From the NCBI GenBank assembly GCA_030062745.1, contig CP099854.1:11000014-11064013 (forward strand): a stretch of 64,000 bases of DNA, given 5' to 3'. The position numbers and the translations under genes were made by a program. Positions within the stretch are counted from its first letter, which is position 1, and every line of letters begins with the position of its first letter. Positions 1 through 64,000 of the stretch are shown one piece after another. The notes beneath the pieces were generated by a model. The model saw only the letters and a program-made list of their open reading frames with translations, made no database searches and had not been told where the DNA came from. Origin of the DNA: Capitulum mitella (lineage: Eukaryota > Arthropoda > Thecostraca > Pollicipedomorpha > Pollicipedidae).

Positions 1-134
1 TGCGTCTTTTTCGTGAGCTTTGAAGCACTTGTTTAAATTGGTGTAGACACCACGAGTCTCTATGACTACAGACAGTCGTTTCTTCGACTAAATTATGCTT
101 CTGAAAGTTTCCAGTGACATCTGTTGCTAACCCA

Positions 135-1138
135 CAGATATGGCGTCTTTTAGCTCAGCGATGGTGTCGAACTTACGTCGCCAGTTCCTGTACACCTCCT
201 TCAGCGCATCCCAGGTGCAGTAATCCGGTGGGTTGAGATCGAGAGCATTTGGGGGCCACTGATCTTTCGTCACAGATTTTGGGACGCTCTCGCTGAGGTG
301 CACCTGTCTGCACTGCTTCGATGGGAGGGACTCATTTTGAAGAAAAATATAGTCATCTTTAGGATGAAGTTCCCGGCAGCCAGGAAGACGATTTTACCTC
401 AACAGTCGCATGTAGGACTCTGAGTTTACCTCGGCGTGGTCCGTATCATGGGCGCAGCCAGTTTCTTACGGGGGGCTTAGAGTGAACTGAAACCATACGA
501 AACCCGCCTGCCGGTAGGACGATGTGCAATGGTTTTCACAAAAATGCGGGCCTAAGGGGAGGCGCTCCCCCCTTGACTGCGCTCATGTTCGGTATGAAGG
601 GAAACGATATCCGTTTTTTCCGTTCTATGGCACTCCGAAGATTAGCATCTAATTTCTGGAAAATCTGGATTATTCATGGTACATCCTGCTCGCATTCACT
701 TGGCAAGAAAGGTCACTTCACGTTTCTTCCCTGTTCCGTAAACGCACTTGTTTTGCCGATTTGTTGGTATCTCCAAAGAACAGTCTTTTCGTCCGTAAAG
801 ACTGTCTTTTTGGTACAGCTACTGCTGATAGCCTGGTACAGGTTTCTTGCCCTGATTAGTCTTTTAGACCGAAGAGCCCGCGACATAGGTGGGCTTATTA
901 TCCGCTTAAAGGCGGCAACCTATTTAACACTCGTCGAACGGGCGACCGCTATGATCCTGTTCTGATGGCAATCTGGCTGACTCAGATGAGTCCCAGGCTG
1001 GTCCTGTGAGCATGTTAGCTCACACACTTCGGCCTCTTTTTCGCGGGTCATGACAGAGGGACGTCCGCTACCCTGAGCCTTTACGCTTGTTCCCGTTGTT
1101 TGCAGTCTGTGAAAAAGGCGATTGAGAGAAACTTTCAT
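135..1138 (-). pseudogene. Degenerate Tc1/mariner-like transposase
   Basis: Two separated blocks on the minus strand read as a DDE transposase of the Tc1/mariner superfamily. The N-terminal block (1138-920) carries a helix-turn-helix stretch followed by the GSGRPS linker motif and a SQDQPGTH stretch typical of this arthropod family. The C-terminal block (about 470-135) contains VNSESY, KDQWPPNALDLNPPDY and a KEVYRNWRRKF stretch, ending in a stop at about 135. The part between them has many stops, and the region where the second catalytic Asp (DGAPSH-type motif) is expected is disrupted. The copy is therefore dead. Terminal inverted repeats were not located. Confidence 0.72.
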
Positions 1139-1319
1139 TTGAGTCGAGGAGATTCTTTATCCAGGCGCCAACGTTTTTGTTCGAAACATGACGTATTTGT
1201 GTACTTCATTTCGATATTCAACGTCATTATGACAGACTATATGTGTATCTGAAGCACTTGCCATAAAATATCACAACACAAACGAATTAGCCATACAAAT
1301 AGCTGTCATACACAGACAG

Positions 1320-1610
1320 GGACGTAGCCCGGAGGGGGGGGGGGGGGGCATGGGGGCCATGGCCTCCCCCTGAGCAAAGCGGTCTACACTAGACATATAA
1401 CGATTTCGCACGAGTACGGAATAGTGATCATGTATATGTTACGAAGACAAACATTAGATGCATTCCTGTGGGTTAAATATGAGGTTAATTACGCAAAATT
1501 GCGGGTTTTTTTCCTATGAACTTTGTCATATGGCAACGGTATATCACAAAATTTGACATTTGCCCCCCCCCCCAGGGAAATCCTGGTTACGTGTCAGTGC
1601 AGACACCACG
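1320..1610. repeat. Interspersed repeat, copy 1
   Basis: This stretch aligns over most of its length with 12005-12290 in the same orientation. Shared landmarks are the GGGAYGTAGCC-like left end, GAATAGTGATCATRTATATGTT, AATTACRCAAAATTGC and the right end with CCYAGRGGAAATCCTGG. It contains runs of G (1335-1348) and C (1562-1573). No coding capacity is seen. It looks like a short non-autonomous element, class unknown. Confidence 0.6.
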
Positions 1611-2168
1611 GTTCAGAGACACGACATTCAAAAAACTAAATATAAAAAGTCAGTTTTGCATCTCGGGTATCAGGGATCCCCTGATACAAACCGCAAAGTC
1701 GATGCTACATTGCTGAAATTTTGCGTGGACATTCAGACTGTACATCAGGGGTATGCGCATGTCAAACTTAAACGAAACCGGCCAACAGCTTCATGAGATA
1801 GAGCGTGTCCTTCTAAGGCAGTTCTCGTGACCATATGCGTTTGCAGTCTTTCAAATAGGAAGTAGTGCGTACAAATCCACACGGAGCAACGTTTCCTGGA
1901 AACTGAACTCGTGACAATCACAAAACAGGACTTCTTGGCGATACTACCACTCTTCGACCGTGGGCGGCAGCATCCAAGCTCAGTTGAACTTGCACTTGTA
2001 GAAATTCATTTCCGGGCGCTGCTGCATGAACCCATATAGCAGGATACTGGTACTAGGTTTTTCAAGATCCTTGCCACGATGGAGCCTCGGAAAGAGAAAG
2101 TACAGTGTTATGCCAAGAAAAAGACGAAAGACAAAGATGAATCGCCCTGGGGACGGCTAGGGGCTGCC

Positions 2169-2486
2169 CTAGGTGCTTCCCTCTTTATGCCAGCACTCCC
2201 CACGCTCCCTGTCCATCATTCCCATCTTAGGGAGCGTGATGCCGTCTCTGATGGCCTGGAGCAGGTCGCTGCGAATGTCGGACACGGCCGGCGTCTTGGC
2301 GGCGGGCGAGGAGGCCGGGCCCACATGGGTCACGGACACCGGGTCCCCAGTGACAGCTGCATTTCCTTTCGGTTCATGCGCCGCTTTGGGCGTGCCGTTT
2401 GGTGTTTTTTTTTTTTTGTCAAGGCTTGTTTGTTTTTGTTTTTGTTTTTTTGCCAAGGCTTGGTGCAGACATATTTTTTGGCTCAC
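2169..2486 (-). other. Open stretch with WAVE/SCAR-type WH2 motif, partial or relic
   Basis: The minus-strand reading frame contains a WH2 (actin-monomer-binding) motif at 2282-2223, SDIRSDLLQAIRDGITL, which matches the pattern seen in WAVE/SCAR proteins (R-S-D-L-L-x-A-I-R-x-G-I-x-L). A Pro/Ala/Ser-rich stretch precedes it. The frame stops 22 codons after the motif, without the central and acidic regions a WAVE protein needs. The upstream Lys/Gln-rich part comes from a T-rich microsatellite at 2403-2452. It could be one exon of an unseen gene, or a gene relic. No clean GT donor follows the motif directly. Confidence 0.35.
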
Positions 2487-2559
2487 CCTTTATCACAAAC
2501 GCACGGTCCGCAAGAAAGCTTCTCGATCCACAAACACTCATTCATACTCTCGGCATGAA

Positions 2560-4440
2560 GTGTACACGGAGCGCCTCACTTTCGGAAATAGCCGTTGTTT
2601 ATTCACAACAAGCGGCCCATCAGCGTCTCTTCCATATACAAGCATAGAACATAACGACCGTCTGCAATACCAGTCGTTCGTGGATATACACAGAGCCGCG
2701 TAAAGGAAGTTACTATAGTTTGATTGCGTTAAAATTCGTGGCACGGGAGGCGCAACGTCCCATTGCACACACATAGTGAAAATGCATCCGTTAACAATTA
2801 CAGCTGTCATTTGTGGTGTCTCAGTATAACAGCTTCAAGAATTGACGGTACACGCTGCGGCGAATAAAAAGAAAAAACGCCATCGACGCTTCTTATCGAC
2901 AGTGACCGACACAGTTACCCGCGGAAGCCCACAGCTAACAAAAATGAAACGCAAATCTTTTTGCCAATGCAGTGCTTAAAAACACACTGAAAACATTTCT
3001 TACAACGTGGAATAATTTCAAAGCTCGAACACCTTTAAAGCACAGCGGCCAGCCGTCAACAGTCTCCCTCCCCCTGACCAGCGGGGGGGGGGATGTACGA
3101 TGGCGTGCTGTTAGCACGTAACTATAAACACAGCTGCGCGAGAATGTCTTAATCATGGGTACCCTTCAGCGCCAAAGTCCATCCCACGTGTCTCCAATGG
3201 CGCTGAGTAAATATGGAGTACACAGCACACACTACGTCACGGGGAATGCCACGCACAAGGCACAATATACACACCCCTTCACCATGATGCAAGGTAGATC
3301 TCACCAGAGCAACATGCGTGAGTAAACAAGTTATCTGAATCCTTAAACAAGCGGTATCTTCGTGTACCCAAATGGTTCAACCAATATACATCAGATGCGG
3401 GTGCACCAGCTCTGTACAGGAGCGAAGGAAATGGAAAACTGCACAACTGGCAACTCGGCATATCAAACTACGCCCTTCATAGCGACTTCCCACGAAAATC
3501 AGCTTCACGCTGCGCTTGTTCGCACAACCAAACCCGGCTGGAGCGGCATGCGGAGTCAACGTCACCACACCGTCACCAGCCAACAATGTCACAACACCTG
3601 AAATCAGGCCAAGCACAGAGTGTGACTTGACTGACCACACGCCACCTGGATTGAATAGCCACACAAAGCAAGGTCTCGTCCAGCACAGACTGCTCTTGTG
3701 CAGACGCCGCGGAGATCAGCAAGGTCCGCCCCACCATGTCCACTGTTGACTTGACGACGACAAATGACGTCAATGGCCCGCAGCCGTCAGCCGGCGGCCG
3801 GCGACCACGCCTTCAGAGGGCCGACACTCAGCAGGACTGTTGAGCTAGACACCGACCACACGTATATCTTCCTGTGGAGTTCTGGTGAGACGGTGACGTC
3901 ACGGCAGTTCGGGGCCGAGGATGGCGTCACACACAGCCTTGGTAGGCGGTTGATGTCAAAACCTGTCCCGAAGAAAACCTGACGTCATGTGAGGCCCAAG
4001 GGAAACAGTGGCGTCAAAACCAGGCCGAGGAGAATGACCTCACAAGCGGCTTTAGGGAACTGATGACGTAAAAACAGTCCTACCTCTCGCCAGTACAGGA
4101 TGATGTAACCCCTTCACCCTTTGAGGTTTTTGCAAGTTGCCGAAGAACGACTTCTCCGATCGCTATGCAATTCTGCAAAGCTGAGTTTCCAGCCTTTTAA
4201 CATGTTACCTCAAAATTTCAGGCTAGTATCGTTACACGTCACTGACCTATGACCTCTTTCTTGAGGGCATGCCATGGAGAGATGACGTCATGACTGCGGT
4301 CTTCATCGCAAAGCAAACGTCTGAAGTATTTTACGGTACTCAGTCTCACTAAATCTTACACATGCGTGTCAACAATAGTGTCAGTGACTTACACACAGCA
4401 GCACTGATTTGGGTGAAAGTCACCCAAGGTCTACATAATG
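2560..4440. other. Gene-free stretch
   Basis: No coding exon, tRNA or transposase is recognisable. Between 3760 and 4090 there is a loose tandem arrangement of 40-60 bp segments, each containing TGACGTCA or a one-base variant. These resemble the TGACGTCACGGCAG segment inside the terminal FBXL15 exon at 5113-5126, so they may be older outward duplications of that exon. Confidence 0.4.
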
Positions 4441-4457
4441 AACCAAGTTCAATAACC

Positions 4458-4463
4458 TTTATT
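4458..4463 (-). terminator. Candidate poly(A) signal of FBXL15
   Basis: AATAAA on the minus strand, 546 nt past the FBXL15 stop codon. It is the first canonical signal I see downstream of that gene. Cleavage position is not determined. Confidence 0.35.
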
Positions 4464-4769
4464 GACCTTTACCGGCCTCATAGGGGTCATGGGGTAATCA
4501 GAAACCTTCATTTGCATAGAAATAGTATTTTGAGTCCGTGTTAGTACTTAGACGCCAATGTTGGTCCCCTAAAAACGTCTTACAGGTTATGTTTTGTAAA
4601 ATCTAATGAAATCATAATCCATCTACATGACCTCCTTGAGGTCATATCCTCCACCCCTCTCCTCCCGTGCTGTCCAAGATGGCGAAATAGCGGATGCTGG
4701 CGAGGGCTATGGGGAGTGTTATCAACAACGATGAGCCGCAAACACTGCACTCAACCCCGTGAAGCAGTA

Positions 4770-5035
4770 GCGCAACACACAACCCTGCATGACGCCATAT
4801 GGGCAGGGGATGTAGAGCTGTTCCTGAACGGTGACTGACCAGTGATGTCATATCTGCAGGGAGATGTGGAACTGTCCTGAGGCAGTGAATGACCAGTGAC
4901 ATCATAGCCGCGGGGAGAAGTTCATCTGCTCCCAGGCGGCGACTGACCATTAACGTCGTTCAGCAGGGAGAGATGGAGTTGCTCCTAAGAAATGACTGAC
5001 TGGTGACGTCATATCTGCAGGGACAAGTTCAGCTG
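4770..5035 (-). repeat. Tandem array grown from the FBXL15 stop-codon region
   Basis: Three to four diverged units of about 50-60 bp lie end to end in the 3' UTR. Each repeats the end of the coding sequence (on the minus strand: TCCCTGCAGATATGACGTCA, covering the last codons and the stop) plus a CAGTC-rich spacer. The copy nearest the gene is the functional one; the outer copies at about 4850 and 4905 are variants of it. Confidence 0.6.
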
Positions 5036-5174
5036 GTCCCAGGCGGTCGGTGGCGGCGGCGCCGGTCGGTCCACCACACAGCGCAGCCGAAGGGGGCGCA
5101 GCGTCCGTTCCGTGACGTCACGGCAGTCGGTGACCTCCAGCCGTCCCAGCTGGCGGAGGTACTCGGCCACGTAC
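5009..5174 (-). CDS. FBXL15: FBXL15 exon 5 (C-terminus)
   Basis: 166 nt, beginning RYVAEYLRQLGRLEVTDC and ending LNLSLQI before TGA at 5011-5009. The acceptor is TGTACAG. The exon contains a TGACGTCA palindrome at 5113-5120. Confidence 0.87.
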
Positions 5175-8100
5175 CTGTACAGGAGGAGGGGAGGAGGGAT
5201 GGAACAAATCACACGTCAGTCTGGGAAGACGACCTGCGACGCATCACGCCATATTTACACCAAGAGCTTGCACATCATATGAACACACATGGACTGATCT
5301 TCACGTAAAAGATGTTACAAAATCTACATCCAACTGCACATACGCTTATTCTGTGAACACACACAATCTGATCATTACAATGAAGCCAGCGGCAAGACGA
5401 GGGCCCAGGATCTCAGAGACAGTGGAGCACAGCAAGGGACATTGGCAGACTGGCGCTTCGGTGGGCAAAACAGAGCCAATAACGAGAGCTCGTGTTCACC
5501 AGGGGCGGCTTTTGGTCCGACTCGTTGCGGGAGACGTTACATCAGCACATCAGCACATCAACGCCCCCCGCTGATGGCCTAATAACCTGTCCCCAGCCTC
5601 ATCACCTGATGCCCTGCCCTCCCCCAGCTGATCACCTGATACCCTGATCCCCCACCGGCTGATCACCTGACACCCTGATCCCCCCAGCTGATCACCTGAT
5701 GCCCTGGTCTGTAACGCGCCAGCAGCCTCGCAGCGAGAGCCGCCGGACCCGGCGGCAGTAGGAGGCCAACACGGCCACCGTCTGGTCCGTCACCGCGTAT
5801 ATACGCGACACGTCCACCTCCTCCAGCCTGTCGGAGGACGTACAGAGCCCTGTCAGAGACCGTCCGTTTGTTCCAGACTGTCACAGGACGAACAGAGACA
5901 TGTCAGAGGCCGTCCACCTCCTCCAGCCTGCCAGAGGATCGACAGGAGGGTGAGGCATTTACAAAAAGAAAATATGATCAGTGATTAATTTAGTATGCTT
6001 AGTTTAACATTTCTTAATATAAAGTTTCTATATCATCGTTTTACTGTACATTTCTAAAAATTTCAAGTTATACTATTTCTTAATATATAATTTCTTAATA
6101 TATAAGATAACTGAATTCAGCGCAAGGCCGCTAATTGGCCTAATTTGACCAAAAACCAGCATTTTCGTGGTCCATGAGCAAACCCTATATACTGTTCAGT
6201 TCTGCTAAAAATTGCTGTGTGCGCTTTCAGTGGTCAAATCATGGGAAAAACTTTGGTCAGCTGCAAGCCCTGTCAGAGGCCGTCCACCTCCTCAAGCCTG
6301 CCAGGGGATGTACAGAGTCCCGTAAGAGGCAGCCTGACTCCTCCAGCATCCCAGAGGATGTATAAGACCCTGTCAGAGGTCGTACATCTTCTCCAGCCTG
6401 TCAGAGGACGCAGAGAGCCCTGCCAGAGGCCGTACACCTACTCCATTCTGTCAATGAAAGTGCTGAGCGCCATCGGAAATGACATGCGGTATCCACCGAA
6501 GCACACCACAGTTTTTTAAATAAACCTCCAACAATGATGCAGTGGAATCCATTCGACCCCGGAACCTATTCCGTTCCCACCAGCAGAATCGGAATCAATG
6601 CCACTGACAAGTACTGGAATCAGAGTCAGTTAAGTTACGGCTATCTACGGAATCAGAACTAGACTCGATTCCAACGGCTTCATCCAACCAGTGTCCTTTA
6701 GCTGAATGCATTACGGACTTGATTTATTTAATTTCCAGTCGGAAAAGGCACAAATTGTTTTGGAAAACCTCGCTCAGTACGAACCAGAATTGATTTCGCA
6801 AGCCAGGAGTTTGATTCCAAATCACTTCCCCCAAAGTGGAATCAAACACAAGTCTGGATGCAGTAACCTGAAGCTTCTTCTTCGGTGGTCACGCACGAGT
6901 ATAAGAGTTCTAGTCCTACTGAGTGTAATCCTCCCACAGAGATCTACGTCTTAGTCTTGCCGCAGCTCCTCCGACAGGGCTATAAGATTACTGGGCGTTG
7001 CTCCGAGTGGGCACACGTTAAGTCCGACTGGGGCTGGTGCTCTGAGTGTAGACACACACAGTCTTACTGGGGCTGCTCGGAGAACAGTTCAGCCAGCGCC
7101 GAGTCGGCCACGCCCCAGCAGCCGGCGAGGTTCAGTCGGCGCAGGTGGCGCAGGTGCAGGTTCAGCACCTGGACGGCCGGCGGGGAGAGCCAGCAGCAAT
7201 CCTGCAGCACCAGCTCCACCAGGCCCTGGTGGCCGGGGCAGAGGCGGGTCACCAGCTGGTCACCAACTCACCACAACTCCACCAGGCCCACAGAGACTGA
7301 CCACCACAGCTCCACCAGGCCAAGGTGACTGGGCCTGGTGGAGCCCGGTGGAGTGGAGTGGAGACTGGTGGACTGGGACACTGATGAGACACCGACAGGT
7401 CGCCATAGTTTCACCAGGTCCATATCACAGGAACAGAGATGTGTCACCAGAGCACCACAAGGCCCTGGTCACAGGGACAGAGACAGGACATCACAGCTTC
7501 ACCAGGTCCCTGGTGGCTAGAACAGAGACAGGTCACCACAGCTTCACCAGGCCAGGTTCTGGTGGCTAGGACAGAGACAGGTCACCACAGCACCAGCGGG
7601 CCAGGAAAACTTCACCAGACCTTGGTGACAGGGCCTGGTGAAGGTAATAGTGATTAATATCGATATACCAAGAACTGTTGGAAGGGGAGGATGACCAGCC
7701 CTTAAAAGTTCACGTTTTCTGTGATGGGCACCAGATGGTCATATGCCATATGATATATGGCACATGCCATGACATATGTCATATGGCGTATGGTCATATG
7801 CCATGCAACGTCACATGTCTGATGCCAACAGTAAACAAAAAACCGGGGTATGGCTTGCGTTGGCCTGTTCGGTGACTGCTACTATCACGCGTGTTCATAA
7901 TGCATTGCTGCAAGTTTTACACGCCCGCACAGAACTACGTGAACTTTGCGGGCACTGCTGTACCTCACCGCATCTCACCGCTTCTCTCGCCTCGCCCCAT
8001 GAACGCCAGATCGGCACTCTAACCCCTGAGCGGCGCGGTCAGCGCCGGGCCAGGCGGCGCTCCGGCCTCACCTTGCACGACACGGCGATGGTCTGTATGA

Positions 8101-9441
8101 CCGGATTGCCCAGGCTCTGGCAGCCGGAGAGGTGGATACTGCGCATGCGCGGACTGCAGCCTATCAGGGGACGGACCAACTCGTCCGTGGTCCACTTGCA
8201 CTGGGAGAGGTCCAGCGAGGTCAGACCGCTGACGTGGTCCACCAGCACCTGCCGGGCAGGGGCAGAACATCACTGACGAAACAGGGGTGACCACTGGTGA
8301 GACCATCAGTGGAAGAGTGAAGAGGACCACTGGTCAGACCACCTCAGGAGGGCCACTGGTCAGACAATCACTGGAGGACCACTCATCAGACTGTCACTGG
8401 AAGAGTGAAGAGGACCACTTATCAGACCATCACTGCAGGACCAATGGTCAAATTATCATTGGAGGACCATTGGTCAGACAAAAACCAGAGGGCCACAGGC
8501 CAGACCACGACTGAGTGCAAAGGACCGCTGGTCAGACCATCAGTGGAGGAGGAAGGAGGACCTCTGATTGAGACCGTTTGACGGCAGTCGCCGGGCTGGA
8601 GGCAGACTCAGCCATACTAATCAGGGGCACTTCTAGCACATTTGGTCCTATTCAGTGCCATGCAAGTGCAGGCACCAGGAGTGCAATCATCATGTATGTG
8701 TATCCAGGAGTGATGAAGGCACATGTCATTGGATTCTGCAGCAGCAGCAGGTCATCATCAGAAGACCACAGATGATAGACTCAGCAGTGGAGCATGGGGC
8801 ACCTAAGTTGGGGAGGCACAAACAGGCTGGACAATAGTCATCAAGCTGGGCAAACGGCTTTCTGCTGGGAGCTCAGGACCTGGCTGAACCTATGTTAATA
8901 TTTTGAATCAGATACTGGGAAAAGAAGTGAGGTAACTTTTGCATCTGGGCTCCTGCAAGCTGGGAAACAGCCTGATATTTCAGTTTTCAGGGCACTGAAA
9001 TGGGGAAATAAAATCATTTACCATGGCTCAACAACTTGCAGTTCACAAAGTTTAGAGTACATGCCAGCTAGCATACATAGAGCACTGTGGCCTTCCTTTT
9101 TCTCAACAGTGATTAATTCCATGCCATAATACAAGTGAACAGATCCAGCTGTCTCATAAACACCACTGACCACCACACATCCACAGTCACACCACTGACC
9201 AGAACAGCAATACTGTTGGCCGTCAGTGTGCTATCTGGCTGCTGTCCCACACCTGTATGGCCTGACGACTGATGGCATTGTTCCCAGCCAGGTTGAGCTG
9301 CCGGAGCTGGCCTAGGTAGGAGTCCACTGCATCCCTCAGAGTACGACATGTGCCACGCACCAGGAACAGACAAGGCACTGAGAGGTGGCAGAAGATGTGG
9401 GAGAACAGAATGTCCTCCTGAGGCAGCTGCAGTAAGTGCAT
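5009..9441 (-). CDS. FBXL15: F-box and leucine-rich repeat protein 15 (jetlag-like), 5 exons
   Basis: Coding exons on the minus strand are 9441-9253, 8248-8072, 7225-7068, 5827-5696 and 5174-5009: 822 nt, 273 residues plus stop. Splice phases 0, 0, 2, 2 join cleanly with GT-AG borders. Residues 4-40 form an F-box (LPQEDILFSHIF, then a RGTCRTLRDAV stretch). The rest is a chain of cysteine-containing LRRs with 26-residue spacing. The ending (LEVTDC, then LNLSLQI at the stop) aligns with the FBXL15 ending LRVRHC...FVNLQV, which separates it from other FBXLs. FBXL15 family members are substrate receptors of SCF ubiquitin ligases; that role is family knowledge, with substrates unknown here. The protein is slightly shorter than human FBXL15 because it lacks the N-terminal extension. 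Exons 2, 3, 4 and the stop region carry tandem edge duplications. Confidence 0.88.
5580..5695 (-). repeat. Donor-side decoy array at FBXL15 exon 4
   Basis: On the minus strand the exon end and donor CAGGGCATCAG|gtgatcag is repeated three more times into the intron. Copied donors have their exon-like ends at 5667, 5636 and 5606, spaced 29-31 bp. Each copy keeps an intact TCAG|GTGAT donor. Confidence 0.75.
5696..5827 (-). CDS. FBXL15: FBXL15 exon 4 (LRRs)
   Basis: 132 nt, entered in phase 2 and left in phase 2 (ATC AG|gtgatc). It encodes LEEVDVSRIYAVTDQTV and RRLSLRGCWRVTDQGI. Decoy copies of both its acceptor and its donor lie on either side. Confidence 0.85.
5828..6460 (-). repeat. Acceptor-side 50-bp decoy array at FBXL15 exon 4
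   Basis: The acceptor plus exon start (minus strand GACAG|GCTGGAGGAGGTGGA) is copied into the upstream intron. Exon-like starts fall at 5877, 5927, 6297, 6347, 6397 and 6447, versus the real 5827. The step is exactly 50 bp except for one gap of 370 bp, which equals 50 plus a ~320-bp insertion. Several copies keep a good CAG|G acceptor (5927, 6297, 6397). Confidence 0.8.
5950..6265. mobile_element. AT-rich insertion splitting the 50-bp array
   Basis: About 320 bp of AT-rich DNA, unlike its GC-rich surroundings, interrupts the array and leaves the 50-bp register intact on both sides. It includes repeated TTTCTTAATATA segments. I could not define terminal repeats or a target-site duplication, so its class is unknown. 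Confidence 0.45.
6530..6870. repeat. GAATC/GATTC-rich interspersed repeat
   Basis: Dense in GGAATC, GATTCC and related words in both orientations. The same vocabulary appears at 17280-17470 and 18050-18210. No coding potential is seen. Confidence 0.5.
7068..7225 (-). CDS. FBXL15: FBXL15 exon 3 (LRRs)
   Basis: 158 nt, phase 0 in and phase 2 out, donor gtaaga. It begins GLVELVLQDCCWL. This acceptor was chosen because it keeps exactly 26 residues from the preceding LRR; the next upstream AG would add ten residues and break the spacing. Confidence 0.85.
7226..7640 (-). repeat. Decoy acceptor array at FBXL15 exon 3
   Basis: Diverged units of about 45-50 bp extend upstream (higher coordinates) from exon 3. 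On the minus strand they repeat the acceptor CTAGCCACCAG and an exon-like start such as GGACCTGGTGAAGCTGTG, matching the real CCACCAG|GGCCTGGTGGAGCTG. Clear copies lie near 7509 and 7555; others are worn. Confidence 0.65.
7740..7812. repeat. CATATG-rich palindromic cluster
   Basis: Overlapping CATATG, CATATGCCATATG and GACATATGTCATATG words, most of them self-complementary, fill about 70 bp within FBXL15 intron 2. The stretch could fold into alternative hairpins. No function is claimed. Confidence 0.5.
8072..8248 (-). CDS. FBXL15: FBXL15 exon 2 (LRRs)
   Basis: 59 codons in phase 0 between an acceptor ending GGCAG and the donor gtgagg. It encodes two LRR units, including LTSLDLSQCKW and MRSIHLSGCQSLG. 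It continues the frame of exon 1 without a stop. Confidence 0.87.
8249..8575 (-). repeat. Tandem array upstream of FBXL15 exon 2
   Basis: Repeats built on GGACCACTGGTCAGACCATC (and its variants) start right beside the exon 2 acceptor. On the minus strand they resemble the exon start GTGGACCACGTCAGCGGTCTG, so they probably also grew from the exon edge, but the match is weaker than at exons 3 and 4. Confidence 0.5.
9253..9441 (-). CDS. FBXL15: FBXL15 exon 1 (F-box)
   Basis: 63 codons, starting at the ATG at 9441-9439 and ending AIQ before the donor gtgtgg. Residues 4-40 are the F-box; the exon ends in LRQLNLAGNNAISRQAIQ. No in-frame upstream ATG was seen, and an upstream noncoding exon is possible. 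Confidence 0.85.
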
Positions 9442-12004
9442 CCTGAGGCTGACTGGCTGGGGTTTTGGACTGGTGCCTACCTCTTCAGCTGATTGGAAGT
9501 GGCATGGTTACCTGGAAACAGTGCATGTTAATGATCCCCACAACTTGGTCTTCTAGTGTCTGTGTCTTACAAACAAAAAATTCCTGCTACTAGAATTATA
9601 TTTGGTATATTCAATAAATGCATTTTCCATAAATACCTGCAACTGGAGGTTAAAAGTCCAGAATTATGACCATTCTTCAAATATGCAAGTTTTGAATGAT
9701 GTTTCAAAAGACAGTGGGTTGAATATAAAAACTTCATTCATTTCTTAGATTTCTGGCTGGACATCTCAAATCTGAAGTGAAGAATCAGTCCCTATCTAAC
9801 ACTGTGGTTAAAACCCTTGCTTTGTTTTGTACCCTAAAAACCTTTGCTTTGTTAAAACCCAAAAAGATTTGTGCTGCAAAAATCTCAATGGACTGACAAA
9901 ACAGTGTGAGCACCTGAAAATGAAAACAAAATGATCCACCAGTTTCTATGGGGAAACTTAAAAAAGGGAGGGGCATTCTCAGTGCAGGATTCCTAGAAAC
10001 AAGACCAGGCATCTTAGAGCCCCAATGCCCAACAATGGACACTGCCAGGAACAAGATGCCAGGAAACAGTAGAACCCCCATGTGTTCAGCATCACCCAAA
10101 GCCCAATCAGAACTAGGAAGTTTTTTAACCCAGGCAGGAATACATCAGACTATTGCTGCAAAAATGGAATGCATGGTTGGTTTAGGTCATAGCACACAGC
10201 AGCTTGGCCGGTTGCTTGTTTTTGGCTAGGGTGTACATCCACTTGGGGTCAAGCATGCAGTGTGCAATCCACACCACATTTGTCACTGACTGAGGTCTGG
10301 AAACACTAACATTTGAATCCAATCTTACAATTACTATCTGAGGCTCTATCCACTGATCTAGTGAGAAACTGAGTCCCCATCCACTGGCTTAGTGAAGACA
10401 GTGAGCTGGGGTGCTGTTCTGAGTTAATGGCTGGGGGCATTTTGGGGATTGGGGGGGGGAGCAAGTTAAGGACCTGACAGCTAAGCTTCTCAAATGTCAT
10501 TTTCTCAATGGATCTGAACCTTTTCACTTTGGTCCAACCGATTTTTGTTTTGTTTTAGTTATCACTCATTAAAAAATGATTTTTTCCCTTGTTAAAACTT
10601 GCAGAAAAATCTTGGACGCCAAAACGTTCTATTGAGGGTCTAAGATCCACAATGGGGAGTCATGGCTCCCACAAAAGAATACAAATTGACAACCTGACCG
10701 TGGATTCTGCTGCATGGTCTCTCGGGTGACGGGAGGACAGATTATTTGTTGTGAAAGCGAGTTGGGACGCGCAACCTCTTGGACTCAAACGCCCGTCTCT
10801 TGAGCCAAGAGACGGGCCAAGACCTCTCTTGAGCCTCTCGCAGGGCGCCAGTCAGTCGTATGTGAGAGAGGACCGAGATGTTTGTTCGTTGTGAGTTCAG
10901 ACACACAGCCTCTTGGGTTCAAGCGTCTGCGTCGTGAGTAAGGCCTTGTATCTCCTCGAGCGGCAGTTGACTGCGTCGGTCAGTCGTCTGCAGAGGACCG
11001 ATATGCTTCGGTTGCGCCGATATTTTGTATAACTTGCGCTAAAAATGGAAACACAAGAGGTTTTGCTAGCAAAAGTGAGCCTTCGAACAGTAAGAAAGAA
11101 AAGCAGGGCTACGATTCGACAATGTCTGTCAGAGTACGCAACATAATTAACCGAGAATGCTAAAACTTCTATGCGTGCCATATAAGGGCAATTGCTTATC
11201 AACAAGATACGCAAGTTGAGCGGGAGGGCTTGGCACATGTCGCTTCGAATGATTGGGAGTTTGTGCATACTGCATCAGTGGTACATCAAAGAAAAATAGT
11301 GGGGTAGCAGGAGGCATTTTACACGGCCTTGGCATCAGCGAATTTTGATCCAGCAGGGGGCATTTTAAGAAAGTGTATTGCGGAGATACGGGAGCTGGTT
11401 GGTGAAAAGCAAGTTAAAATGGTAGTTGTACTCTATAAAGTGTCTTGATTGCAACATAGAAAGTGCCCATTTCACGAGACTTGGACATAGTTGACATTTC
11501 AATTTAAACATTGTTGCCATTTTTCTGGAATGTGCTGGCATATTATATGCTCATTGGTGGATTTTCACCCTAATGACAAAATTAAAAAAGAAATTGTTTA
11601 TGCTTCATGCATTGTACTTTTCCCATTCTTTCCTCACATGCTTGGTTAGCTTGGACATTTCTAAATAAACACCATTAAGATCACAGCCTTTGCAAAACCA
11701 GACATGGTTACATTGCTGCTTACAGCCACCCAGTTGCTTCCAAGTATGCCCCATTTTGTCCCAGGCACTCAGTGACTTCATGTAATGCAGGCCCAAGAAC
11801 TTGCACTTATTCTGCAGCTGCTCCAACTTTGTCATGGTAGTGATATTTCAGCACAAGCAGATCAGTTGTCCAAAAGTGGGCCCCCGTCCTGGGATTTGCA
11901 CCAAACATCTCCACAAACCATGTTGTGATTATTAAATCTGACTACTTTCCAGTTCTTTATTGGCTATGCGTATGGAGGGAATGGAGGGGCTGAAGTACAA
12001 GCAT

Positions 12005-12290
12005 GGGACCAGGGATGTAGCCAAGGGAGGCCTTGGTGGCCATTGCCCCCCTCCAAGCCAAGCAGTCCTTGCTAAGATATATGGTGATTTTGCACAAACA
12101 CAGAATAGTGATCATATATATATGTTGTAAAAGCAAATATTATATATTTTCCTTTGTGTTAAATGCCAGGCAAATTACACAAAATTGCTTTTTTTTCCAT
12201 AAATTCCACCATATTCCAGTAGCATTTGAAAAAATTTAACATTTGCTGTCCCCAGAGGAAAATCCTGGGTATGCACCTACATGGGACATG
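12005..12290. repeat. Interspersed repeat, copy 2
   Basis: Same-orientation relative of 1320-1610. It has accumulated transitions (CpG decay) compared with that copy. Confidence 0.6.
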
Positions 12291-13260
12291 CATGTTTTTG
12301 CCTATGTCACATCTGCCTACTTCTTTATGGTCAACTCTCCAACAGTTTTGAGATGGCAATGGAGAATTCAGCAGTTTGTTAATGTTTTATTCCTAGCCCT
12401 TTTCAAATATGTTGCATCTAAGCAGCACAACATTGAGACCTTGGCATGTTTTGGGCAGCTCCTATCAACTTGCCAGTTTATTATGTCATGCTTGTCACAT
12501 TTGCCTTGTTGGTCAGCAGACATCAAACATGCTTGCAGATACACACATGTTTGTGAAGCATTCATTTTATAATATTCAAATTCTGTGACACAGTTAAGTA
12601 TGTAGTTGGTTATATTGGCTGAAGCTCAGTATTTCCTTTTTCAGAATTCCTGTGATTAATGTTAACCACCCTGGCAGTGACTGACTTGGTCCTGAGGTGG
12701 TGGCTGCCAGTGGCATGCTGTTGATGGTGTTCAGAGAACTTAATTGAAACCAGGGCTGGAGCTCTTGCCAGCTTGAGTCATTCTTGGGAGCACAGATTAT
12801 TCAGGTTAGTTCCCCCATGCCATCCTATACTTTTCAGTGATGTTGGCTTGTTGTTTGGCTGTTTTTTATGATGATGTCCATAACATAATAATGCTGGTAT
12901 ATACTAGGAATGAAATGATTGTGAAGACAAAAATTAATTCTTGTCCCAGACAGTCACACTAAGTGAACCTGACTTGGCCTGTGCTGATGATATGTCTCTG
13001 TGCTACTGCGGGCTCTTGGGAAATGAAAACCAGTGCCAACATTAGATAAAACTTGAGTGCCAAACAAGATATTCGTGAGGAGATAGGCCTCAAACAGCAG
13101 AAAGACCTAATAAAGCACAGTAGTTGGCTAACCACTGAACCCTAATGTATGCAAAAATAATTAAGATAGTTATTTTTGCTTGGGAGGAGTTCAAATAATT
13201 TTGAGACCAATTTGCTGCTTCTGATGTGTACATGGATGACCAGTTTCAAAGACAGCAATG

Positions 13261-13680
13261 TGCCTGACCTGACCTGACCTGACCTGACCTGACCTGACCT
13301 GACCAGATCTGATGGCCTGGCCTGACCTAACTTGACCATATCTGACCTGATCTGATCAGGTTGGAGTAGAGCAGCCTGAGAGTGGGCCTATGAGCTGTGG
13401 GCCTTTGCCCTGACACAACCTGCCATGGTCTGACCTGATGTGATCTGTCCTGAGCTGGCCTGACCAGACCAGACCAGACCAGACCAGACCAGACCAGACC
13501 AGACCAGACCGACCCGACCTGGCCTGACCTGACCTGACCTGACCTGACCTGACCTGACCTGACCTGACTTCCCTGCATGCTGCTGAAGCAGGACAGAGAG
13601 TAGGTCTGTAAACTGACCTGACCTGACTGGCAGTATGCCAGAGTGGGTCGGTGACCTGACCTGACCTGACCTGATGTGAC
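13261..13680. repeat. (CTGAC)n and (CAGAC)n pentamer microsatellites next to IKK exon 1
   Basis: Runs of CTGAC/GACCT at 13261-13305, 13520-13566, 13612-13626 and 13652-13675, and of CAGAC at 13463-13508. They run up to the exon that carries the IKK start codon. Long minus-strand open frames across this stretch are artefacts of the repeat. Confidence 0.85.
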
Positions 13681-13687
13681 GGGCAGG
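13628..13687 (+). repeat. Duplicate of the IKK start-codon region
   Basis: GGCAGTATGCCAGAGTGGGT at 13629-13648 mirrors the real GGCAGGATGCCAGAGCGGGC at 13683-13702, placing a second AG plus ATG CCA GAG 53 bp upstream of the true ATG. The copy loses similarity after about 20 bp and runs into CTGAC repeats. Confidence 0.65.
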
Positions 13688-13790
13688 ATGCCAGAGCGGG
13701 CGGGAGAGTGGGTCCGTGAGCGGGACATTGGCTCCGGTGGCTTCGGCACGGTGGTGCTCTGGAGCCACGTGGAAACTGGCGAAAAGATAG
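13688..13790 (+). CDS. IKK exon 1 (start, Gly loop)
   Basis: Residues 1-35. The ATG is chosen because it places the Gly loop at 15-22, as in IKK-beta (about 20). The AG just before it (GGGCAG) could be the acceptor of a 5' UTR intron. Donor gtgagg, phase 1. Confidence 0.88.
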
Positions 13791-16700
13791 GTGAGGTGTG
13801 ACTCTCTTTGTCTTGTTGGTCATGTTTACTGCTGTCACCTGTTTTTGACAAACTTTGGAAGTGAATATCACTTTTTCCGTGGTGGTAGAAAGAGATTTCC
13901 ACGAATTCTGCACCCATTCTTGTTTCATTGTCAGTTATTGTAGATACTGGTAACTGGTTATGCATGAATGTCACGGATGGTGATGACGTGACGCCTGTGT
14001 CGCAGCGATCAAGCAGTGTCGCTGGGGCGAGCCTGGGTCGGGCACCGAGACGCTGCTGGTGCCCAAGGTGCGGGAGCGGTGGCAGAAGGAGGTGGAGATC
14101 ATGCTGAAGTTGGACCACAGGTGAGCCGGCGCCGGTCAGCTGGTGGAGCCGCTGTTGGAGCCGCTGTTCAGGCCGATGTTGAAGCGGGACCGCACGCGGT
14201 AGAGTGTGACAGTGTTGCTGACGCACTGTTGGTCCGTTCCGGGGAGATTGTGACGTGTTTCGGCAGGACTGTGGCAGTGGTCTTGAGACGCTGGTGGTCT
14301 GTTCCAGGGGGATCGTCAGCTGCATGCCACTGCCTTCAGCGTTCCGAGTTGGTCCCGGGTCCCTGCCACGGCTCTGCATGGAGTACTGTGTCGGCGGAGA
14401 TCTCAGGAGGGTAACTACAGTCTGGATCCTCTGAGTGGAGTTCTGCATCAAATTGTACAGGAGTCCGTGGTTTTATATCCTGCCTGCTGTTGTTTGTCGC
14501 CCGTCATGACGTCATTTCCGCGTTAGGTGGCGACTTGTGTTGCCTTGTGGAACATTCTGTGAGATCCTTCATTCAGTTGCCTTCATTCCCGTACCTTTGC
14601 TCTCTACGCTCCTGCGCCGTCTCCATCGACTGCGTGAGTGACTTATTGACGTCATCGGTCCTGCGGTCTGCTCGCGCCGATGACGTCACCGTTTGGCGTC
14701 AGGTGTTGCTGAGCGCGGAGAACTGCTGCGGTCTGCGGGAGCTGGCCGTGCGCCGCTTCCTGAGCGACATCACCGACGCCGTCGGCTACCTGCACGGCCT
14801 GAGGATCATCCACCGCGACCTGAAGCCGGAGAACGTGGTGCTGCAGCAGTGCGACGGACGGGTCAGTGGCCGTGCGCGGTCCCCTGTCGGCTGGACCGTT
14901 AGGATGCGGCTCTGGTCCCCCGGTCTCCTACCACAGGGAGTCGCTGCCAGTGAGCAGGGCGCCGTGGGCCGGAAGGGCAGACCTCCGTGTGGATGTGGTC
15001 TGCCGGTCGCTGCTGCCTCAGATGGTCGCCTGAGCAGTTCGATTGACGTGCAAGGTGGTCAAAAGGCCCTAACAGGCCATTCCCGTGATCCACCAGGAGT
15101 TCAGACTAGATGATCAAGATGAGCAGAGCATTGTTTATTATCTTTGGGAAAGCAAGTGATTGTGATGTATCAGTGCTATCCCAAAAGTTTGCCAGGGTAA
15201 TGTCGGAGATCGGAGTCCTGCTGACCTCAGTTTGTTGCTCGGACCCTGAACCTTACACGGTGTTGGGAAGCACGAACAAACACCTGCCTGTTCGTGCGAT
15301 TTCAGGTAACAATTAATTTCGTGGTGGAATTTTAACGCGCCGCCAGTGGCACGACAGGACCGTGCGGTAGTCAGCCTGACCGTGTACTGGCCAGCCGTTG
15401 GCCGATGAGCGGGCTATATAATACATACAATGGTATATGTATTTGTGTATTATATAGTCCCCGCGCTATATAATATAAGAAAATACCGTGCACCGAGGCG
15501 GTTCGAGCTGGTCCTGTCCGGACGGAGAGAGCTGCCAGCCGGTCTGCCGGCCGCGGTACGGTACGGCCGCGGTACGGCCCGGGAGCGGGACCCGTCTGAC
15601 GCCGGCTGCCCGCCATCACGTCCGTCCGTGCCGGCAGATGGCGTACAAGCTGATCGACCTGGGCTACGCCAAGGAGCTGGACCAGTCGAGTGTGTGCACC
15701 TCGTTCGTGGGCACGCTGCAGTACCTGGCGCCGGAGCTGTTCCTCACCAACAAGTGAGCGGCCGGCCGGCGGCGCCGGCGGGCCAGGTGATGGGCCGCTG
15801 GGCGCCGTGCTGTGGGGCTCAATACGTTCTGCTGTACAGTTCGACAGTCACTTGGCTGTTACGTGGTGCCGCGTAAAAGGGTATTGTCGCGTGGGTACGT
15901 GCATGTGGTTGCCCACGTACCAACGTGTGTACGTCCTTAGTTTGCTTTGTTTAGAGGTCGGCGTGCTTTTTTAGAACTCCGCGAAATTTCAAATGAAGTG
16001 ATTGGAAGGGGATGCCGCCTACTCGTGCTGTTTGTAAAAAAATACCTCCTTTTTCGTTAGGTAGTAGCTTCGTGGATAGTAAAGCTTTCCCAACGATGAT
16101 GTTTCTGCTAAACACAAGCATAGTGTTTTCTACTTTGTGTTTTTTCTTCCAAATGAATGGATTTTCTATGTTTGTCAAATATTGTTTACTATCCTTTGTA
16201 AAAGCTTGTTATATGAACCATATGATGCATTTGTGTTGATTTTATTTATTTCACTCTGTGACGGAATTGGCTTGAGGGGACCAAATTATGGTGTGGCTGA
16301 CGTCTGTGACTTGGATGACTGTTATGTCCCAAATTACGTTTGATCTAACTGGCCTGTGATGTGGCCAACCCTTGACCTGACTAAGCCAATTGGCCAACTC
16401 TGGCGTGGATTAGGTGTGTGATGTGGCTGATTTACACGTACCCGGCTGATCTGTGCGACCTGGCTGACTCGTGTGACGTGGCGGACGCCTGTGACGTGTG
16501 ACGCGGTCGTCCCGTGTGGCCCGGGTGACGCTAGGGACCTGTTGACAGGTACACCTGTACAGCGGACTATTGGAGTCTCGGGCTCGTGGCCTACGAAGTG
16601 GTGACGGGTGTTCGGCCCTTCCTGCCCAACATGGTGCCCGCCAAATGGTAAGTCGTAGTGTTCGGGATCATTGTTGCTCCGAAATGCTTGTCACACGTTA

Positions 16701-19700
16701 CAATGAGACCTGTACTAGGTACAGTCCCACGTATTCACAGCCACCTGACCTGGGAAGGGTGAAATGTGTCTTTGGTTTTTCGTCATGCTGCAGCAGGCGG
16801 TGATCAGAAGAGCCGTGGTTTTCTCGTGTGCAGGACAGACCGCCGGTTCTGCTGTTTTCTCTGGTGTCAGCAGGCTGGGTCATCTGAGTTCAGTACAACA
16901 TTGCCCGGAATATACCGGGAGTTTGTGCTATCAGATGTGGAGTTTGCTGTCGGATGTCGGATGTGAGCCGGTAACGTTTCCACACGACGTTTAAACTGAC
17001 CGTGTTGCTTTGGTGAATGGTAGCAGTGTCTGATGCGGACTTGTGTAACGTTAATTTCTCCGCCATCTGCTGGAGACATGCGCTGTTGACGTTCTTCGTC
17101 TGTCCGCTAGGATGCAGCACGTGTCCCAGAAGGGTCCTGACGACATTTGCGCTGAGGAAATGGAGGACGGCTCCATCAGATTCCGCTCGGAAATTACCGG
17201 CTGCAACCACGTGTCCAGGTGCGCTGCCAGAAGAAAAGGAAGATTAATTAAGGGGCAAACTACCATCTGACCGACATGCCAGCGATTCAGAAACCAATCA
17301 AAATAGATTCTGATTCACGGGCTCTTTCTTTGAATCAGAATGCGAATCAGAATCAGAATCAGTTTACTGTATATCTGTGGATTAGAATCAGTCACCTTTT
17401 GGATCAAGAATCAGAATGGAATGGATTCACAGAGTTGATGGGAATCGATTCCCCGAGTCGATTCCGGAACCCTGGGTCATTTGAAAGCATGTTTTGTTTA
17501 CGTCATAGAGGACATCATTTTTACCAATATTTATTGGAATTGTCATGTGGTCTATCAGGACTTTCCAGTTATAATGCAATGCAAAATGAAATATTGTTTG
17601 TACCGTTGTCGTAGAAATTTGTACAATGTACACTTCAAATGAATGGCTTGGGCATAAGTTGATATGGTTAAAGTCTGCCCTAATGCTCATTTCTCTTCAC
17701 GATTTTCCGTTCCTATTTCATTTTTTTTATCGTGAATTGTAACTTTCGAAATGGATGTAAGACGCGTTATTTGTGGTTGATTTGTGGTCAACATTTCTGT
17801 TCTGACCATTGACCTCTGAAACCAAATTATATGCGTATCGGGATTTTTACATCTTGACACTAAACGCAAATTGAATTTGGACGCCGTTCCCCTGCGTAAA
17901 AATTTTGTACACGATATCGTACACCTGAGTGTTCCAGATACTACACTGTAATTTATAGCAGGCCATGGAATAACACAAAACCCAGGACTTTGCTGTTGCA
18001 TTTATGACGACAAAAAATACAAGGACGGTTTATGTTATTTCGCGTAGAATTGAATCGTGATTCCAATCGCGAACCACGAATCGAATCGACTCCTTGCAGT
18101 TAAAAATTGGCTTTGGTTCAGAATCGAATCGATTCTCTGTTTTCCAGTATGAATCAGAACCACCTTGGGCTGTGAATCAGAATCGAATCGGTTCCCGATT
18201 TCGTGAATCACTTACAAGTCTGCGCAACTGATCAAATGATATGCAGGACCTCTTTCCATAGCCATATCTCCATTCTCGTCCACCTTCAGCCGACCTCGGT
18301 CTTTCCGCAGTGTCCCACGCTGTCTGAGCTTCCTTGGTGTGTAATTGCTGTGACTTCGGCACAGGGAGAAGCGCAGTCAAAAAAGACGGTAGCTGTTAAA
18401 GCACGGGCTTTTGTTCAAGCCCAAACGGGGCATTCGTGACCGTACCCTCCCCCCAACAATGTTCCACTGACGTAATTTTGGTAGTTGTCATTAAGTATGT
18501 TTGATCCCCCCCACAGTCCCTTGAGGTGGTACCTGGGGCCATGACTCCCCCTCCACAGTCCCCTGAGGCGGTACCTGGAGCTGTGACTCCCCTCCACAGT
18601 CCCCTGAGGCGGTACCTGGAGCTGTGACTCCCCTCGACAGTCCCCTGAGGTGGTACCTGGAGCTGTGATTCCCCTCGACAGTCCCCTGAGGCAGTACCTG
18701 GAGCTGTGATTCCCCTCCACAGTCCCCTGAGGCGGTACCTGGAGCTGTGGCTGCGCCGGCTGCTGGACTGGGAGCCGCGGCGTCGGGGCCGTGATAGCGC
18801 CGACTCGCCGAATGTGGTGGTGTTCAGCCAGCTGCAGGAGCTGCTGCAGAGGAAGGTGGTCACCCTCTTCGGCGTCAGCGGCTGCCAGCTGCTGCACATG
18901 GAGATCACACACAACACCTGCATGAAGGACGTCCAGGTATGTTGGCGTGTTGGGGAGACTCAGGTGGGCGTGGTTTGTCCCGTTCAAAGGCTGGGACGTC
19001 AATGAACAAAAATGGACGATATACGGGTTACAAGAAAAGTGGGGAGGGGATGAACAGACATTTGTGACAGTTCCATGGATGCTGTGCCATGGGACTGATG
19101 TTAAGAAAGCAAGAAACTCCATTTCATTTGTACCCAGATGGGGCAGAATGCACTAGCTGGTATGCTTTATGTCACACAAGTTAGACATGATGTTGTCTGG
19201 TGGACAGTAGGCGTCAGCCTCCTCGGTAACTCAGCGAATAACAGGCGTTTGCATAATGTAGTGGTTATCACGTCCGCTTCACACACGGAAGGTCACCGGT
19301 TCGAATCCGGGCGGGAACAGGGATCTCTCACTGCTCCTTGCTGGCAGGAGTGAATCTGTCACCATTAATCAGCCGCCCGAACGGTTTACCCCCTCAGACA
19401 GAGAACTACCCGTTGCTACATTGTCATTTAGAATGTCCCACCTTTAACACGCGTTTTGAGCTGAGATTGCCGACGTGTGGTCTACCCGATTACTCCTCTG
19501 TCAGGCAGAGATCGACAGTCTGCCAGCCCTGTGACAGACAGTCATTCTGGCGTGCTGTGGGAACGGTGTTAACAGTTTGCTTACTCAACGACTGTGGCAG
19601 TTTTCACACAAATTTGCATCTCCAGAATTAAAGAACTCTGTTTCCGCCCGGGATCGAACCGGGGACCTTCCGCGTGTTAGGCGGATGTGATAACCACTAC

Positions 19701-22700
19701 ACCACGGAAACAGATGGCCGGTGAGAAATAACTGACCGACAGACGGCTGCCGTCCTGTGACTGAAGGACTGACCGCCAGCCGATACTACATCAAACTGTT
19801 TCACGTGTGTGTAGCACGTATCCCTGAAGTCCTGACCCGTGGGCCATCAACCAGAACAGAATAGTCCAGACCGTCATATATTGGTTCACCGTTTGTCTGA
19901 CTCACGTCACGGATAACGTCATGTGCTGTTCTAACCATGGTCTTCGAGATTGGCAACACGACCGATACACGAGCATTACCATGATTCCTGGATTATAACT
20001 GATTAAGGTCTTGCCGTTGGGCCAGACATTTCACATTGGGACTTCCTTTCCCTGTTGGGCTAGAAATGTGATTTCACTTTTATTGAAACCCGAGATGTGG
20101 TAAAAATGCATATGATTCCACATTGCCACTTGTTGCTACCCTTGCTTCATTTCAGCCTTCCTCTTGCTTGTTCATGCTTGTTCTCGCCCGAGTTTGAACC
20201 GGGGACCTTCCGCGTGTGAAGCGGACGTCACAACCACTACACTACGGAAATAGCCGTCCAGCGGCGAGTTGTGGAGGTGGTCGATACTTTCCGTCCAACA
20301 GACGGCTTAAAATACTACGTGGCTGGTATGATAACAAGCACATGAGTCAGTGCGTTCCGCTCCATTTAGGTACGAATGCAGTTGGCTTTCCTGATTTGTT
20401 GACCCTCGCAGGGCGGGGGTTCATGGGACTGTCGGATGAGACAGAAAGACGAACTGCCGCGGAGCTACCCGACTGTTCCACCCTCCCCTGACAGATGGCC
20501 AGGCAAGCTGTGGGCGAAACCCAAATGGTACGCCCACGCCCGAGTGAGAAAGGGGAACAGAAGAAAGCCTGTCCATGTTTTGTATACCGTATACTCGGCA
20601 GTAGGTATTTTACGCTGTCGACCGGACAGCCAGCGTCCGCTGCCTCGGCGTCTCGGGATTAGATAGTTGTTTCCGTAGTGTAGTGGTTATCACGTCCGCT
20701 TCACACGCGGAAGGTCCCCGGTTCGAACCCGGGCGGGAACAAGGTTTTCGCCCTACCAAGGTTGTAGTGACGCATTAGCAGCCATCAGCACATGACAGTG
20801 AAGACATAGGCATTTGTTTAATTGAGTCTCGATGAAAGTGAAATGATAAATTGCTGGCATGGCGTGGAGGACCCGAATGGGAAATGCTTGTGGAGTACGT
20901 CGTCAATCCAACAATGGGAATTTAGCTGCATCTTTCGTGTATCGATCGTGCTGTCGGTCTCGAAAATCTTAGTTCAAGCATCATGTGACTTCATCGATGG
21001 CGTCAGCGATACAGACATGTAGATATGCAGGACAGTATGGAATGGTTTCGACCCAAAACCTTGTACCAAAACCGTCCTATTTCGTGGCTCATGGGTTGGA
21101 ATTTGAAGGACATGTGCTCTACGGAACAAAGAGAACCGTGTGATAGAGTTCGACAGAATGCCGAATGTCAGTAGGATTCAGCGCTCCAAACACAGATTAT
21201 AGCCGTCTATGGGTGGGTCATCTCACGCTGGGCATCTGTTTCCGTGGTGTAGTGGTTATCACATCCGCCTAACACGCGGAAGGCCCCCGGTTCGATCCCG
21301 GGCGGAAACATAGTTCTTTGTTTGTAAAGTTGCAGGTTCGATGCATGCATGTGGAGATTGCCACACTGTCAGAGCCGCCCAATTGTTCTACCCTCCTCTG
21401 ACGAACTGACAGACAGACGGTCACAGAGCCGCCTAACTGTTGCACCGTCCACTGACAGGTAAACCTACAAACAATCACAGAGCCGCCAGACTTTTCCACC
21501 CTTCTCGGAGAGAAATATATACAGTCACGAAGCCGCCAGACCTTCCAGACCTCCTCTGACAGACCAACAGACAAACAGTCGCCGAACCTCCTGATTGTTC
21601 CACCCTCTGACAGACAGACAAACAGTCATAGAGCAGCCCAACTCTTCCACCTTCCCCTGACAGACAAATAGACAAACATTCACAGAGCCGTCAGACTGTT
21701 CCACCCTCATGTGATAGACATACAAACGGTCACAGAGCTGCCCGACTCTTACGTATGTGACAGACAGACAGACAGACAGACAGTCAGTGAGTCAGTCAGT
21801 CAGACAGACATACGGACAGACGTACTGTCAGTGAGCCAGCCGAATGATCTGCACTTCTCTGACATGCGAACGATAAACTGCTACAGGAGAGATTCAATGT
21901 TCATTCACTACAGATTTCGAAGTGCTTTTAGGGTGTTAGGGCGTGGAGCAAGTACAACACAGAGACATAAGTGCCCCTGAACTGTGTGTTTGGGGGAGGG
22001 GGACACGAATAGACCTAGACGATTATGTCCACACAACGCTAGAAGGTTAATCCGCGTCCAAGTGTGGGTCAGAGCCAAGCACGTCCGACTGGGGGCGGGG
22101 GCGGTCGATCACCCCCGCTCAGTTGGGGCGGGTTAACGCATTCAGGTAGAGCGGGGGTAGTCACAACAGACTGCGGGCCTCGTCGTGTATTGATGATTAG
22201 GTCAGGTAACAAGCCAGAGACATGGTACATTGTCGAACAGACGACAGACGTCTACCGCCTTGGTAACGCATTGTTGGTCGTCTGTTTCCGTAGTGTCACT
22301 ACACTACGGTTATCACGTCCGCTTCACACGCGGAAGGTCCCCGGTTCGAACCCGGGCGGGAACATGGTTTTGGCCAGAGGAAGGCTATGATGACGTTGTC
22401 GTAGCCAACGGTGCATGGCAGAGACGTTACATAAATCTCCTTACCTCGTATGACCCCTAACAACGCTCTGAGTCGCATGGAAATGGCAACCGTCGACGTA
22501 GCCCAGCGTGGAAGGAAGATGTCGACAAGTAGTTGACCTCAAGACGGAAGTTGGCGTCATCGTTCATATGATGGTTGGGTTGCCAGTTCTTGAAAACGAG
22601 ATTAAACGTTGTCTGACATCATCGGTGGCGTCAACGACAATCGGTCAACTAACGTGGGACAGTCTGACTCTAGAACTGTCCTGTGGGGTGGCTCATGATC

Positions 22701-25700
22701 ACGGGTTAGGACGTCGTGAACATGGGCAATACAGGACAGACAAGACCATGCGATAGAGTTTGACACAGTACTAGCTGACGGTCAGTCCTTCACTCAAAAA
22801 CGGCAGTCGTCTGTTTGTCAGTTTTGTGTCAATAGTCATCTGTTACCGTGGTGTAGTGGTTATCACATCCGCCTAACACGCGGAAGGTCCCCGGTTCGAT
22901 CCCGGGCGGAAACAGACTTATTTGGTTCCGGATATGCATACATGTTGTAAACCGCCAAGCAACCAAACTGTCACGGAGCTGTCACACCGTTAACCTGCAA
23001 TTTTGCCCCCTGTCTTGGGTTTTCTTGAATAACTTCCAGGCTGTTCAAGATATCAAGCCGAAACTCTGTGTACTTTTCAGCGAATTCCTAGCGCATGCCG
23101 TGTCAGTCTCAGTCCACGCAAGGTCACCAAACAAGGGAAGGTCAAAGTTGAGCATTGTGTGAACCGACGCGTTTAAATCCCAGCTGGACTGAAAGATTCG
23201 CCATAAATTTGATGGTAGAGATAAGCAAGGAGTAAAATATAATGGGCCGAACGAAATTACATCAATATTGTCATTTTCACATAATGCCCTGCTTACGTCC
23301 AGGTCACTGAACCTTTTCAAGATGATGCCTTTCTTTTTGTGACCCTGTTTACATGGTTTACGGGCAGTTGAAGGCCTGGTTCTCATGAGGTGGTCCGTTC
23401 TATCCTCAAACTGATGTGAAGAACAGTTTGCTGGCATTTGAATGTATTTCTCTCAAGAAGTTGGTCATGACCTCTACCTTCTGAGGTCTGACTTTGACTT
23501 TGATTAACAACCTTGGCTCCGTGTCCTTTTCTCAGGCCTTTTTCTGCGGCACTTTGGTAAGGTTTTGAACAATGCCATCAGATAAATCACGCTAGGGGTG
23601 GGAAGCTTCCTTTTGAACAATTTAACCTGACCTTTGATGCCAACCATGATTTTATGCACAAAAAGCATGCATTTTCTGAAGACTGTCGTTGAGTGCCATC
23701 GTGTGTTATTCGGATAGTTTCGATTCGCTTTTTAGTTCCGAAATGGGGGAAAGAAATAGCCCCCGGCGAATGGGTATGGATATAAGAAAATCAAGCCGGT
23801 ACAACACAGAGACATAAGTGCCCTGTAAAATGGTTTGCAGGAGGGTCGATGGTCGCGGACAGGCTTTAGGGAAATATTTCCATGAAATGCTATAAGCGCC
23901 CCGTTGAGAATCGGCTGTCACATTTCGGTAGCAGGGAGTGGACCTCGCTTATCATTTGTTTCCGTAGTGTAGTGGTTATCACGTCCGCTTCACACGCGGA
24001 AGGTCCTCGGCCCAAACCCGGGCGGGCACTGGGTTTTCTTATGGCAGCCTGCTGGCAATTCCGAACTGGCCACCGTTGGTCATTCGTCCAACTGGTTTAC
24101 TCCATCACACAGACAGACAGAACTATCCGCTGCTACATCATCCTTTGGAGGGAATGACGCACCATTAACATACGTTTTGAGCTGAGATGGCCAACTTGTG
24201 ACCTGTGGTCTCTGCCGAATTGCTTCCCTCTCCTCTGACAGACAGAGATTGACAGTCGGTCAGCCCTGTGACAGTTAGTCTGGCGGGCGGTGGGGAGTGG
24301 TATAACAAGTCGGCCCACCCGACGATTGTCGGGCATTTTTCACACAAATTCGCATCTCCAGAATTAAAAAAGTATGTTTTCGCCCGGGATCGAACCGAGG
24401 ACATTCCGCGTGGTAGGCGGATATTATAACCGAAACAGGTAACCGGTGACAAATAACTGACCGACAGACGGCTGCCGTCTGTGACTGAAGGAGTGACCGC
24501 CAGCCGACACTACATCAAACTGTCACGTGTAGCACGTGTCTCTGAAGTCCTTACCCGTGAGCCATCAACCAGAACAGAACAGTTCAGACCGTCTTATATG
24601 GTTCAACGCTTGTCTCCGGCGTCACGGGTGATGTCATCTGCTGTTCTGACCATGGTTTTCGAGACTGGCAACACGGCCAATACAGGAGCGTTACCTTGAG
24701 TCGTGGGTTATGACTGATTAAGGTCTTGCCGTTGAGCCAAACATGTCACAATGGAACCTCCTTTTAATGCTGATCCAGAACTTTGGTTTCACTCCAATTG
24801 AAACCCGAGACATGGAAAAGAGGTTTATGGTTCATCTCTGCCACGTCCACTCTTGTGTCACCACAGCCTTCCTCTGGCTAAAACCGTGTTCCCGCCCGGT
24901 TTCGAACCGGGGACCTTCCGCGTGTGAAGCGGACGTGATAACCACTACACTACGGAAACAACCTTCCTAGCTGGAGGTACGGAGGAGGTCGACGCTTCCC
25001 TCGAACAGACGGCTTAAACCCGCCATTGACTGAGGTATTTTGCCACATTCCATTCACTGGTGGGGGAGGGGGCGTTTGGCGCCCCCCCCCGTCCATCTCA
25101 AAAGCCATGGGCCCGACTTGAATGATTTAAACGGGAATCGATAGCACCCGTCCGTGCAATCTAGTTGAACGACCCAGTTTTACTGTTGTTGTAGGGTGTC
25201 ACGTCACGTCACGGAATGTTGTACGAAGTTGCAAAGACCGATATTTCTACATCGGTCATCAGGAACGTCAAATAGACACCACAAACTTACTCACTAAGCT
25301 GACATTGGTCCAGAACTAACAGAAATCAAACCGTGAGGAAATGCTGCATTGTTGCAAGAGCCTACCGCATGAGTTTTCCATGCATTATCCTTTTGCCTTT
25401 GAATTACACATCCTTTCACCCCGGGCTGGAAAAACTCCTTTTGCATCAAACATCACCATAATGCGTTTCTGGTTTCCCTTCTTCCCATGTACATATCATC
25501 TAAAATTCAAAGTTTCTACATAAATATTTGACCTAAGATGACTTATTATGGTGTCACGGGTGACGTATATCGACCTCTCGTGTCTCCATGACATACAAAG
25601 CAACCTACCGTCGCCATGCGGAAGAATTTTATCTGTAATTATGGAACGAGGGAAAACTGTGACTCAAACCACAAAACACGATTGCCTTTAAGACGTCATA

Positions 25701-28700
25701 TTGACATGACTCGGGATGACCTTGACCACCAGATTTTGTCTGTATGTGCCAAATTGATGTGAGGAAAGGTACTGAAAATTTCAACGCGCTGCGGTCACTC
25801 ATTTCGGAGATTTTAGAAATTGCGCCTGGGGGGGGTGAGTTAAACCCCCTCGTCTGTGACGGATTAAAACACCTTCGGTTGGTATAACCAGCACATGAGT
25901 TAGTGCGTTTCGCTCCATGTAGGTACGAATGCATTTCGCGTTCTTGATTCGTTGACCCCCGCTGGACGAGGGCGGGGGTTGTTCGCCACCCTCATGGGAC
26001 CTTTCCTGGACTGTCGGATGAGACAACAAGACGAACTATCACGGAGCTACCCGAGTTTTGCACCCTCCTCTGACAGACGGCCAGGCAAACTGTGGGAGAA
26101 GCCCGAATGGAGCACCGACGTCTGAGTGAGGAGGGGGAACAGAAGAAAGCCTGCCCATGTTTTTTGTACCGTATGCTCAGCAGTGGGCATTTTACGTTGT
26201 CGACTGGACAGCTAGCGTCTGCTGCCTCGGCGTCGAGGACATAAATAGCAGTTTCCGTAGTGTAGTGGTTATCACGTCCGCTTCACACGCGGAAGGTCCC
26301 CGGTTCGAACCCGGGCGGGAACATGGTTTTGGTCACAGGAAAGCTGTGGTGACGTAGTCGTAGCCAGTGGTACATGGCAGAGACGTTACATAAGCGTCCT
26401 TACCTCATGTGTCCCCCAACAACGTCCTGAACTGCAGGGAAATGGCAACCGTCGGTGTGGCGTAGTTTGGAAGGAAGATGATGTCAAAGATTTCAACTGA
26501 CGACAGTTCTTGACTTCATCGTTCATCTCAGGGTCGTGTTGTCAGTCTCATGAACGGGATTAAACGTTGTCTATCATCATATAAATCATATCATCATAAA
26601 TCATCGGTGACGTCAGGGACAAACGTTCAACCAACGTGCGACAGTCTGTCCCCGAACTGTCCTTTGTGGTGGCTCATGGTCACATGTTGGGACGTCATGG
26701 ACATGGGTAATACAGGAAAAACAAGACCATGCGATGGAGTTTGACACAGTACCAGTTGACGGTCAGTCCTTCAGTCAAAAACGGCAGTCGCCTGTCGGTC
26801 AGTTTTGTGTCAATAGTCATCTGTTTCCGTGGTGTAGTGGTTATGTATCACATCCGCCTAACACGCGGAAGGTCCCCGGTTCGATCCCGGGCGGGAACAG
26901 ACTTCTTTGCATTCGGACATGCATACATGTTGTTAACCGCCAGGCAACCAGACTGTCAGGGAGCCGTCACACTGTCAAGCCACCATCCGCGTGAACTGTT
27001 TTTGCCCCCTGTCTTGAGTTTTCTTCAATAACTTCCAAGCAGTTCAAGGTATGAAACCGAAACTTTGTGTACCTTTCAGCGAGCTCCTGGCGCTTGACGT
27101 GTCAAAGTTTCAGCTCTGTTCACTCAAGGCCACCGAGCAAAGAAAGGTCAAAGTTGAGCATTGTGCGAACCAACGCATTGAAGTTCCGACTGGACTGAAG
27201 GATTCGCCAGAAATTGGATGGTAAAGACAAGCTAGGAGTAAAATGTGGTGAAGCAACCGAAGTGACATAAATGTCGTCATTTCCGCCTAATTTCCTGCTT
27301 ACGTCCAGGTCATAGGACTATTTCAAGGTCACGCATTTATTTTTATGTTACCCTATTTACGTGGTTTATGGGGCAAAGAGAGGCGTGATTGCCATCAGGT
27401 AGTCAGTTTTATTCTTAAACTGATGCTAGAAACCAGAAACCAGCCAAGTGTGGCATCATCTAACATGGCGTGAGAATGCGTCATCGACTTTTTAACGAAT
27501 TAAATCTTTATCATTTCGGCTGACAACAGCACAAGAGCCAAATGTGAATAGGGCCGAGGTTTGTTCAGACGAAGTGAACGAGCCAAAGGAGTGATTGCAT
27601 CTGTTGAGTTCATGCAAATTGGAGTTTTCAGTGTTTGCTAAATGTGTCCAGTGTAACTTCTGTTGCTATGTTACGAGCTCATGCTTTAGAAGCCAACCGA
27701 CTGTGTGCGAATGTCTTTCAACAGGTGGCTTGGCTGTCAGAGACCCATCCACTGTAGGTGTAGACTAGACTGTAGACCTACCGACTGTAGATGAAACCGA
27801 TGTGCGTCAAAAGTTTAATGATGCGCATATTCAAACGTGGTCAGCTATCAAAAGTTCACCGATTCGAAATCAGTGGCCAGTCATACATTATGGAGCCATG
27901 TTGGCTCATGTTGTCTGCTTCATGCCATGCGTGCGCTCACTGGCACATTCAAGTAGAGGGACATGTTGAATGGCGGAAAGACCTGCTGATGTGTTTGGTA
28001 TGCCAGCTTGTGAGCATTATTACGCTGTCCGTGGGACGGCAGTGTTCCGCCGCCTGGATATCCCGTTGGTTATCATTTGTTTTCGTAGTGTAGTGGTTAT
28101 CACTTCACACGCGGAAGATCCCCGGTTCAAACCCGGCGGGCGCGGGGATTTTTCGTGGCAGTCCGATGGCCATGCTGAACTGGCCACCAATGGTCAGTCG
28201 TCCGACTGGTTTGCCCCATCACACAGACAGACAAAACTACTCGCTGCTACATCATTCCTTAGAGGCTGTGACTCACCTTCAACACGCGTTTTGAGCTGAG
28301 ATGGCCGACTTGTAACCCGTAGTCGAGGCTCGGTTACTTCCCTCTCCTCTGACAGACAGAGATTGACAGTCGGCCATCCCTGTGACAGTCAGTCTGGCGT
28401 GCTGTGAGGAATGGTGTAAACGATTTGCTCACTGGACGACTGTTTGGCACTTTTCACACAAATATTCATCTCCAGAAGTAAAGAACTCTGCTTCCGCCTG
28501 GGATCGATCTGAGGACCTTCCGCGTGTTAGGCGGATGTGATAACCACTACACCACGGAAACGGATGACCTGTCAGAAATAACTGACCGACAGACGGCTGC
28601 CGTCTGTGACTGAAGGACTGACTTCCAGTCAGTACTATATCAAACTGTGTCACATGGTTCTGTGTGTGTAGCACGTTTCCCTTAATTCATAACTGTGAGC

Positions 28701-31269
28701 CATCAACCAGAACAGAACAGTCCTGACAGTCATATGCTGGTTCACCGCTTGTCTCTGGCGTCACAGATGACGTCATCTGCCGTTGTAACCATGGTTTCCA
28801 AGACTGGCAACACGGCCGGTACACGAGGAATGTCTTGACTGGTGGGTTATGACTGATTAAGCTCTTGCGGTTGGGGCAGATATTTCACATTGGAACCTCC
28901 TTTCCATGCTGGGCCAGAAATGTGGGTTCACTTTTATTGGAACCCGAGACGTGGTGAAAATGTATATGATCTGCCACGTAGTATTGGCTACTCTTGCGTC
29001 ACCACAGCCTTCCTCTGGCTAAGAGCGTGTTCCCGCCCGGGTTCGAACCGGGGACCTTCCGCGTGTGAAGAGGACGTGATAACCACTACACTACGGAAAC
29101 AACCGTCCTATGTGGAGGTACGGGAGAGGTCAACACCTCCCTTCCAACAGACGGCTTAACCCGCCCCGGACTGGAGAGGAGGGCTGTTGACCGCCCCCCG
29201 TGAGGTTTTTCCGAGGTTGCGAGAGAACGAACAAACGCATCGCCATGAATCTTTGTGTACCTTTTCCGTGATCATTTTTACTCCTTGTGTCAAATTTTTG
29301 ACCTCAGTCAAGTCAGGTGTCTGACCCAGGTCTAGTGAAGTGGACCTGTGCGTAGAAAAGTTTAGCACCCTATATATTAAAGTTATAACGTTTTTTTGCA
29401 AAACACGGTATCACAATAAAACTTTCGGGGATTAGAGACTTTGGTAAAAACAATAAAGCTGCTGTCCCGTATTTTCGGAAATATCCTGGTCATTGACTTA
29501 AGATCATGCCCGTTTTCAACGTAAGTCGTGGTTTTCTCAAAGTTAACAGATTTTTTTTATAACAGTTTGAGTGTGGGGAGATCCAGACATCCAGTTTCCG
29601 TCAGTGGGCAAAGTTTTAGTGACCTTCGACCACTGACCTAAAGTCAGGTCAAGAACAATTGTTATAAATCAAACCGCACTGCCATCGAAATCGGCGATGA
29701 ATGACTCAGATCGGGTAGAACTGGCTCATACAGTTGCGAAGAATGCCAAGGAGCTCAAAAAGTTTCCAAAAATTGCAAATTTGGGGAATAAATGGGCTCT
29801 CGCGAATAAAGCTTGACCAGTTGCGTAGATTGATAACAACTGAATGTTTTCAACTGTGAAACACGAGAAACCATCACAAGAAGTACTAGGATGAAGAAAT
29901 GCTACTTACAAAGGCATATTTCGCGAAAATAAAAGAACGCTGAAATGACTGCCCGTTAATTTCATACCGCGTTCGTTTCTGGCGCCCACCATACAGCGGT
30001 GCGAAAATCGTCGTGTCTTCAACTCAACGTTTCCGCGTAAATATTAAACAAACCAAACCAGCTGCTGGTCCAGTCCAGCTGGGGTTTGAACGCGTCATCT
30101 GACCTAACCCTTGCTCCATGACCTTGCGTGACCTGTACCCGAAAATTTGGCAGGCCATACGTTAGGGGTTCATTAAAAGGACATGAAGTGTCGACTTGAT
30201 ATTTTAAACGTCTTGGAAGTTACTCAGGAAAACCAAAAGGTGATGTGGGATAACAAACGTCCCCGGCGATTCGCGGGTGACGGCTCCGTGACGCTTCGGT
30301 TGCCTGACGGTTTCCACCAAGTTTACATATCCGATCCGGAACCAAAGAAGTCTGTTTCCGCCCGGGATCGAACCGGGGACCTTCCGCGTGTTAGGCGGAT
30401 GTGATAACCACTACACCACGGAAACAGATGACCGATGACAGAAAACTGACCGACAGACGGTTGCCATCTTCGACCGTCAGCTGATATTTTTTCAAACTCT
30501 GTGACATGGTCTTGTCTGCAATGCATCGGCCATGTCCCTGACGTGACACGGTCCCTCACCCATGACCGTGAGCCAGCACACAAGACAGTTTGTGGGCCAA
30601 ACTGTCCCACGTTAGTTGACCGCTCGTCGCTAAAGGCACCGATGTCAGGCGACATTTAACCCGCGCAGTGGAAGGGGTTTCGCGCTAACGTGCACTGGAA
30701 GGAAGGCACAAAAGTGGTCCCCCTCCAATCTCGGAAATGGGAAGAGCTAGAGACGAGAAATTGTATGGACAGGGTGGACCCTAACGATTTACATTATGTG
30801 CAATTTTCATGATCCTAGATCAATGTCTTCAAGGTCAAATGGAGGTCGAAAATGTCAACTTTGGGTATTTTCAGGGCGGGCCCTAACGATTTACATCATG
30901 TGCAATATCCAGGATCCTAGATCATTGTCTTCAAGGTCAAATGATGTCGAAAATGTCAACTTTGGATATTTTCTCGGGCCGTACAGGCCATTCCGTACGA
31001 CTCTTCGAACGAAACGGGGAAATGGTGTTCGTTTGAACGTTTAAACATGGGATACATGAACTTCCATTCATACGGCGTCTTGACTGAGGATTGCGGATCA
31101 AGGTCATGCCAGGTCATTGACCTGTGGCGTCATTTTTTCGTCTTTTGCGGATGAGATTTCGAGCAGTACGGGATACCTTGATTGGAAATGAGGGAGCTAT
31201 ACGCATCTTTTGTGGTATTTCCTAGTGAAGGTAACCAACATCGGTACATTTGCTCACTTCCAGCGTTTA

Positions 31270-31318
<49 letters not shown>

Positions 31319-34300
31319 ACATGTATACGTTTATACGTATATCAATGTGCCAAACGTTTCCTTAATAGGATCTTCGAATGCATATTTCATACAAATGGAC
31401 GTATTGCAAAGCAAAGCTGGACCAGGTCACAAAATGGTTATCGTTGACCTTTGATGACCTTGACCTGCGCTGACTGTGGTATATAAGCATATCTGTGTGC
31501 GCACACGTGTTTTTATTAGGGTCTGAATACATATTTCATACAAATCCACGTGTCGCAAGGCAAATCTGGACCAGGTCACAAGATATTTGATCCTAGCCTA
31601 TGACCACCTTGACCTTCACCGACTCCGGTATATGCAAACGTGTCAATGTGCACATGTGTGTTTTAGTTACGGTCTTTGAATGCTTATTTCACACAAACCG
31701 ACATGCGCAAAGCAAATCTGCATCAGGTCACAAGCTGGTTAACCTTGACCTTTTTGACCTTAACCCTTGCTGCTCCTGGCTTTTGTCTTGGTGCATCCAT
31801 CACTTATGCCCGGATGACGTCGCCTGACGGTGTTCAAAGGCTAATCTTAGGCAGAACGCTAGTCCTTCCACAAAGTTTCCATTTGTCAGCGAGACCGTTA
31901 TTTTCGGTATGTAGGCTTGATTTCACATACTTGAAACTTCAAAAACTTCCCGCCGATTTCTTGCGTCAGTCGACGGGTTTTTCAATTGACGTGAATGCCA
32001 GAAAGTAGCAACAACCAGCTCCGATCCGTTCTCGCGATTTTGAAGAAAAACAGGGGTGACACAAAAAGACCACCATGCAGTGCGCGTGTTGATCCCGTTC
32101 ACGAGACTGAGAACACGCAATGATGAAAACTGCCGTCGTCAGGAATGATGTCAAATATTTGACATCATCCTTCTATGAAAGGCCAGATATACGGGTGCAA
32201 TATCCATGCAATTCTGGGCGTTGTAAGGGGACAGATGAGCTAAGGAGACTTATGTAACGTCTCTGCCAGATGCCGTTCGATACGACTGTGTCACCACAGC
32301 TTTTCTCTGGCCAAAACCATGTTCCCGCCCGGGTTCGAACCGGGGACCTTCCGCGTGTGAAGCGGACGTGATAACCACTACACTACGGAAACAGATGATC
32401 ACGAGCGAGCTACCAAGGCGGCTGAGGCCTGCCGTCTGATCGTCAGTGTGACACGTCTCTGGCTTGTTACCTGAGCTAATTATCAATACACGAGCAGGTC
32501 CACAGTCTTTTCTAACAGCCTCCTCTCTCTCCTTGAATGCACTAGCCTTATGGCGTTATATGGACATAATCGCTTCAGTCTGCCGGTGTCCCCCTGCCCC
32601 CTCCCACACATTGCATAGGTACTTATGTCTCTATGTTGTATCGGCTCGACTTCTTAATACCCATAACTTATTGAGAAATTTACACTGAATCAGCATCGAC
32701 TGCCTTCTGAGACAGTTTTTCGTTTGTGTATCACAAAAGTGCAGATCATTCGGCTGACTTACTGCCATTGTGTCCGTCCGTCCGTCCGTCCGTCCGTCCG
32801 TCCGTCTGTCTGTCTGTCCGACAGAGACGAAACAGTCAGACGGCTCTGTGGCTTTTGTCTTCCGTTTTGTCAGAGGAGGGTGGAACAGTCGGGCGGCTCT
32901 GTGACTGTCTGTCGGTCTGTCAGAGGAGGGTGGAAAAGTCAAGCTACTCTGTGACAGCCTCTCTGTGTATTTCTTAAACAGTGTCCGGCAAACTGTTGAC
33001 TTGGATAGTTAACTGGGCTGTTTACCCATGATTCGCTGGCGTATTTAGAACCACGCCATTCGCTGGAGGCTATCTGTGCCCCCACCCTTTGTCTGACGCC
33101 ATAAGTAATGAAGTGATCGAAATTCTTCGAATTACAAACGATAGGCCTCAACGACAGCTTTCAGAAATACCTGGTTTCTGGTGCTTTAGGTCACGGATGA
33201 CATCACAGGTCAAGTAAAATTCTCGATAACGAAAGCTTTCACCCTTGAAGTCCCGTGGATTTTCCGAAGCCATGGAACGTGTTTATCCCGCGGAATCGTT
33301 CTTAGAAACCTTCCAAAGCGTTGCCAAAAAAGGAAAGAGAATATGACAAGGGGTCAGGGTCATTTGGCAAGGTCCAGGCCAGCTTAAAAGCCGAGACCAA
33401 CTTCTTGATAACTTTACCTTCATAGGCCACCAAACTGTTCTGTGCCAGCCATGCCTGTTGAAGCATATTCTGAGATTCAAGTGGCTACCGACGCAGTGAG
33501 CTGTTCGTTACAGGGTTTGGTAGTGTAAAGCACTCTAGAGGCGCGCCAGGTAAGACATTTGGCAATGCTAATATATTCTGGTTAACATATTCTGGTTCTC
33601 GTGTGCTGGGGCTCTCTGGATCGAGTTGTGAGGATTTAACGATGGATAATTTTTATAATCAACCACTTCATTTGTAATGGAAAGTAAAGACTGGAAGAGT
33701 GCCGTTCTGGAATAAAAATCTGTTTGAGACAAGATGCAGACTGGATGGTGATCTGTTTGGTACACATGGAGCCATTAAGTCATTTGATGAATTGAACTGC
33801 GACTTTTCAGTACCGTTCAGTGGGATGGCTTGTAAAGGACCGTGTCAACCTAAGGCCATCGAACGACTGTTTTCCTAGAAAGTTGGCGTGTGGACCGTTA
33901 AAGGATTTTGATCAGCCATGCTGTCCGGCTTCACGGGAACCGTCTAAGGCAGAGATAGAATGGAATAGGGACTTGGATGAAAACAGAGATTGGCCTGTAA
34001 TTTATTGGAGGCACTGCAGCTGTACAAGAAAGAGGAGAATAATTTCGTTCCAGGACAGTCCACTAAATGGAATATTAACAACACACGCACTTATGGCGAA
34101 GTTCATGGATACAACTGCAGATTGTGCCTTGTACACAACCGAAACGGGAACCCTGATTCGTCTCTTTTGTCGTTATACTACTGCCGTTAGGTGATGATCT
34201 GCGACTGAGACGACTTTCGTAACGTCAGGAGTTGAAGATTCGTTGCTTGATGAAAAAGCATCCTCCTGGGATTTGATTTTGACTATGCAAGCGTTGGGAT

Positions 34301-34954
34301 TCAAAGTCGAGCCGTAATCCAGCAGAAAATTTTGCTGTGTAAGTTTTACATCTACTGAAATGAAGTTTCTTCTGGCGTACGTTGTGGATATTAACACGCG
34401 CACTGGAGGGGGCACAATAGTGCCCATCCTTCCGATCTCGGAAACGGAAAGAGCTACAAGCTTGAATTTTTTTCGGTAGGGTAGGGCCATGAGGATTAAG
34501 GTCATGTGCAATTTCCATGACCATAGGTCAATATCTTCAAGTTCAAACGGGGTCGGAAAGGTCAAGTTTGGACACTTTGTCGGCCCGTACAGGCCATTCC
34601 TAGCAGCTCTTCGAACGAAACGGGAAAGGGGTGGGTGTTTGAGGTTAAAACGTGGAGTACGGCAATTTCCATTCATTTCGCGCCTTGGTTGAGAATTCCG
34701 GGTCGAGTTCATGTCAGGTCATTGACGTCTTTGGATAACATATCTTATCATAATGCAGCTTGCAGTGATTAGAGATCTTGATAGATACAATAAATCTGAT
34801 ATCTCAGATTTTTCAGGAATTTTCCGAGTCATTGGCCTGAGTTTTTGATAACATATGTATCAAACGTATTCCAATATTCAGTAAATGAATAACTAAATCA
34901 AAATTATTTAGCTGTTATTGGTATTAATGTTTAAGGAAAAAGAAGAAAGTCAAC

Positions 34955-35012
<58 letters not shown>

Positions 35013-38000
35013 AAATGCGCCATTTTCAGTACATGAGGTATTTCGAAATTTGACGGATTTTTTTGTAACTTTTTTTTTAACTTTTGTAATTTTAAGTTTG
35101 GTTTAACTTTTGTAACATTTTAAGTTTAAGTTAGTTTAAGTAGTCCAAACATCCATTTAGTCAGTGTACAATATATCAATGACTTCCAGACATTGGCCCG
35201 AGGTCCGGCGAATAACTGTTATGAGCCAAAATGCACCGCCGTCAAAATCGGCGATGGGCGCGATATTACTTAGAACGGGTAGAAAATGGCGGACCTAGCT
35301 CGCGCAGTTGCGAGTAGTACAAAGAAGTTAAAAAATAAAAAAATGAACATTTTGGAGTTAAACGGACTCTTGCAAAGAAAGCCCTACCAGTTGTGTAGAT
35401 AGTTAACTACTAAATTTTTCCAAAATTTAAGCATGAGAAGCCATCGCAAGAACCACTAAGATTGAGAAATATTACGTGGAAAGCCCCGTGTTGCGAAAAT
35501 CAAGAAACGCCAAACTTAGTTCCAGTTAATTTCATACCGCGTTCGGCTACGGCGCCCGCTGGCAGTCTGCGCGGAAATCGTCGTGTCTTCAGCTCAACGT
35601 TTCGGCGTATATATTAAACAGATCAGAGAAATTAAGCGTGTGTCCCTATCTGCGGACTTCCACATGTTCATTGGTGCCTTTACGTAGACGTTATTAAGTC
35701 GCATCCGACTGTGGGTCACCGCCATGCACGCTGGACTGGGGGGGGGGGCGGGCGGTTGATGGCCCCTTCTAACCCACGAACGGTTGGTCGCACGATAAAA
35801 ATAAGCACGCCGCTGGAAAGCTGGTGACTAGTAGAGCTCGAAACTGGCCTCATTTCTGGTATGATATGCAAGATATGTAAATAAGATATGTGAGATATGT
35901 AGGGATAATATGTAAGCCATATACGCTCGATATATGTTGTCTCATAGCCGACTGCATGAGACCGAGGAACGGTCTGAATCTCAAGGGCTGTGACTTATAA
36001 AGTCTAGATAAAGGCACCAGCGGACAGGTAAATGTCTATAGATACACACGCCTAATATCTCTGATTTCCTTCATATGTACACAGAAACCTTGGGTTAAAG
36101 ATACGGTGATTTTCGCAACGCTGCGCGGCGGGCGCCGCCGACAAAGGCGGTATGAAATTAACGGGAACTAATTTTGGTGTTCTTTTATTTTCGCAAAGTA
36201 TACGATTCCAAGTGTTGTTTTTTCATCGTAGTGGTTCTTGGGACGATTTCTCTTGCTTAAATTTTGGAAAAACTCAGCAGTTATCAGTCTACACAATGGG
36301 TGGAGCTTTATTCGCGAAAATCTGTTTATTCCCAAGATATGCATTTTTTGGAAACTTTTTGAACTTCGTGGTATTTGGCGCAGTTGTGCGAGCCAGTTCT
36401 GCCAGTTTCAAATCGATGTAAGTCATTCATCGTCGATTTTGATGGCGGTGCATTTTGGCTCATAACAGTTATTCGTGACCTGGCCTCAGGTCCGTGGTCG
36501 GAGGACACTGAAACTTTGCCCATTGACAGAAACTGGATGTCTGGATCTCCCCACATAGAAATTGTTTTAAAAAATTCCGTCAGTTTTGCAAAAAAACGGC
36601 GATTAATGTTCAAAACGGGCTTGACCTTAGGTCAACTACCTGGAGATTTCTGAAAAATCCGAAGTAGCAGATTTGTTGCATTTTATCAAAATCTCCAATG
36701 CTTGTTGGAAACTTGATTGTGGTATCATGTGTTGCAAAAAAGTTACAGGGCGCTAAACTTTCTTGGACATAGGTCCACTTGACCTGACCGAAGCCAGACA
36801 CCTTACTTGATCTGCGGTCAAAAATTGGATACAAGGTGTAAAAAGGACCAAACAAAGGGTACACAAGGTTTGGTGGCGCGGCGTTTGTTCGTTCTCACGC
36901 AATCTTGGAAAAACCTCATGGGGGACGGTCAACCGCCCAGCGGTGAACCAAGGTGGAACGTTCCGGCCCCTAGAACTGCCACTGTTGTGGCTCATGGCCA
37001 CAGTTTAGAACGACACGGACATGGCTGATCCAGTGCAGACAAGACCATGTGACAGGTTGACAAAATATCAGCTGACGGTCAGTCAGTCCTTCAGTTAAAA
37101 ATGGCAGGCGTTTGCCAGTCAGTTTTCTCTCATCGGTCGTCTGTTTCCGTGGTGTAGTGGTTATCACATCCGCCTAACACGCGGAAGGTCCCCGGTTCGA
37201 TCCCGGGCGGAAACAGGCTCCTTTGGTTCCGGATATCCAAACTTCGTGGAAACCGCAGGACAACCAAACCGTCCTGGAGCGGTCACACTGTGGACCCATT
37301 ATTCGCCGGGGGGCGTTTTGTTGGTCCCCGCCCCCTTTGATTTTCCTGAGTAACTTCCAAGCCGTTCAGATTGGTCGAACTGTGATGAGAGGGTTAGAGA
37401 GAGTCCCAGTGTTGCCACCGACCTCAAGAAGTAACTAAAATTTTGCTTACATTCATAATGAACTTTAGTATATGGGAAAGGTTTAGCGGACATTGGGAGG
37501 CTTCTTGGCGGAGACTACTCCCTATCATGTTGATTAACACATACTAACACGGGTGATATTTCGTACATGAGTATTGTCTTTTTTGTCTTCGTTTCTTAGC
37601 AGGGAGTGCCACGACTTGTATTATTCTCTTTGGCAACTCTGGTTTCCCCAAGAGTAAACATAATGTGATTTGCTTATGGACGATTGGGGCGGGAGCACTC
37701 CTGGCCACCGGATAATAGGTGGTGGCAAGGATGTCGGTTTGTATTCTTTTAAGGGGGCCCTGGCCCATCCCATGCTGATTTGGGCCCACCCAATGTTGGT
37801 TTGGGCCCACCCAATATTTTCTGCTGGTTTGAAAGGAAAATGAGTAATAACAAGGAAAAGAACGGCCGAAATAGATAAAAGACGGAGAAAAAGTAAAGAA
37901 TAAAGTCTAAAGCAATATATCTATCTATCTATCATTCTTTCTTCTTTAAGTATATCTACCTGTATACATGGGGATAAAAGCGACCTTTAATTTGATAAGT

Positions 38001-41000
38001 AGTAACAAAAACTCATAAATTTCCGTCGGTCAAAATAAAGTGAGCAAAATCCATCGAGAAATCCACATTTGGGGGAGGCTAGGGTGTCGGACTCTGGGCT
38101 CGCCCCCCCCCCCCAATCAGTCACAGAAATCGACGCCCCTAGTTGGTGGGTAGAAAAAAGGAATAATATCACGTGGAAAATATCACTGAAACCTTTCATT
38201 GATATCCTACCGCATGACCTGCCAAATTTTCGGGCCAAGATCACGCAAGATCACGGAGGAAGGGCAGGTCAAAGTTAAGGTCCATGTGTAAACTGACGCG
38301 GTCAGGCCCCAGCTGGACTGGAAGATTTGCTGGAAATTGTAGTACTAAGATAAGCAACGAGTAAAACATGATGCACCAAACAAAATCAGATAAATTTTGT
38401 CATTTCTTATCTATTGGACTGCTCAGGACAAGGTCTTTGAAACCGTTTCAAGGTTGTACGTTCCTTCTTTAAGTGAATCTATTTGCATGGTTTATTTGAG
38501 GCATGATTTTCATAAGAAAGTTTGTTTCACCCACTAGCCGATACAGTTTCGTTGCATTTAAAAGTATTTCTATCTGAAAATTGGTCTTGACCTTAATGCC
38601 GATCTTGACCTTCGCCGGTGACATTTACCCCTTGTCCTGCTGTGCGACTTTTTCGGCAGCACTTCGGTAAGGTTTAGAACAGTGTCGTGAGAAAAAAAAC
38701 ACGTTTCTCATCTTTGGAGTATCCACGGATGTTCAATGGTGGAAGCCTCCGTTTTTTTTTTTTAACTCCGCGTGCCCTGTAATGTCATCTGTAACGTTAA
38801 ACACCAAACACCATACAGTTTCTGGGAGTTCTGATTGAAGGCTATCTTTTACAGTTTTAGTTATTTCGATCAGCCTGGTACTTTCGAAGTAAGCAGGGGT
38901 CCAAAAAAAATAGTTTTCCGCCGAATGGCGTAGTTCTAAATACGCCAGCGAATGGTGAGTTAACAGTCGGGGTGGCAATTAAAGTTAACCGCTAACCGGA
39001 CCTTGTTTAACAGATACGCCGAAAAGCAGTCACAGAGATGCCCCACTTTTCCACCCTCCTCTGACAGACCGACAGTCAAATAGCCACAGAGCCGCCCGAC
39101 TGTTCCGCCCTCCTCAATAAGTTCCCCGGAAGTGTGTGTGCCTAGACTGAGGCGATTATGCCCATACAACGACAATGCATTCAATTAGAGTAAGGAGGCT
39201 GGTTAGAGCAGACTGCGGACCTGCTCGTGTATGGATCATTAGCTCAGGTAACAAGCCAGAGACGTGTTACACGGACGATCAGACGGCAGGCCTCCGCCGC
39301 CTTGGTAGCTCCTTTGTGGTCATCTGTTTCCGTAGTGTAGTGGTTATCACGTCCGCTTCACACGCGGAAGGTCCCCGGTTCGAACCCGGGCGGGAACATG
39401 GTTTTCGCTAGAGAAAGGCTATGGTGGCGCAGTCGCAGCCATCGGTATTGACAGAGACGTTACATAAGTCTCCTTACCTCATATGTCCGTTTTCAACGTC
39501 CTGCATTACATTGAAATTGCAACCGTCCGTCTGGCCTGTCATGGCAGGAGGATGATGTCTGATATTTGAAGTGACGACGAGAGCTGACTTCACCGTTCAT
39601 GTGGCAGTGGTGTTATCAGTCTCGAGAAACGAAACGACGTGTGACATCATCGGTGATGTCAGAGGCCAAGGGACAATGGGTCAACTAACGTGGGACAGAT
39701 TGCCCCCCAAACTGTCCTGTGGGGTGGCTCATGGTCATGGGTTAGGACGTCAGGGACATGGACAGCACAGTACGGACAAGACCACGTGGCAGTTGACAGT
39801 GCGTTTGCGGGACACAGAGCACGCGAAGTGACGAATCTGACTCCGTGAGTGACAGTTGGCATCCAACAGTCGACCGTAAAGTATCAATGCACAGTTTTCA
39901 GTTCCTTGTGCGTTGTGTGGCTCACCACGAAGCCATGGTAAATTTTTAGCGACAGTGCCATCTTCCCACATCCAAATGCTCTCTGTGACAAGGTCCGGCA
40001 TGCCAAGCCGTTGCGTTCTTCGGTGTTTCAAACGTTTATTTACGAAACTATAATGTTGCTCTGTCTTCGCCACAACTAGAGTTCCTCTTCTGTGCAGTGC
40101 CCTGCAGTAATTTTTGGCATCCACCCAGATCATCTTCACAGATGGAAAGACAACGCATAGGCCTTACAGATCTGACCATCCATGCCGACGCCAAGCTGAA
40201 CCCAAGTAAATGGAAACAAATAATAATGTAAACAAAGCGCCAGAAGAATGCATGTTGATTTAGTAATAATCTACGTAGATTCGTTGTTTACCGTCCTGGG
40301 ATTTTTCAGCGATCACTTGTGGGCGTAAATATACGGGGATTTTATATTTGATCTTCTGATAAAAGTTTTCCGTATGTTGTTCGGTGAAGTTGACAGTAAC
40401 GTTTGACTGATATTTCAAGTCCGAATTAGAAATCAAAACTAAGCAAAACTAATGTAGATAGGACCGGACATCCGGTGTCGGCAATAGTTAACAATGGTTA
40501 AAAATCCCTTCAACAAAAGATTTTTCTGGACAGATTTGGCAGACCGTAGCAGACAGAAATTCATCAAGATATTTCACGTCACATTGTTTGTGACACTGTC
40601 CCGAAGGAAAATGTCGAAAGGACGCCGTTAATTTGTTGTTTTGAAACTCTTATTCATTTTTCCCGTTCAGCCTTTTTACAGATATGCACAAGTTTACTTT
40701 TGTAACACGTGGTCGTTGTCATCGATATTACGAGACAGATGTTAGGAGCTGTCGACACATACTGTCAGCTTGGTGCGTGTGCACTCCTGTATCGGAAAAT
40801 ACAAAACATCACACCTCGCTGATGAACGCGGCCGTCGTGATATCTGCTGTCCAGCCCATCGTGTAACCAGGTGTCATGGACGATTTTAGCATAAAAGTTC
40901 GTGTCGCAGAAGTTCGTCGGACTCCAGTTCGTCAGACAAACGTTCGTCGTGCGTAAGTTCGTCGTGGAAAAGCCCGTCCGTCGTGGAAAAGTTCGTCTGG

Positions 41001-44000
41001 GAGAAAAGTTCGTCATACAAAAGTTCGCCGTGAAAAAGTTTGCTTAGTGCAAAAGTTCGTCGAGGACAAACGTTCGTCTTGCAGAAGTTTGTGTAAGGCA
41101 AACGGTCGTCTGCGACGAAAGTTCTTCTCGCAGAAGTTCGTCTAGGACGGAAGTCCGTGTAAGGCAAAAGCATACATGGGGACAAAGTTTCTATAGGACA
41201 AAAGTACGTCATCCCGAATCATCATCTTCATCACAGAAGTTTGTCCAGAACAGGAGTTCGTCAGGTGCAAAATTTCGTCCAGGACAAGTTCGTCTCGCTA
41301 TTGGAAAAGGTTCGTACTGCAAAAGGTTCGTATGGAAAAAGTTCATACTGCAAAAGACTTGTATAGAAAAGGGTGGTAGGAAAAGCTTCGTAGGAGAAAG
41401 TGTTCGCAAGGAAAAACCAAAAGTTCGTAGACCTAAGGTTCGTATCGGAAACGGACCTTAGCCTAGCCTGGCCTAACCTAACCTAACCTAACCTAATCTA
41501 ACCTAACCTAACCTAACCTAACCTAACCTCTTTGTTGGACCGAACCGAGTCCGATCGCACCGTTTACTGGCCTGCGTCCTCTAGTATCCCGTAGATCCTA
41601 GTATATCTAGTACCCTATAGATTCTGGTATATCTAGTGCCCTGTATGTACCGCGCCTTCGGTGCAAACCCGGAACGACTTTTCCGATACGAACCTTTGTT
41701 TACGAACCTTTGGCTACGAACATTTTTCCTTACGTTATGAACCTTTTTCCTACGAGCGTTTTCCATACGAACCTTTTCCAGTTCAAACTTTTTGCGTCAC
41801 GAACCTTTTCTGGTAAGAGCCTTTTGGCATACGAACTTTTTACCATACGAACCTCGTGAATACGAGCCTTTTGCTACGAACCTTTTCCCATACAAACCCT
41901 AGACTTCGAACCTTGGTCTGATTGCCCTCTCGCCTGTAACTCGGGCACGTTAATGCGCTGCACAGTGGCTTGAGTTAGATGTGCACGCGTTGGAATGCGA
42001 TCAGTTCTGGATCCGGTCATGAGGAATCAGAGCTTCATTATTCAGCATGATTCCATTCCATTCCATTCCAGCTGTCGTCTGGCAGTTGGCAGTTTTTCTT
42101 GGCTACACGTATATTGTCCTGAATCACGTTCGTGCAAGAACCATATGACATAGAATCTTCTTTCCTGGACGAACTCTTGCCCTAGACAAACTTTTGGTCT
42201 AGACGAACTTTTGTCCTAAACGAATTTCTGCCAGAGGATCTTTTGTCCTCGACAAATTCTTGTGCTAGACGAGCTTATGTCCTAAACGAACTTTTGTTGG
42301 ACGAACTTTTGTGCTTGACGAACTTTTGTCCTGCACGAACTTGAGCGATACGAACTTTTGTCCTAAACGAATTTTTGTCTTGGACGAACGTTGTCCATAC
42401 GAACTTTCGCGAGACGAACTTTTGCCCTAGACGAACCTTTGTCTGACAAACTTTTGTCCGTACGAACTATTGTTGTCTATGACCCACTGTCCTACGAACT
42501 TAACTCCAACGAACTTCTGCCCGTAAACTTCGTAGACTCAGATTGGACCATCGGGCGCATCTTTCCTTTTACACACCTCACTCTTTGGACAGGATCGGGG
42601 TTGAATGCTGTTAGCCTCGAATGCAATCGGTAACCCAGGCATGAAACAGGTCAGATTGCTGTAGGACGGCAAGGTTTGTAGAAACATTCAAACAAGTAGC
42701 AAAAAGTGGCCAGCACTGTTTGACCCGAAACAGAAAGGGTCAACCAGATCACGAAGCGGTCATGTCGTGGTTTTGGCGGCACGTGAGAGGTCCCTGAGCA
42801 TCATCTGGTCCGTTGCCTGGGGCAGAATTACTCCATGTTTGGGTTCACTCGGGCGGCGTAGTTTGGGTCTGTGCAACAAGCTCCGCTTAATAAGACGTCG
42901 GATCCCAATGCCGCCCACGTCAGAAAGATTCGGATCAAATTTACAAAGGTGAAATCACTCATTTATGACAATGAACAATACCAGGTGCGCCAAACGTTTA
43001 AAGCTGTAGTTCCTCGCGTTTAAAATGACGAAGTACATCGGCGAATTTCTGCATTGGAATACATCGACTGTTTCCGCATTAGTAAATGTGTCAAATAGAA
43101 ATTAATGTGGCAGATACTTTCATATGCTTCCGAATGCGAAGAGCAAAGCGTTAGATGGCGCTCGTGATATCTCAGACAAACGTCTGCCGGATGGTGTATC
43201 GAGGCTGTTGTTGGCTGAAGTGTGATGTATTCTTTTGAGGCTTCCTCAGTTCTGATGTGGCCCCCGTAACACTGCTGGGACCCGAAGCTTAGACAACTTC
43301 TCAAGCGTTCGGTCTGATGACGTGTTTTATCTAAGTTGGGGTGGGAGACAGCAGTAGGAGATACGTGCCGAGCAACCTCTCTCTGTGTTTTGCCACCGCC
43401 GTGGCCTGTTGGGTAACGAGCCGGACAGCAGGGTGCGCTATATGGCAAGTTCTGCCATTTTAATTTTAGAACATATATTTTTTTTAATTTTTAGAACATA
43501 ATATTGCCACCACTCCCTAAAGATGGTCTGGCCAAATACTCTCCCATCATGTGCCACGAATTGTTTGTACCATGGAAGAACTAGTCCTCTCCGGGACTGG
43601 CCAGTTCGCGCCGGTTGGTTGGTTATTGGGTTCTCGACTGCCTAGGCTTTCACGATGAGAGCCCTGAAATTCGTTGCCACAGTGGACGGCGAAATGCCAT
43701 AAATTTGCCACAGCGATATCATGTCATAGATTTGTCATGTGATAATGTCATAATTATGTGCCACCTGTCTGGCACTGACCGGAGGATGCCTTTCTGTTGT
43801 GTGAGTACCGGTGGCGGTGTTGGTGTTTGGCGGCAGACGCTGACGCAGCTGTTGGTCGGCAGACGTTCGTGGCGCGCCAGACGGGACTGGAGGCGAGTCG
43901 CCAGGAGCTGCGGCTGCCCAGGGGTGACCAACCCAACACGGCCCCGGACCAGTCGGCGCTGCAGTGCTGGGCGCCGCCGGAGGTGGGACGCCCCTGCAGC

Positions 44001-47000
44001 GGGCGCAGGCGGGCTCGCGGCGGGGGGAGGGGGGACGGTGGCAGGAGTGGCCGCTCTTCACTACTCCGCCGGATCGGAAGGCCCTGAAGTGAAGGATTTC
44101 ATCGGCGGAGTGGTGTGGCCACGATTAGCCCCGGAGTCGGCTGTTTGGGCTGTTGAAATGTGGTGGCCTCCAGATGTCTTGGTGTGCTGCTCATAATTAA
44201 ATAACGTGATCGCTTACTTGGATGCTGAGAACTGATCTGGAATGTTGCCGCCCAAAGCTGTAGATGTGTGTTGTTGCTGTTGGAATGCGACTCAAAACCC
44301 ATTTGCCGTTAATCCATCTTGAAATTTAGTGTTGGGCGATTTTTTTCTACAGCCTTGCAAGTGAAAAATAAAAAAAAATCGTTTGGACACAGATCGTGTT
44401 GTGAGTTTAGTCGTAGTCATTGTTGTCGTCCTCTTTGCGATTTTGCGATACCGTCACGACATTTGGGATCGGGACACGGAGTGGGTGGTGTACGTGTTTG
44501 ACCTGTGTCCTGCTGTCTGTCCGTGCGACATCAGGAGGAGACGGAGTGGGTGGTGTACGTGTTTGACGTATGTCCTGCTGTCTGTCCGTTCTACATCAGG
44601 AAGAGACGGAATGGGTGGTGTACGTGTTTGACCGCGCCTCGCCGGCGGCCGCGGGCTCGGCCGAGATGCAGCTGCCGCCGCTCGTGCTGGAGATGCTGCG
44701 GGACACGGAGAACAGACCGGCCTACTACAGGCAGGTGGGTGGCCGGCGCCGCTGTCACGGCTCGACTGATGGGCGGCCGGCCGGGCCGTCAGGCCGACCC
44801 CGTCCGCCCGCCGCCGGCGTATCGCGACGTCTGACAGCACCTGCCTCAGCACTGGGAGCCCTCAGTGCTCAGAGGGCTTTGCGTGTGCTGTGAAACGGAG
44901 TGTCGGCGTAGCAGGCTGCGAATTGGAATTGTTGAAAAGTCCGCGATGTTTTGAAAGTTTCTGGAATGCATGATGGCCTGGTGACGCCAGCATGATTCGG
45001 GCTGTTGTTTTTTTTTTTGATATGAGACCCATGGTTGATACAGTGGTATTCATCAGTGGCATACCCAGCGTGGGCGAATATATCGTGAAAGGTCTTCATT
45101 ATCGTTTTTGTTTGTACATTTCTGTGGTTTGTTTAGTATTTGCCCTGACGTTTGAGTTTCGTTGTCGACAGAGACTACATGTTTAATGAGAGCCAATAAT
45201 TTTGTTGACGTCTTGCTTGTTAAGTCATATTTTGAACGCTGTTTGCATGTCTGCTTTTTGGGCCGGTTCGGACTGTGAACGGGTATATCATGAATAAGTA
45301 TTTGCTGATGCGAGTAGAATGCGGCCCGTGAATCCCACTGAGATGAAAGCAGAAACTATCGGACGACCTCCTGTCACCCTTTGTTGGTCAGCCTCAGGTT
45401 CTGTTAAGGTCTGTCTTTATACATGATTATGTTCAAGGGGCTGCGCGTTAGAACTGACATTCCTGATTTGGTCGACAGAGGGCAGTGTACGGGCAGTCGG
45501 TGTTCCTGATTCAGCAGCAGACGCGGCTGCTGGCGCTCCTTCAGAAGGCGCAGCACGTTCACATGTGAGACGAGGAAGCTGCCAGACGGCCTTCCCCAAA
45601 CCGTTCAGTATGGCCGGGTAGTCTGTCGCCCCGTGGACGATACGTGTGTATTTGTACTGTGTTGTTGCGTGTTCGTCACTTTGAAAACTGTGATTGGTCT
45701 GGTTGTTGTTTGGCTAGTGCTGTTGCCCTTTCCCCCCGCCTGGTTCATTTGACAAGCAGTGCTGTCGACAGTAATGTGTTGTGCCGGCTCTTTGGTGACC
45801 TGCATATCGACGCCGACCTTTTGTACGAGGACAGTGGGGCGTTAACGGTACTCCCGCGGTGTCATATGTCGGCACTGATCTGTTCCAGTGACCGATCCGT
45901 GACCGATCAGTGACCGATCTGTCCAGTGACCGATCGGCGCCGGGGGTCTGGTCGGACCTCGGCGGGCGGACGGAGAAGCTGACCTGATGTCGCCGGTCGG
46001 CCCTGACGCATCAAAACCTCCGTCCGTCTTTGGCGGCAGGTCTCATACTGCTGCAGTGTGCTGGTTCTGTCTGACTGTGGCTTCAGCTTGCCTGCGGTGA
46101 CGTGTTTTGGTCGGTGGTGATGACCGTGAGTGACTTTTGGTGACCTGTTGTAACCTGTGCTTACCTGGTCATGACAGGAAGGGACCGGGGCTCTGAAGTC
46201 CAACGTTTTCAGTCTGTTAAGTCTGACACGCCACAGCCTTTGTTCACTCTTGCCAGTGTGTTTGTACTTACATGAAGTATCCGTGGTGATCTCAATTGAC
46301 ATGTGGATGGGAGGTCGGCCATGTTGGTGCCACGTTCTACCTTGGCCACTTTTGACCCCTTCTGATCTGTGGCCTGTAGGGATCTGTGACCGACAGCATG
46401 GTGCTGTCCGGCTCAATGTTTCATTCGAAACAAATGTGGCTCCCTTCTGCCCTGTGCTATGAGATACCCTCTAGTGGTTATTGACGTGAAGTGGAATGTA
46501 GCTAGAGGCGATCGGCTGCGATCGTAGTTAGGTGGTGATCTTCAGTGACGTTTAAATGACCTGTGACTTCATCCTACCTGGTCCTTGTGTGACCCCATGC
46601 GACCTACAGTGACCGTGAGTGACCCGTGACCAACAGGATGGGCTGACCAGTGCCATGTCGCACCTGAGCCGAATGTGACCCTGTCTGACCCGTGGTGACC
46701 TGTGACCGGCAGGATGTGGCTGGCCAGTGCCATGTCACACCTGGGCCGGAGGTGTGAGGTGATGAAGTGCGACCTGGCCCGACTGCAGGCCGCCTCTGAC
46801 CTGTTCCACTCGTCCCTCGGCTGGGACGACGAGCTCTACAGCCGGCAGGCGGCCGGCGGCGGCGTCAGTGAGTGCCCGAACTGACCGCACTGCTGCCATC
46901 TGTGGACGACAGCGAGCACTTTTGTTACGTAGGATTTGCCTCTGGTCGTTTCGACGCTGCACTGGCGCCGTTTATGCAGGGACAGCATTGTGTTTTTCCC

Positions 47001-50000
47001 TCAGATTTGTGTGTTCCCAACGCTGTCTTCACCAACGTGCATTGGGAGGATATGACTCGTTGGAAATGTTTTCAAGGTCGAACTTGTTGAGTGGCTTCAG
47101 CCATCAGTGGCAAAGCAAGTACCTAAGCGTTGTGATCGAATCCAGTGCACGACGATGCAACCGTCCCTACCCTTTGATCCACGTTCCATCACTTTGTTTT
47201 CGTGCGTGCATTTACAACCGACGCCCATCGTTGCTGCAGCTACCATCGATTACCGACAAACGTCACCACTGGTGCTGCCATCTGCTGGCAGCACACGTCG
47301 CACTAGCTGTCACACGTGTCGTCAGTCCTCGCCATCAGTGGCGCCACCTATTGCCGACCGGCGTAACCTGTGTTTCAGCGTCGGCCCGCGTGTACAGCAC
47401 GTGGCAGCAGGCCGGCAGCCAGGTGCGGCGCCGCCACCAGCAGGGCCACGACAGGGTGCGCCAGCTGTCGGCCTCCGTGGCCGAGGTGCTGCGGCGTGGA
47501 ACCGAGCTGCAGCGCGTGCCCGGCAACAGGCAGAAAGCCGACGGCTTCTCCATGTAGTGAGTGACGCAGGGAGCAGCAGGGGCGCCTCGCAGGATGACTG
47601 GCCACCCTGCGTGGAGGGCAGTTGGAGACCTTTGTCACCGGAGACGATGTGTGGTCCACTGAGCTGAGAAGCTTTGGCTGCTTTGGTATAGGCTTCAGGT
47701 GGTCGCTCCGTGGGAGAAGTTAATGCTCCGTGACGTGAAATGAGGAGTCTTGGCGTGGGATGTTCCGAACTTGTCGGCGCGGCTTAAGCTGTACGTGTCG
47801 TAGCTATTTTCGTCTCTATTGTTTCCCGACATCGGTACGAAACACCTACTACGGGCTATGGAACTGCAGTCGATCCTGGACTAGTGACACTGCTGGTGAG
47901 GACACGGAACTGGTGCGGCAGATACATTACCTTCATACACACCGGTCCCTCTCGTTCGTTTCCTAAGAATTGTCTTCGGCATTTGCATCTTTGTCAATCC
48001 GTATCCGTGGCGTGCGCTTCTTCTGTAATCTGACCCCCTTTTTCTCTGTCATCTTGTCTCCGTGGCGTATGTCCCACCGGTGAGCTGTCCTTCCCCACTC
48101 CACGAGTGATCTGTTCGTCACACTTGCCTGTCCACCGCCGACGCCCCCGTCTCCGACCGCCAGCTACGAGAAGGCGTGCGAGGTGTACGAACTGCACCGG
48201 CGGCGGCCGAAGGAGCAGCGCAGCCAGCGGACCAGCAACGCTGAGATGATCCGCATCGTGGCCAAGTTCATCCGCAACCGGGACAGGCCCTTCAGCGACG
48301 TCTACGAGATGATCGGGTCAGTGGGGCCATCGGCACCGTCCATGACCGAATCTGCGGCTGCGAGTTACTGTGGTTGGAAGGCTTATGCAGTTGAGGAAGT
48401 TTTAATGGTGGTGTGATAAGGCCAGTGTAAAGTGGACTGAGGACGGCCGGCGTTTGGCGTCATCTTCCTCTTCCCTGTCTTCTCTAGTCCTGTCTGCTGG
48501 GCCAGCATGCCGCTGTCCCATCCTGTCGTGTCCCGTCCTGTCTTATACAGGAGACAGTAGGAGGTACAGTGGGAGGTGGAGGAGCTGTCTGTGTCTGATG
48601 GTTTCCTGGCGTGTACAGGAGACAGCAGGAGGTGGAGGAGCTGTCTGTATCTGATGGTGTCCTGGCGTGTACAGGAGACAGCAGGAGGTACAGCGGGAGG
48701 TGGAGGAGCTGTCTGTGTCTGATGGTGTCCTGGCGTGTACAGCAGACAGCAGGAGGTACAGCGGGAGGCGGAGCTGTCTGTGTCTGATGGTGTCCTGACG
48801 TGTTCAGGAGACAGCAGGAGGTACAGCAGGAGGTGGAGGAGTTGTCTTTGTCTGATGGTGTCCTGTGCTGTTCAGGAGACAGCAGGAGGTACAGCGGGAG
48901 GTGGAGGAGCTGTATCGGTCTGTTGAGGAGGCCGTTCAGAGTCTCCGTCACTGCCTGGAGCTCATTAGTCGCTATCAGAAGCAGCGACAGGCTGACATCT
49001 GGAAGTTCATGGGGCTCGTGGTGAGTTGACACAGAGGGCTTCTGCATAGGGAAGTGAGTCTCAGAGCAAATGCTCTGTTCCGTGTGATAGTGCGTGTTTC
49101 GGAGTCCCGAGGAACTCTCGGCACAGCTTCTCACTGCGTCTTGCGTTGGACCTTAACCACCGTCTACCTGGGCGGAACTTTGGAAAGTTTGTGATTAGGC
49201 TCGTGTCTCATATCTTCTCCATTGTCGACATCAGCACTTTTCAGGATGCATTTTGACCACTACTTGCCTTTAGACCCCAGATATCATACACATGAAAAAT
49301 CGGGCTTCAAGCTTTTGATCAAGCTTCGGAACTGTTAATTCTATGTTTCGTTTAATATTTTTGAATATATTTCTGTGCGAATTGAAGTGCAGTCTCATTT
49401 GTACAACTGATGGGCATCAGCGTTCAGGTATCATGAGCCATGCTTCTTCAGGCACGGAGCGAGTGTTTTTGAACTGGGGCAGTGCTACGAGCCGTTCCTA
49501 ACGAGTGGCTTCCTTCGCTGTCAACAGCTGCACGCTAGTGTTCCGGCGCCGCCGCCGCAGGGGCCCAGTGACGCCACCAGGACGACTCCTGACGTCACCA
49601 GGGCGGTGGCAGACGCGGCGGCCACAGCCGGTAGGCTTCTGAGGCGCCGAGACAGATTCGGACCGAGCTGTTGGCGGCCGCAGCTGGCGAGGTCTGGTCT
49701 GGTCTGTCAGGGCCACCTGTGATATGTGGACATTGTTTGGTTCAGTGTCGGGCTGAGTCACCAGTGGCAGTGGTGCGGTGTGTGGTTCAGTGTCTGGCTG
49801 TGACTGTGGTGCAGTGTGTAATTCAATGTGTGGCTTGGACAGTGGTGTAGTGTGTGGTTTAGTGTCTGACTGTGACAGTGGTGAAGCGTGTGGTTCAGTG
49901 TCTGGCTGTGACTGTGGTGTAGTAGGTAGTTTAGTGTTTGGTTGGGACAGTGGTGTAATGTGTGGTTTAGTGTCTGGCTGTGACAGTGGTGTAGTGTTGG

Positions 50001-50938
50001 GCTGGCCCGGGTGAGCGTGACTTCAGGATTACTGGGGAATATTATCAGGAGGATTACTGACTTATTATGGTCGCGTCATTGGTGAGCGAAGTAACCTCAC
50101 GATCAGGACTGGACTCAGGTTTTGCTTGTCAGGTTTAGTGTGTCTGCTTCGTTTTTTTACGTTTGCATGGCTGTTGTTTGCTGTGAGCGTGCCTGTTGTG
50201 TGGGCTGGAGGGTTCCGGGCGGGTTTGGCGGAATTCCCCGGGCACTCGTGACTCTGTGGTCTGCTTTGGTCCCGGACCCAATACCCCCTCCCGGTTTGGT
50301 TTGGTTGGTGTGGCCGGGACCGTGGTTTTGCGTATGGGTTGGCTACAGATGCAGCTGTCCTTCAGGTGAGCCCGCCGTATCCCCGGCCGGGGAGGAGGAG
50401 GTGGTCTCTCTCGCCAGTCTACTCGACTCGGCGACGCTAGAGACATCTGAGGTCGTGTCGGAAAACCTCAACTTGCACGCTCAGTAAGTAGGGGACTGTG
50501 TGTAGAAATGGGTTGGCATTGTGGTCTTGTAAGGTGTTATGATGTTCTGTCGTGCTCTTGAACACTGCCTTGTTTAGTTGTTCTTCTTTTGATGCTGTTG
50601 AGGGCATCTCTCGTTTTCATTGGACGCATGCATGCGTTGTGTGTTTTACGCAAAAGTTACTCGTTTGTACTCTTTGTTCTGCTTGCCACGGTGAAACGTC
50701 CAAAACATAGGTCAATTACAACAGGATGATGTTTAAGGCAATACAATATGCAGGGTACACCCACCTCTACGAAGAGTTCGTATTGTTAGTGGCCCTGGGA
50801 GCCGCCCGTGTCGGTGCCAGCCGAATTTCTTCGTCAGCGGCCTTTGTTCCTTCTCTCAGAATCAGCGAACTGCTGCAGTCCACCCCGCCCGCGCCGCCGC
50901 CTGACGACAAGTCAATAGACTGGAGCTTCCTCAACTAG
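13688..50938 (+). CDS. IkB kinase (IKK-alpha/beta type), 18 exons
   Basis: Eighteen coding exons join in consistent phase to 2253 nt (750 residues plus stop), close to the ~750 of vertebrate IKK-alpha and IKK-beta. Exons: 13688-13790, 14006-14120, 14308-14410, 14703-14861, 15638-15753, 16549-16647, 17111-17218, 18723-18936, 43863-43982, 44600-44734, 45479-45564, 46713-46867, 47379-47553, 48164-48316, 48876-49020, 49561-49630, 50366-50483, 50860-50938. The kinase domain has the Gly loop GSGGFGTV (15-22), Lys37, HRDLKPEN (144-151) and DLG (167-169). The activation loop [12 protein letters not shown] carries Ser178 and Ser182, matching IKK-beta Ser177/Ser181. A ubiquitin-like domain follows (about 312-392), then a helical scaffold/dimerisation domain (about 410-662) and IDWSFL (744-749), the NEMO-binding motif. 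By family, it phosphorylates IkB downstream of Toll/IMD/TNF-type signalling. Alpha versus beta cannot be assigned, as invertebrates often have one. Confidence 0.93.
14006..14120 (+). CDS. IKK exon 2 (catalytic Lys, helix C)
   Basis: Residues 35-73: AIKQC with Lys37, then helix C ([11 protein letters not shown]) with the probable salt-bridge Glu63. Donor gtgagc, phase 2. Confidence 0.9.
14308..14410 (+). CDS. IKK exon 3 (hinge)
   Basis: Residues 73-107, including the hinge [11 protein letters not shown]. Acceptor GTTCCAG, donor gtaact, phase 0 out. A decayed copy of this acceptor lies about 66 bp upstream. Confidence 0.88.
14703..14861 (+). CDS. IKK exon 4 (catalytic loop)
   Basis: Residues 108-160, containing ENCCGLRE (identical to the IKK-beta signature) and HRDLKPEN. 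Phase 0 on both sides, donor gtcagt. Confidence 0.92.
15638..15753 (+). CDS. IKK exon 5 (activation loop)
   Basis: Residues 161-199: [20 protein letters not shown] followed by LQYLAPEL. Ser178 and Ser182 are the expected activating phosphorylation sites. Donor gtgagc. Confidence 0.93.
16549..16647 (+). CDS. IKK exon 6 (kinase C-lobe)
   Basis: Residues 199-232: [20 protein letters not shown], then RPFLPN. Acceptor TTGACAG, donor gtaagt. Confidence 0.9.
17111..17218 (+). CDS. IKK exon 7 (kinase C-lobe)
   Basis: Residues 232-268, starting WMQHVSQKG (IKK-beta has WHSKVRQK at this place). Acceptor CCGCTAG, donor gtgcgc. Confidence 0.85.
18506..18722 (+). repeat. Five decoy acceptors upstream of IKK exon 8, 41-bp unit
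   Basis: The unit is a pyrimidine tract, CCACAG or CGACAG, then the first ~27 nt of exon 8 (TCCCCTGAGGCGGTACCTGG and on). Decoy AGs end at 18516, 18558, 18599, 18640 and 18681; the true one ends at 18722. Steps are 42, 41, 41, 41, 41 bp. In the exon frame every decoy reaches TGA at its ninth full codon, where the true exon has TGG. Confidence 0.88.
18723..18936 (+). CDS. IKK exon 8 (end of kinase domain, start of ubiquitin-like domain)
   Basis: Residues 268-339, from [19 protein letters not shown] to [13 protein letters not shown]. Phase 0 out, donor gtatgt. The next coding exon is 24.9 kb away. Confidence 0.9.
19247..19319 (+). pseudogene. tRNA-Val(CAC) relic
   Basis: 73 nt with the CAC anticodon loop, but two acceptor-stem mismatches (GTTTGCA against CGGGAAC) and a broken anticodon stem (TCCGC against ACGGA). 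First member of a CAC(+), AAC(-), CAC(-) trio. Confidence 0.75.
19639..19711 (-). tRNA. tRNA-Val(AAC)
   Basis: 73 nt. Acceptor GTTTCCG pairs with CGGAAAC, the anticodon loop is CTAACAC, and the T arm CCCGG-TTCGATC-CCGGG is intact. Downstream is GAGTTCTTTAA, with no run of four T. Confidence 0.93.
20179..20251 (-). pseudogene. tRNA-Val(CAC) relic
   Basis: CAC-type copy with changed acceptor bases (ATTTCCG against CGAGAAC, two mismatches) and an altered D arm (TTGTGAC for TTATCAC). The T loop reads TTCAAAC and the T stem has a CTCGG-type change. Confidence 0.7.
20669..20741 (+). tRNA. tRNA-Val(CAC)
   Basis: Intact 73-nt cloverleaf: acceptor GTTTCCG/CGGGAAC, anticodon stem TCCGC/GCGGA with loop TTCACAC, T arm CCCGG/CCGGG. 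GGTTTTC follows, giving a T4 Pol III terminator. Confidence 0.95.
21238..21310 (+). tRNA. tRNA-Val(AAC)
   Basis: Intact AAC-type gene, 569 bp after the CAC gene at 20669. One variable-region change (AGGCC for AGGTC). A ~58-bp minisatellite starts just downstream. Confidence 0.93.
21340..21850. repeat. Minisatellite of ~58 bp downstream of tRNA-Val(AAC)
   Basis: About eight units containing ACAGAGCCGCC, CTGTTCCACCCTCCTCTGAC and a GACAGACAGACA tail, ending in a (GACA)n run at 21759-21784. Related partial arrays lie at 32860-32990, 39020-39120, 58846-58910, 59500-59745 and 60570-60712, most of them next to tRNA units. Confidence 0.8.
22284..22364 (+). pseudogene. tRNA-Val(CAC) with a fold-back insertion in the D arm
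   Basis: After GTTTCCGTAGTGT the expected AGTGG is replaced by CACTACACTACGG, which is the reverse complement of this tRNA's own CCGTAGTGTAGTG. The rest is an intact CAC gene. The 8-nt net gain rebuilds the D arm as a hairpin, so normal folding is unlikely. Confidence 0.85.
22842..22914 (+). tRNA. tRNA-Val(AAC), one acceptor mismatch
   Basis: AAC-type gene 558 bp after the CAC copy at 22284. It differs from the intact type by an A-A mismatch at acceptor pair 4 (GTTACCG). Confidence 0.85.
23958..24030 (+). pseudogene. tRNA-Val(CAC) relic
   Basis: The 5' half is intact, but the T arm reads CTCGG-CCCAAAC-CCGGG, so the B box (GTTCRA) is lost, and the 3' acceptor end is changed to CGGGCAC. First member of the second trio. 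Confidence 0.8.
24375..24436 (-). pseudogene. Truncated tRNA-Val(AAC) relic
   Basis: 62 nt. Most of the D arm and part of the acceptor are deleted, and the anticodon loop has become CTACCAC. Confidence 0.85.
24887..24959 (-). tRNA. tRNA-Val(CAC)
   Basis: Intact stems. The only change is the last T-loop base (TTCGAAA). Downstream GGTTTTAG supplies a T4 terminator. Confidence 0.92.
26251..26323 (+). tRNA. tRNA-Val(CAC)
   Basis: Intact and identical to the 20669 copy, followed by TGGTTTTGG (T4). Its 5' flank (25885-26250) matches the flank of the 20669 gene. Confidence 0.95.
26823..26899 (+). tRNA. tRNA-Val(AAC) with 4-nt D-loop insertion
   Basis: 77 nt: GTGGTTATGTATCACATC has a 4-nt insertion relative to GTGGTTATCACATC. 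All stems are otherwise intact. It lies 572 bp after the CAC gene at 26251. Function is uncertain. Confidence 0.75.
28079..28143 (+). pseudogene. Truncated tRNA-Val(CAC) relic
   Basis: The 5' side of the anticodon stem (GTCCGC) is deleted, so TTATCAC runs directly into TTCACAC. The 3' end is worn. First member of the third trio. Confidence 0.85.
28489..28561 (-). pseudogene. tRNA-Val(AAC) relic with broken T arm
   Basis: Acceptor, D and anticodon arms are near normal, but the T arm is CTCAG-ATCGATC-CCAGG, with mispairs and a damaged B box. Confidence 0.75.
29028..29100 (-). tRNA. tRNA-Val(CAC), one anticodon-stem mismatch
   Basis: As the intact type, except the anticodon stem is TCCTC against GCGGA. 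The CAC loop is retained. No T4 run follows directly (ACACGCTCTTAGCC on the minus strand). Confidence 0.75.
29180..30030. repeat. ~0.85-kb repeat, copy A (inverted copy at 36080-36930)
   Basis: The reverse complement of 36080-36930 follows this segment almost throughout. Shared landmarks include GGTTTTTCCGAGGTTGCGAG, GTACCTTTTCCGTGATC, TAATTTCATACCGCGTTCG. A third, direct and more diverged copy of the right half lies at about 34750-35620. Confidence 0.75.
30353..30425 (-). tRNA. tRNA-Val(AAC)
   Basis: Intact AAC-type gene. Downstream is CAGACTTCTTTGGTT, with no T4 run. Confidence 0.95.
30783..31000. repeat. Two tandem ~101-bp units
   Basis: Two consecutive units share CGATTTACATYATGTGCAAT, GATCCTAGATCA and GTCTTCAAGGTCAAATG. 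A third diverged copy with its flank (GGCCGTACAGGCCATTCC, TCTTCGAACGAAACGG) lies at 34487-34640. Confidence 0.75.
31274..31314. repeat. (TA)n microsatellite
   Basis: About 20 TA units. A second (TA)n run lies at 34959-35007. Confidence 0.95.
31355..31780. repeat. Three tandem units of ~145-155 bp
   Basis: Units repeat TTCGAATGCATATTTCATAC, AGCAAATCTGGACCAGGTCA, TGACCTTGACC and a TATATRCAWACGTGT segment. Copies start near 31360, 31516 and 31661 and diverge noticeably. Confidence 0.7.
32320..32392 (-). tRNA. tRNA-Val(CAC)
   Basis: Intact, followed on the minus strand by TGGTTTTGG (T4). Its flanks match those of the genes at 22284, 39326, 54457 and 59108. Confidence 0.95.
32773..32818. repeat. 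(CCGT)n then (CTGT)n microsatellite
   Basis: About eight CCGT/GTCC units pass into three GTCT units. The run lies at the edge of a minisatellite relative of the 21340-21850 array. Confidence 0.9.
34959..35007. repeat. (TA)n microsatellite
   Basis: About 24 TA units in the third, diverged copy of the 0.85-kb repeat region. Confidence 0.95.
36080..36930. repeat. ~0.85-kb repeat, copy B (inverted relative to 29180-30030)
   Basis: Inverted partner of copy A, about 6 kb away. The two tRNA genes just outside the pair differ in type: CAC at 29028 and AAC at 37143. Confidence 0.75.
37143..37215 (+). tRNA. tRNA-Val(AAC)
   Basis: Intact AAC-type gene, followed by CAGGCTCCTTTGGTTCC without a T4 run. 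Its 5' flank matches that of the 22842 and 26823 copies. Confidence 0.95.
39326..39398 (+). tRNA. tRNA-Val(CAC)
   Basis: Intact, followed by ATGGTTTTCG (T4). Its flanks match the 54457 locus on both sides up to about 39790, where a lectin pseudogene replaces the expected AAC gene. Confidence 0.95.
39793..40253 (-). pseudogene. Truncated C-type lectin pseudogene
   Basis: A degenerate copy of the first ~150 codons of the lectin at 57075-55876. The start ATG (40253-40251) and signal peptide survive, but the Gln30 codon is now TAA and the cysteine of WCPHGW is Arg (WRRHGW). The rest of the first lectin domain stays open ([19 protein letters not shown]). The copy ends abruptly near 39793, fused to the flank of a tRNA unit. 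Upstream homology to the functional locus continues to about 40685, including a TATA-like element at 40340-40346. Confidence 0.88.
40880..41455. repeat. Fold-back satellite, left arm
   Basis: About 40 degenerate units of 12-18 bp built on AAAAGTTCGTC. Toward the centre they change to AAAAGGTTCGTA variants. The right arm at 41660-42535 carries the same units in reverse complement and in mirrored order. Apparent Arg/Thr-rich open frames are artefacts. Confidence 0.8.
41459..41530. repeat. Interstitial telomere-type (CCTAA)n array
   Basis: About 12 CCTAA units with one variant (CTAATCTAACC), equal to (TTAGG)n on the minus strand, the arthropod telomere repeat. It lies between the two arms of the fold-back satellite. 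A small relative, AACCTAACCTAACCTAA, occurs near 63392. Confidence 0.92.
41580..41645. repeat. Short tandem CTAGTAT/CTAGTAC repeats in the fold-back spacer
   Basis: Three to four units of about 28 bp containing GTATATCTAGT and CCCGTAGATC/CCCTATAGATT, in the spacer between the two arms. Confidence 0.7.
41660..42535. repeat. Fold-back satellite, right arm
   Basis: Units of TACGAACCTTTT near the centre give way to GACGAACTTTTGTCCTA distally: the reverse complements of the left-arm units, in mirrored order. About 220 bp of unrelated DNA (41920-42140, with a short TTCCA run) interrupts it. Confidence 0.8.
43863..43982 (+). CDS. IKK exon 9 (ubiquitin-like domain)
   Basis: Residues 340-379, [20 protein letters not shown] to CWAPPE. 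Phase 0 on both sides; acceptor GTCGGCAG, donor gtggga. Another AG 26 nt upstream (43836) would be out of frame. Confidence 0.87.
44471..44599 (+). repeat. Decoy acceptor array at IKK exon 10, 65-bp unit
   Basis: The acceptor and exon start (ACATCAG, then GARGAGACGGARTGGGTGG) occur as a full decoy with AG ending at 44534, 65 bp before the true one at 44599. A third copy of the exon-start part lies at 44474-44495. Confidence 0.85.
44600..44734 (+). CDS. IKK exon 10
   Basis: Residues 380-424: [15 protein letters not shown] to RPAYYRQ, covering the end of the ubiquitin-like domain and the link to the scaffold domain. Phase 0, donor gtgggt. Confidence 0.85.
45479..45564 (+). CDS. IKK exon 11 (scaffold/dimerisation domain)
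   Basis: Residues 425-453: [20 protein letters not shown], at the position of the KVWGQ segment of IKK-beta. Phase 2 out, donor gtgaga. Confidence 0.8.
46609..46712 (+). repeat. Decoy acceptor at IKK exon 12, 76 bp upstream
   Basis: ACCAACAG then GATGGGCTGACCAGTGCCAT mirrors the real ACCGGCAG then GATGTGGCTGGCCAGTGCCA. The decoy AG ends at 46636, the true one at 46712. In the exon frame the decoy gives ATG GGC TGA. A weaker third copy may lie at 46380-46430. Confidence 0.75.
46713..46867 (+). CDS. IKK exon 12 (scaffold/dimerisation domain)
   Basis: Residues 453-505: [19 protein letters not shown], matching the SMASMSQQLKAKLDF region of IKK-beta. Phase 1 out, donor gtgagt. Confidence 0.87.
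47379..47553 (+). CDS. IKK exon 13 (scaffold/dimerisation domain)
   Basis: Residues 505-563, helical and Gln/Arg-rich. The donor is gtagtg: the ATG TAG seen on reading through is split by the splice (AT|C at the next exon), so it is not a stop. Confidence 0.82.
48164..48316 (+). CDS. IKK exon 14 (scaffold/dimerisation domain)
   Basis: Residues 563-614: [20 protein letters not shown], comparable to EEQARELYRRLREKPRDQR in IKK-beta. Donor gtcagt, phase 2. Confidence 0.88.
48541..48875 (+). repeat. Five decoy acceptors upstream of IKK exon 15, 68-bp unit
   Basis: Each unit has TACAG or TTCAG followed by an exon-like start GAGACAGCAGGAGGTACAGC and a GTCTGTGTCTGATGG spacer. Exon-like starts fall at 48551, 48619, 48675, 48743 and 48808; the true exon starts at 48876. 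Steps are 68, 56, 68, 65 and 68 bp. The short units have lost 12 and 3 nt inside the exon-derived part. Confidence 0.9.
48876..49020 (+). CDS. IKK exon 15 (scaffold/dimerisation domain)
   Basis: Residues 614-662: [19 protein letters not shown] to [12 protein letters not shown], the end of the scaffold domain. Phase 0 out, donor gtgagt. Confidence 0.9.
49561..49630 (+). CDS. IKK exon 16 (linker)
   Basis: Residues 663-686, low-complexity Thr/Ala-rich linker with an internal near-repeat (TGACGCCACCAGGACG and TGACGTCACCAGGGCG). Supported by a good acceptor, donor gtaggc and matching phases rather than by sequence conservation. Confidence 0.7.
49730..50005. repeat. Minisatellite in IKK intron 16
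   Basis: About nine units of ~30 bp, GTGTGGTTCAGTGTCTGGCT plus GTGACAGTGGT. It is not derived from an exon edge. The Cys/Ser/Gly-rich open frame across it is an artefact. Confidence 0.85.
50366..50483 (+). CDS. IKK exon 17
   Basis: Residues 686-725, with [17 protein letters not shown] and [13 protein letters not shown], resembling the SEELVAEAHNL region of IKK-beta. Acceptor CCTTCAG, donor gtaagt. Confidence 0.82.
50860..50938 (+). CDS. IKK exon 18 (NEMO-binding motif, stop)
   Basis: Residues 725-750: a proline-rich stretch, then [11 protein letters not shown] before TAG. IDWSFL corresponds to LDWSWL, the NEMO-binding motif that ends IKK-alpha and IKK-beta. Confidence 0.93.
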
Positions 50939-52070
50939 TCGCCGGATGGCGCTGCGCTCGCCCCTGCGTCGCGCCGCCAGCGCCGAACGATCGAAGAAGT
51001 GCCTTCTGTCCAGGCTTTGCGCGTGCCATTCATCGAGCGCTGCCTCCGCGGGACGAACAGCAGGACTGGCCTCTGCCGACCGTGAGGTGTGAGAGGTCCC
51101 GGCCACACGCCGTGTGATGCAGCGTCTTGATTACTCAGTGGCTGGCAGGCCGCCTTCGAAGCGGTCAGGTGGCCTCTGGAGACTAACGTGCGTTCAGGCT
51201 CGGCGATGTTTTTACGCAGTGATTCGATGTGGGATTGCGCGGCCTAATGGCTTTATGCTTTTAGCTTGTAACTGTTGCTTTGACATGTTAGGTGTTGATT
51301 TTTTACCAGACGTATAGATGTGTATTTCGCCAGATGATTTTTGGGGAGTTGTATTCTGCTCTCCTCTGATGCCATACCTCTTTGTAAGAGGGGCTTGAAC
51401 CCAGCACCGCCGGGGGGAGGGTCGTCAAATAGGGCATCCCACGGTTTTCATTGAATAACTTTTAAACCCTTAGAGCCAGCCCCATATCTTCAGCGCCGGT
51501 TCATCAGTCAGTTTTACATATTCTGACATCAAAGCCATTTCCATGGTAGGTCAGATCATGGAGATGTGACTTCATTAATGAACTTGTGCATGCATATTTC
51601 GGCCTCTTTAGAAGGTGGCGCGAAAGAGCTGCGTTTTTTCGATAATTTTCGCGAACATAATGCATGAATTGTTTGGATTTACATAGGACACGGTCCTAAA
51701 AGGGATATACAACCGTGACACGTCAGCACGAGAGGTCATGGTGGGTTTTACGTAACCTGTGACGTCATCAGTCACGTGACCAGGACGAACACAGTATTTT
51801 CTAAATCGCAAGATTCGGGGCTACCGATTGGTGGTAAACAGGTTCAGATACGACGGTTAGATCCTGAGATAGCAGGGGTGGCCTTTTTGACACCCCCAGG
51901 CGGCCGCTGGTACGAAAACACGCCAGGCGGTGCCGGGTTAAATGAAGCCAACCCATGTCCTTGGACAGCCAGTGATTGATTTTGCAAGCTTATGAAGAGA
52001 GGCTTCGTCGATATCACGACAGCGCGTAATTTTTACGGCGTTTGTGACTGGTCTCGGATGTTTGTTCTGC

Positions 52071-52076
52071 AATAAA
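52071..52076 (+). terminator. Candidate poly(A) signal of IKK
   Basis: AATAAA 1.13 kb after the stop, followed by CTCGTGTCC. It implies a 3' UTR of about 1.15 kb. Confidence 0.4.
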
Positions 52077-52099
52077 TTCTCGTGTCCGTAAGTCGCGTC

Positions 52100-54340
52100 C
52101 GATGCCCGTCGACTCGGCTTTCTTCGTGTAGCCTACGCCTGCCTGTTGCCGGCTTTTGCTTGGACGGCTTTGATAGATCGGAACCCGTGAGAGGTAGAGA
52201 AGGCGATGCGTGATACGGGCCTGCGTGGTGTGTGGTGCCCTGTTTGAGCCGGGTTGTGTCTCCCTGTGGCCGCAGATGCTTCCAGTGAGTATTTCCCCGA
52301 GCGACGCGTATCAGTGAGATCCTGTGCTCCAGTGCATAAACGGAGCTTTTAAGCGGTTATTGTTGATTTGCAATGGCAGTCACGCCGCCTCTTTAGCACG
52401 CAAGCCAGAAAGCACGATAAGAATCATTACTTTACTGTATGCGTGCAATGGTGGTCCGAAATTGGTGCGGTATTATGTGTGTCAGGACAACGTTTTACAT
52501 AGTTTTGGACAGCAAACCAGTGTTTTGGGTGCTGATTTCAACGTGTGAGTAGTCGGCCACCGGCAAATGCAGACAGCTGGTTACTGCCCGGAGGTGCCGG
52601 GTGGTACTAGGGTGCTTGCTGAACCGAATCACAGAATAGTCCTCCTGCGACCCGCTGCCTCGGGTGGACAGGTCAAGTCGAGGTGCATCCCGTTAACGTC
52701 TGCTTTGATCTGTTTGTCTCGGCTGGCTTCTCGTTTCCTATTCGTGTCAGCCATTAAAACCTGTTACAGAGGCTTGATGTGTGTTGTTACGCTGGTAGAG
52801 TCCTTTTTGCCCGTTGTATTTGGAGCTGCATGTCCCCTGGTCATTGCTTTGGACTTGCAAGGCGGTTCATTCCGTTTATTGCCCGGGAAATGAACAGCCT
52901 GAGTTGTCGCATAGTTTCCCCAGAAAGGGCAGTCGTGATTGAGTTCGGTCGTTTCGACACGTCACCACAGTGAGCCTTAATAGGACAAGGAGCCGGCGAG
53001 GCAGGTCCCCAGTGGACATAGCTCAAGCTCCCGGTTGCTCTGTTTGGATTGTACATCTGTGCGGCATTGCAATTTCACCGCAAGTTCTCGTGAGTCGGTG
53101 TTGCTCTTGGGCCAATGGTGGTCATGACAGCGTGCCGGTTCGCGTATTTCTCGGAACGTTCACAGCGGTTTGCCTCCTCGGCTGACGAAAGCCAGTGACG
53201 TCACAGGCCGGAGAGCGTCTGCGATGGTCGCGTGTGGCCACTGTCAGGCCTGTGCCTGTTCTCTGCTGTGCGCGCTGCGTGTCCGCGGACTGAGCTGCGT
53301 CCGATCGTCTGGTCTCCGGCACGGTCGCTCGCCGGCTGTGCTGTGGTGACTGGACGACGTCACTGGACCGACTGCCGTCCCCGGTGTGTGTTCGCGGACG
53401 TGACAATGTCCAGTAGGAGAATGCGTCTTAGGGCGAAGTGTAAGCAGCACATTCGGAGGTGTAGCAACCAGGACATGTCTGGCGAGCCAAATGCTAGAAG
53501 TTCTAGACCTTTGGCAAACGGTCAATTTCAAAAGTTTTAGGCCAAATGACAGACAGACCTCAAGCATCACTATAGGCATATTAATGGTGAGAAGTCTCCG
53601 CAAGGGTCGCTGCCTTCGTCTTTTGAGCCACGGCAACACACGCCGCGACAAGGGCGAAATTCCGACCAGTCATACCGTCCGTGATCCTTGTCCCGGAGAG
53701 CCGCCCGACCGTGGGGCCGTTGCCCGTCTCCTGGCGAAACGTTCTCGAACTGTGTTCAGGAGCTGCCCGGGAGACTGGAGGCCGGTGCGCGCTGTGACGA
53801 CGTTTACCTCGTGTCCGCTGTGTACAAGTGACCGGCGCTGTGGCGCTGTTGGACGCTGCTTTGCGTACATACAGACCAATACGCTGCTTGGAGAGTTCTG
53901 TGAACGAACGTCGACTGGTGCCGCGGGTAGTGTGGAGGATGAGCTTTGCTGCTGTGATGGTACGGAAGGCTGCCTCTTGTCAGGTGCCAGTCACAGCCAG
54001 GGCAGCAGAAAACTGTCCGCGCAGTTTATTCCTTTTGAGAAGCATAATAGAACGCCAACGCATCGGGCCCCGTGTCATTCCCACACTGTCTTTTCAGAAT
54101 GTTATACTGGCTTAGCTGATCTTTACTCAGCTGCTTGTACAACAGCGTAGTAATCGTATTTCCATGGTCATTGGCATGGGTAAATTTGTTTTCTCCACCT
54201 GACTGCATTTTTCGCCTGCGTTCAGTCTCCGCACGAGAACGTCAACTTGCAGACATGGCAACACTGCCTAGACTGAGACGATGAAGTCCATACCACACTA
54301 TAAGGTTACTGCATTCAAGTACAGTAGGGGTAGTTAGAAC
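52100..54340. other. Gene-free stretch downstream of IKK
   Basis: Several open frames exist, the longest 219 codons at 53491-54150 (+). None has recognisable domains, and I see no splice structure. Nothing annotated. Confidence 0.4.
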
Positions 54341-54456
54341 AGACTGCGGACCTGCTCGTGTATTAATGATTAGCTCAGGTAACAAGCCAGAGACATGTTA
54401 CAGTGACGATCAGACGGCAGGCCTCAGCCGCCTTGGTAGCTCGCTTGTGGCCATCC

Positions 54457-54529
54457 GTTTCCGTAGTGTAGTGGTTATCACGTCCGCTTCACACGCGGAA
54501 GGTCCCCGGTTCGAACCCGGGTGGGAACA
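54457..54529 (+). tRNA. tRNA-Val(CAC)
   Basis: Intact except for a G-T pair at the base of the acceptor (GGTGGGAAC). ATTGTTTTCG gives a T4 terminator. It belongs to the unit that precedes the lectin gene. Confidence 0.93.
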
Positions 54530-54998
54530 TTGTTTTCGTCAGAGGAAGGCTATGGTGATGCAGTTGTAGCCAACGGCATCTGACAGAGACGTTACATAAG
54601 TCTCCTTACCTTATATGTCCCCTTGCAACGTACTGAACTGCATTGAAATTTCAACCGTCTGTGTGACCTTTCATGAAAGGAGACGATGTCAAATATTCCA
54701 CCTGACGACGAGAGCTGACTTCGTCGCTCAGGTGACTTGTGCTGTGTGTTTCAAGAAACTTAGCCTGACGTCTTCCGTGACGTCAGCGACAAGCGGTACG
54801 CTAACGTGGGACAGTCTGGCCCACGAACTGTTCTGTGTCGTGGATCATGGTCACGGGTTAGAACGTCAGGGACATGGACAATGAACAATAGTACAGACAA
54901 GACCGTGTGACGGAGTGTAACAAAATACCTGCTGGTGGTCAGTCCTACAGCAAAAAACGGCAGTACTCTGTCGGTCTGTTCTGTGTCGACAGTCATCT

Positions 54999-55070
54999 GT
55001 TTCTGTGGTGTAGTGCTTGTCATGTTCGCATAACAAGCGGAAAGTCCCAGGGTGCAGATCGTGGAAACTG
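54999..55070 (+). pseudogene. tRNA-Val(AAC) relic
   Basis: 542 bp after the CAC gene at 54457, the usual AAC position. The loop still reads ATAACAA, but the acceptor, D and T arms are badly damaged (CCAGGGTGCAGATC in the T arm). Confidence 0.7.
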
Positions 55071-55671
55071 CATTTGCCAGTGATGATTGTGTCGAACCTT
55101 ATGGCCGAACACGACCGGGAAACGGTAACGCCTGCTGCTGAAGCACTGTAATGACATGGACATGTTACGCTTTTATGCCCATGGGCAAGAAGGGCATTTT
55201 TGTTTTGTCATTTTGATTAATTTGCGCCTCCTCCCTCATCCCCCCGCCCCCCCCCCCAAAAAGAGGTTGCTGTCGATTTGGATATCAAGCCTTAATACCC
55301 AAACGCAGATGACTCGAAATCGGTATCATGCAAAATCTTGGAGGAGGGAGGAAATCTTGCTTACGGGCATAAGCGGCAAAGCCCAACTGAGTCCCGCTTG
55401 GCTGACAGATGGAACGATTTCTTGAGTGTTTCTATGCATTGCACGAAAGCGAACGGCTCCTAAAATACCCTGCTGGCGTGAGGGAGAAGTCAGTCGTAAT
55501 GCGATGGTCCTGGCGTAGGGTGAAGAACTCTACGTTCCATCCCAGCTGTTGGAAATCGCCCACTTTAATAACTGTCAAATAGTGTTGCATCTCTTCAAGC
55601 ATGGAACGCAGGGCAGTAACGAGAATGGCTGTCATCAGGATGGACATCGAACTTGTGGATTTCGCTACTTT

Positions 55672-55677
55672 TTTATT
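55672..55677 (-). terminator. Candidate poly(A) signal of the C-type lectin gene
   Basis: AATAAA on the minus strand, about 200 nt after the lectin stop. Confidence 0.45.
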
Positions 55678-55875
55678 ACCTGATGTTGTATTGAAGAGTG
55701 GAACACAGTGACTCAGAAGAGGAAAATAAGTTCGCAAATCCGGCAGGCGTCGTCGAATCATGTGTAACCTTTTCTAACCACCGTCGCTAACATTTAATCC
55801 CAGAAAAACAGCGATTACATTGCACAATAGCGTCAGTACGTGACGATTTTGGACGGGGTGACGTGATCCCATCAC

Positions 55876-57075
55876 TCAAAGAGACCACTGGCACAAGGCG
55901 GGGTATTTCTTCTCCGACCGATTGCTGACACCTGCCCAGCTTCCTTTCCAAACGTCGAGGACGCCCCACTCGCCGCGGGTGCTGCCGACTCCCCAGAGCT
56001 GCGCAGACGACTCCGAGCCGTCCTCCCAGCGCCAGACTTGGACCAGACCGAGCCAGACCCAGGCTTGGTCGGGCTGGCTTCGGTACGGTGGCGGCGTCAT
56101 GCCCCCGGGCGCCGCCACCGTCATCAGCAGGTCGTTCTCGCCGAGGGAGCGCACCGACGCCAGGTGGGCGCCGTCGTGCAGGCGGCGGCAGGCGCTCTCG
56201 GCTTCCGGGCGCGTCAGGCGCTGCTCGATCAGCTGATTGCATCGGCCGTCGTAGTACTTGGCCGGAGACGGACAGCGGTGGCTGTTTTCGTGTGGGCAAT
56301 GGGGACGTTCACACAGCACGCCAGCGCACGGGGCAACACAGCCGGCGGCGGAGACCGCTGTTTGCGAATTGTTTACCGAGAGCGTGCGGTTGTTGCTCAC
56401 ACGGAACAGCGTTTGTGTGGTCTTTCTCGCCACTTTGACAACGTCGTCGTTGATCCTCCGGAAATCGACTGGGACGGCGGCGCAGTCGAGGCTTTTGCAG
56501 CGCTTTCTGGCTTCCTCTTCGGAACACGTGTTGGCCGTATGAGCTCGATAACAACTGTGTTTTCCTGTTCGCCAATCCACGGGACATTCGCGATTCTGGC
56601 AGTTCTCTTCCAGAAGCGGACATTGCGTGGGCGGGACGGAGCACGCGAAGTGATCAACATGTCTCCGTGAGTGACAGTTGGCATCCAACAGTCGACCGTG
56701 ATATATCAATGCACAGTTTTCAGATCCTTGTACGTCGTTAGGCTCACCACGATACCATGGTAAATTTTTGGCGACAGTTCCATCTTCCCAGCGCCAAATG
56801 CCCTCTGTGACACGGTCCGACAGGCCAAGCCAGTGGTTGGTTCGGTGTTTCAAATGTTTATTTACAAAAGTGTACTGTTGCTTTGTCTTCGCCACAACCA
56901 GAGTTCCTCTTCTGTGCAGTGCCCTGCAGTAATTACTGGCATCCATCCAGGTCATCTTCACAGACGGAAAGGAAAGGCATAGGCCTTGCAGATCTGACCA
57001 CCCATGCGGACACCAAGCAGAACACAAGTTAATGGAAATAAGTAATAATGTAGCCGATGCGCCAAAAGAATGCAT
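55876..57075 (-). CDS. Secreted multi-domain C-type lectin, intronless
   Basis: A 399-residue single-exon frame. Residues 1-20 form a signal peptide (hydrophobic LLLISINL, cleavage after CSA). Residues 21-147 are a C-type lectin-like domain: WCPHGW, FVNKHL, HWLGLSDRVTEGIWRWEDGT, the EPN motif at 111-113 (in this family the mannose-type Ca2+/sugar motif) and ENCALI, then HFACSV; the usual WND is replaced by LDANC. Residues 164-250 look like a reduced second domain (CPVDWRTGKHSCYRA). Residues 268-399 form a third domain (ACRRLHDGAHLASV, WVWLGL, VWRWEDGS, ending ALCQW) without EPN. It probably binds carbohydrate outside the cell, perhaps in immunity; that role is inference. tRNA-Val units flank both sides, and a truncated pseudogene copy lies in IKK intron 8. 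Confidence 0.88.
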   Translation of the reverse strand: MHSFGASATLLLISINLCSAWCPHGWSDLQGLCLSFPSVKMTWMDASNYCRALHRRGTLVVAKTKQQYTFVNKHLKHRTNHWLGLSDRVTEGIWRWEDGTVAKNLPWYRGEPNDVQGSENCALIYHGRLLDANCHSRRHVDHFACSVPPTQCPLLEENCQNRECPVDWRTGKHSCYRAHTANTCSEEEARKRCKSLDCAAVPVDFRRINDDVVKVARKTTQTLFRVSNNRTLSVNNSQTAVSAAGCVAPCAGVLCERPHCPHENSHRCPSPAKYYDGRCNQLIEQRLTRPEAESACRRLHDGAHLASVRSLGENDLLMTVAAPGGMTPPPYRSQPDQAWVWLGLVQVWRWEDGSESSAQLWGVGSTRGEWGVLDVWKGSWAGVSNRSEKKYPALCQWSL

Positions 57076-57156
57076 GATGATTGAGTAATAATCAAGGTAG
57101 ATTCTTTGTTTCCTCCCTGTTTTTTAGCTATCAATGGTAGGTGTAACTGTATCGGG

Positions 57157-57164
57157 GATTTTAT
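57157..57164 (-). promoter_or_regulatory. TATA-like element of the lectin gene
   Basis: CATAAAAT on the minus strand, about 85 nt upstream of the ATG. The pseudogene copy has the better TATAAAAT at the matching position (40340-40346), and the flanking CCCCG is shared. This would allow a 5' UTR of about 50 nt. Confidence 0.45.
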
Positions 57165-57475
57165 GACTGCTCTGATAAAAGTTTTCGGTATGCAGTCCAG
57201 TGAAGTTGACAACAACGTTTTGCTGATATTTCAAATGTGAATTAAAAATCAAAACAAAGCACAACAATTTAAACAGGACCAGACACCGGGTATCGCTCAA
57301 GAATCAACAAAAGAAATTTGTGGACACATTTGGCAGGCTGTGGCACACAGAAGCCCAGAATATGTCACGTGACATTGTTTGTAACGATGACCCGAAGGAA
57401 AAAGTCCGAACGAGGCTTTCAGTTTATTGTTTTTGAAACTGTCTGCTCATTTTTCCCTCTGAACCTTTTCACAGA

Positions 57476-58320
57476 AAAGGTTGAAAGGGAGTCGCTGAGA
57501 GAGCCGACTGGTTGCACCATCCCCCACAGCCTACCAGGCCGACTGTTACAAAGCTGACTGACTGTCAATCTCTGCCTCTCAGAGGCGAGGGAAGCCATCA
57601 GGCCGAGACCACAGGTCACAAGTCGGCCACCTTAAGGGTGGGTCATTGCCTCTAAGGATGATGTAGCAGCAGGTAGTTCTGTCTGTCTGTGTGATGGAAT
57701 AAAGCAGTCGGACGACAGACCGATGGGACCAGTGGCGTCCGACGGACAGCGTAACAGACTCACAAGCTAGCATATCAAACACACGGGAAGGTGTTTATTC
57801 CACATGCCTCTATCTGCTTTAATGTGCTAGTTAGCGCATGCATGACGTGAAGCAGACAACATGAGCAAAGATGGCTTCATGCTGTATGGCTGGTCACTGA
57901 TCTCCAATCAGTGAACTTTTGGTAGCTGATACATGTTTGAAAATGCGCACCATTAAACTTTTACCGCACATCGGTTTCATCTAAAGTTGATGGGTCTTTG
58001 ACAGCCAAGCCGCCTGTTCAGAGACATTCGCACGGAATCGGCCGGCTGCTAAAGCATGAGCTCGTAACACAAAAATAGCAGTTACATTGGGCACATTACG
58101 CAAACACTGAGAACTCCGACTTGCATGAACTCAATGGATGCATTCACTCGCTTGGCGCGTTCACTCCGTCTGAATCAACCTTGGCCCTGTTCAGATTCAG
58201 CTGCTGTGCTGTTGTCCGCCGAAATCAAAGAGATCTAGTTCGTTAAAACGTCGATGACGCATTCTCACGTCATGTTAGATGATGTCACACTTCTGATGAC
58301 AGAGTGACAGCTTTCCTGCT
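57476..58320 (-). repeat. Inverted copy of the 27450-28380 segment, lacking its tRNA
   Basis: The reverse complement follows 27450-28380: GTTACGAGCTCATGCTTTAG, TGTGCGAATGTCT, CCAGCTTGTGAG, GCTGTCCGT, then CATCACACAGACAGACA. The ~150 bp that hold the CAC relic at 28079 are absent. It abuts the upstream flank of the lectin gene. Confidence 0.75.
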
Positions 58321-59107
58321 GTGGGGAAGAAGGTCAGGGCCGAGACTTTTGTCAACAGGCACAAAGTTCGCGTATGCGGCAGTGGCGCTTGGACGATCTG
58401 AGTCGCAAACAGAATCCTATTAAAATTCTTAATTATTAACTTATTTTAAACTCAGTTATAAACTCATTTTAAACTTAATTATACTATCAAGTTTAAAACG
58501 TAAAAATTTACATGTTTAAAATGTCCACTGAGCGCCACATTCGTACAGCTGCTGCATTTTGCCCGCTAATAGTGAACATAATCGTCAGCCCAATGATATG
58601 GGCCAGAGTCCACTCCCTGCTGCCAATATTTGACAGTCGATTTTCAACAGAGCGCTTAAAGCGTTTCACGGAAAAAATTTTCCCAAAGCATGTCCGTACC
58701 CATCTCTCCCTCCTCCACACAATTTTCGAAGCACTGATGTCTCCTCGTTGTAATGGTTTTATTTTCTTATGCCCATATCCACTCGCAAGTCTGCGATAAC
58801 AACGATTTTTTCCTGTAATAGCTTTCTGCTTTTATATCTGTAAGAAGAGGGTGGAACAGTCGGGCAGTTCTGTGGCTGTCTGTCTGTGTATCTGTTAAAT
58901 GGGGTTCGGTTAACTGTTAAGTTTAACTCGTCAGTTGAAATATCTGACATCATCTTCCTTCCACACCACGTCACACCGACGGTTGCCATTTCCCTGCAGT
59001 TCTGAGCGTAGTAAGGGGACAGATGAGGTAAGGAGATTTATATAACGTCTCTGCCATGTACCGTTGGCTACGACTGCGTCACCAGAGCCTTCCTGTGGCC
59101 AAAACCG

Positions 59108-59180
59108 TGTCCCCGCCCGGGTTCGAACCGGGGACCTTCCGCGTGTGAAGCGGACGTGATAACCACTACACTACGGAAAC
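59108..59180 (-). tRNA. tRNA-Val(CAC)
   Basis: Near-intact, with one acceptor A-to-G change giving a T-G pair (CGGGGAC). Downstream GGTTTTGG is a T4 terminator. Confidence 0.92.
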
Positions 59181-59499
59181 AGCTGACCACAACTGAGCTA
59201 CCGAGGCGGCGTACACGTGTCGTCAGATCGACAGCATGACATCTCTCTGGCTTGTCACCTGAGCTAATCATCAATACACGAGCTGGTTCGCACTCTATTC
59301 TACATACCTTACCCGTCTACTTGCACGTATTGACCTTATAGCGTTGTATGGACATAATCGCCTCAGTGTGTTCGTGTCCCACGTAAACACACACAGTTCA
59401 GGGACACGTGAGTCTGTGTTGTACCGGCTCCACTCCCTTATATCCATAAGACATTCGGAAATCTACACTGAATGAACATCGAATCTCTCGTGTAACAGT

Positions 59500-59745
59500 T
59501 TTTCGTTTCCATGTCAGAGGAGGGCAGATCATTGAGCTCGCACACCGACAATCTGTCTGTCTGTGAGATACAGAAGAGTCGGACAGCTTTGTGGACTGTT
59601 TGTATGTCTGTGTGAGAAATGTGGAACAGTCTCGCGGCTCCGCGACTGTCTGTCTGTCTGTCAGAGGCTGGTGCAAGTCGGGAGGCTCGGTGATTGTTTG
59701 TCTGTCGGTTTGTCAGCGGAGACTAACAGTCGCGCGGCCCTGACA
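59500..59745. repeat. Minisatellite next to tRNA-Val(AAC)
   Basis: About four units of the 21340-21850 family in the opposite orientation, lying downstream of the AAC gene at 59798 just as the larger array lies downstream of the AAC gene at 21238. Confidence 0.7.
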
Positions 59746-59797
59746 GTTTGCTAGTCTCCACATGCATGCATCGAGCCTGCATCTTTACAAAGAACTC

Positions 59798-59870
59798 TGT
59801 TTCCGCCCGGGATCGAACCGGGGGCCTTCCGCGTGTTAGGCGGATGTGATAACCACTACACCACGGAAAC
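59798..59870 (-). tRNA. tRNA-Val(AAC)
   Basis: Intact AAC type, with AGGCC in the variable region as in the 21238 copy, which marks the two as close relatives. Downstream is CAGAGTTCTTTGT. Confidence 0.94.
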
Positions 59871-60327
59871 AGATGCACAGCGTCAAATGACCGACTCACA
59901 GACGGCTGCCATCTGTGTCTGGAGCGCTTATTCCCACTGTCATCCGCCTTTCTGTCACTCTCACAAGGTTCTGTTTCTCCGGTATAGCACACGTCCTCAA
60001 GCATAATACATGAGCCACGAAATAGGACAGTTTTAGGTCCAAACCATTCCACACTGTCCTGTGTGTCTACATGTCTGTGTCGCTGACGCCACTGATGATG
60101 TCATATGATATCTGAAGTACGGTTTTGGAGATTGGCAGCATGCTCGATACACGAAAGGCACAGTTTAATTACTCTTTTTGATCTATGGAAAACCCGAACG
60201 GAAAAGCATGGCACGCCAGTAATTTTAGCATTTCACTTTCACTGAACCTCAAGTAAGCAGTCTACGTCGTTTCTATTACGTGCTAGTTAGATGCGATTAC
60301 GTGACTGTATCCGTCCGGCGAAAACCC

Positions 60328-60400
60328 TGTTCCCGCCCGGGTTCGAACCGGGGACCTTCCGCGTGTGAAGCGGACGTGATAACTACTGCACTACGGAAAC
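60328..60400 (-). tRNA. tRNA-Val(CAC), altered D loop
   Basis: As the intact type except GTGCAGTAGTTATC in the D arm, which changes one conserved D-loop G. GGGTTTTCG gives a T4 terminator. It lies 530 bp upstream of the AAC gene at 59798 on the same strand. Confidence 0.82.
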
Positions 60401-61149
60401 AACCGTCTACAATTGAGATACCGAGACGGTAGACGCTAGCTGTCCAGTGGACAGCGTAAAACGCCCAATGTCGAATAAACGGTATTAAACATATGGACAG
60501 GTTTTTACTCTGTTCCCCTCCTCATTTCGACGAGGGTGTGCCATTCGAGCTTCTCCCACAGCTTGCCTTGCCGTCAGTCAGAGGAGGGTGGAACAGTCAG
60601 GCGGGTCTGTGGCTGTTTGTCTGTTTGTCTGTCAGAGGAGGGTGGAGAAATCGGGCAGCTCTGTGACGGTTTGTCTGTCGGTCTGCCAGAGGAGGGTGGG
60701 GAAGTCGGGTATGTCTTTTTGACTCATCCGGGAGTCCAGGAAAGGTTCTATGAGGATGGCGAACACCCCCCGCCCTCGTCCAGCGAAGGTCAACGAATCA
60801 AGAACGCGAAATGCATTCGTACCTAAATGGAGCGGAACGCAGATTCATGTAGTTCCTGTCATACGAGGCAGAGGGTATTTTAACACGCGTCCGACTGTCG
60901 GTCGGCGCCATGCACGTCCGACTGAAGGGTGCGGCGGCTGACCGCTCTCTACTCTAACTCACGAACGGTTGGTCACACGATAAAAATAAACACATCGGTG
61001 GAAAGCTAGTGATGAGCAGAGCGCGAAACTAGTCTCATTTTCAGTTTTGGGTGATATGTAAGGCATTTACGGCATATGTATTTCTTATAGCCGCCTGCAT
61101 GAGACCAAGAAATGCCCTGGATCTCAGGGGCTGCGACTAATAAAGGCAT

Positions 61150-61300
61150 AGGTGGGCATCGTTACTAAAAAATGTAACTTCGTTACTCGTTACTCCGTTA
61201 CTCAAAAAAGCCAGTCCGTTACTCGTTACTCCGTTACTCTGCCTTAAAAAGTAACGGAAGTTACCGTTACTCCGTTATTCCGTTACTTTTTTAAATGCAG
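61150..61300. repeat. CGTTACT-rich repeat, possible DNA-transposon end
   Basis: Begins TAGGTGGGCATCGTTACT and continues with many CGTTACTC/CCGTTACT words, then an inverted AAAGTAACGGAAG segment. Such ends are seen in hAT-like elements, but no transposase or partner end was found here. Confidence 0.4.
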
Positions 61301-64000
61301 TGAAAACCAAGCGAACGCGGGTTTTAAGTCTTTTATGCTGCTTTGTGGTTGTAAAACGCATTCCATATACAAAGGGAAGAAACAAAAAGCGCTTACCCAA
61401 AACACTCCGCTAGCTGCCCACTGCCCTCACCAGCCGTTGTAGAGTCGGCGGCGCCGGGTCAACAGCCGCGGCGGGTATTCTACCACTGAGTTAGCCACAA
61501 TGTTCAAACCAACGAATTCCTGTTCATTGCCCGCGGCGCCGACGGAGCGGGAACAACCGGCGCTGGAGCGGACGCATGCAAAATGCGACAAACAGCGGAC
61601 ATCTATCGACTGGGTTTGATCAACAATGCCTCTCGAAGTATCCGCCCTGAACATAATGGTCTCCGTTCAGAGCTCGTTTCGGTCTCGCGAAATTCTTGTT
61701 TTGTTTTGAAATTATGTGTGTGTATTAGTTTGTGTACGAGTGCGTGCGTGGAGGTAAGATTCCTGATACCCCTGACGGTTTTTTAATACCAAACGACGAA
61801 GGACTCAAAACAACATGACTGATGTGGACTTTATTATCGTGAAATAAAAGACTAAAAAAAGGTGCTTTAGTACCTCTTCAGCACCCTTGAAAAGATAAAT
61901 TAGCTATAAAAACATGGTCATAAGTAAGATGCAACGGAGGATGTTAGCCGTTCACAAATGGAACATTTTGGAACGATGACGTTACCTGACATGACCCCTG
62001 TGAAAGGCCAAAATTGCTATCAATGAACTCGCTATTGTCTTACGGTTCAGTAGGTATATGTCGCTTAAGTTCAGCTTTTCAGGGACAAGGTATTGTGTCT
62101 ATGTACCTAATTCCAAGGACGTGTTTTGACCTTTCATGGCGTCTGGTGGCCTCAAAATTGACCTGAGGCCAAACTCTTGAATGTTTTCGCCTCGATTTGA
62201 CAAAACCTTTCCGCCGGTGTTTTCCTTTTTTCCGTGCGATATATGGGAGCCGAGATCCTGGGAGGTGCGGAAATTCGCGCTCCCCCTCCGGCCGGGCAAA
62301 GGGCATTCTGAGCCCGGCCGGAGACGGGTTAAAAACACTTCATTTAACCCTATTCCCTGTGGGGGGGGGCAGATTCTGCTACCCGTGTCTTTTTGCTTGT
62401 CGCTCCCACACTGTTTGCCGCAGCGCCACAAGATTTTCTGGCATTTCATGGAATTGCTACACACGTGTTTTGTCAACATTTAAAAAAAATCGGTCCCACA
62501 GAGGCGGCTCCAAGCCCCCGTTTTCGGCGGTAATGTGCTGTGCGTGAAGCTGCAAAGTTGTGCGGTTCATTATCGTGACATTCTGAGTAGAAATAAAGGT
62601 CACTGACTCATTTATATAGTCATACACATCCTACACAATGCGTATGCACACACATTTTCAGGCGAACTCACACCCAGGTACTGAAAAAATGGGGGAGCAC
62701 ACTATTGTGCTTATGGTGCCCTCCCAGTTTTGTTTACCTGGATCCACCTCTGCGCTACATATAAACTTAAACTGGCTTGCTAGTTGTACATCTGATGTTT
62801 ATATCACCCAAAACAAACAAAAACAAAGGAAATTTCTTATTTCAAAAATCACCCTTCTTGCCCTCCCTGGAACTGCCAATGGTTTTCTATTTTAAATTTC
62901 CGCTTTCGGTATATAAAAGACTTGGACATTCCAAGCTGAACCGTGTTATTCCCATGAAAATTGGTTGGTAAACACGGCCGCAGTGATCTTTCAAAAATCC
63001 CCAAATTTTGGAGTTTGTTTGCCCCCACGCCCTATTTTCGCAATTTTTGGAATTTTTGGGGTCTGGAATTAGAGATCTCGTTGAAACATATTAAATGGCA
63101 TTCATCCCATCAATATTGGACGAATGCACCTCGAGATCTCTGGAAGGGCGGGGAGGGGAGGGGGCAGAATTGGTAATCTTCACCTTTCGGCCAATGCATA
63201 TTTTTCGAAGGTGCAAAAGTGGCAACGGCTCATATCATGTTTGAGTTTGGGTCCTCACTTCTGCGTCTACAAAAAATAATGTGTCAGCCGAAAGGTGTTT
63301 CGGCCAGTCGATATCTTTTTTCGGGAACGCAGGAGTGGTAACTCGAATCGCACGGACAATGTAGCCTGTCCTCCAAGTTAAAAATGATTTAACCTAACCT
63401 AACCTAAAACCTACTGTATGGTTGCAGGGATTGCCCTAGATGGGCATGTAAAACTAATTTTTTGTTAGGTTCAATTTGCCTGTTTTTTGGTTTGGTTAGC
63501 TCGTATCGGCTGAAGGCAAACATGTGTCAACTGAATCAAAATTCAAGAGTTACCTAACCAAGTCAGTTTACATATCCAGTAGGGGCCAGTGCTTAGAAAA
63601 GTACCTGAATGGGCTAAATTGTTCACACAACTTGTGTTGCCACTTCCGCGTCTCCAAAAATTACGCGTAAGCGTCGGCCGAAAGGTAGATTACCGCAGAT
63701 CTGCCCCCCCCCCCAGGGTAATGTGAATCTCACTGCCTGCAGAGAATATGGTTAAGGCAAATAGTCTAAGTAATAGTCGACAAGCTTCATAATTATGCTT
63801 CACTACTGACAACTTATTGTGCACATTCTGTTCTCACCTGGAAATACCGTAAATAATGCTTCCTCTTGATATGTGCCTTTAGGTTTGAAAGGCTACTCTT
63901 GTGACCCTTGATTATAACCTCTTTCGGTCGGCACAGGACATACGTAAAAATGACGTTTTTCCCCTCCTCCTTAAACTCAAAGTACATTTCTAGATGTGGC
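61300..64000. other. Gene-free right end
   Basis: No exon, tRNA or transposase recognised. A short AACCTAACCTAACC run lies near 63392, and several poly-C/poly-G tracts are present. Confidence 0.4.

What the first reader, a model, noticed from the sequence alone, without database searches (positions are those of the whole stretch)
5009..50938. Exon edges of two neighbouring genes are tandemly amplified outward, producing arrays of decoy splice sites
In FBXL15 (exons 2, 3, 4 and the stop region) and IKK (exons 1, 3, 8, 10, 12, 15), short tandem duplications straddle the exon border, so the intron or UTR holds extra copies of acceptor or donor plus the first or last 15-40 nt of the exon. The best cases keep usable AG or GT sites. 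Most unit lengths (41, 50, 65, 68, 76 bp) are not multiples of three. Null model: short tandem duplication is common in this genome, and only copies falling outside the reading frame survive. The alternative is that decoy acceptors tune splicing or feed nonsense-mediated decay. I know of no description of such arrays as a recurring feature of a gene pair.
Basis: partly seen in the sequence, partly recalled or inferred. Interest (0 to 1): 0.82.

Follow-up and report, generated by a model that had tools for sequence, protein, structure and literature searches.

The report
Splice-site-spanning minisatellites in an arthropod
Short stretches of DNA that cross exon edges have been copied head to tail into neighbouring introns, leaving spare splice sites; this is real and recurs in other genes of this arthropod genome, but it has been described before in amphioxus and looks like ordinary repeat turnover rather than a special control device.

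Summary
Units of 41, 50, 65, 68 and 76 bp were found. The genes are an 18-exon IKK and a 5-exon F-box/LRR (FBXL15-like) gene. The interpretation mostly fails. (1) The pattern is not peculiar to this pair: copies occur at 11 of 174 exon borders sampled elsewhere in the genome. (2) Enrichment over introns is weak: 19 of 216 borders against 11.9 expected, p about 0.03; not significant in the window alone (0.14) or outside it (0.07). (3) Decoy AGs are not significantly better conserved than the rest of the unit, and stops after decoys are hardly commoner than after other intronic AGs. (4) The same anatomy is in print for amphioxus as 'mirages' (PMC3087553, PMC3902484). What may be new is the host: an arthropod (150 cuticle-domain matches, a lower bound), by karyotype perhaps a thoracican barnacle. 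My searches of the held library showed no report in arthropods. Best explanation: recurrent minisatellite duplication, tolerated where the copy next to the exon body still gives the right mRNA. Use of the decoys cannot be tested here.

The parts
18505..18749 (+). IKK exon 8 acceptor array: five upstream copies, about 41 bp apart, of acceptor plus the first ~29 nt of the exon (true border 18723)
   Evidence: all 5 decoys keep AG; all 5 run into a stop after 8 codons
44472..44633 (+). IKK exon 10 acceptor array, 65-bp units (true border 44600)
46623..46760 (+). IKK exon 12 acceptor, one copy 76 bp upstream; a weaker one lies 316 bp upstream, outside this stretch (true border 46713)
48535..48913 (+). 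IKK exon 15 acceptor array, five upstream copies 56-68 bp apart (true border 48876)
14228..14322 (+). IKK exon 3 acceptor, one degraded copy 65 bp upstream, AG lost (true border 14308)
   Evidence: not detected with exon-only probes
13630..13710 (+). IKK exon 1 start-codon region and one copy 53 bp upstream (ATG 13688, copy 13635)
   Evidence: score 13, below the swapped null's 99th percentile of 14
7200..7640 (-). FBXL15-like exon 3 acceptor array, about 49-bp units, several degraded (true border 7225)
5811..5938 (-). FBXL15-like exon 4 acceptor array, 50-bp units, near cluster (true border 5827)
6266..6445 (-). FBXL15-like exon 4 acceptor array, far cluster of the same 50-bp unit
5591..5706 (-). 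FBXL15-like exon 4 donor array, 27-31-bp units with about 11 nt of exon (true border 5696)
4790..5023 (-). FBXL15-like stop-codon region, 54-bp units running into the 3' UTR (stop ends at 5009)
8289..8479 (-). Array near FBXL15-like exon 2 that does NOT include the border (true border 8248)

Best explanation
These are 'mirage'-type minisatellites. Short segments (about 30-76 bp) are repeatedly duplicated in tandem in this genome. Where a segment crosses a splice border, start or stop, the product is intron-exon-intron-exon, and the copy joined to the rest of the exon still yields the normal protein, so the allele survives; duplications running into the coding body would change the protein and are removed. 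The duplicated exon pieces, with AG or GT, then drift as intron. Shown: the anatomy, its recurrence in other genes, and copies ranging from identical to badly degraded. Inferred: the duplication process itself, that normal splicing ignores the decoys, and that decoy transcripts, if made, mostly end in premature stops. On choice of site, I think it most likely that sequence in the exon body beyond the duplicated edge (exon definition) lets the authentic copy win; that is inference.
For: Recurrence outside the pair: 7 of 88 acceptors and 4 of 86 donors. Ages vary: a near-perfect 66-bp duplication (by eye) across a MEK-like acceptor (L062), a 69-bp x 4.7 array at 98% at a CDK-like donor (L047), and degraded copies elsewhere. 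Border rate close to intronic rate: window 8 of 42 against 12.3% (p=0.14), outside 11 of 174 against 3.84% (p=0.074). Decoy positions -12 to -4 are 67-84% identical to the true copy, positions 0 to 14 are 76-100%, as expected if only the true exon is constrained. The window is repeat-rich: 10.1% of bases in such repeats against a mean of 4.1% in 20 stretches of 10 kb that I placed across the contigs, range 0-18.1%. Same anatomy in amphioxus, with globin RT-PCR suggesting undisturbed splicing (PMC3087553, passages).
Against: A modest excess at borders may exist: 19 of 216 against 11.85, p=0.034; window acceptors alone 7 of 21 against 12.3%, p=0.010, a subset picked after seeing the finding. Acceptors exceed donors 14 of 109 to 5 of 107, p=0.052; with an exon-only probe at score 15 it was 9 of 61 to 0 of 61. 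0 of 30 scored decoys are open and in frame, against 65 of 662 ordinary AGs, which could hint at selection against harmful decoys; but the L062 copy, outside that set, reads in frame and open for 22 codons by eye. The intron side is not uniformly more diverged: positions -20 to -16, covered by fewer copies, are 91-100% identical.
Confidence: 0.8

Rival explanations
1. Decoy acceptors are functional: they compete for the spliceosome and divert part of the pre-mRNA of IKK and FBXL15 into transcripts with premature stops, setting protein level.
For: 31 of 34 aligned decoys keep AG; in 5 of 10 acceptor loci examined at least one decoy is as strong as the true acceptor by a position matrix, 12 of 31 decoys in all; 28 of 30 lead to a stop, 0 of 30 stay open and in frame.
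Against: Decoys are on average 3.2 bits weaker than the true site, and the same call counts only 8 of 31 above the 95th percentile of ordinary intronic AGs. AG columns are not significantly more conserved than the rest (p=0.067); ordinary intronic AGs give a stop in 568 of 662 cases. Arrays also occur at donors, at the stop and start codon, and away from exons, and at borders of other genes.
Confidence: 0.08
2. Exon edges are preferred seeds: because the exon copy is kept intact by selection, arrays there are re-seeded again and again, so new copies are born next to the exon and older copies are pushed outward and decay.
For: GSK3-like paralogues L034 and L037 have an array at the same acceptor; identity to the exon falls with distance in L034 (100, 82, 74%), and the far unit of L034 shares a changed stretch with the near unit of L037, suggesting an old shared unit and newer copies next to the L034 exon. 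Weak overall border excess.
Against: One gene pair only; in IKK exon 8 and L035 identity does not fall steadily with distance; ordinary unequal exchange also leaves the end copy most diverged (recalled). The excess over introns is small.
Confidence: 0.25
3. Assembly artefact (false tandem copies).
For: None seen; reads were not available.
Against: Units in most of the nine arrays aligned differ from each other by substitutions and small indels, and the coding frame of both genes is intact across the array-bearing borders.
Confidence: 0.02

Closest known systems
Amphioxus 'mirages' (Adh3, globins BflGb6 and BflGb9, PGBD5; PMC3087553 and PMC3902484, passages seen; the original Adh3 report is only cited there; the DOI I recalled for it was not held)
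   Same: Minisatellite-like tandem duplications that include an exon-intron boundary; both 5' and 3' borders; many but not all copies keep AG/GT; unit lengths there 10-72 bp (Adh3), 60 and 108 bp (PGBD5) and 150-160 bp (globins), here about 27-76 bp.
   Different: Host here is an arthropod, not a cephalochordate; start and stop codon regions are also involved; no RT-PCR or polymorphism data here.
Internal tandem repeats at exon-intron boundaries of human segmental duplications (PMC2812944, passages seen)
   Same: Minisatellite expansion at exon borders, with possible new introns.
   Different: There they change transcripts of recent paralogues; here the reading frame of the two genes is unchanged.
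Intron gain by tandem duplication of splice-site-bearing segments (PMC4974935, PMC2891723; search listing and start of abstract only)
   Same: A tandem duplication carrying a splice site sits in a gene.
   Different: No new intron or exon is shown here; the existing border is copied outward.

Membership tests
Mirage (boundary-spanning minisatellite) | Tandem repeat whose unit contains an exon-intron boundary | tested here: met
Mirage (boundary-spanning minisatellite) | Can occur at 5' and at 3' exon borders | tested here: met
   14 of 109 acceptors, 5 of 107 donors
Mirage (boundary-spanning minisatellite) | Many, not all, copies retain AG or GT | tested here: met
   31 of 34 decoys keep AG; FBXL15 exon 4 donor copies 3 of 4 keep GT
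Mirage (boundary-spanning minisatellite) | Normal splicing despite the copies | not testable with these tools
   No RNA data; none of 30 scored decoys gives an open, in-frame product
Mirage (boundary-spanning minisatellite) | Length polymorphism or somatic instability | not testable with these tools
   One assembly only
Regulated poison splice sites (splicing coupled to NMD) | Splice signals of the decoy conserved beyond neighbouring sequence | tested here: inconclusive
   AG columns 64 of 68 against 1046 of 1211, p=0.067
Regulated poison splice sites (splicing coupled to NMD) | Decoy use introduces premature stops more than chance | tested here: inconclusive
   28 of 30 against 568 of 662 ordinary AGs
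Regulated poison splice sites (splicing coupled to NMD) | Detectable regulated transcripts | not testable with these tools
   No RNA data

The most novel reading that the evidence does not exclude
In this arthropod lineage boundary-spanning minisatellites are a genome-wide, exon-anchored process: about 6% of exon borders outside the window (11 of 174) carry outward copies, exon edges act as protected seeds that keep founding new arrays (about 1.6 times the intronic rate), and splicing tolerates many near-identical acceptors. A second, independent origin of the amphioxus mirage would make recurrent raw material for intron gain and exon sliding measurable.
Probability: 0.25. Interest if true: 0.6.

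Novelty: new member of a known kind. Interest (0 to 1): 0.42.

Why it matters
Arrays with several near-identical acceptors in front of one exon are natural experiments on how the authentic 3' splice site is chosen, and boundary duplications are a proposed route to new introns. Finding them repeatedly in an arthropod would mean that the amphioxus case is not a lineage oddity. For annotation, the decoys are a source of false exon starts: my own splice-site picker chose a decoy for one GSK3-like paralogue (L037).

Tried and rejected
Amphioxus as host: suggested by the mirage literature, dropped. No GFP-family match was found (which itself says it cannot show absence); the genome has 150 Chitin_bind_4 matches, a lower bound, and CCTAA/TTAGG arrays in the window (none in the 20 sampled 10-kb stretches). 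The 16 contigs of 45.5 to 18.3 Mb are close to Capitulum mitella (16 chromosomes, 45.43 to 19.66 Mb; PMC8416341, passages), but the total here is 477 Mb against 463 Mb there and 512 Mb in another assembly (PMC11331182, passages). Species not proven.

Acceptor-only bias: strong with an exon-only 36-nt probe (9 of 61 against 0 of 61 at score 15), but reduced with a border-centred probe (14 of 109 against 5 of 107, p=0.052), because donor copies hold little exon. Not claimed.

Selection for AG in decoys: not supported. Stop-codon design in decoys: not supported. IKK paralogue for comparison: none seen; other kinases match at 29-47%.

Rows dropped or added before the counts: one donor (L014) was dropped because its 'exon' is itself a minisatellite by eye; with it kept, and before the eight loci, the figures were 19 against 11.3, p=0.023. 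L033 and L043 overlap, so two acceptors had been counted twice; they were removed (the figures with them were 11 of 176, p=0.078, and 19 against 11.9, p=0.036). The weak L004 and L020 donor copies and the L028 acceptor copy, which has no AG by eye, were kept. The L037 acceptor was moved by hand from the decoy to the homologous position. In one search one L006 distance was mistyped, so that copy was not scored; acceptors L028, L047, L062 and IKK exon 3 were not part. Exons outside the window rest on Pfam kinase matches, codon usage and a splice matrix, not on annotation; three of the eight acceptors have poor matrix scores and were still counted. Control points overlap and are not independent. 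The 20 stretches were placed by hand, not by a random generator.

Full report
What is there. The window lies at 11.0 Mb on the smallest of 16 contigs of a 477-Mb genome. I rebuilt both genes. IKK runs on the + strand in 18 exons from the ATG at 13688 to the stop ending at 50938, with GT-AG introns and one open frame of 761 residues; it matches solved IKK-beta over residues 4-664 at E 1e-122. The FBXL15-like gene runs on the - strand in five exons, 9441 to 5009, with F-box and LRR matches.

The copies. Eight borders or ends carry clear outward copies of the exon edge: IKK exon 8 (41 bp, five copies), exon 10 (65 bp), exon 12 (76 bp), exon 15 (56-68 bp apart, five copies), FBXL15 exon 3 (about 49 bp), exon 4 acceptor (50 bp, two clusters), exon 4 donor (27-31 bp) and the stop region (54 bp). 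Two more are single, weaker copies: the IKK start-codon region (53 bp upstream) and IKK exon 3 (65 bp upstream, AG lost). FBXL15 exon 2 is not confirmed.

Is it more than chance? As sequence copies, yes: testing each border against flanks of other genes, the threshold of 16 was reached in about 1 of 2932 acceptor trials and in 0 of 2847 donor trials. As a preference for borders, barely. With a 36-nt probe centred on the border, the window gives 7 of 21 acceptors and 1 of 21 donors, against 12.3% for points in its own introns (n=908). Outside, 82 acceptors and 79 donors gave 6 and 5; one donor (L014) was then dropped by eye as non-coding, two acceptors counted twice in overlapping loci were removed, and eight further kinase exons gave 1 of 8 and 0 of 8. 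Final: 11 of 174 outside, against 3.84% for non-coding points within 800 bp of coding sequence (n=4146), p=0.074; window 8 of 42, p=0.137; together 19 of 216 against 11.85, p=0.034. The control points are not independent of each other and the window was chosen for this feature, so I treat this as at most a small excess. The exon-only probe gave 9 of 61 acceptors and 0 of 61 donors; with the border-centred probe the acceptor-donor difference is 14 of 109 against 5 of 107, p=0.052.

The window is repeat-rich: 10.1% of bases lie in such repeats against a mean of 4.1% in 20 stretches of 10 kb spread over the contigs (range 0 to 18.1%). Arrays also lie away from exons, for instance in intron 8 and intron 16 of IKK.

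It is not peculiar to the pair. Copies occur at GSK3-like (L034, L037), CDK-like (L047, both edges), another kinase donor (L055), MEK-like (L062) and other exons; these gene names are recalled from the translated residues, not tested beyond the Pfam kinase match. They span ages: L062 is a near-perfect 66-bp duplication whose decoy reads open and in frame by eye; L034 has one unit 50 of 50 identical and others at 82% and 74%.

Do the decoys look functional? In nine arrays, 31 of 34 aligned decoys keep AG, but the two AG columns together (64 of 68) are not significantly above the other columns (1046 of 1211; p=0.067). 28 of 30 AG decoys would lead to a stop and none stays open and in frame; ordinary intronic AGs at similar distances give a stop in 568 of 662 and stay open and in frame in 65 of 662. 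By a position matrix, 12 of 31 decoys are at least as strong as the true acceptor and 5 of 10 loci have such a decoy, but on average decoys are 3.2 bits weaker. So some decoys look usable, but nothing in the sequence says that they are kept for use. How the true site wins is not shown; I infer exon definition by the exon body.

Two GSK3-like paralogues (exon 94.9% identical) both carry an array at the same acceptor, and the far unit of L034 shares a changed stretch with the near unit of L037. This suggests an old array plus newer copies next to the exon in L034: one case, not a rule, since IKK exon 8 and L035 do not show a steady decline with distance.

What is known. [quoted passage not shown] Human segmental duplications show repeat variation at exon-intron borders (PMC2812944, passages). 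The host here is an arthropod by its 150 cuticle chitin-binding matches; chromosome number and lengths resemble the barnacle Capitulum mitella, which is inference. In the held open-access library my searches listed no report of such arrays in arthropods, as far as titles and abstract starts show; a tandem-repeat survey of Daphnia does not use the words splice or exon-intron in its main text (PMC3152781). Subscription papers are not covered.

Verdict. The extension to an arthropod, at about 6% of sampled borders outside the window, is the part worth keeping.

Noticed in passing
55876-57123 (-) and 39750-40163 (-): Two C-type lectin reading frames: the first of 415 residues matching Lectin_C in two stretches, the second of 137 residues matching it once.
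   Followed up: partly
41472-41529: Interstitial array of CCTAA, the arthropod telomere unit TTAGG (recalled), inside IKK intron 8.
   Followed up: no
21408-21785, 32831-32955, 60579-60709: Similar-looking minisatellite units at three places, by eye perhaps a dispersed element family.
   Followed up: no
40893-41415 and 41739-42459: Imperfect arrays of about 15-17 bp units (AAAAGTTCGTC..) and, further on, by eye apparently their reverse complement.
   Followed up: no
L034 and L037, acceptor at 1003 (in the reading sense): GSK3-like paralogues with boundary arrays at the same acceptor and a shared changed stretch in their units.
   Followed up: partly
L062, positions about 234-364 (reverse sense): Near-perfect 66-bp duplication across a MEK-like acceptor; by eye the decoy is in frame and open, so its use would insert 22 residues.
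   Followed up: partly
50860-50938: IKK ends in IDWSFLN, resembling the vertebrate NEMO-binding motif (recalled, not tested).
   Followed up: no
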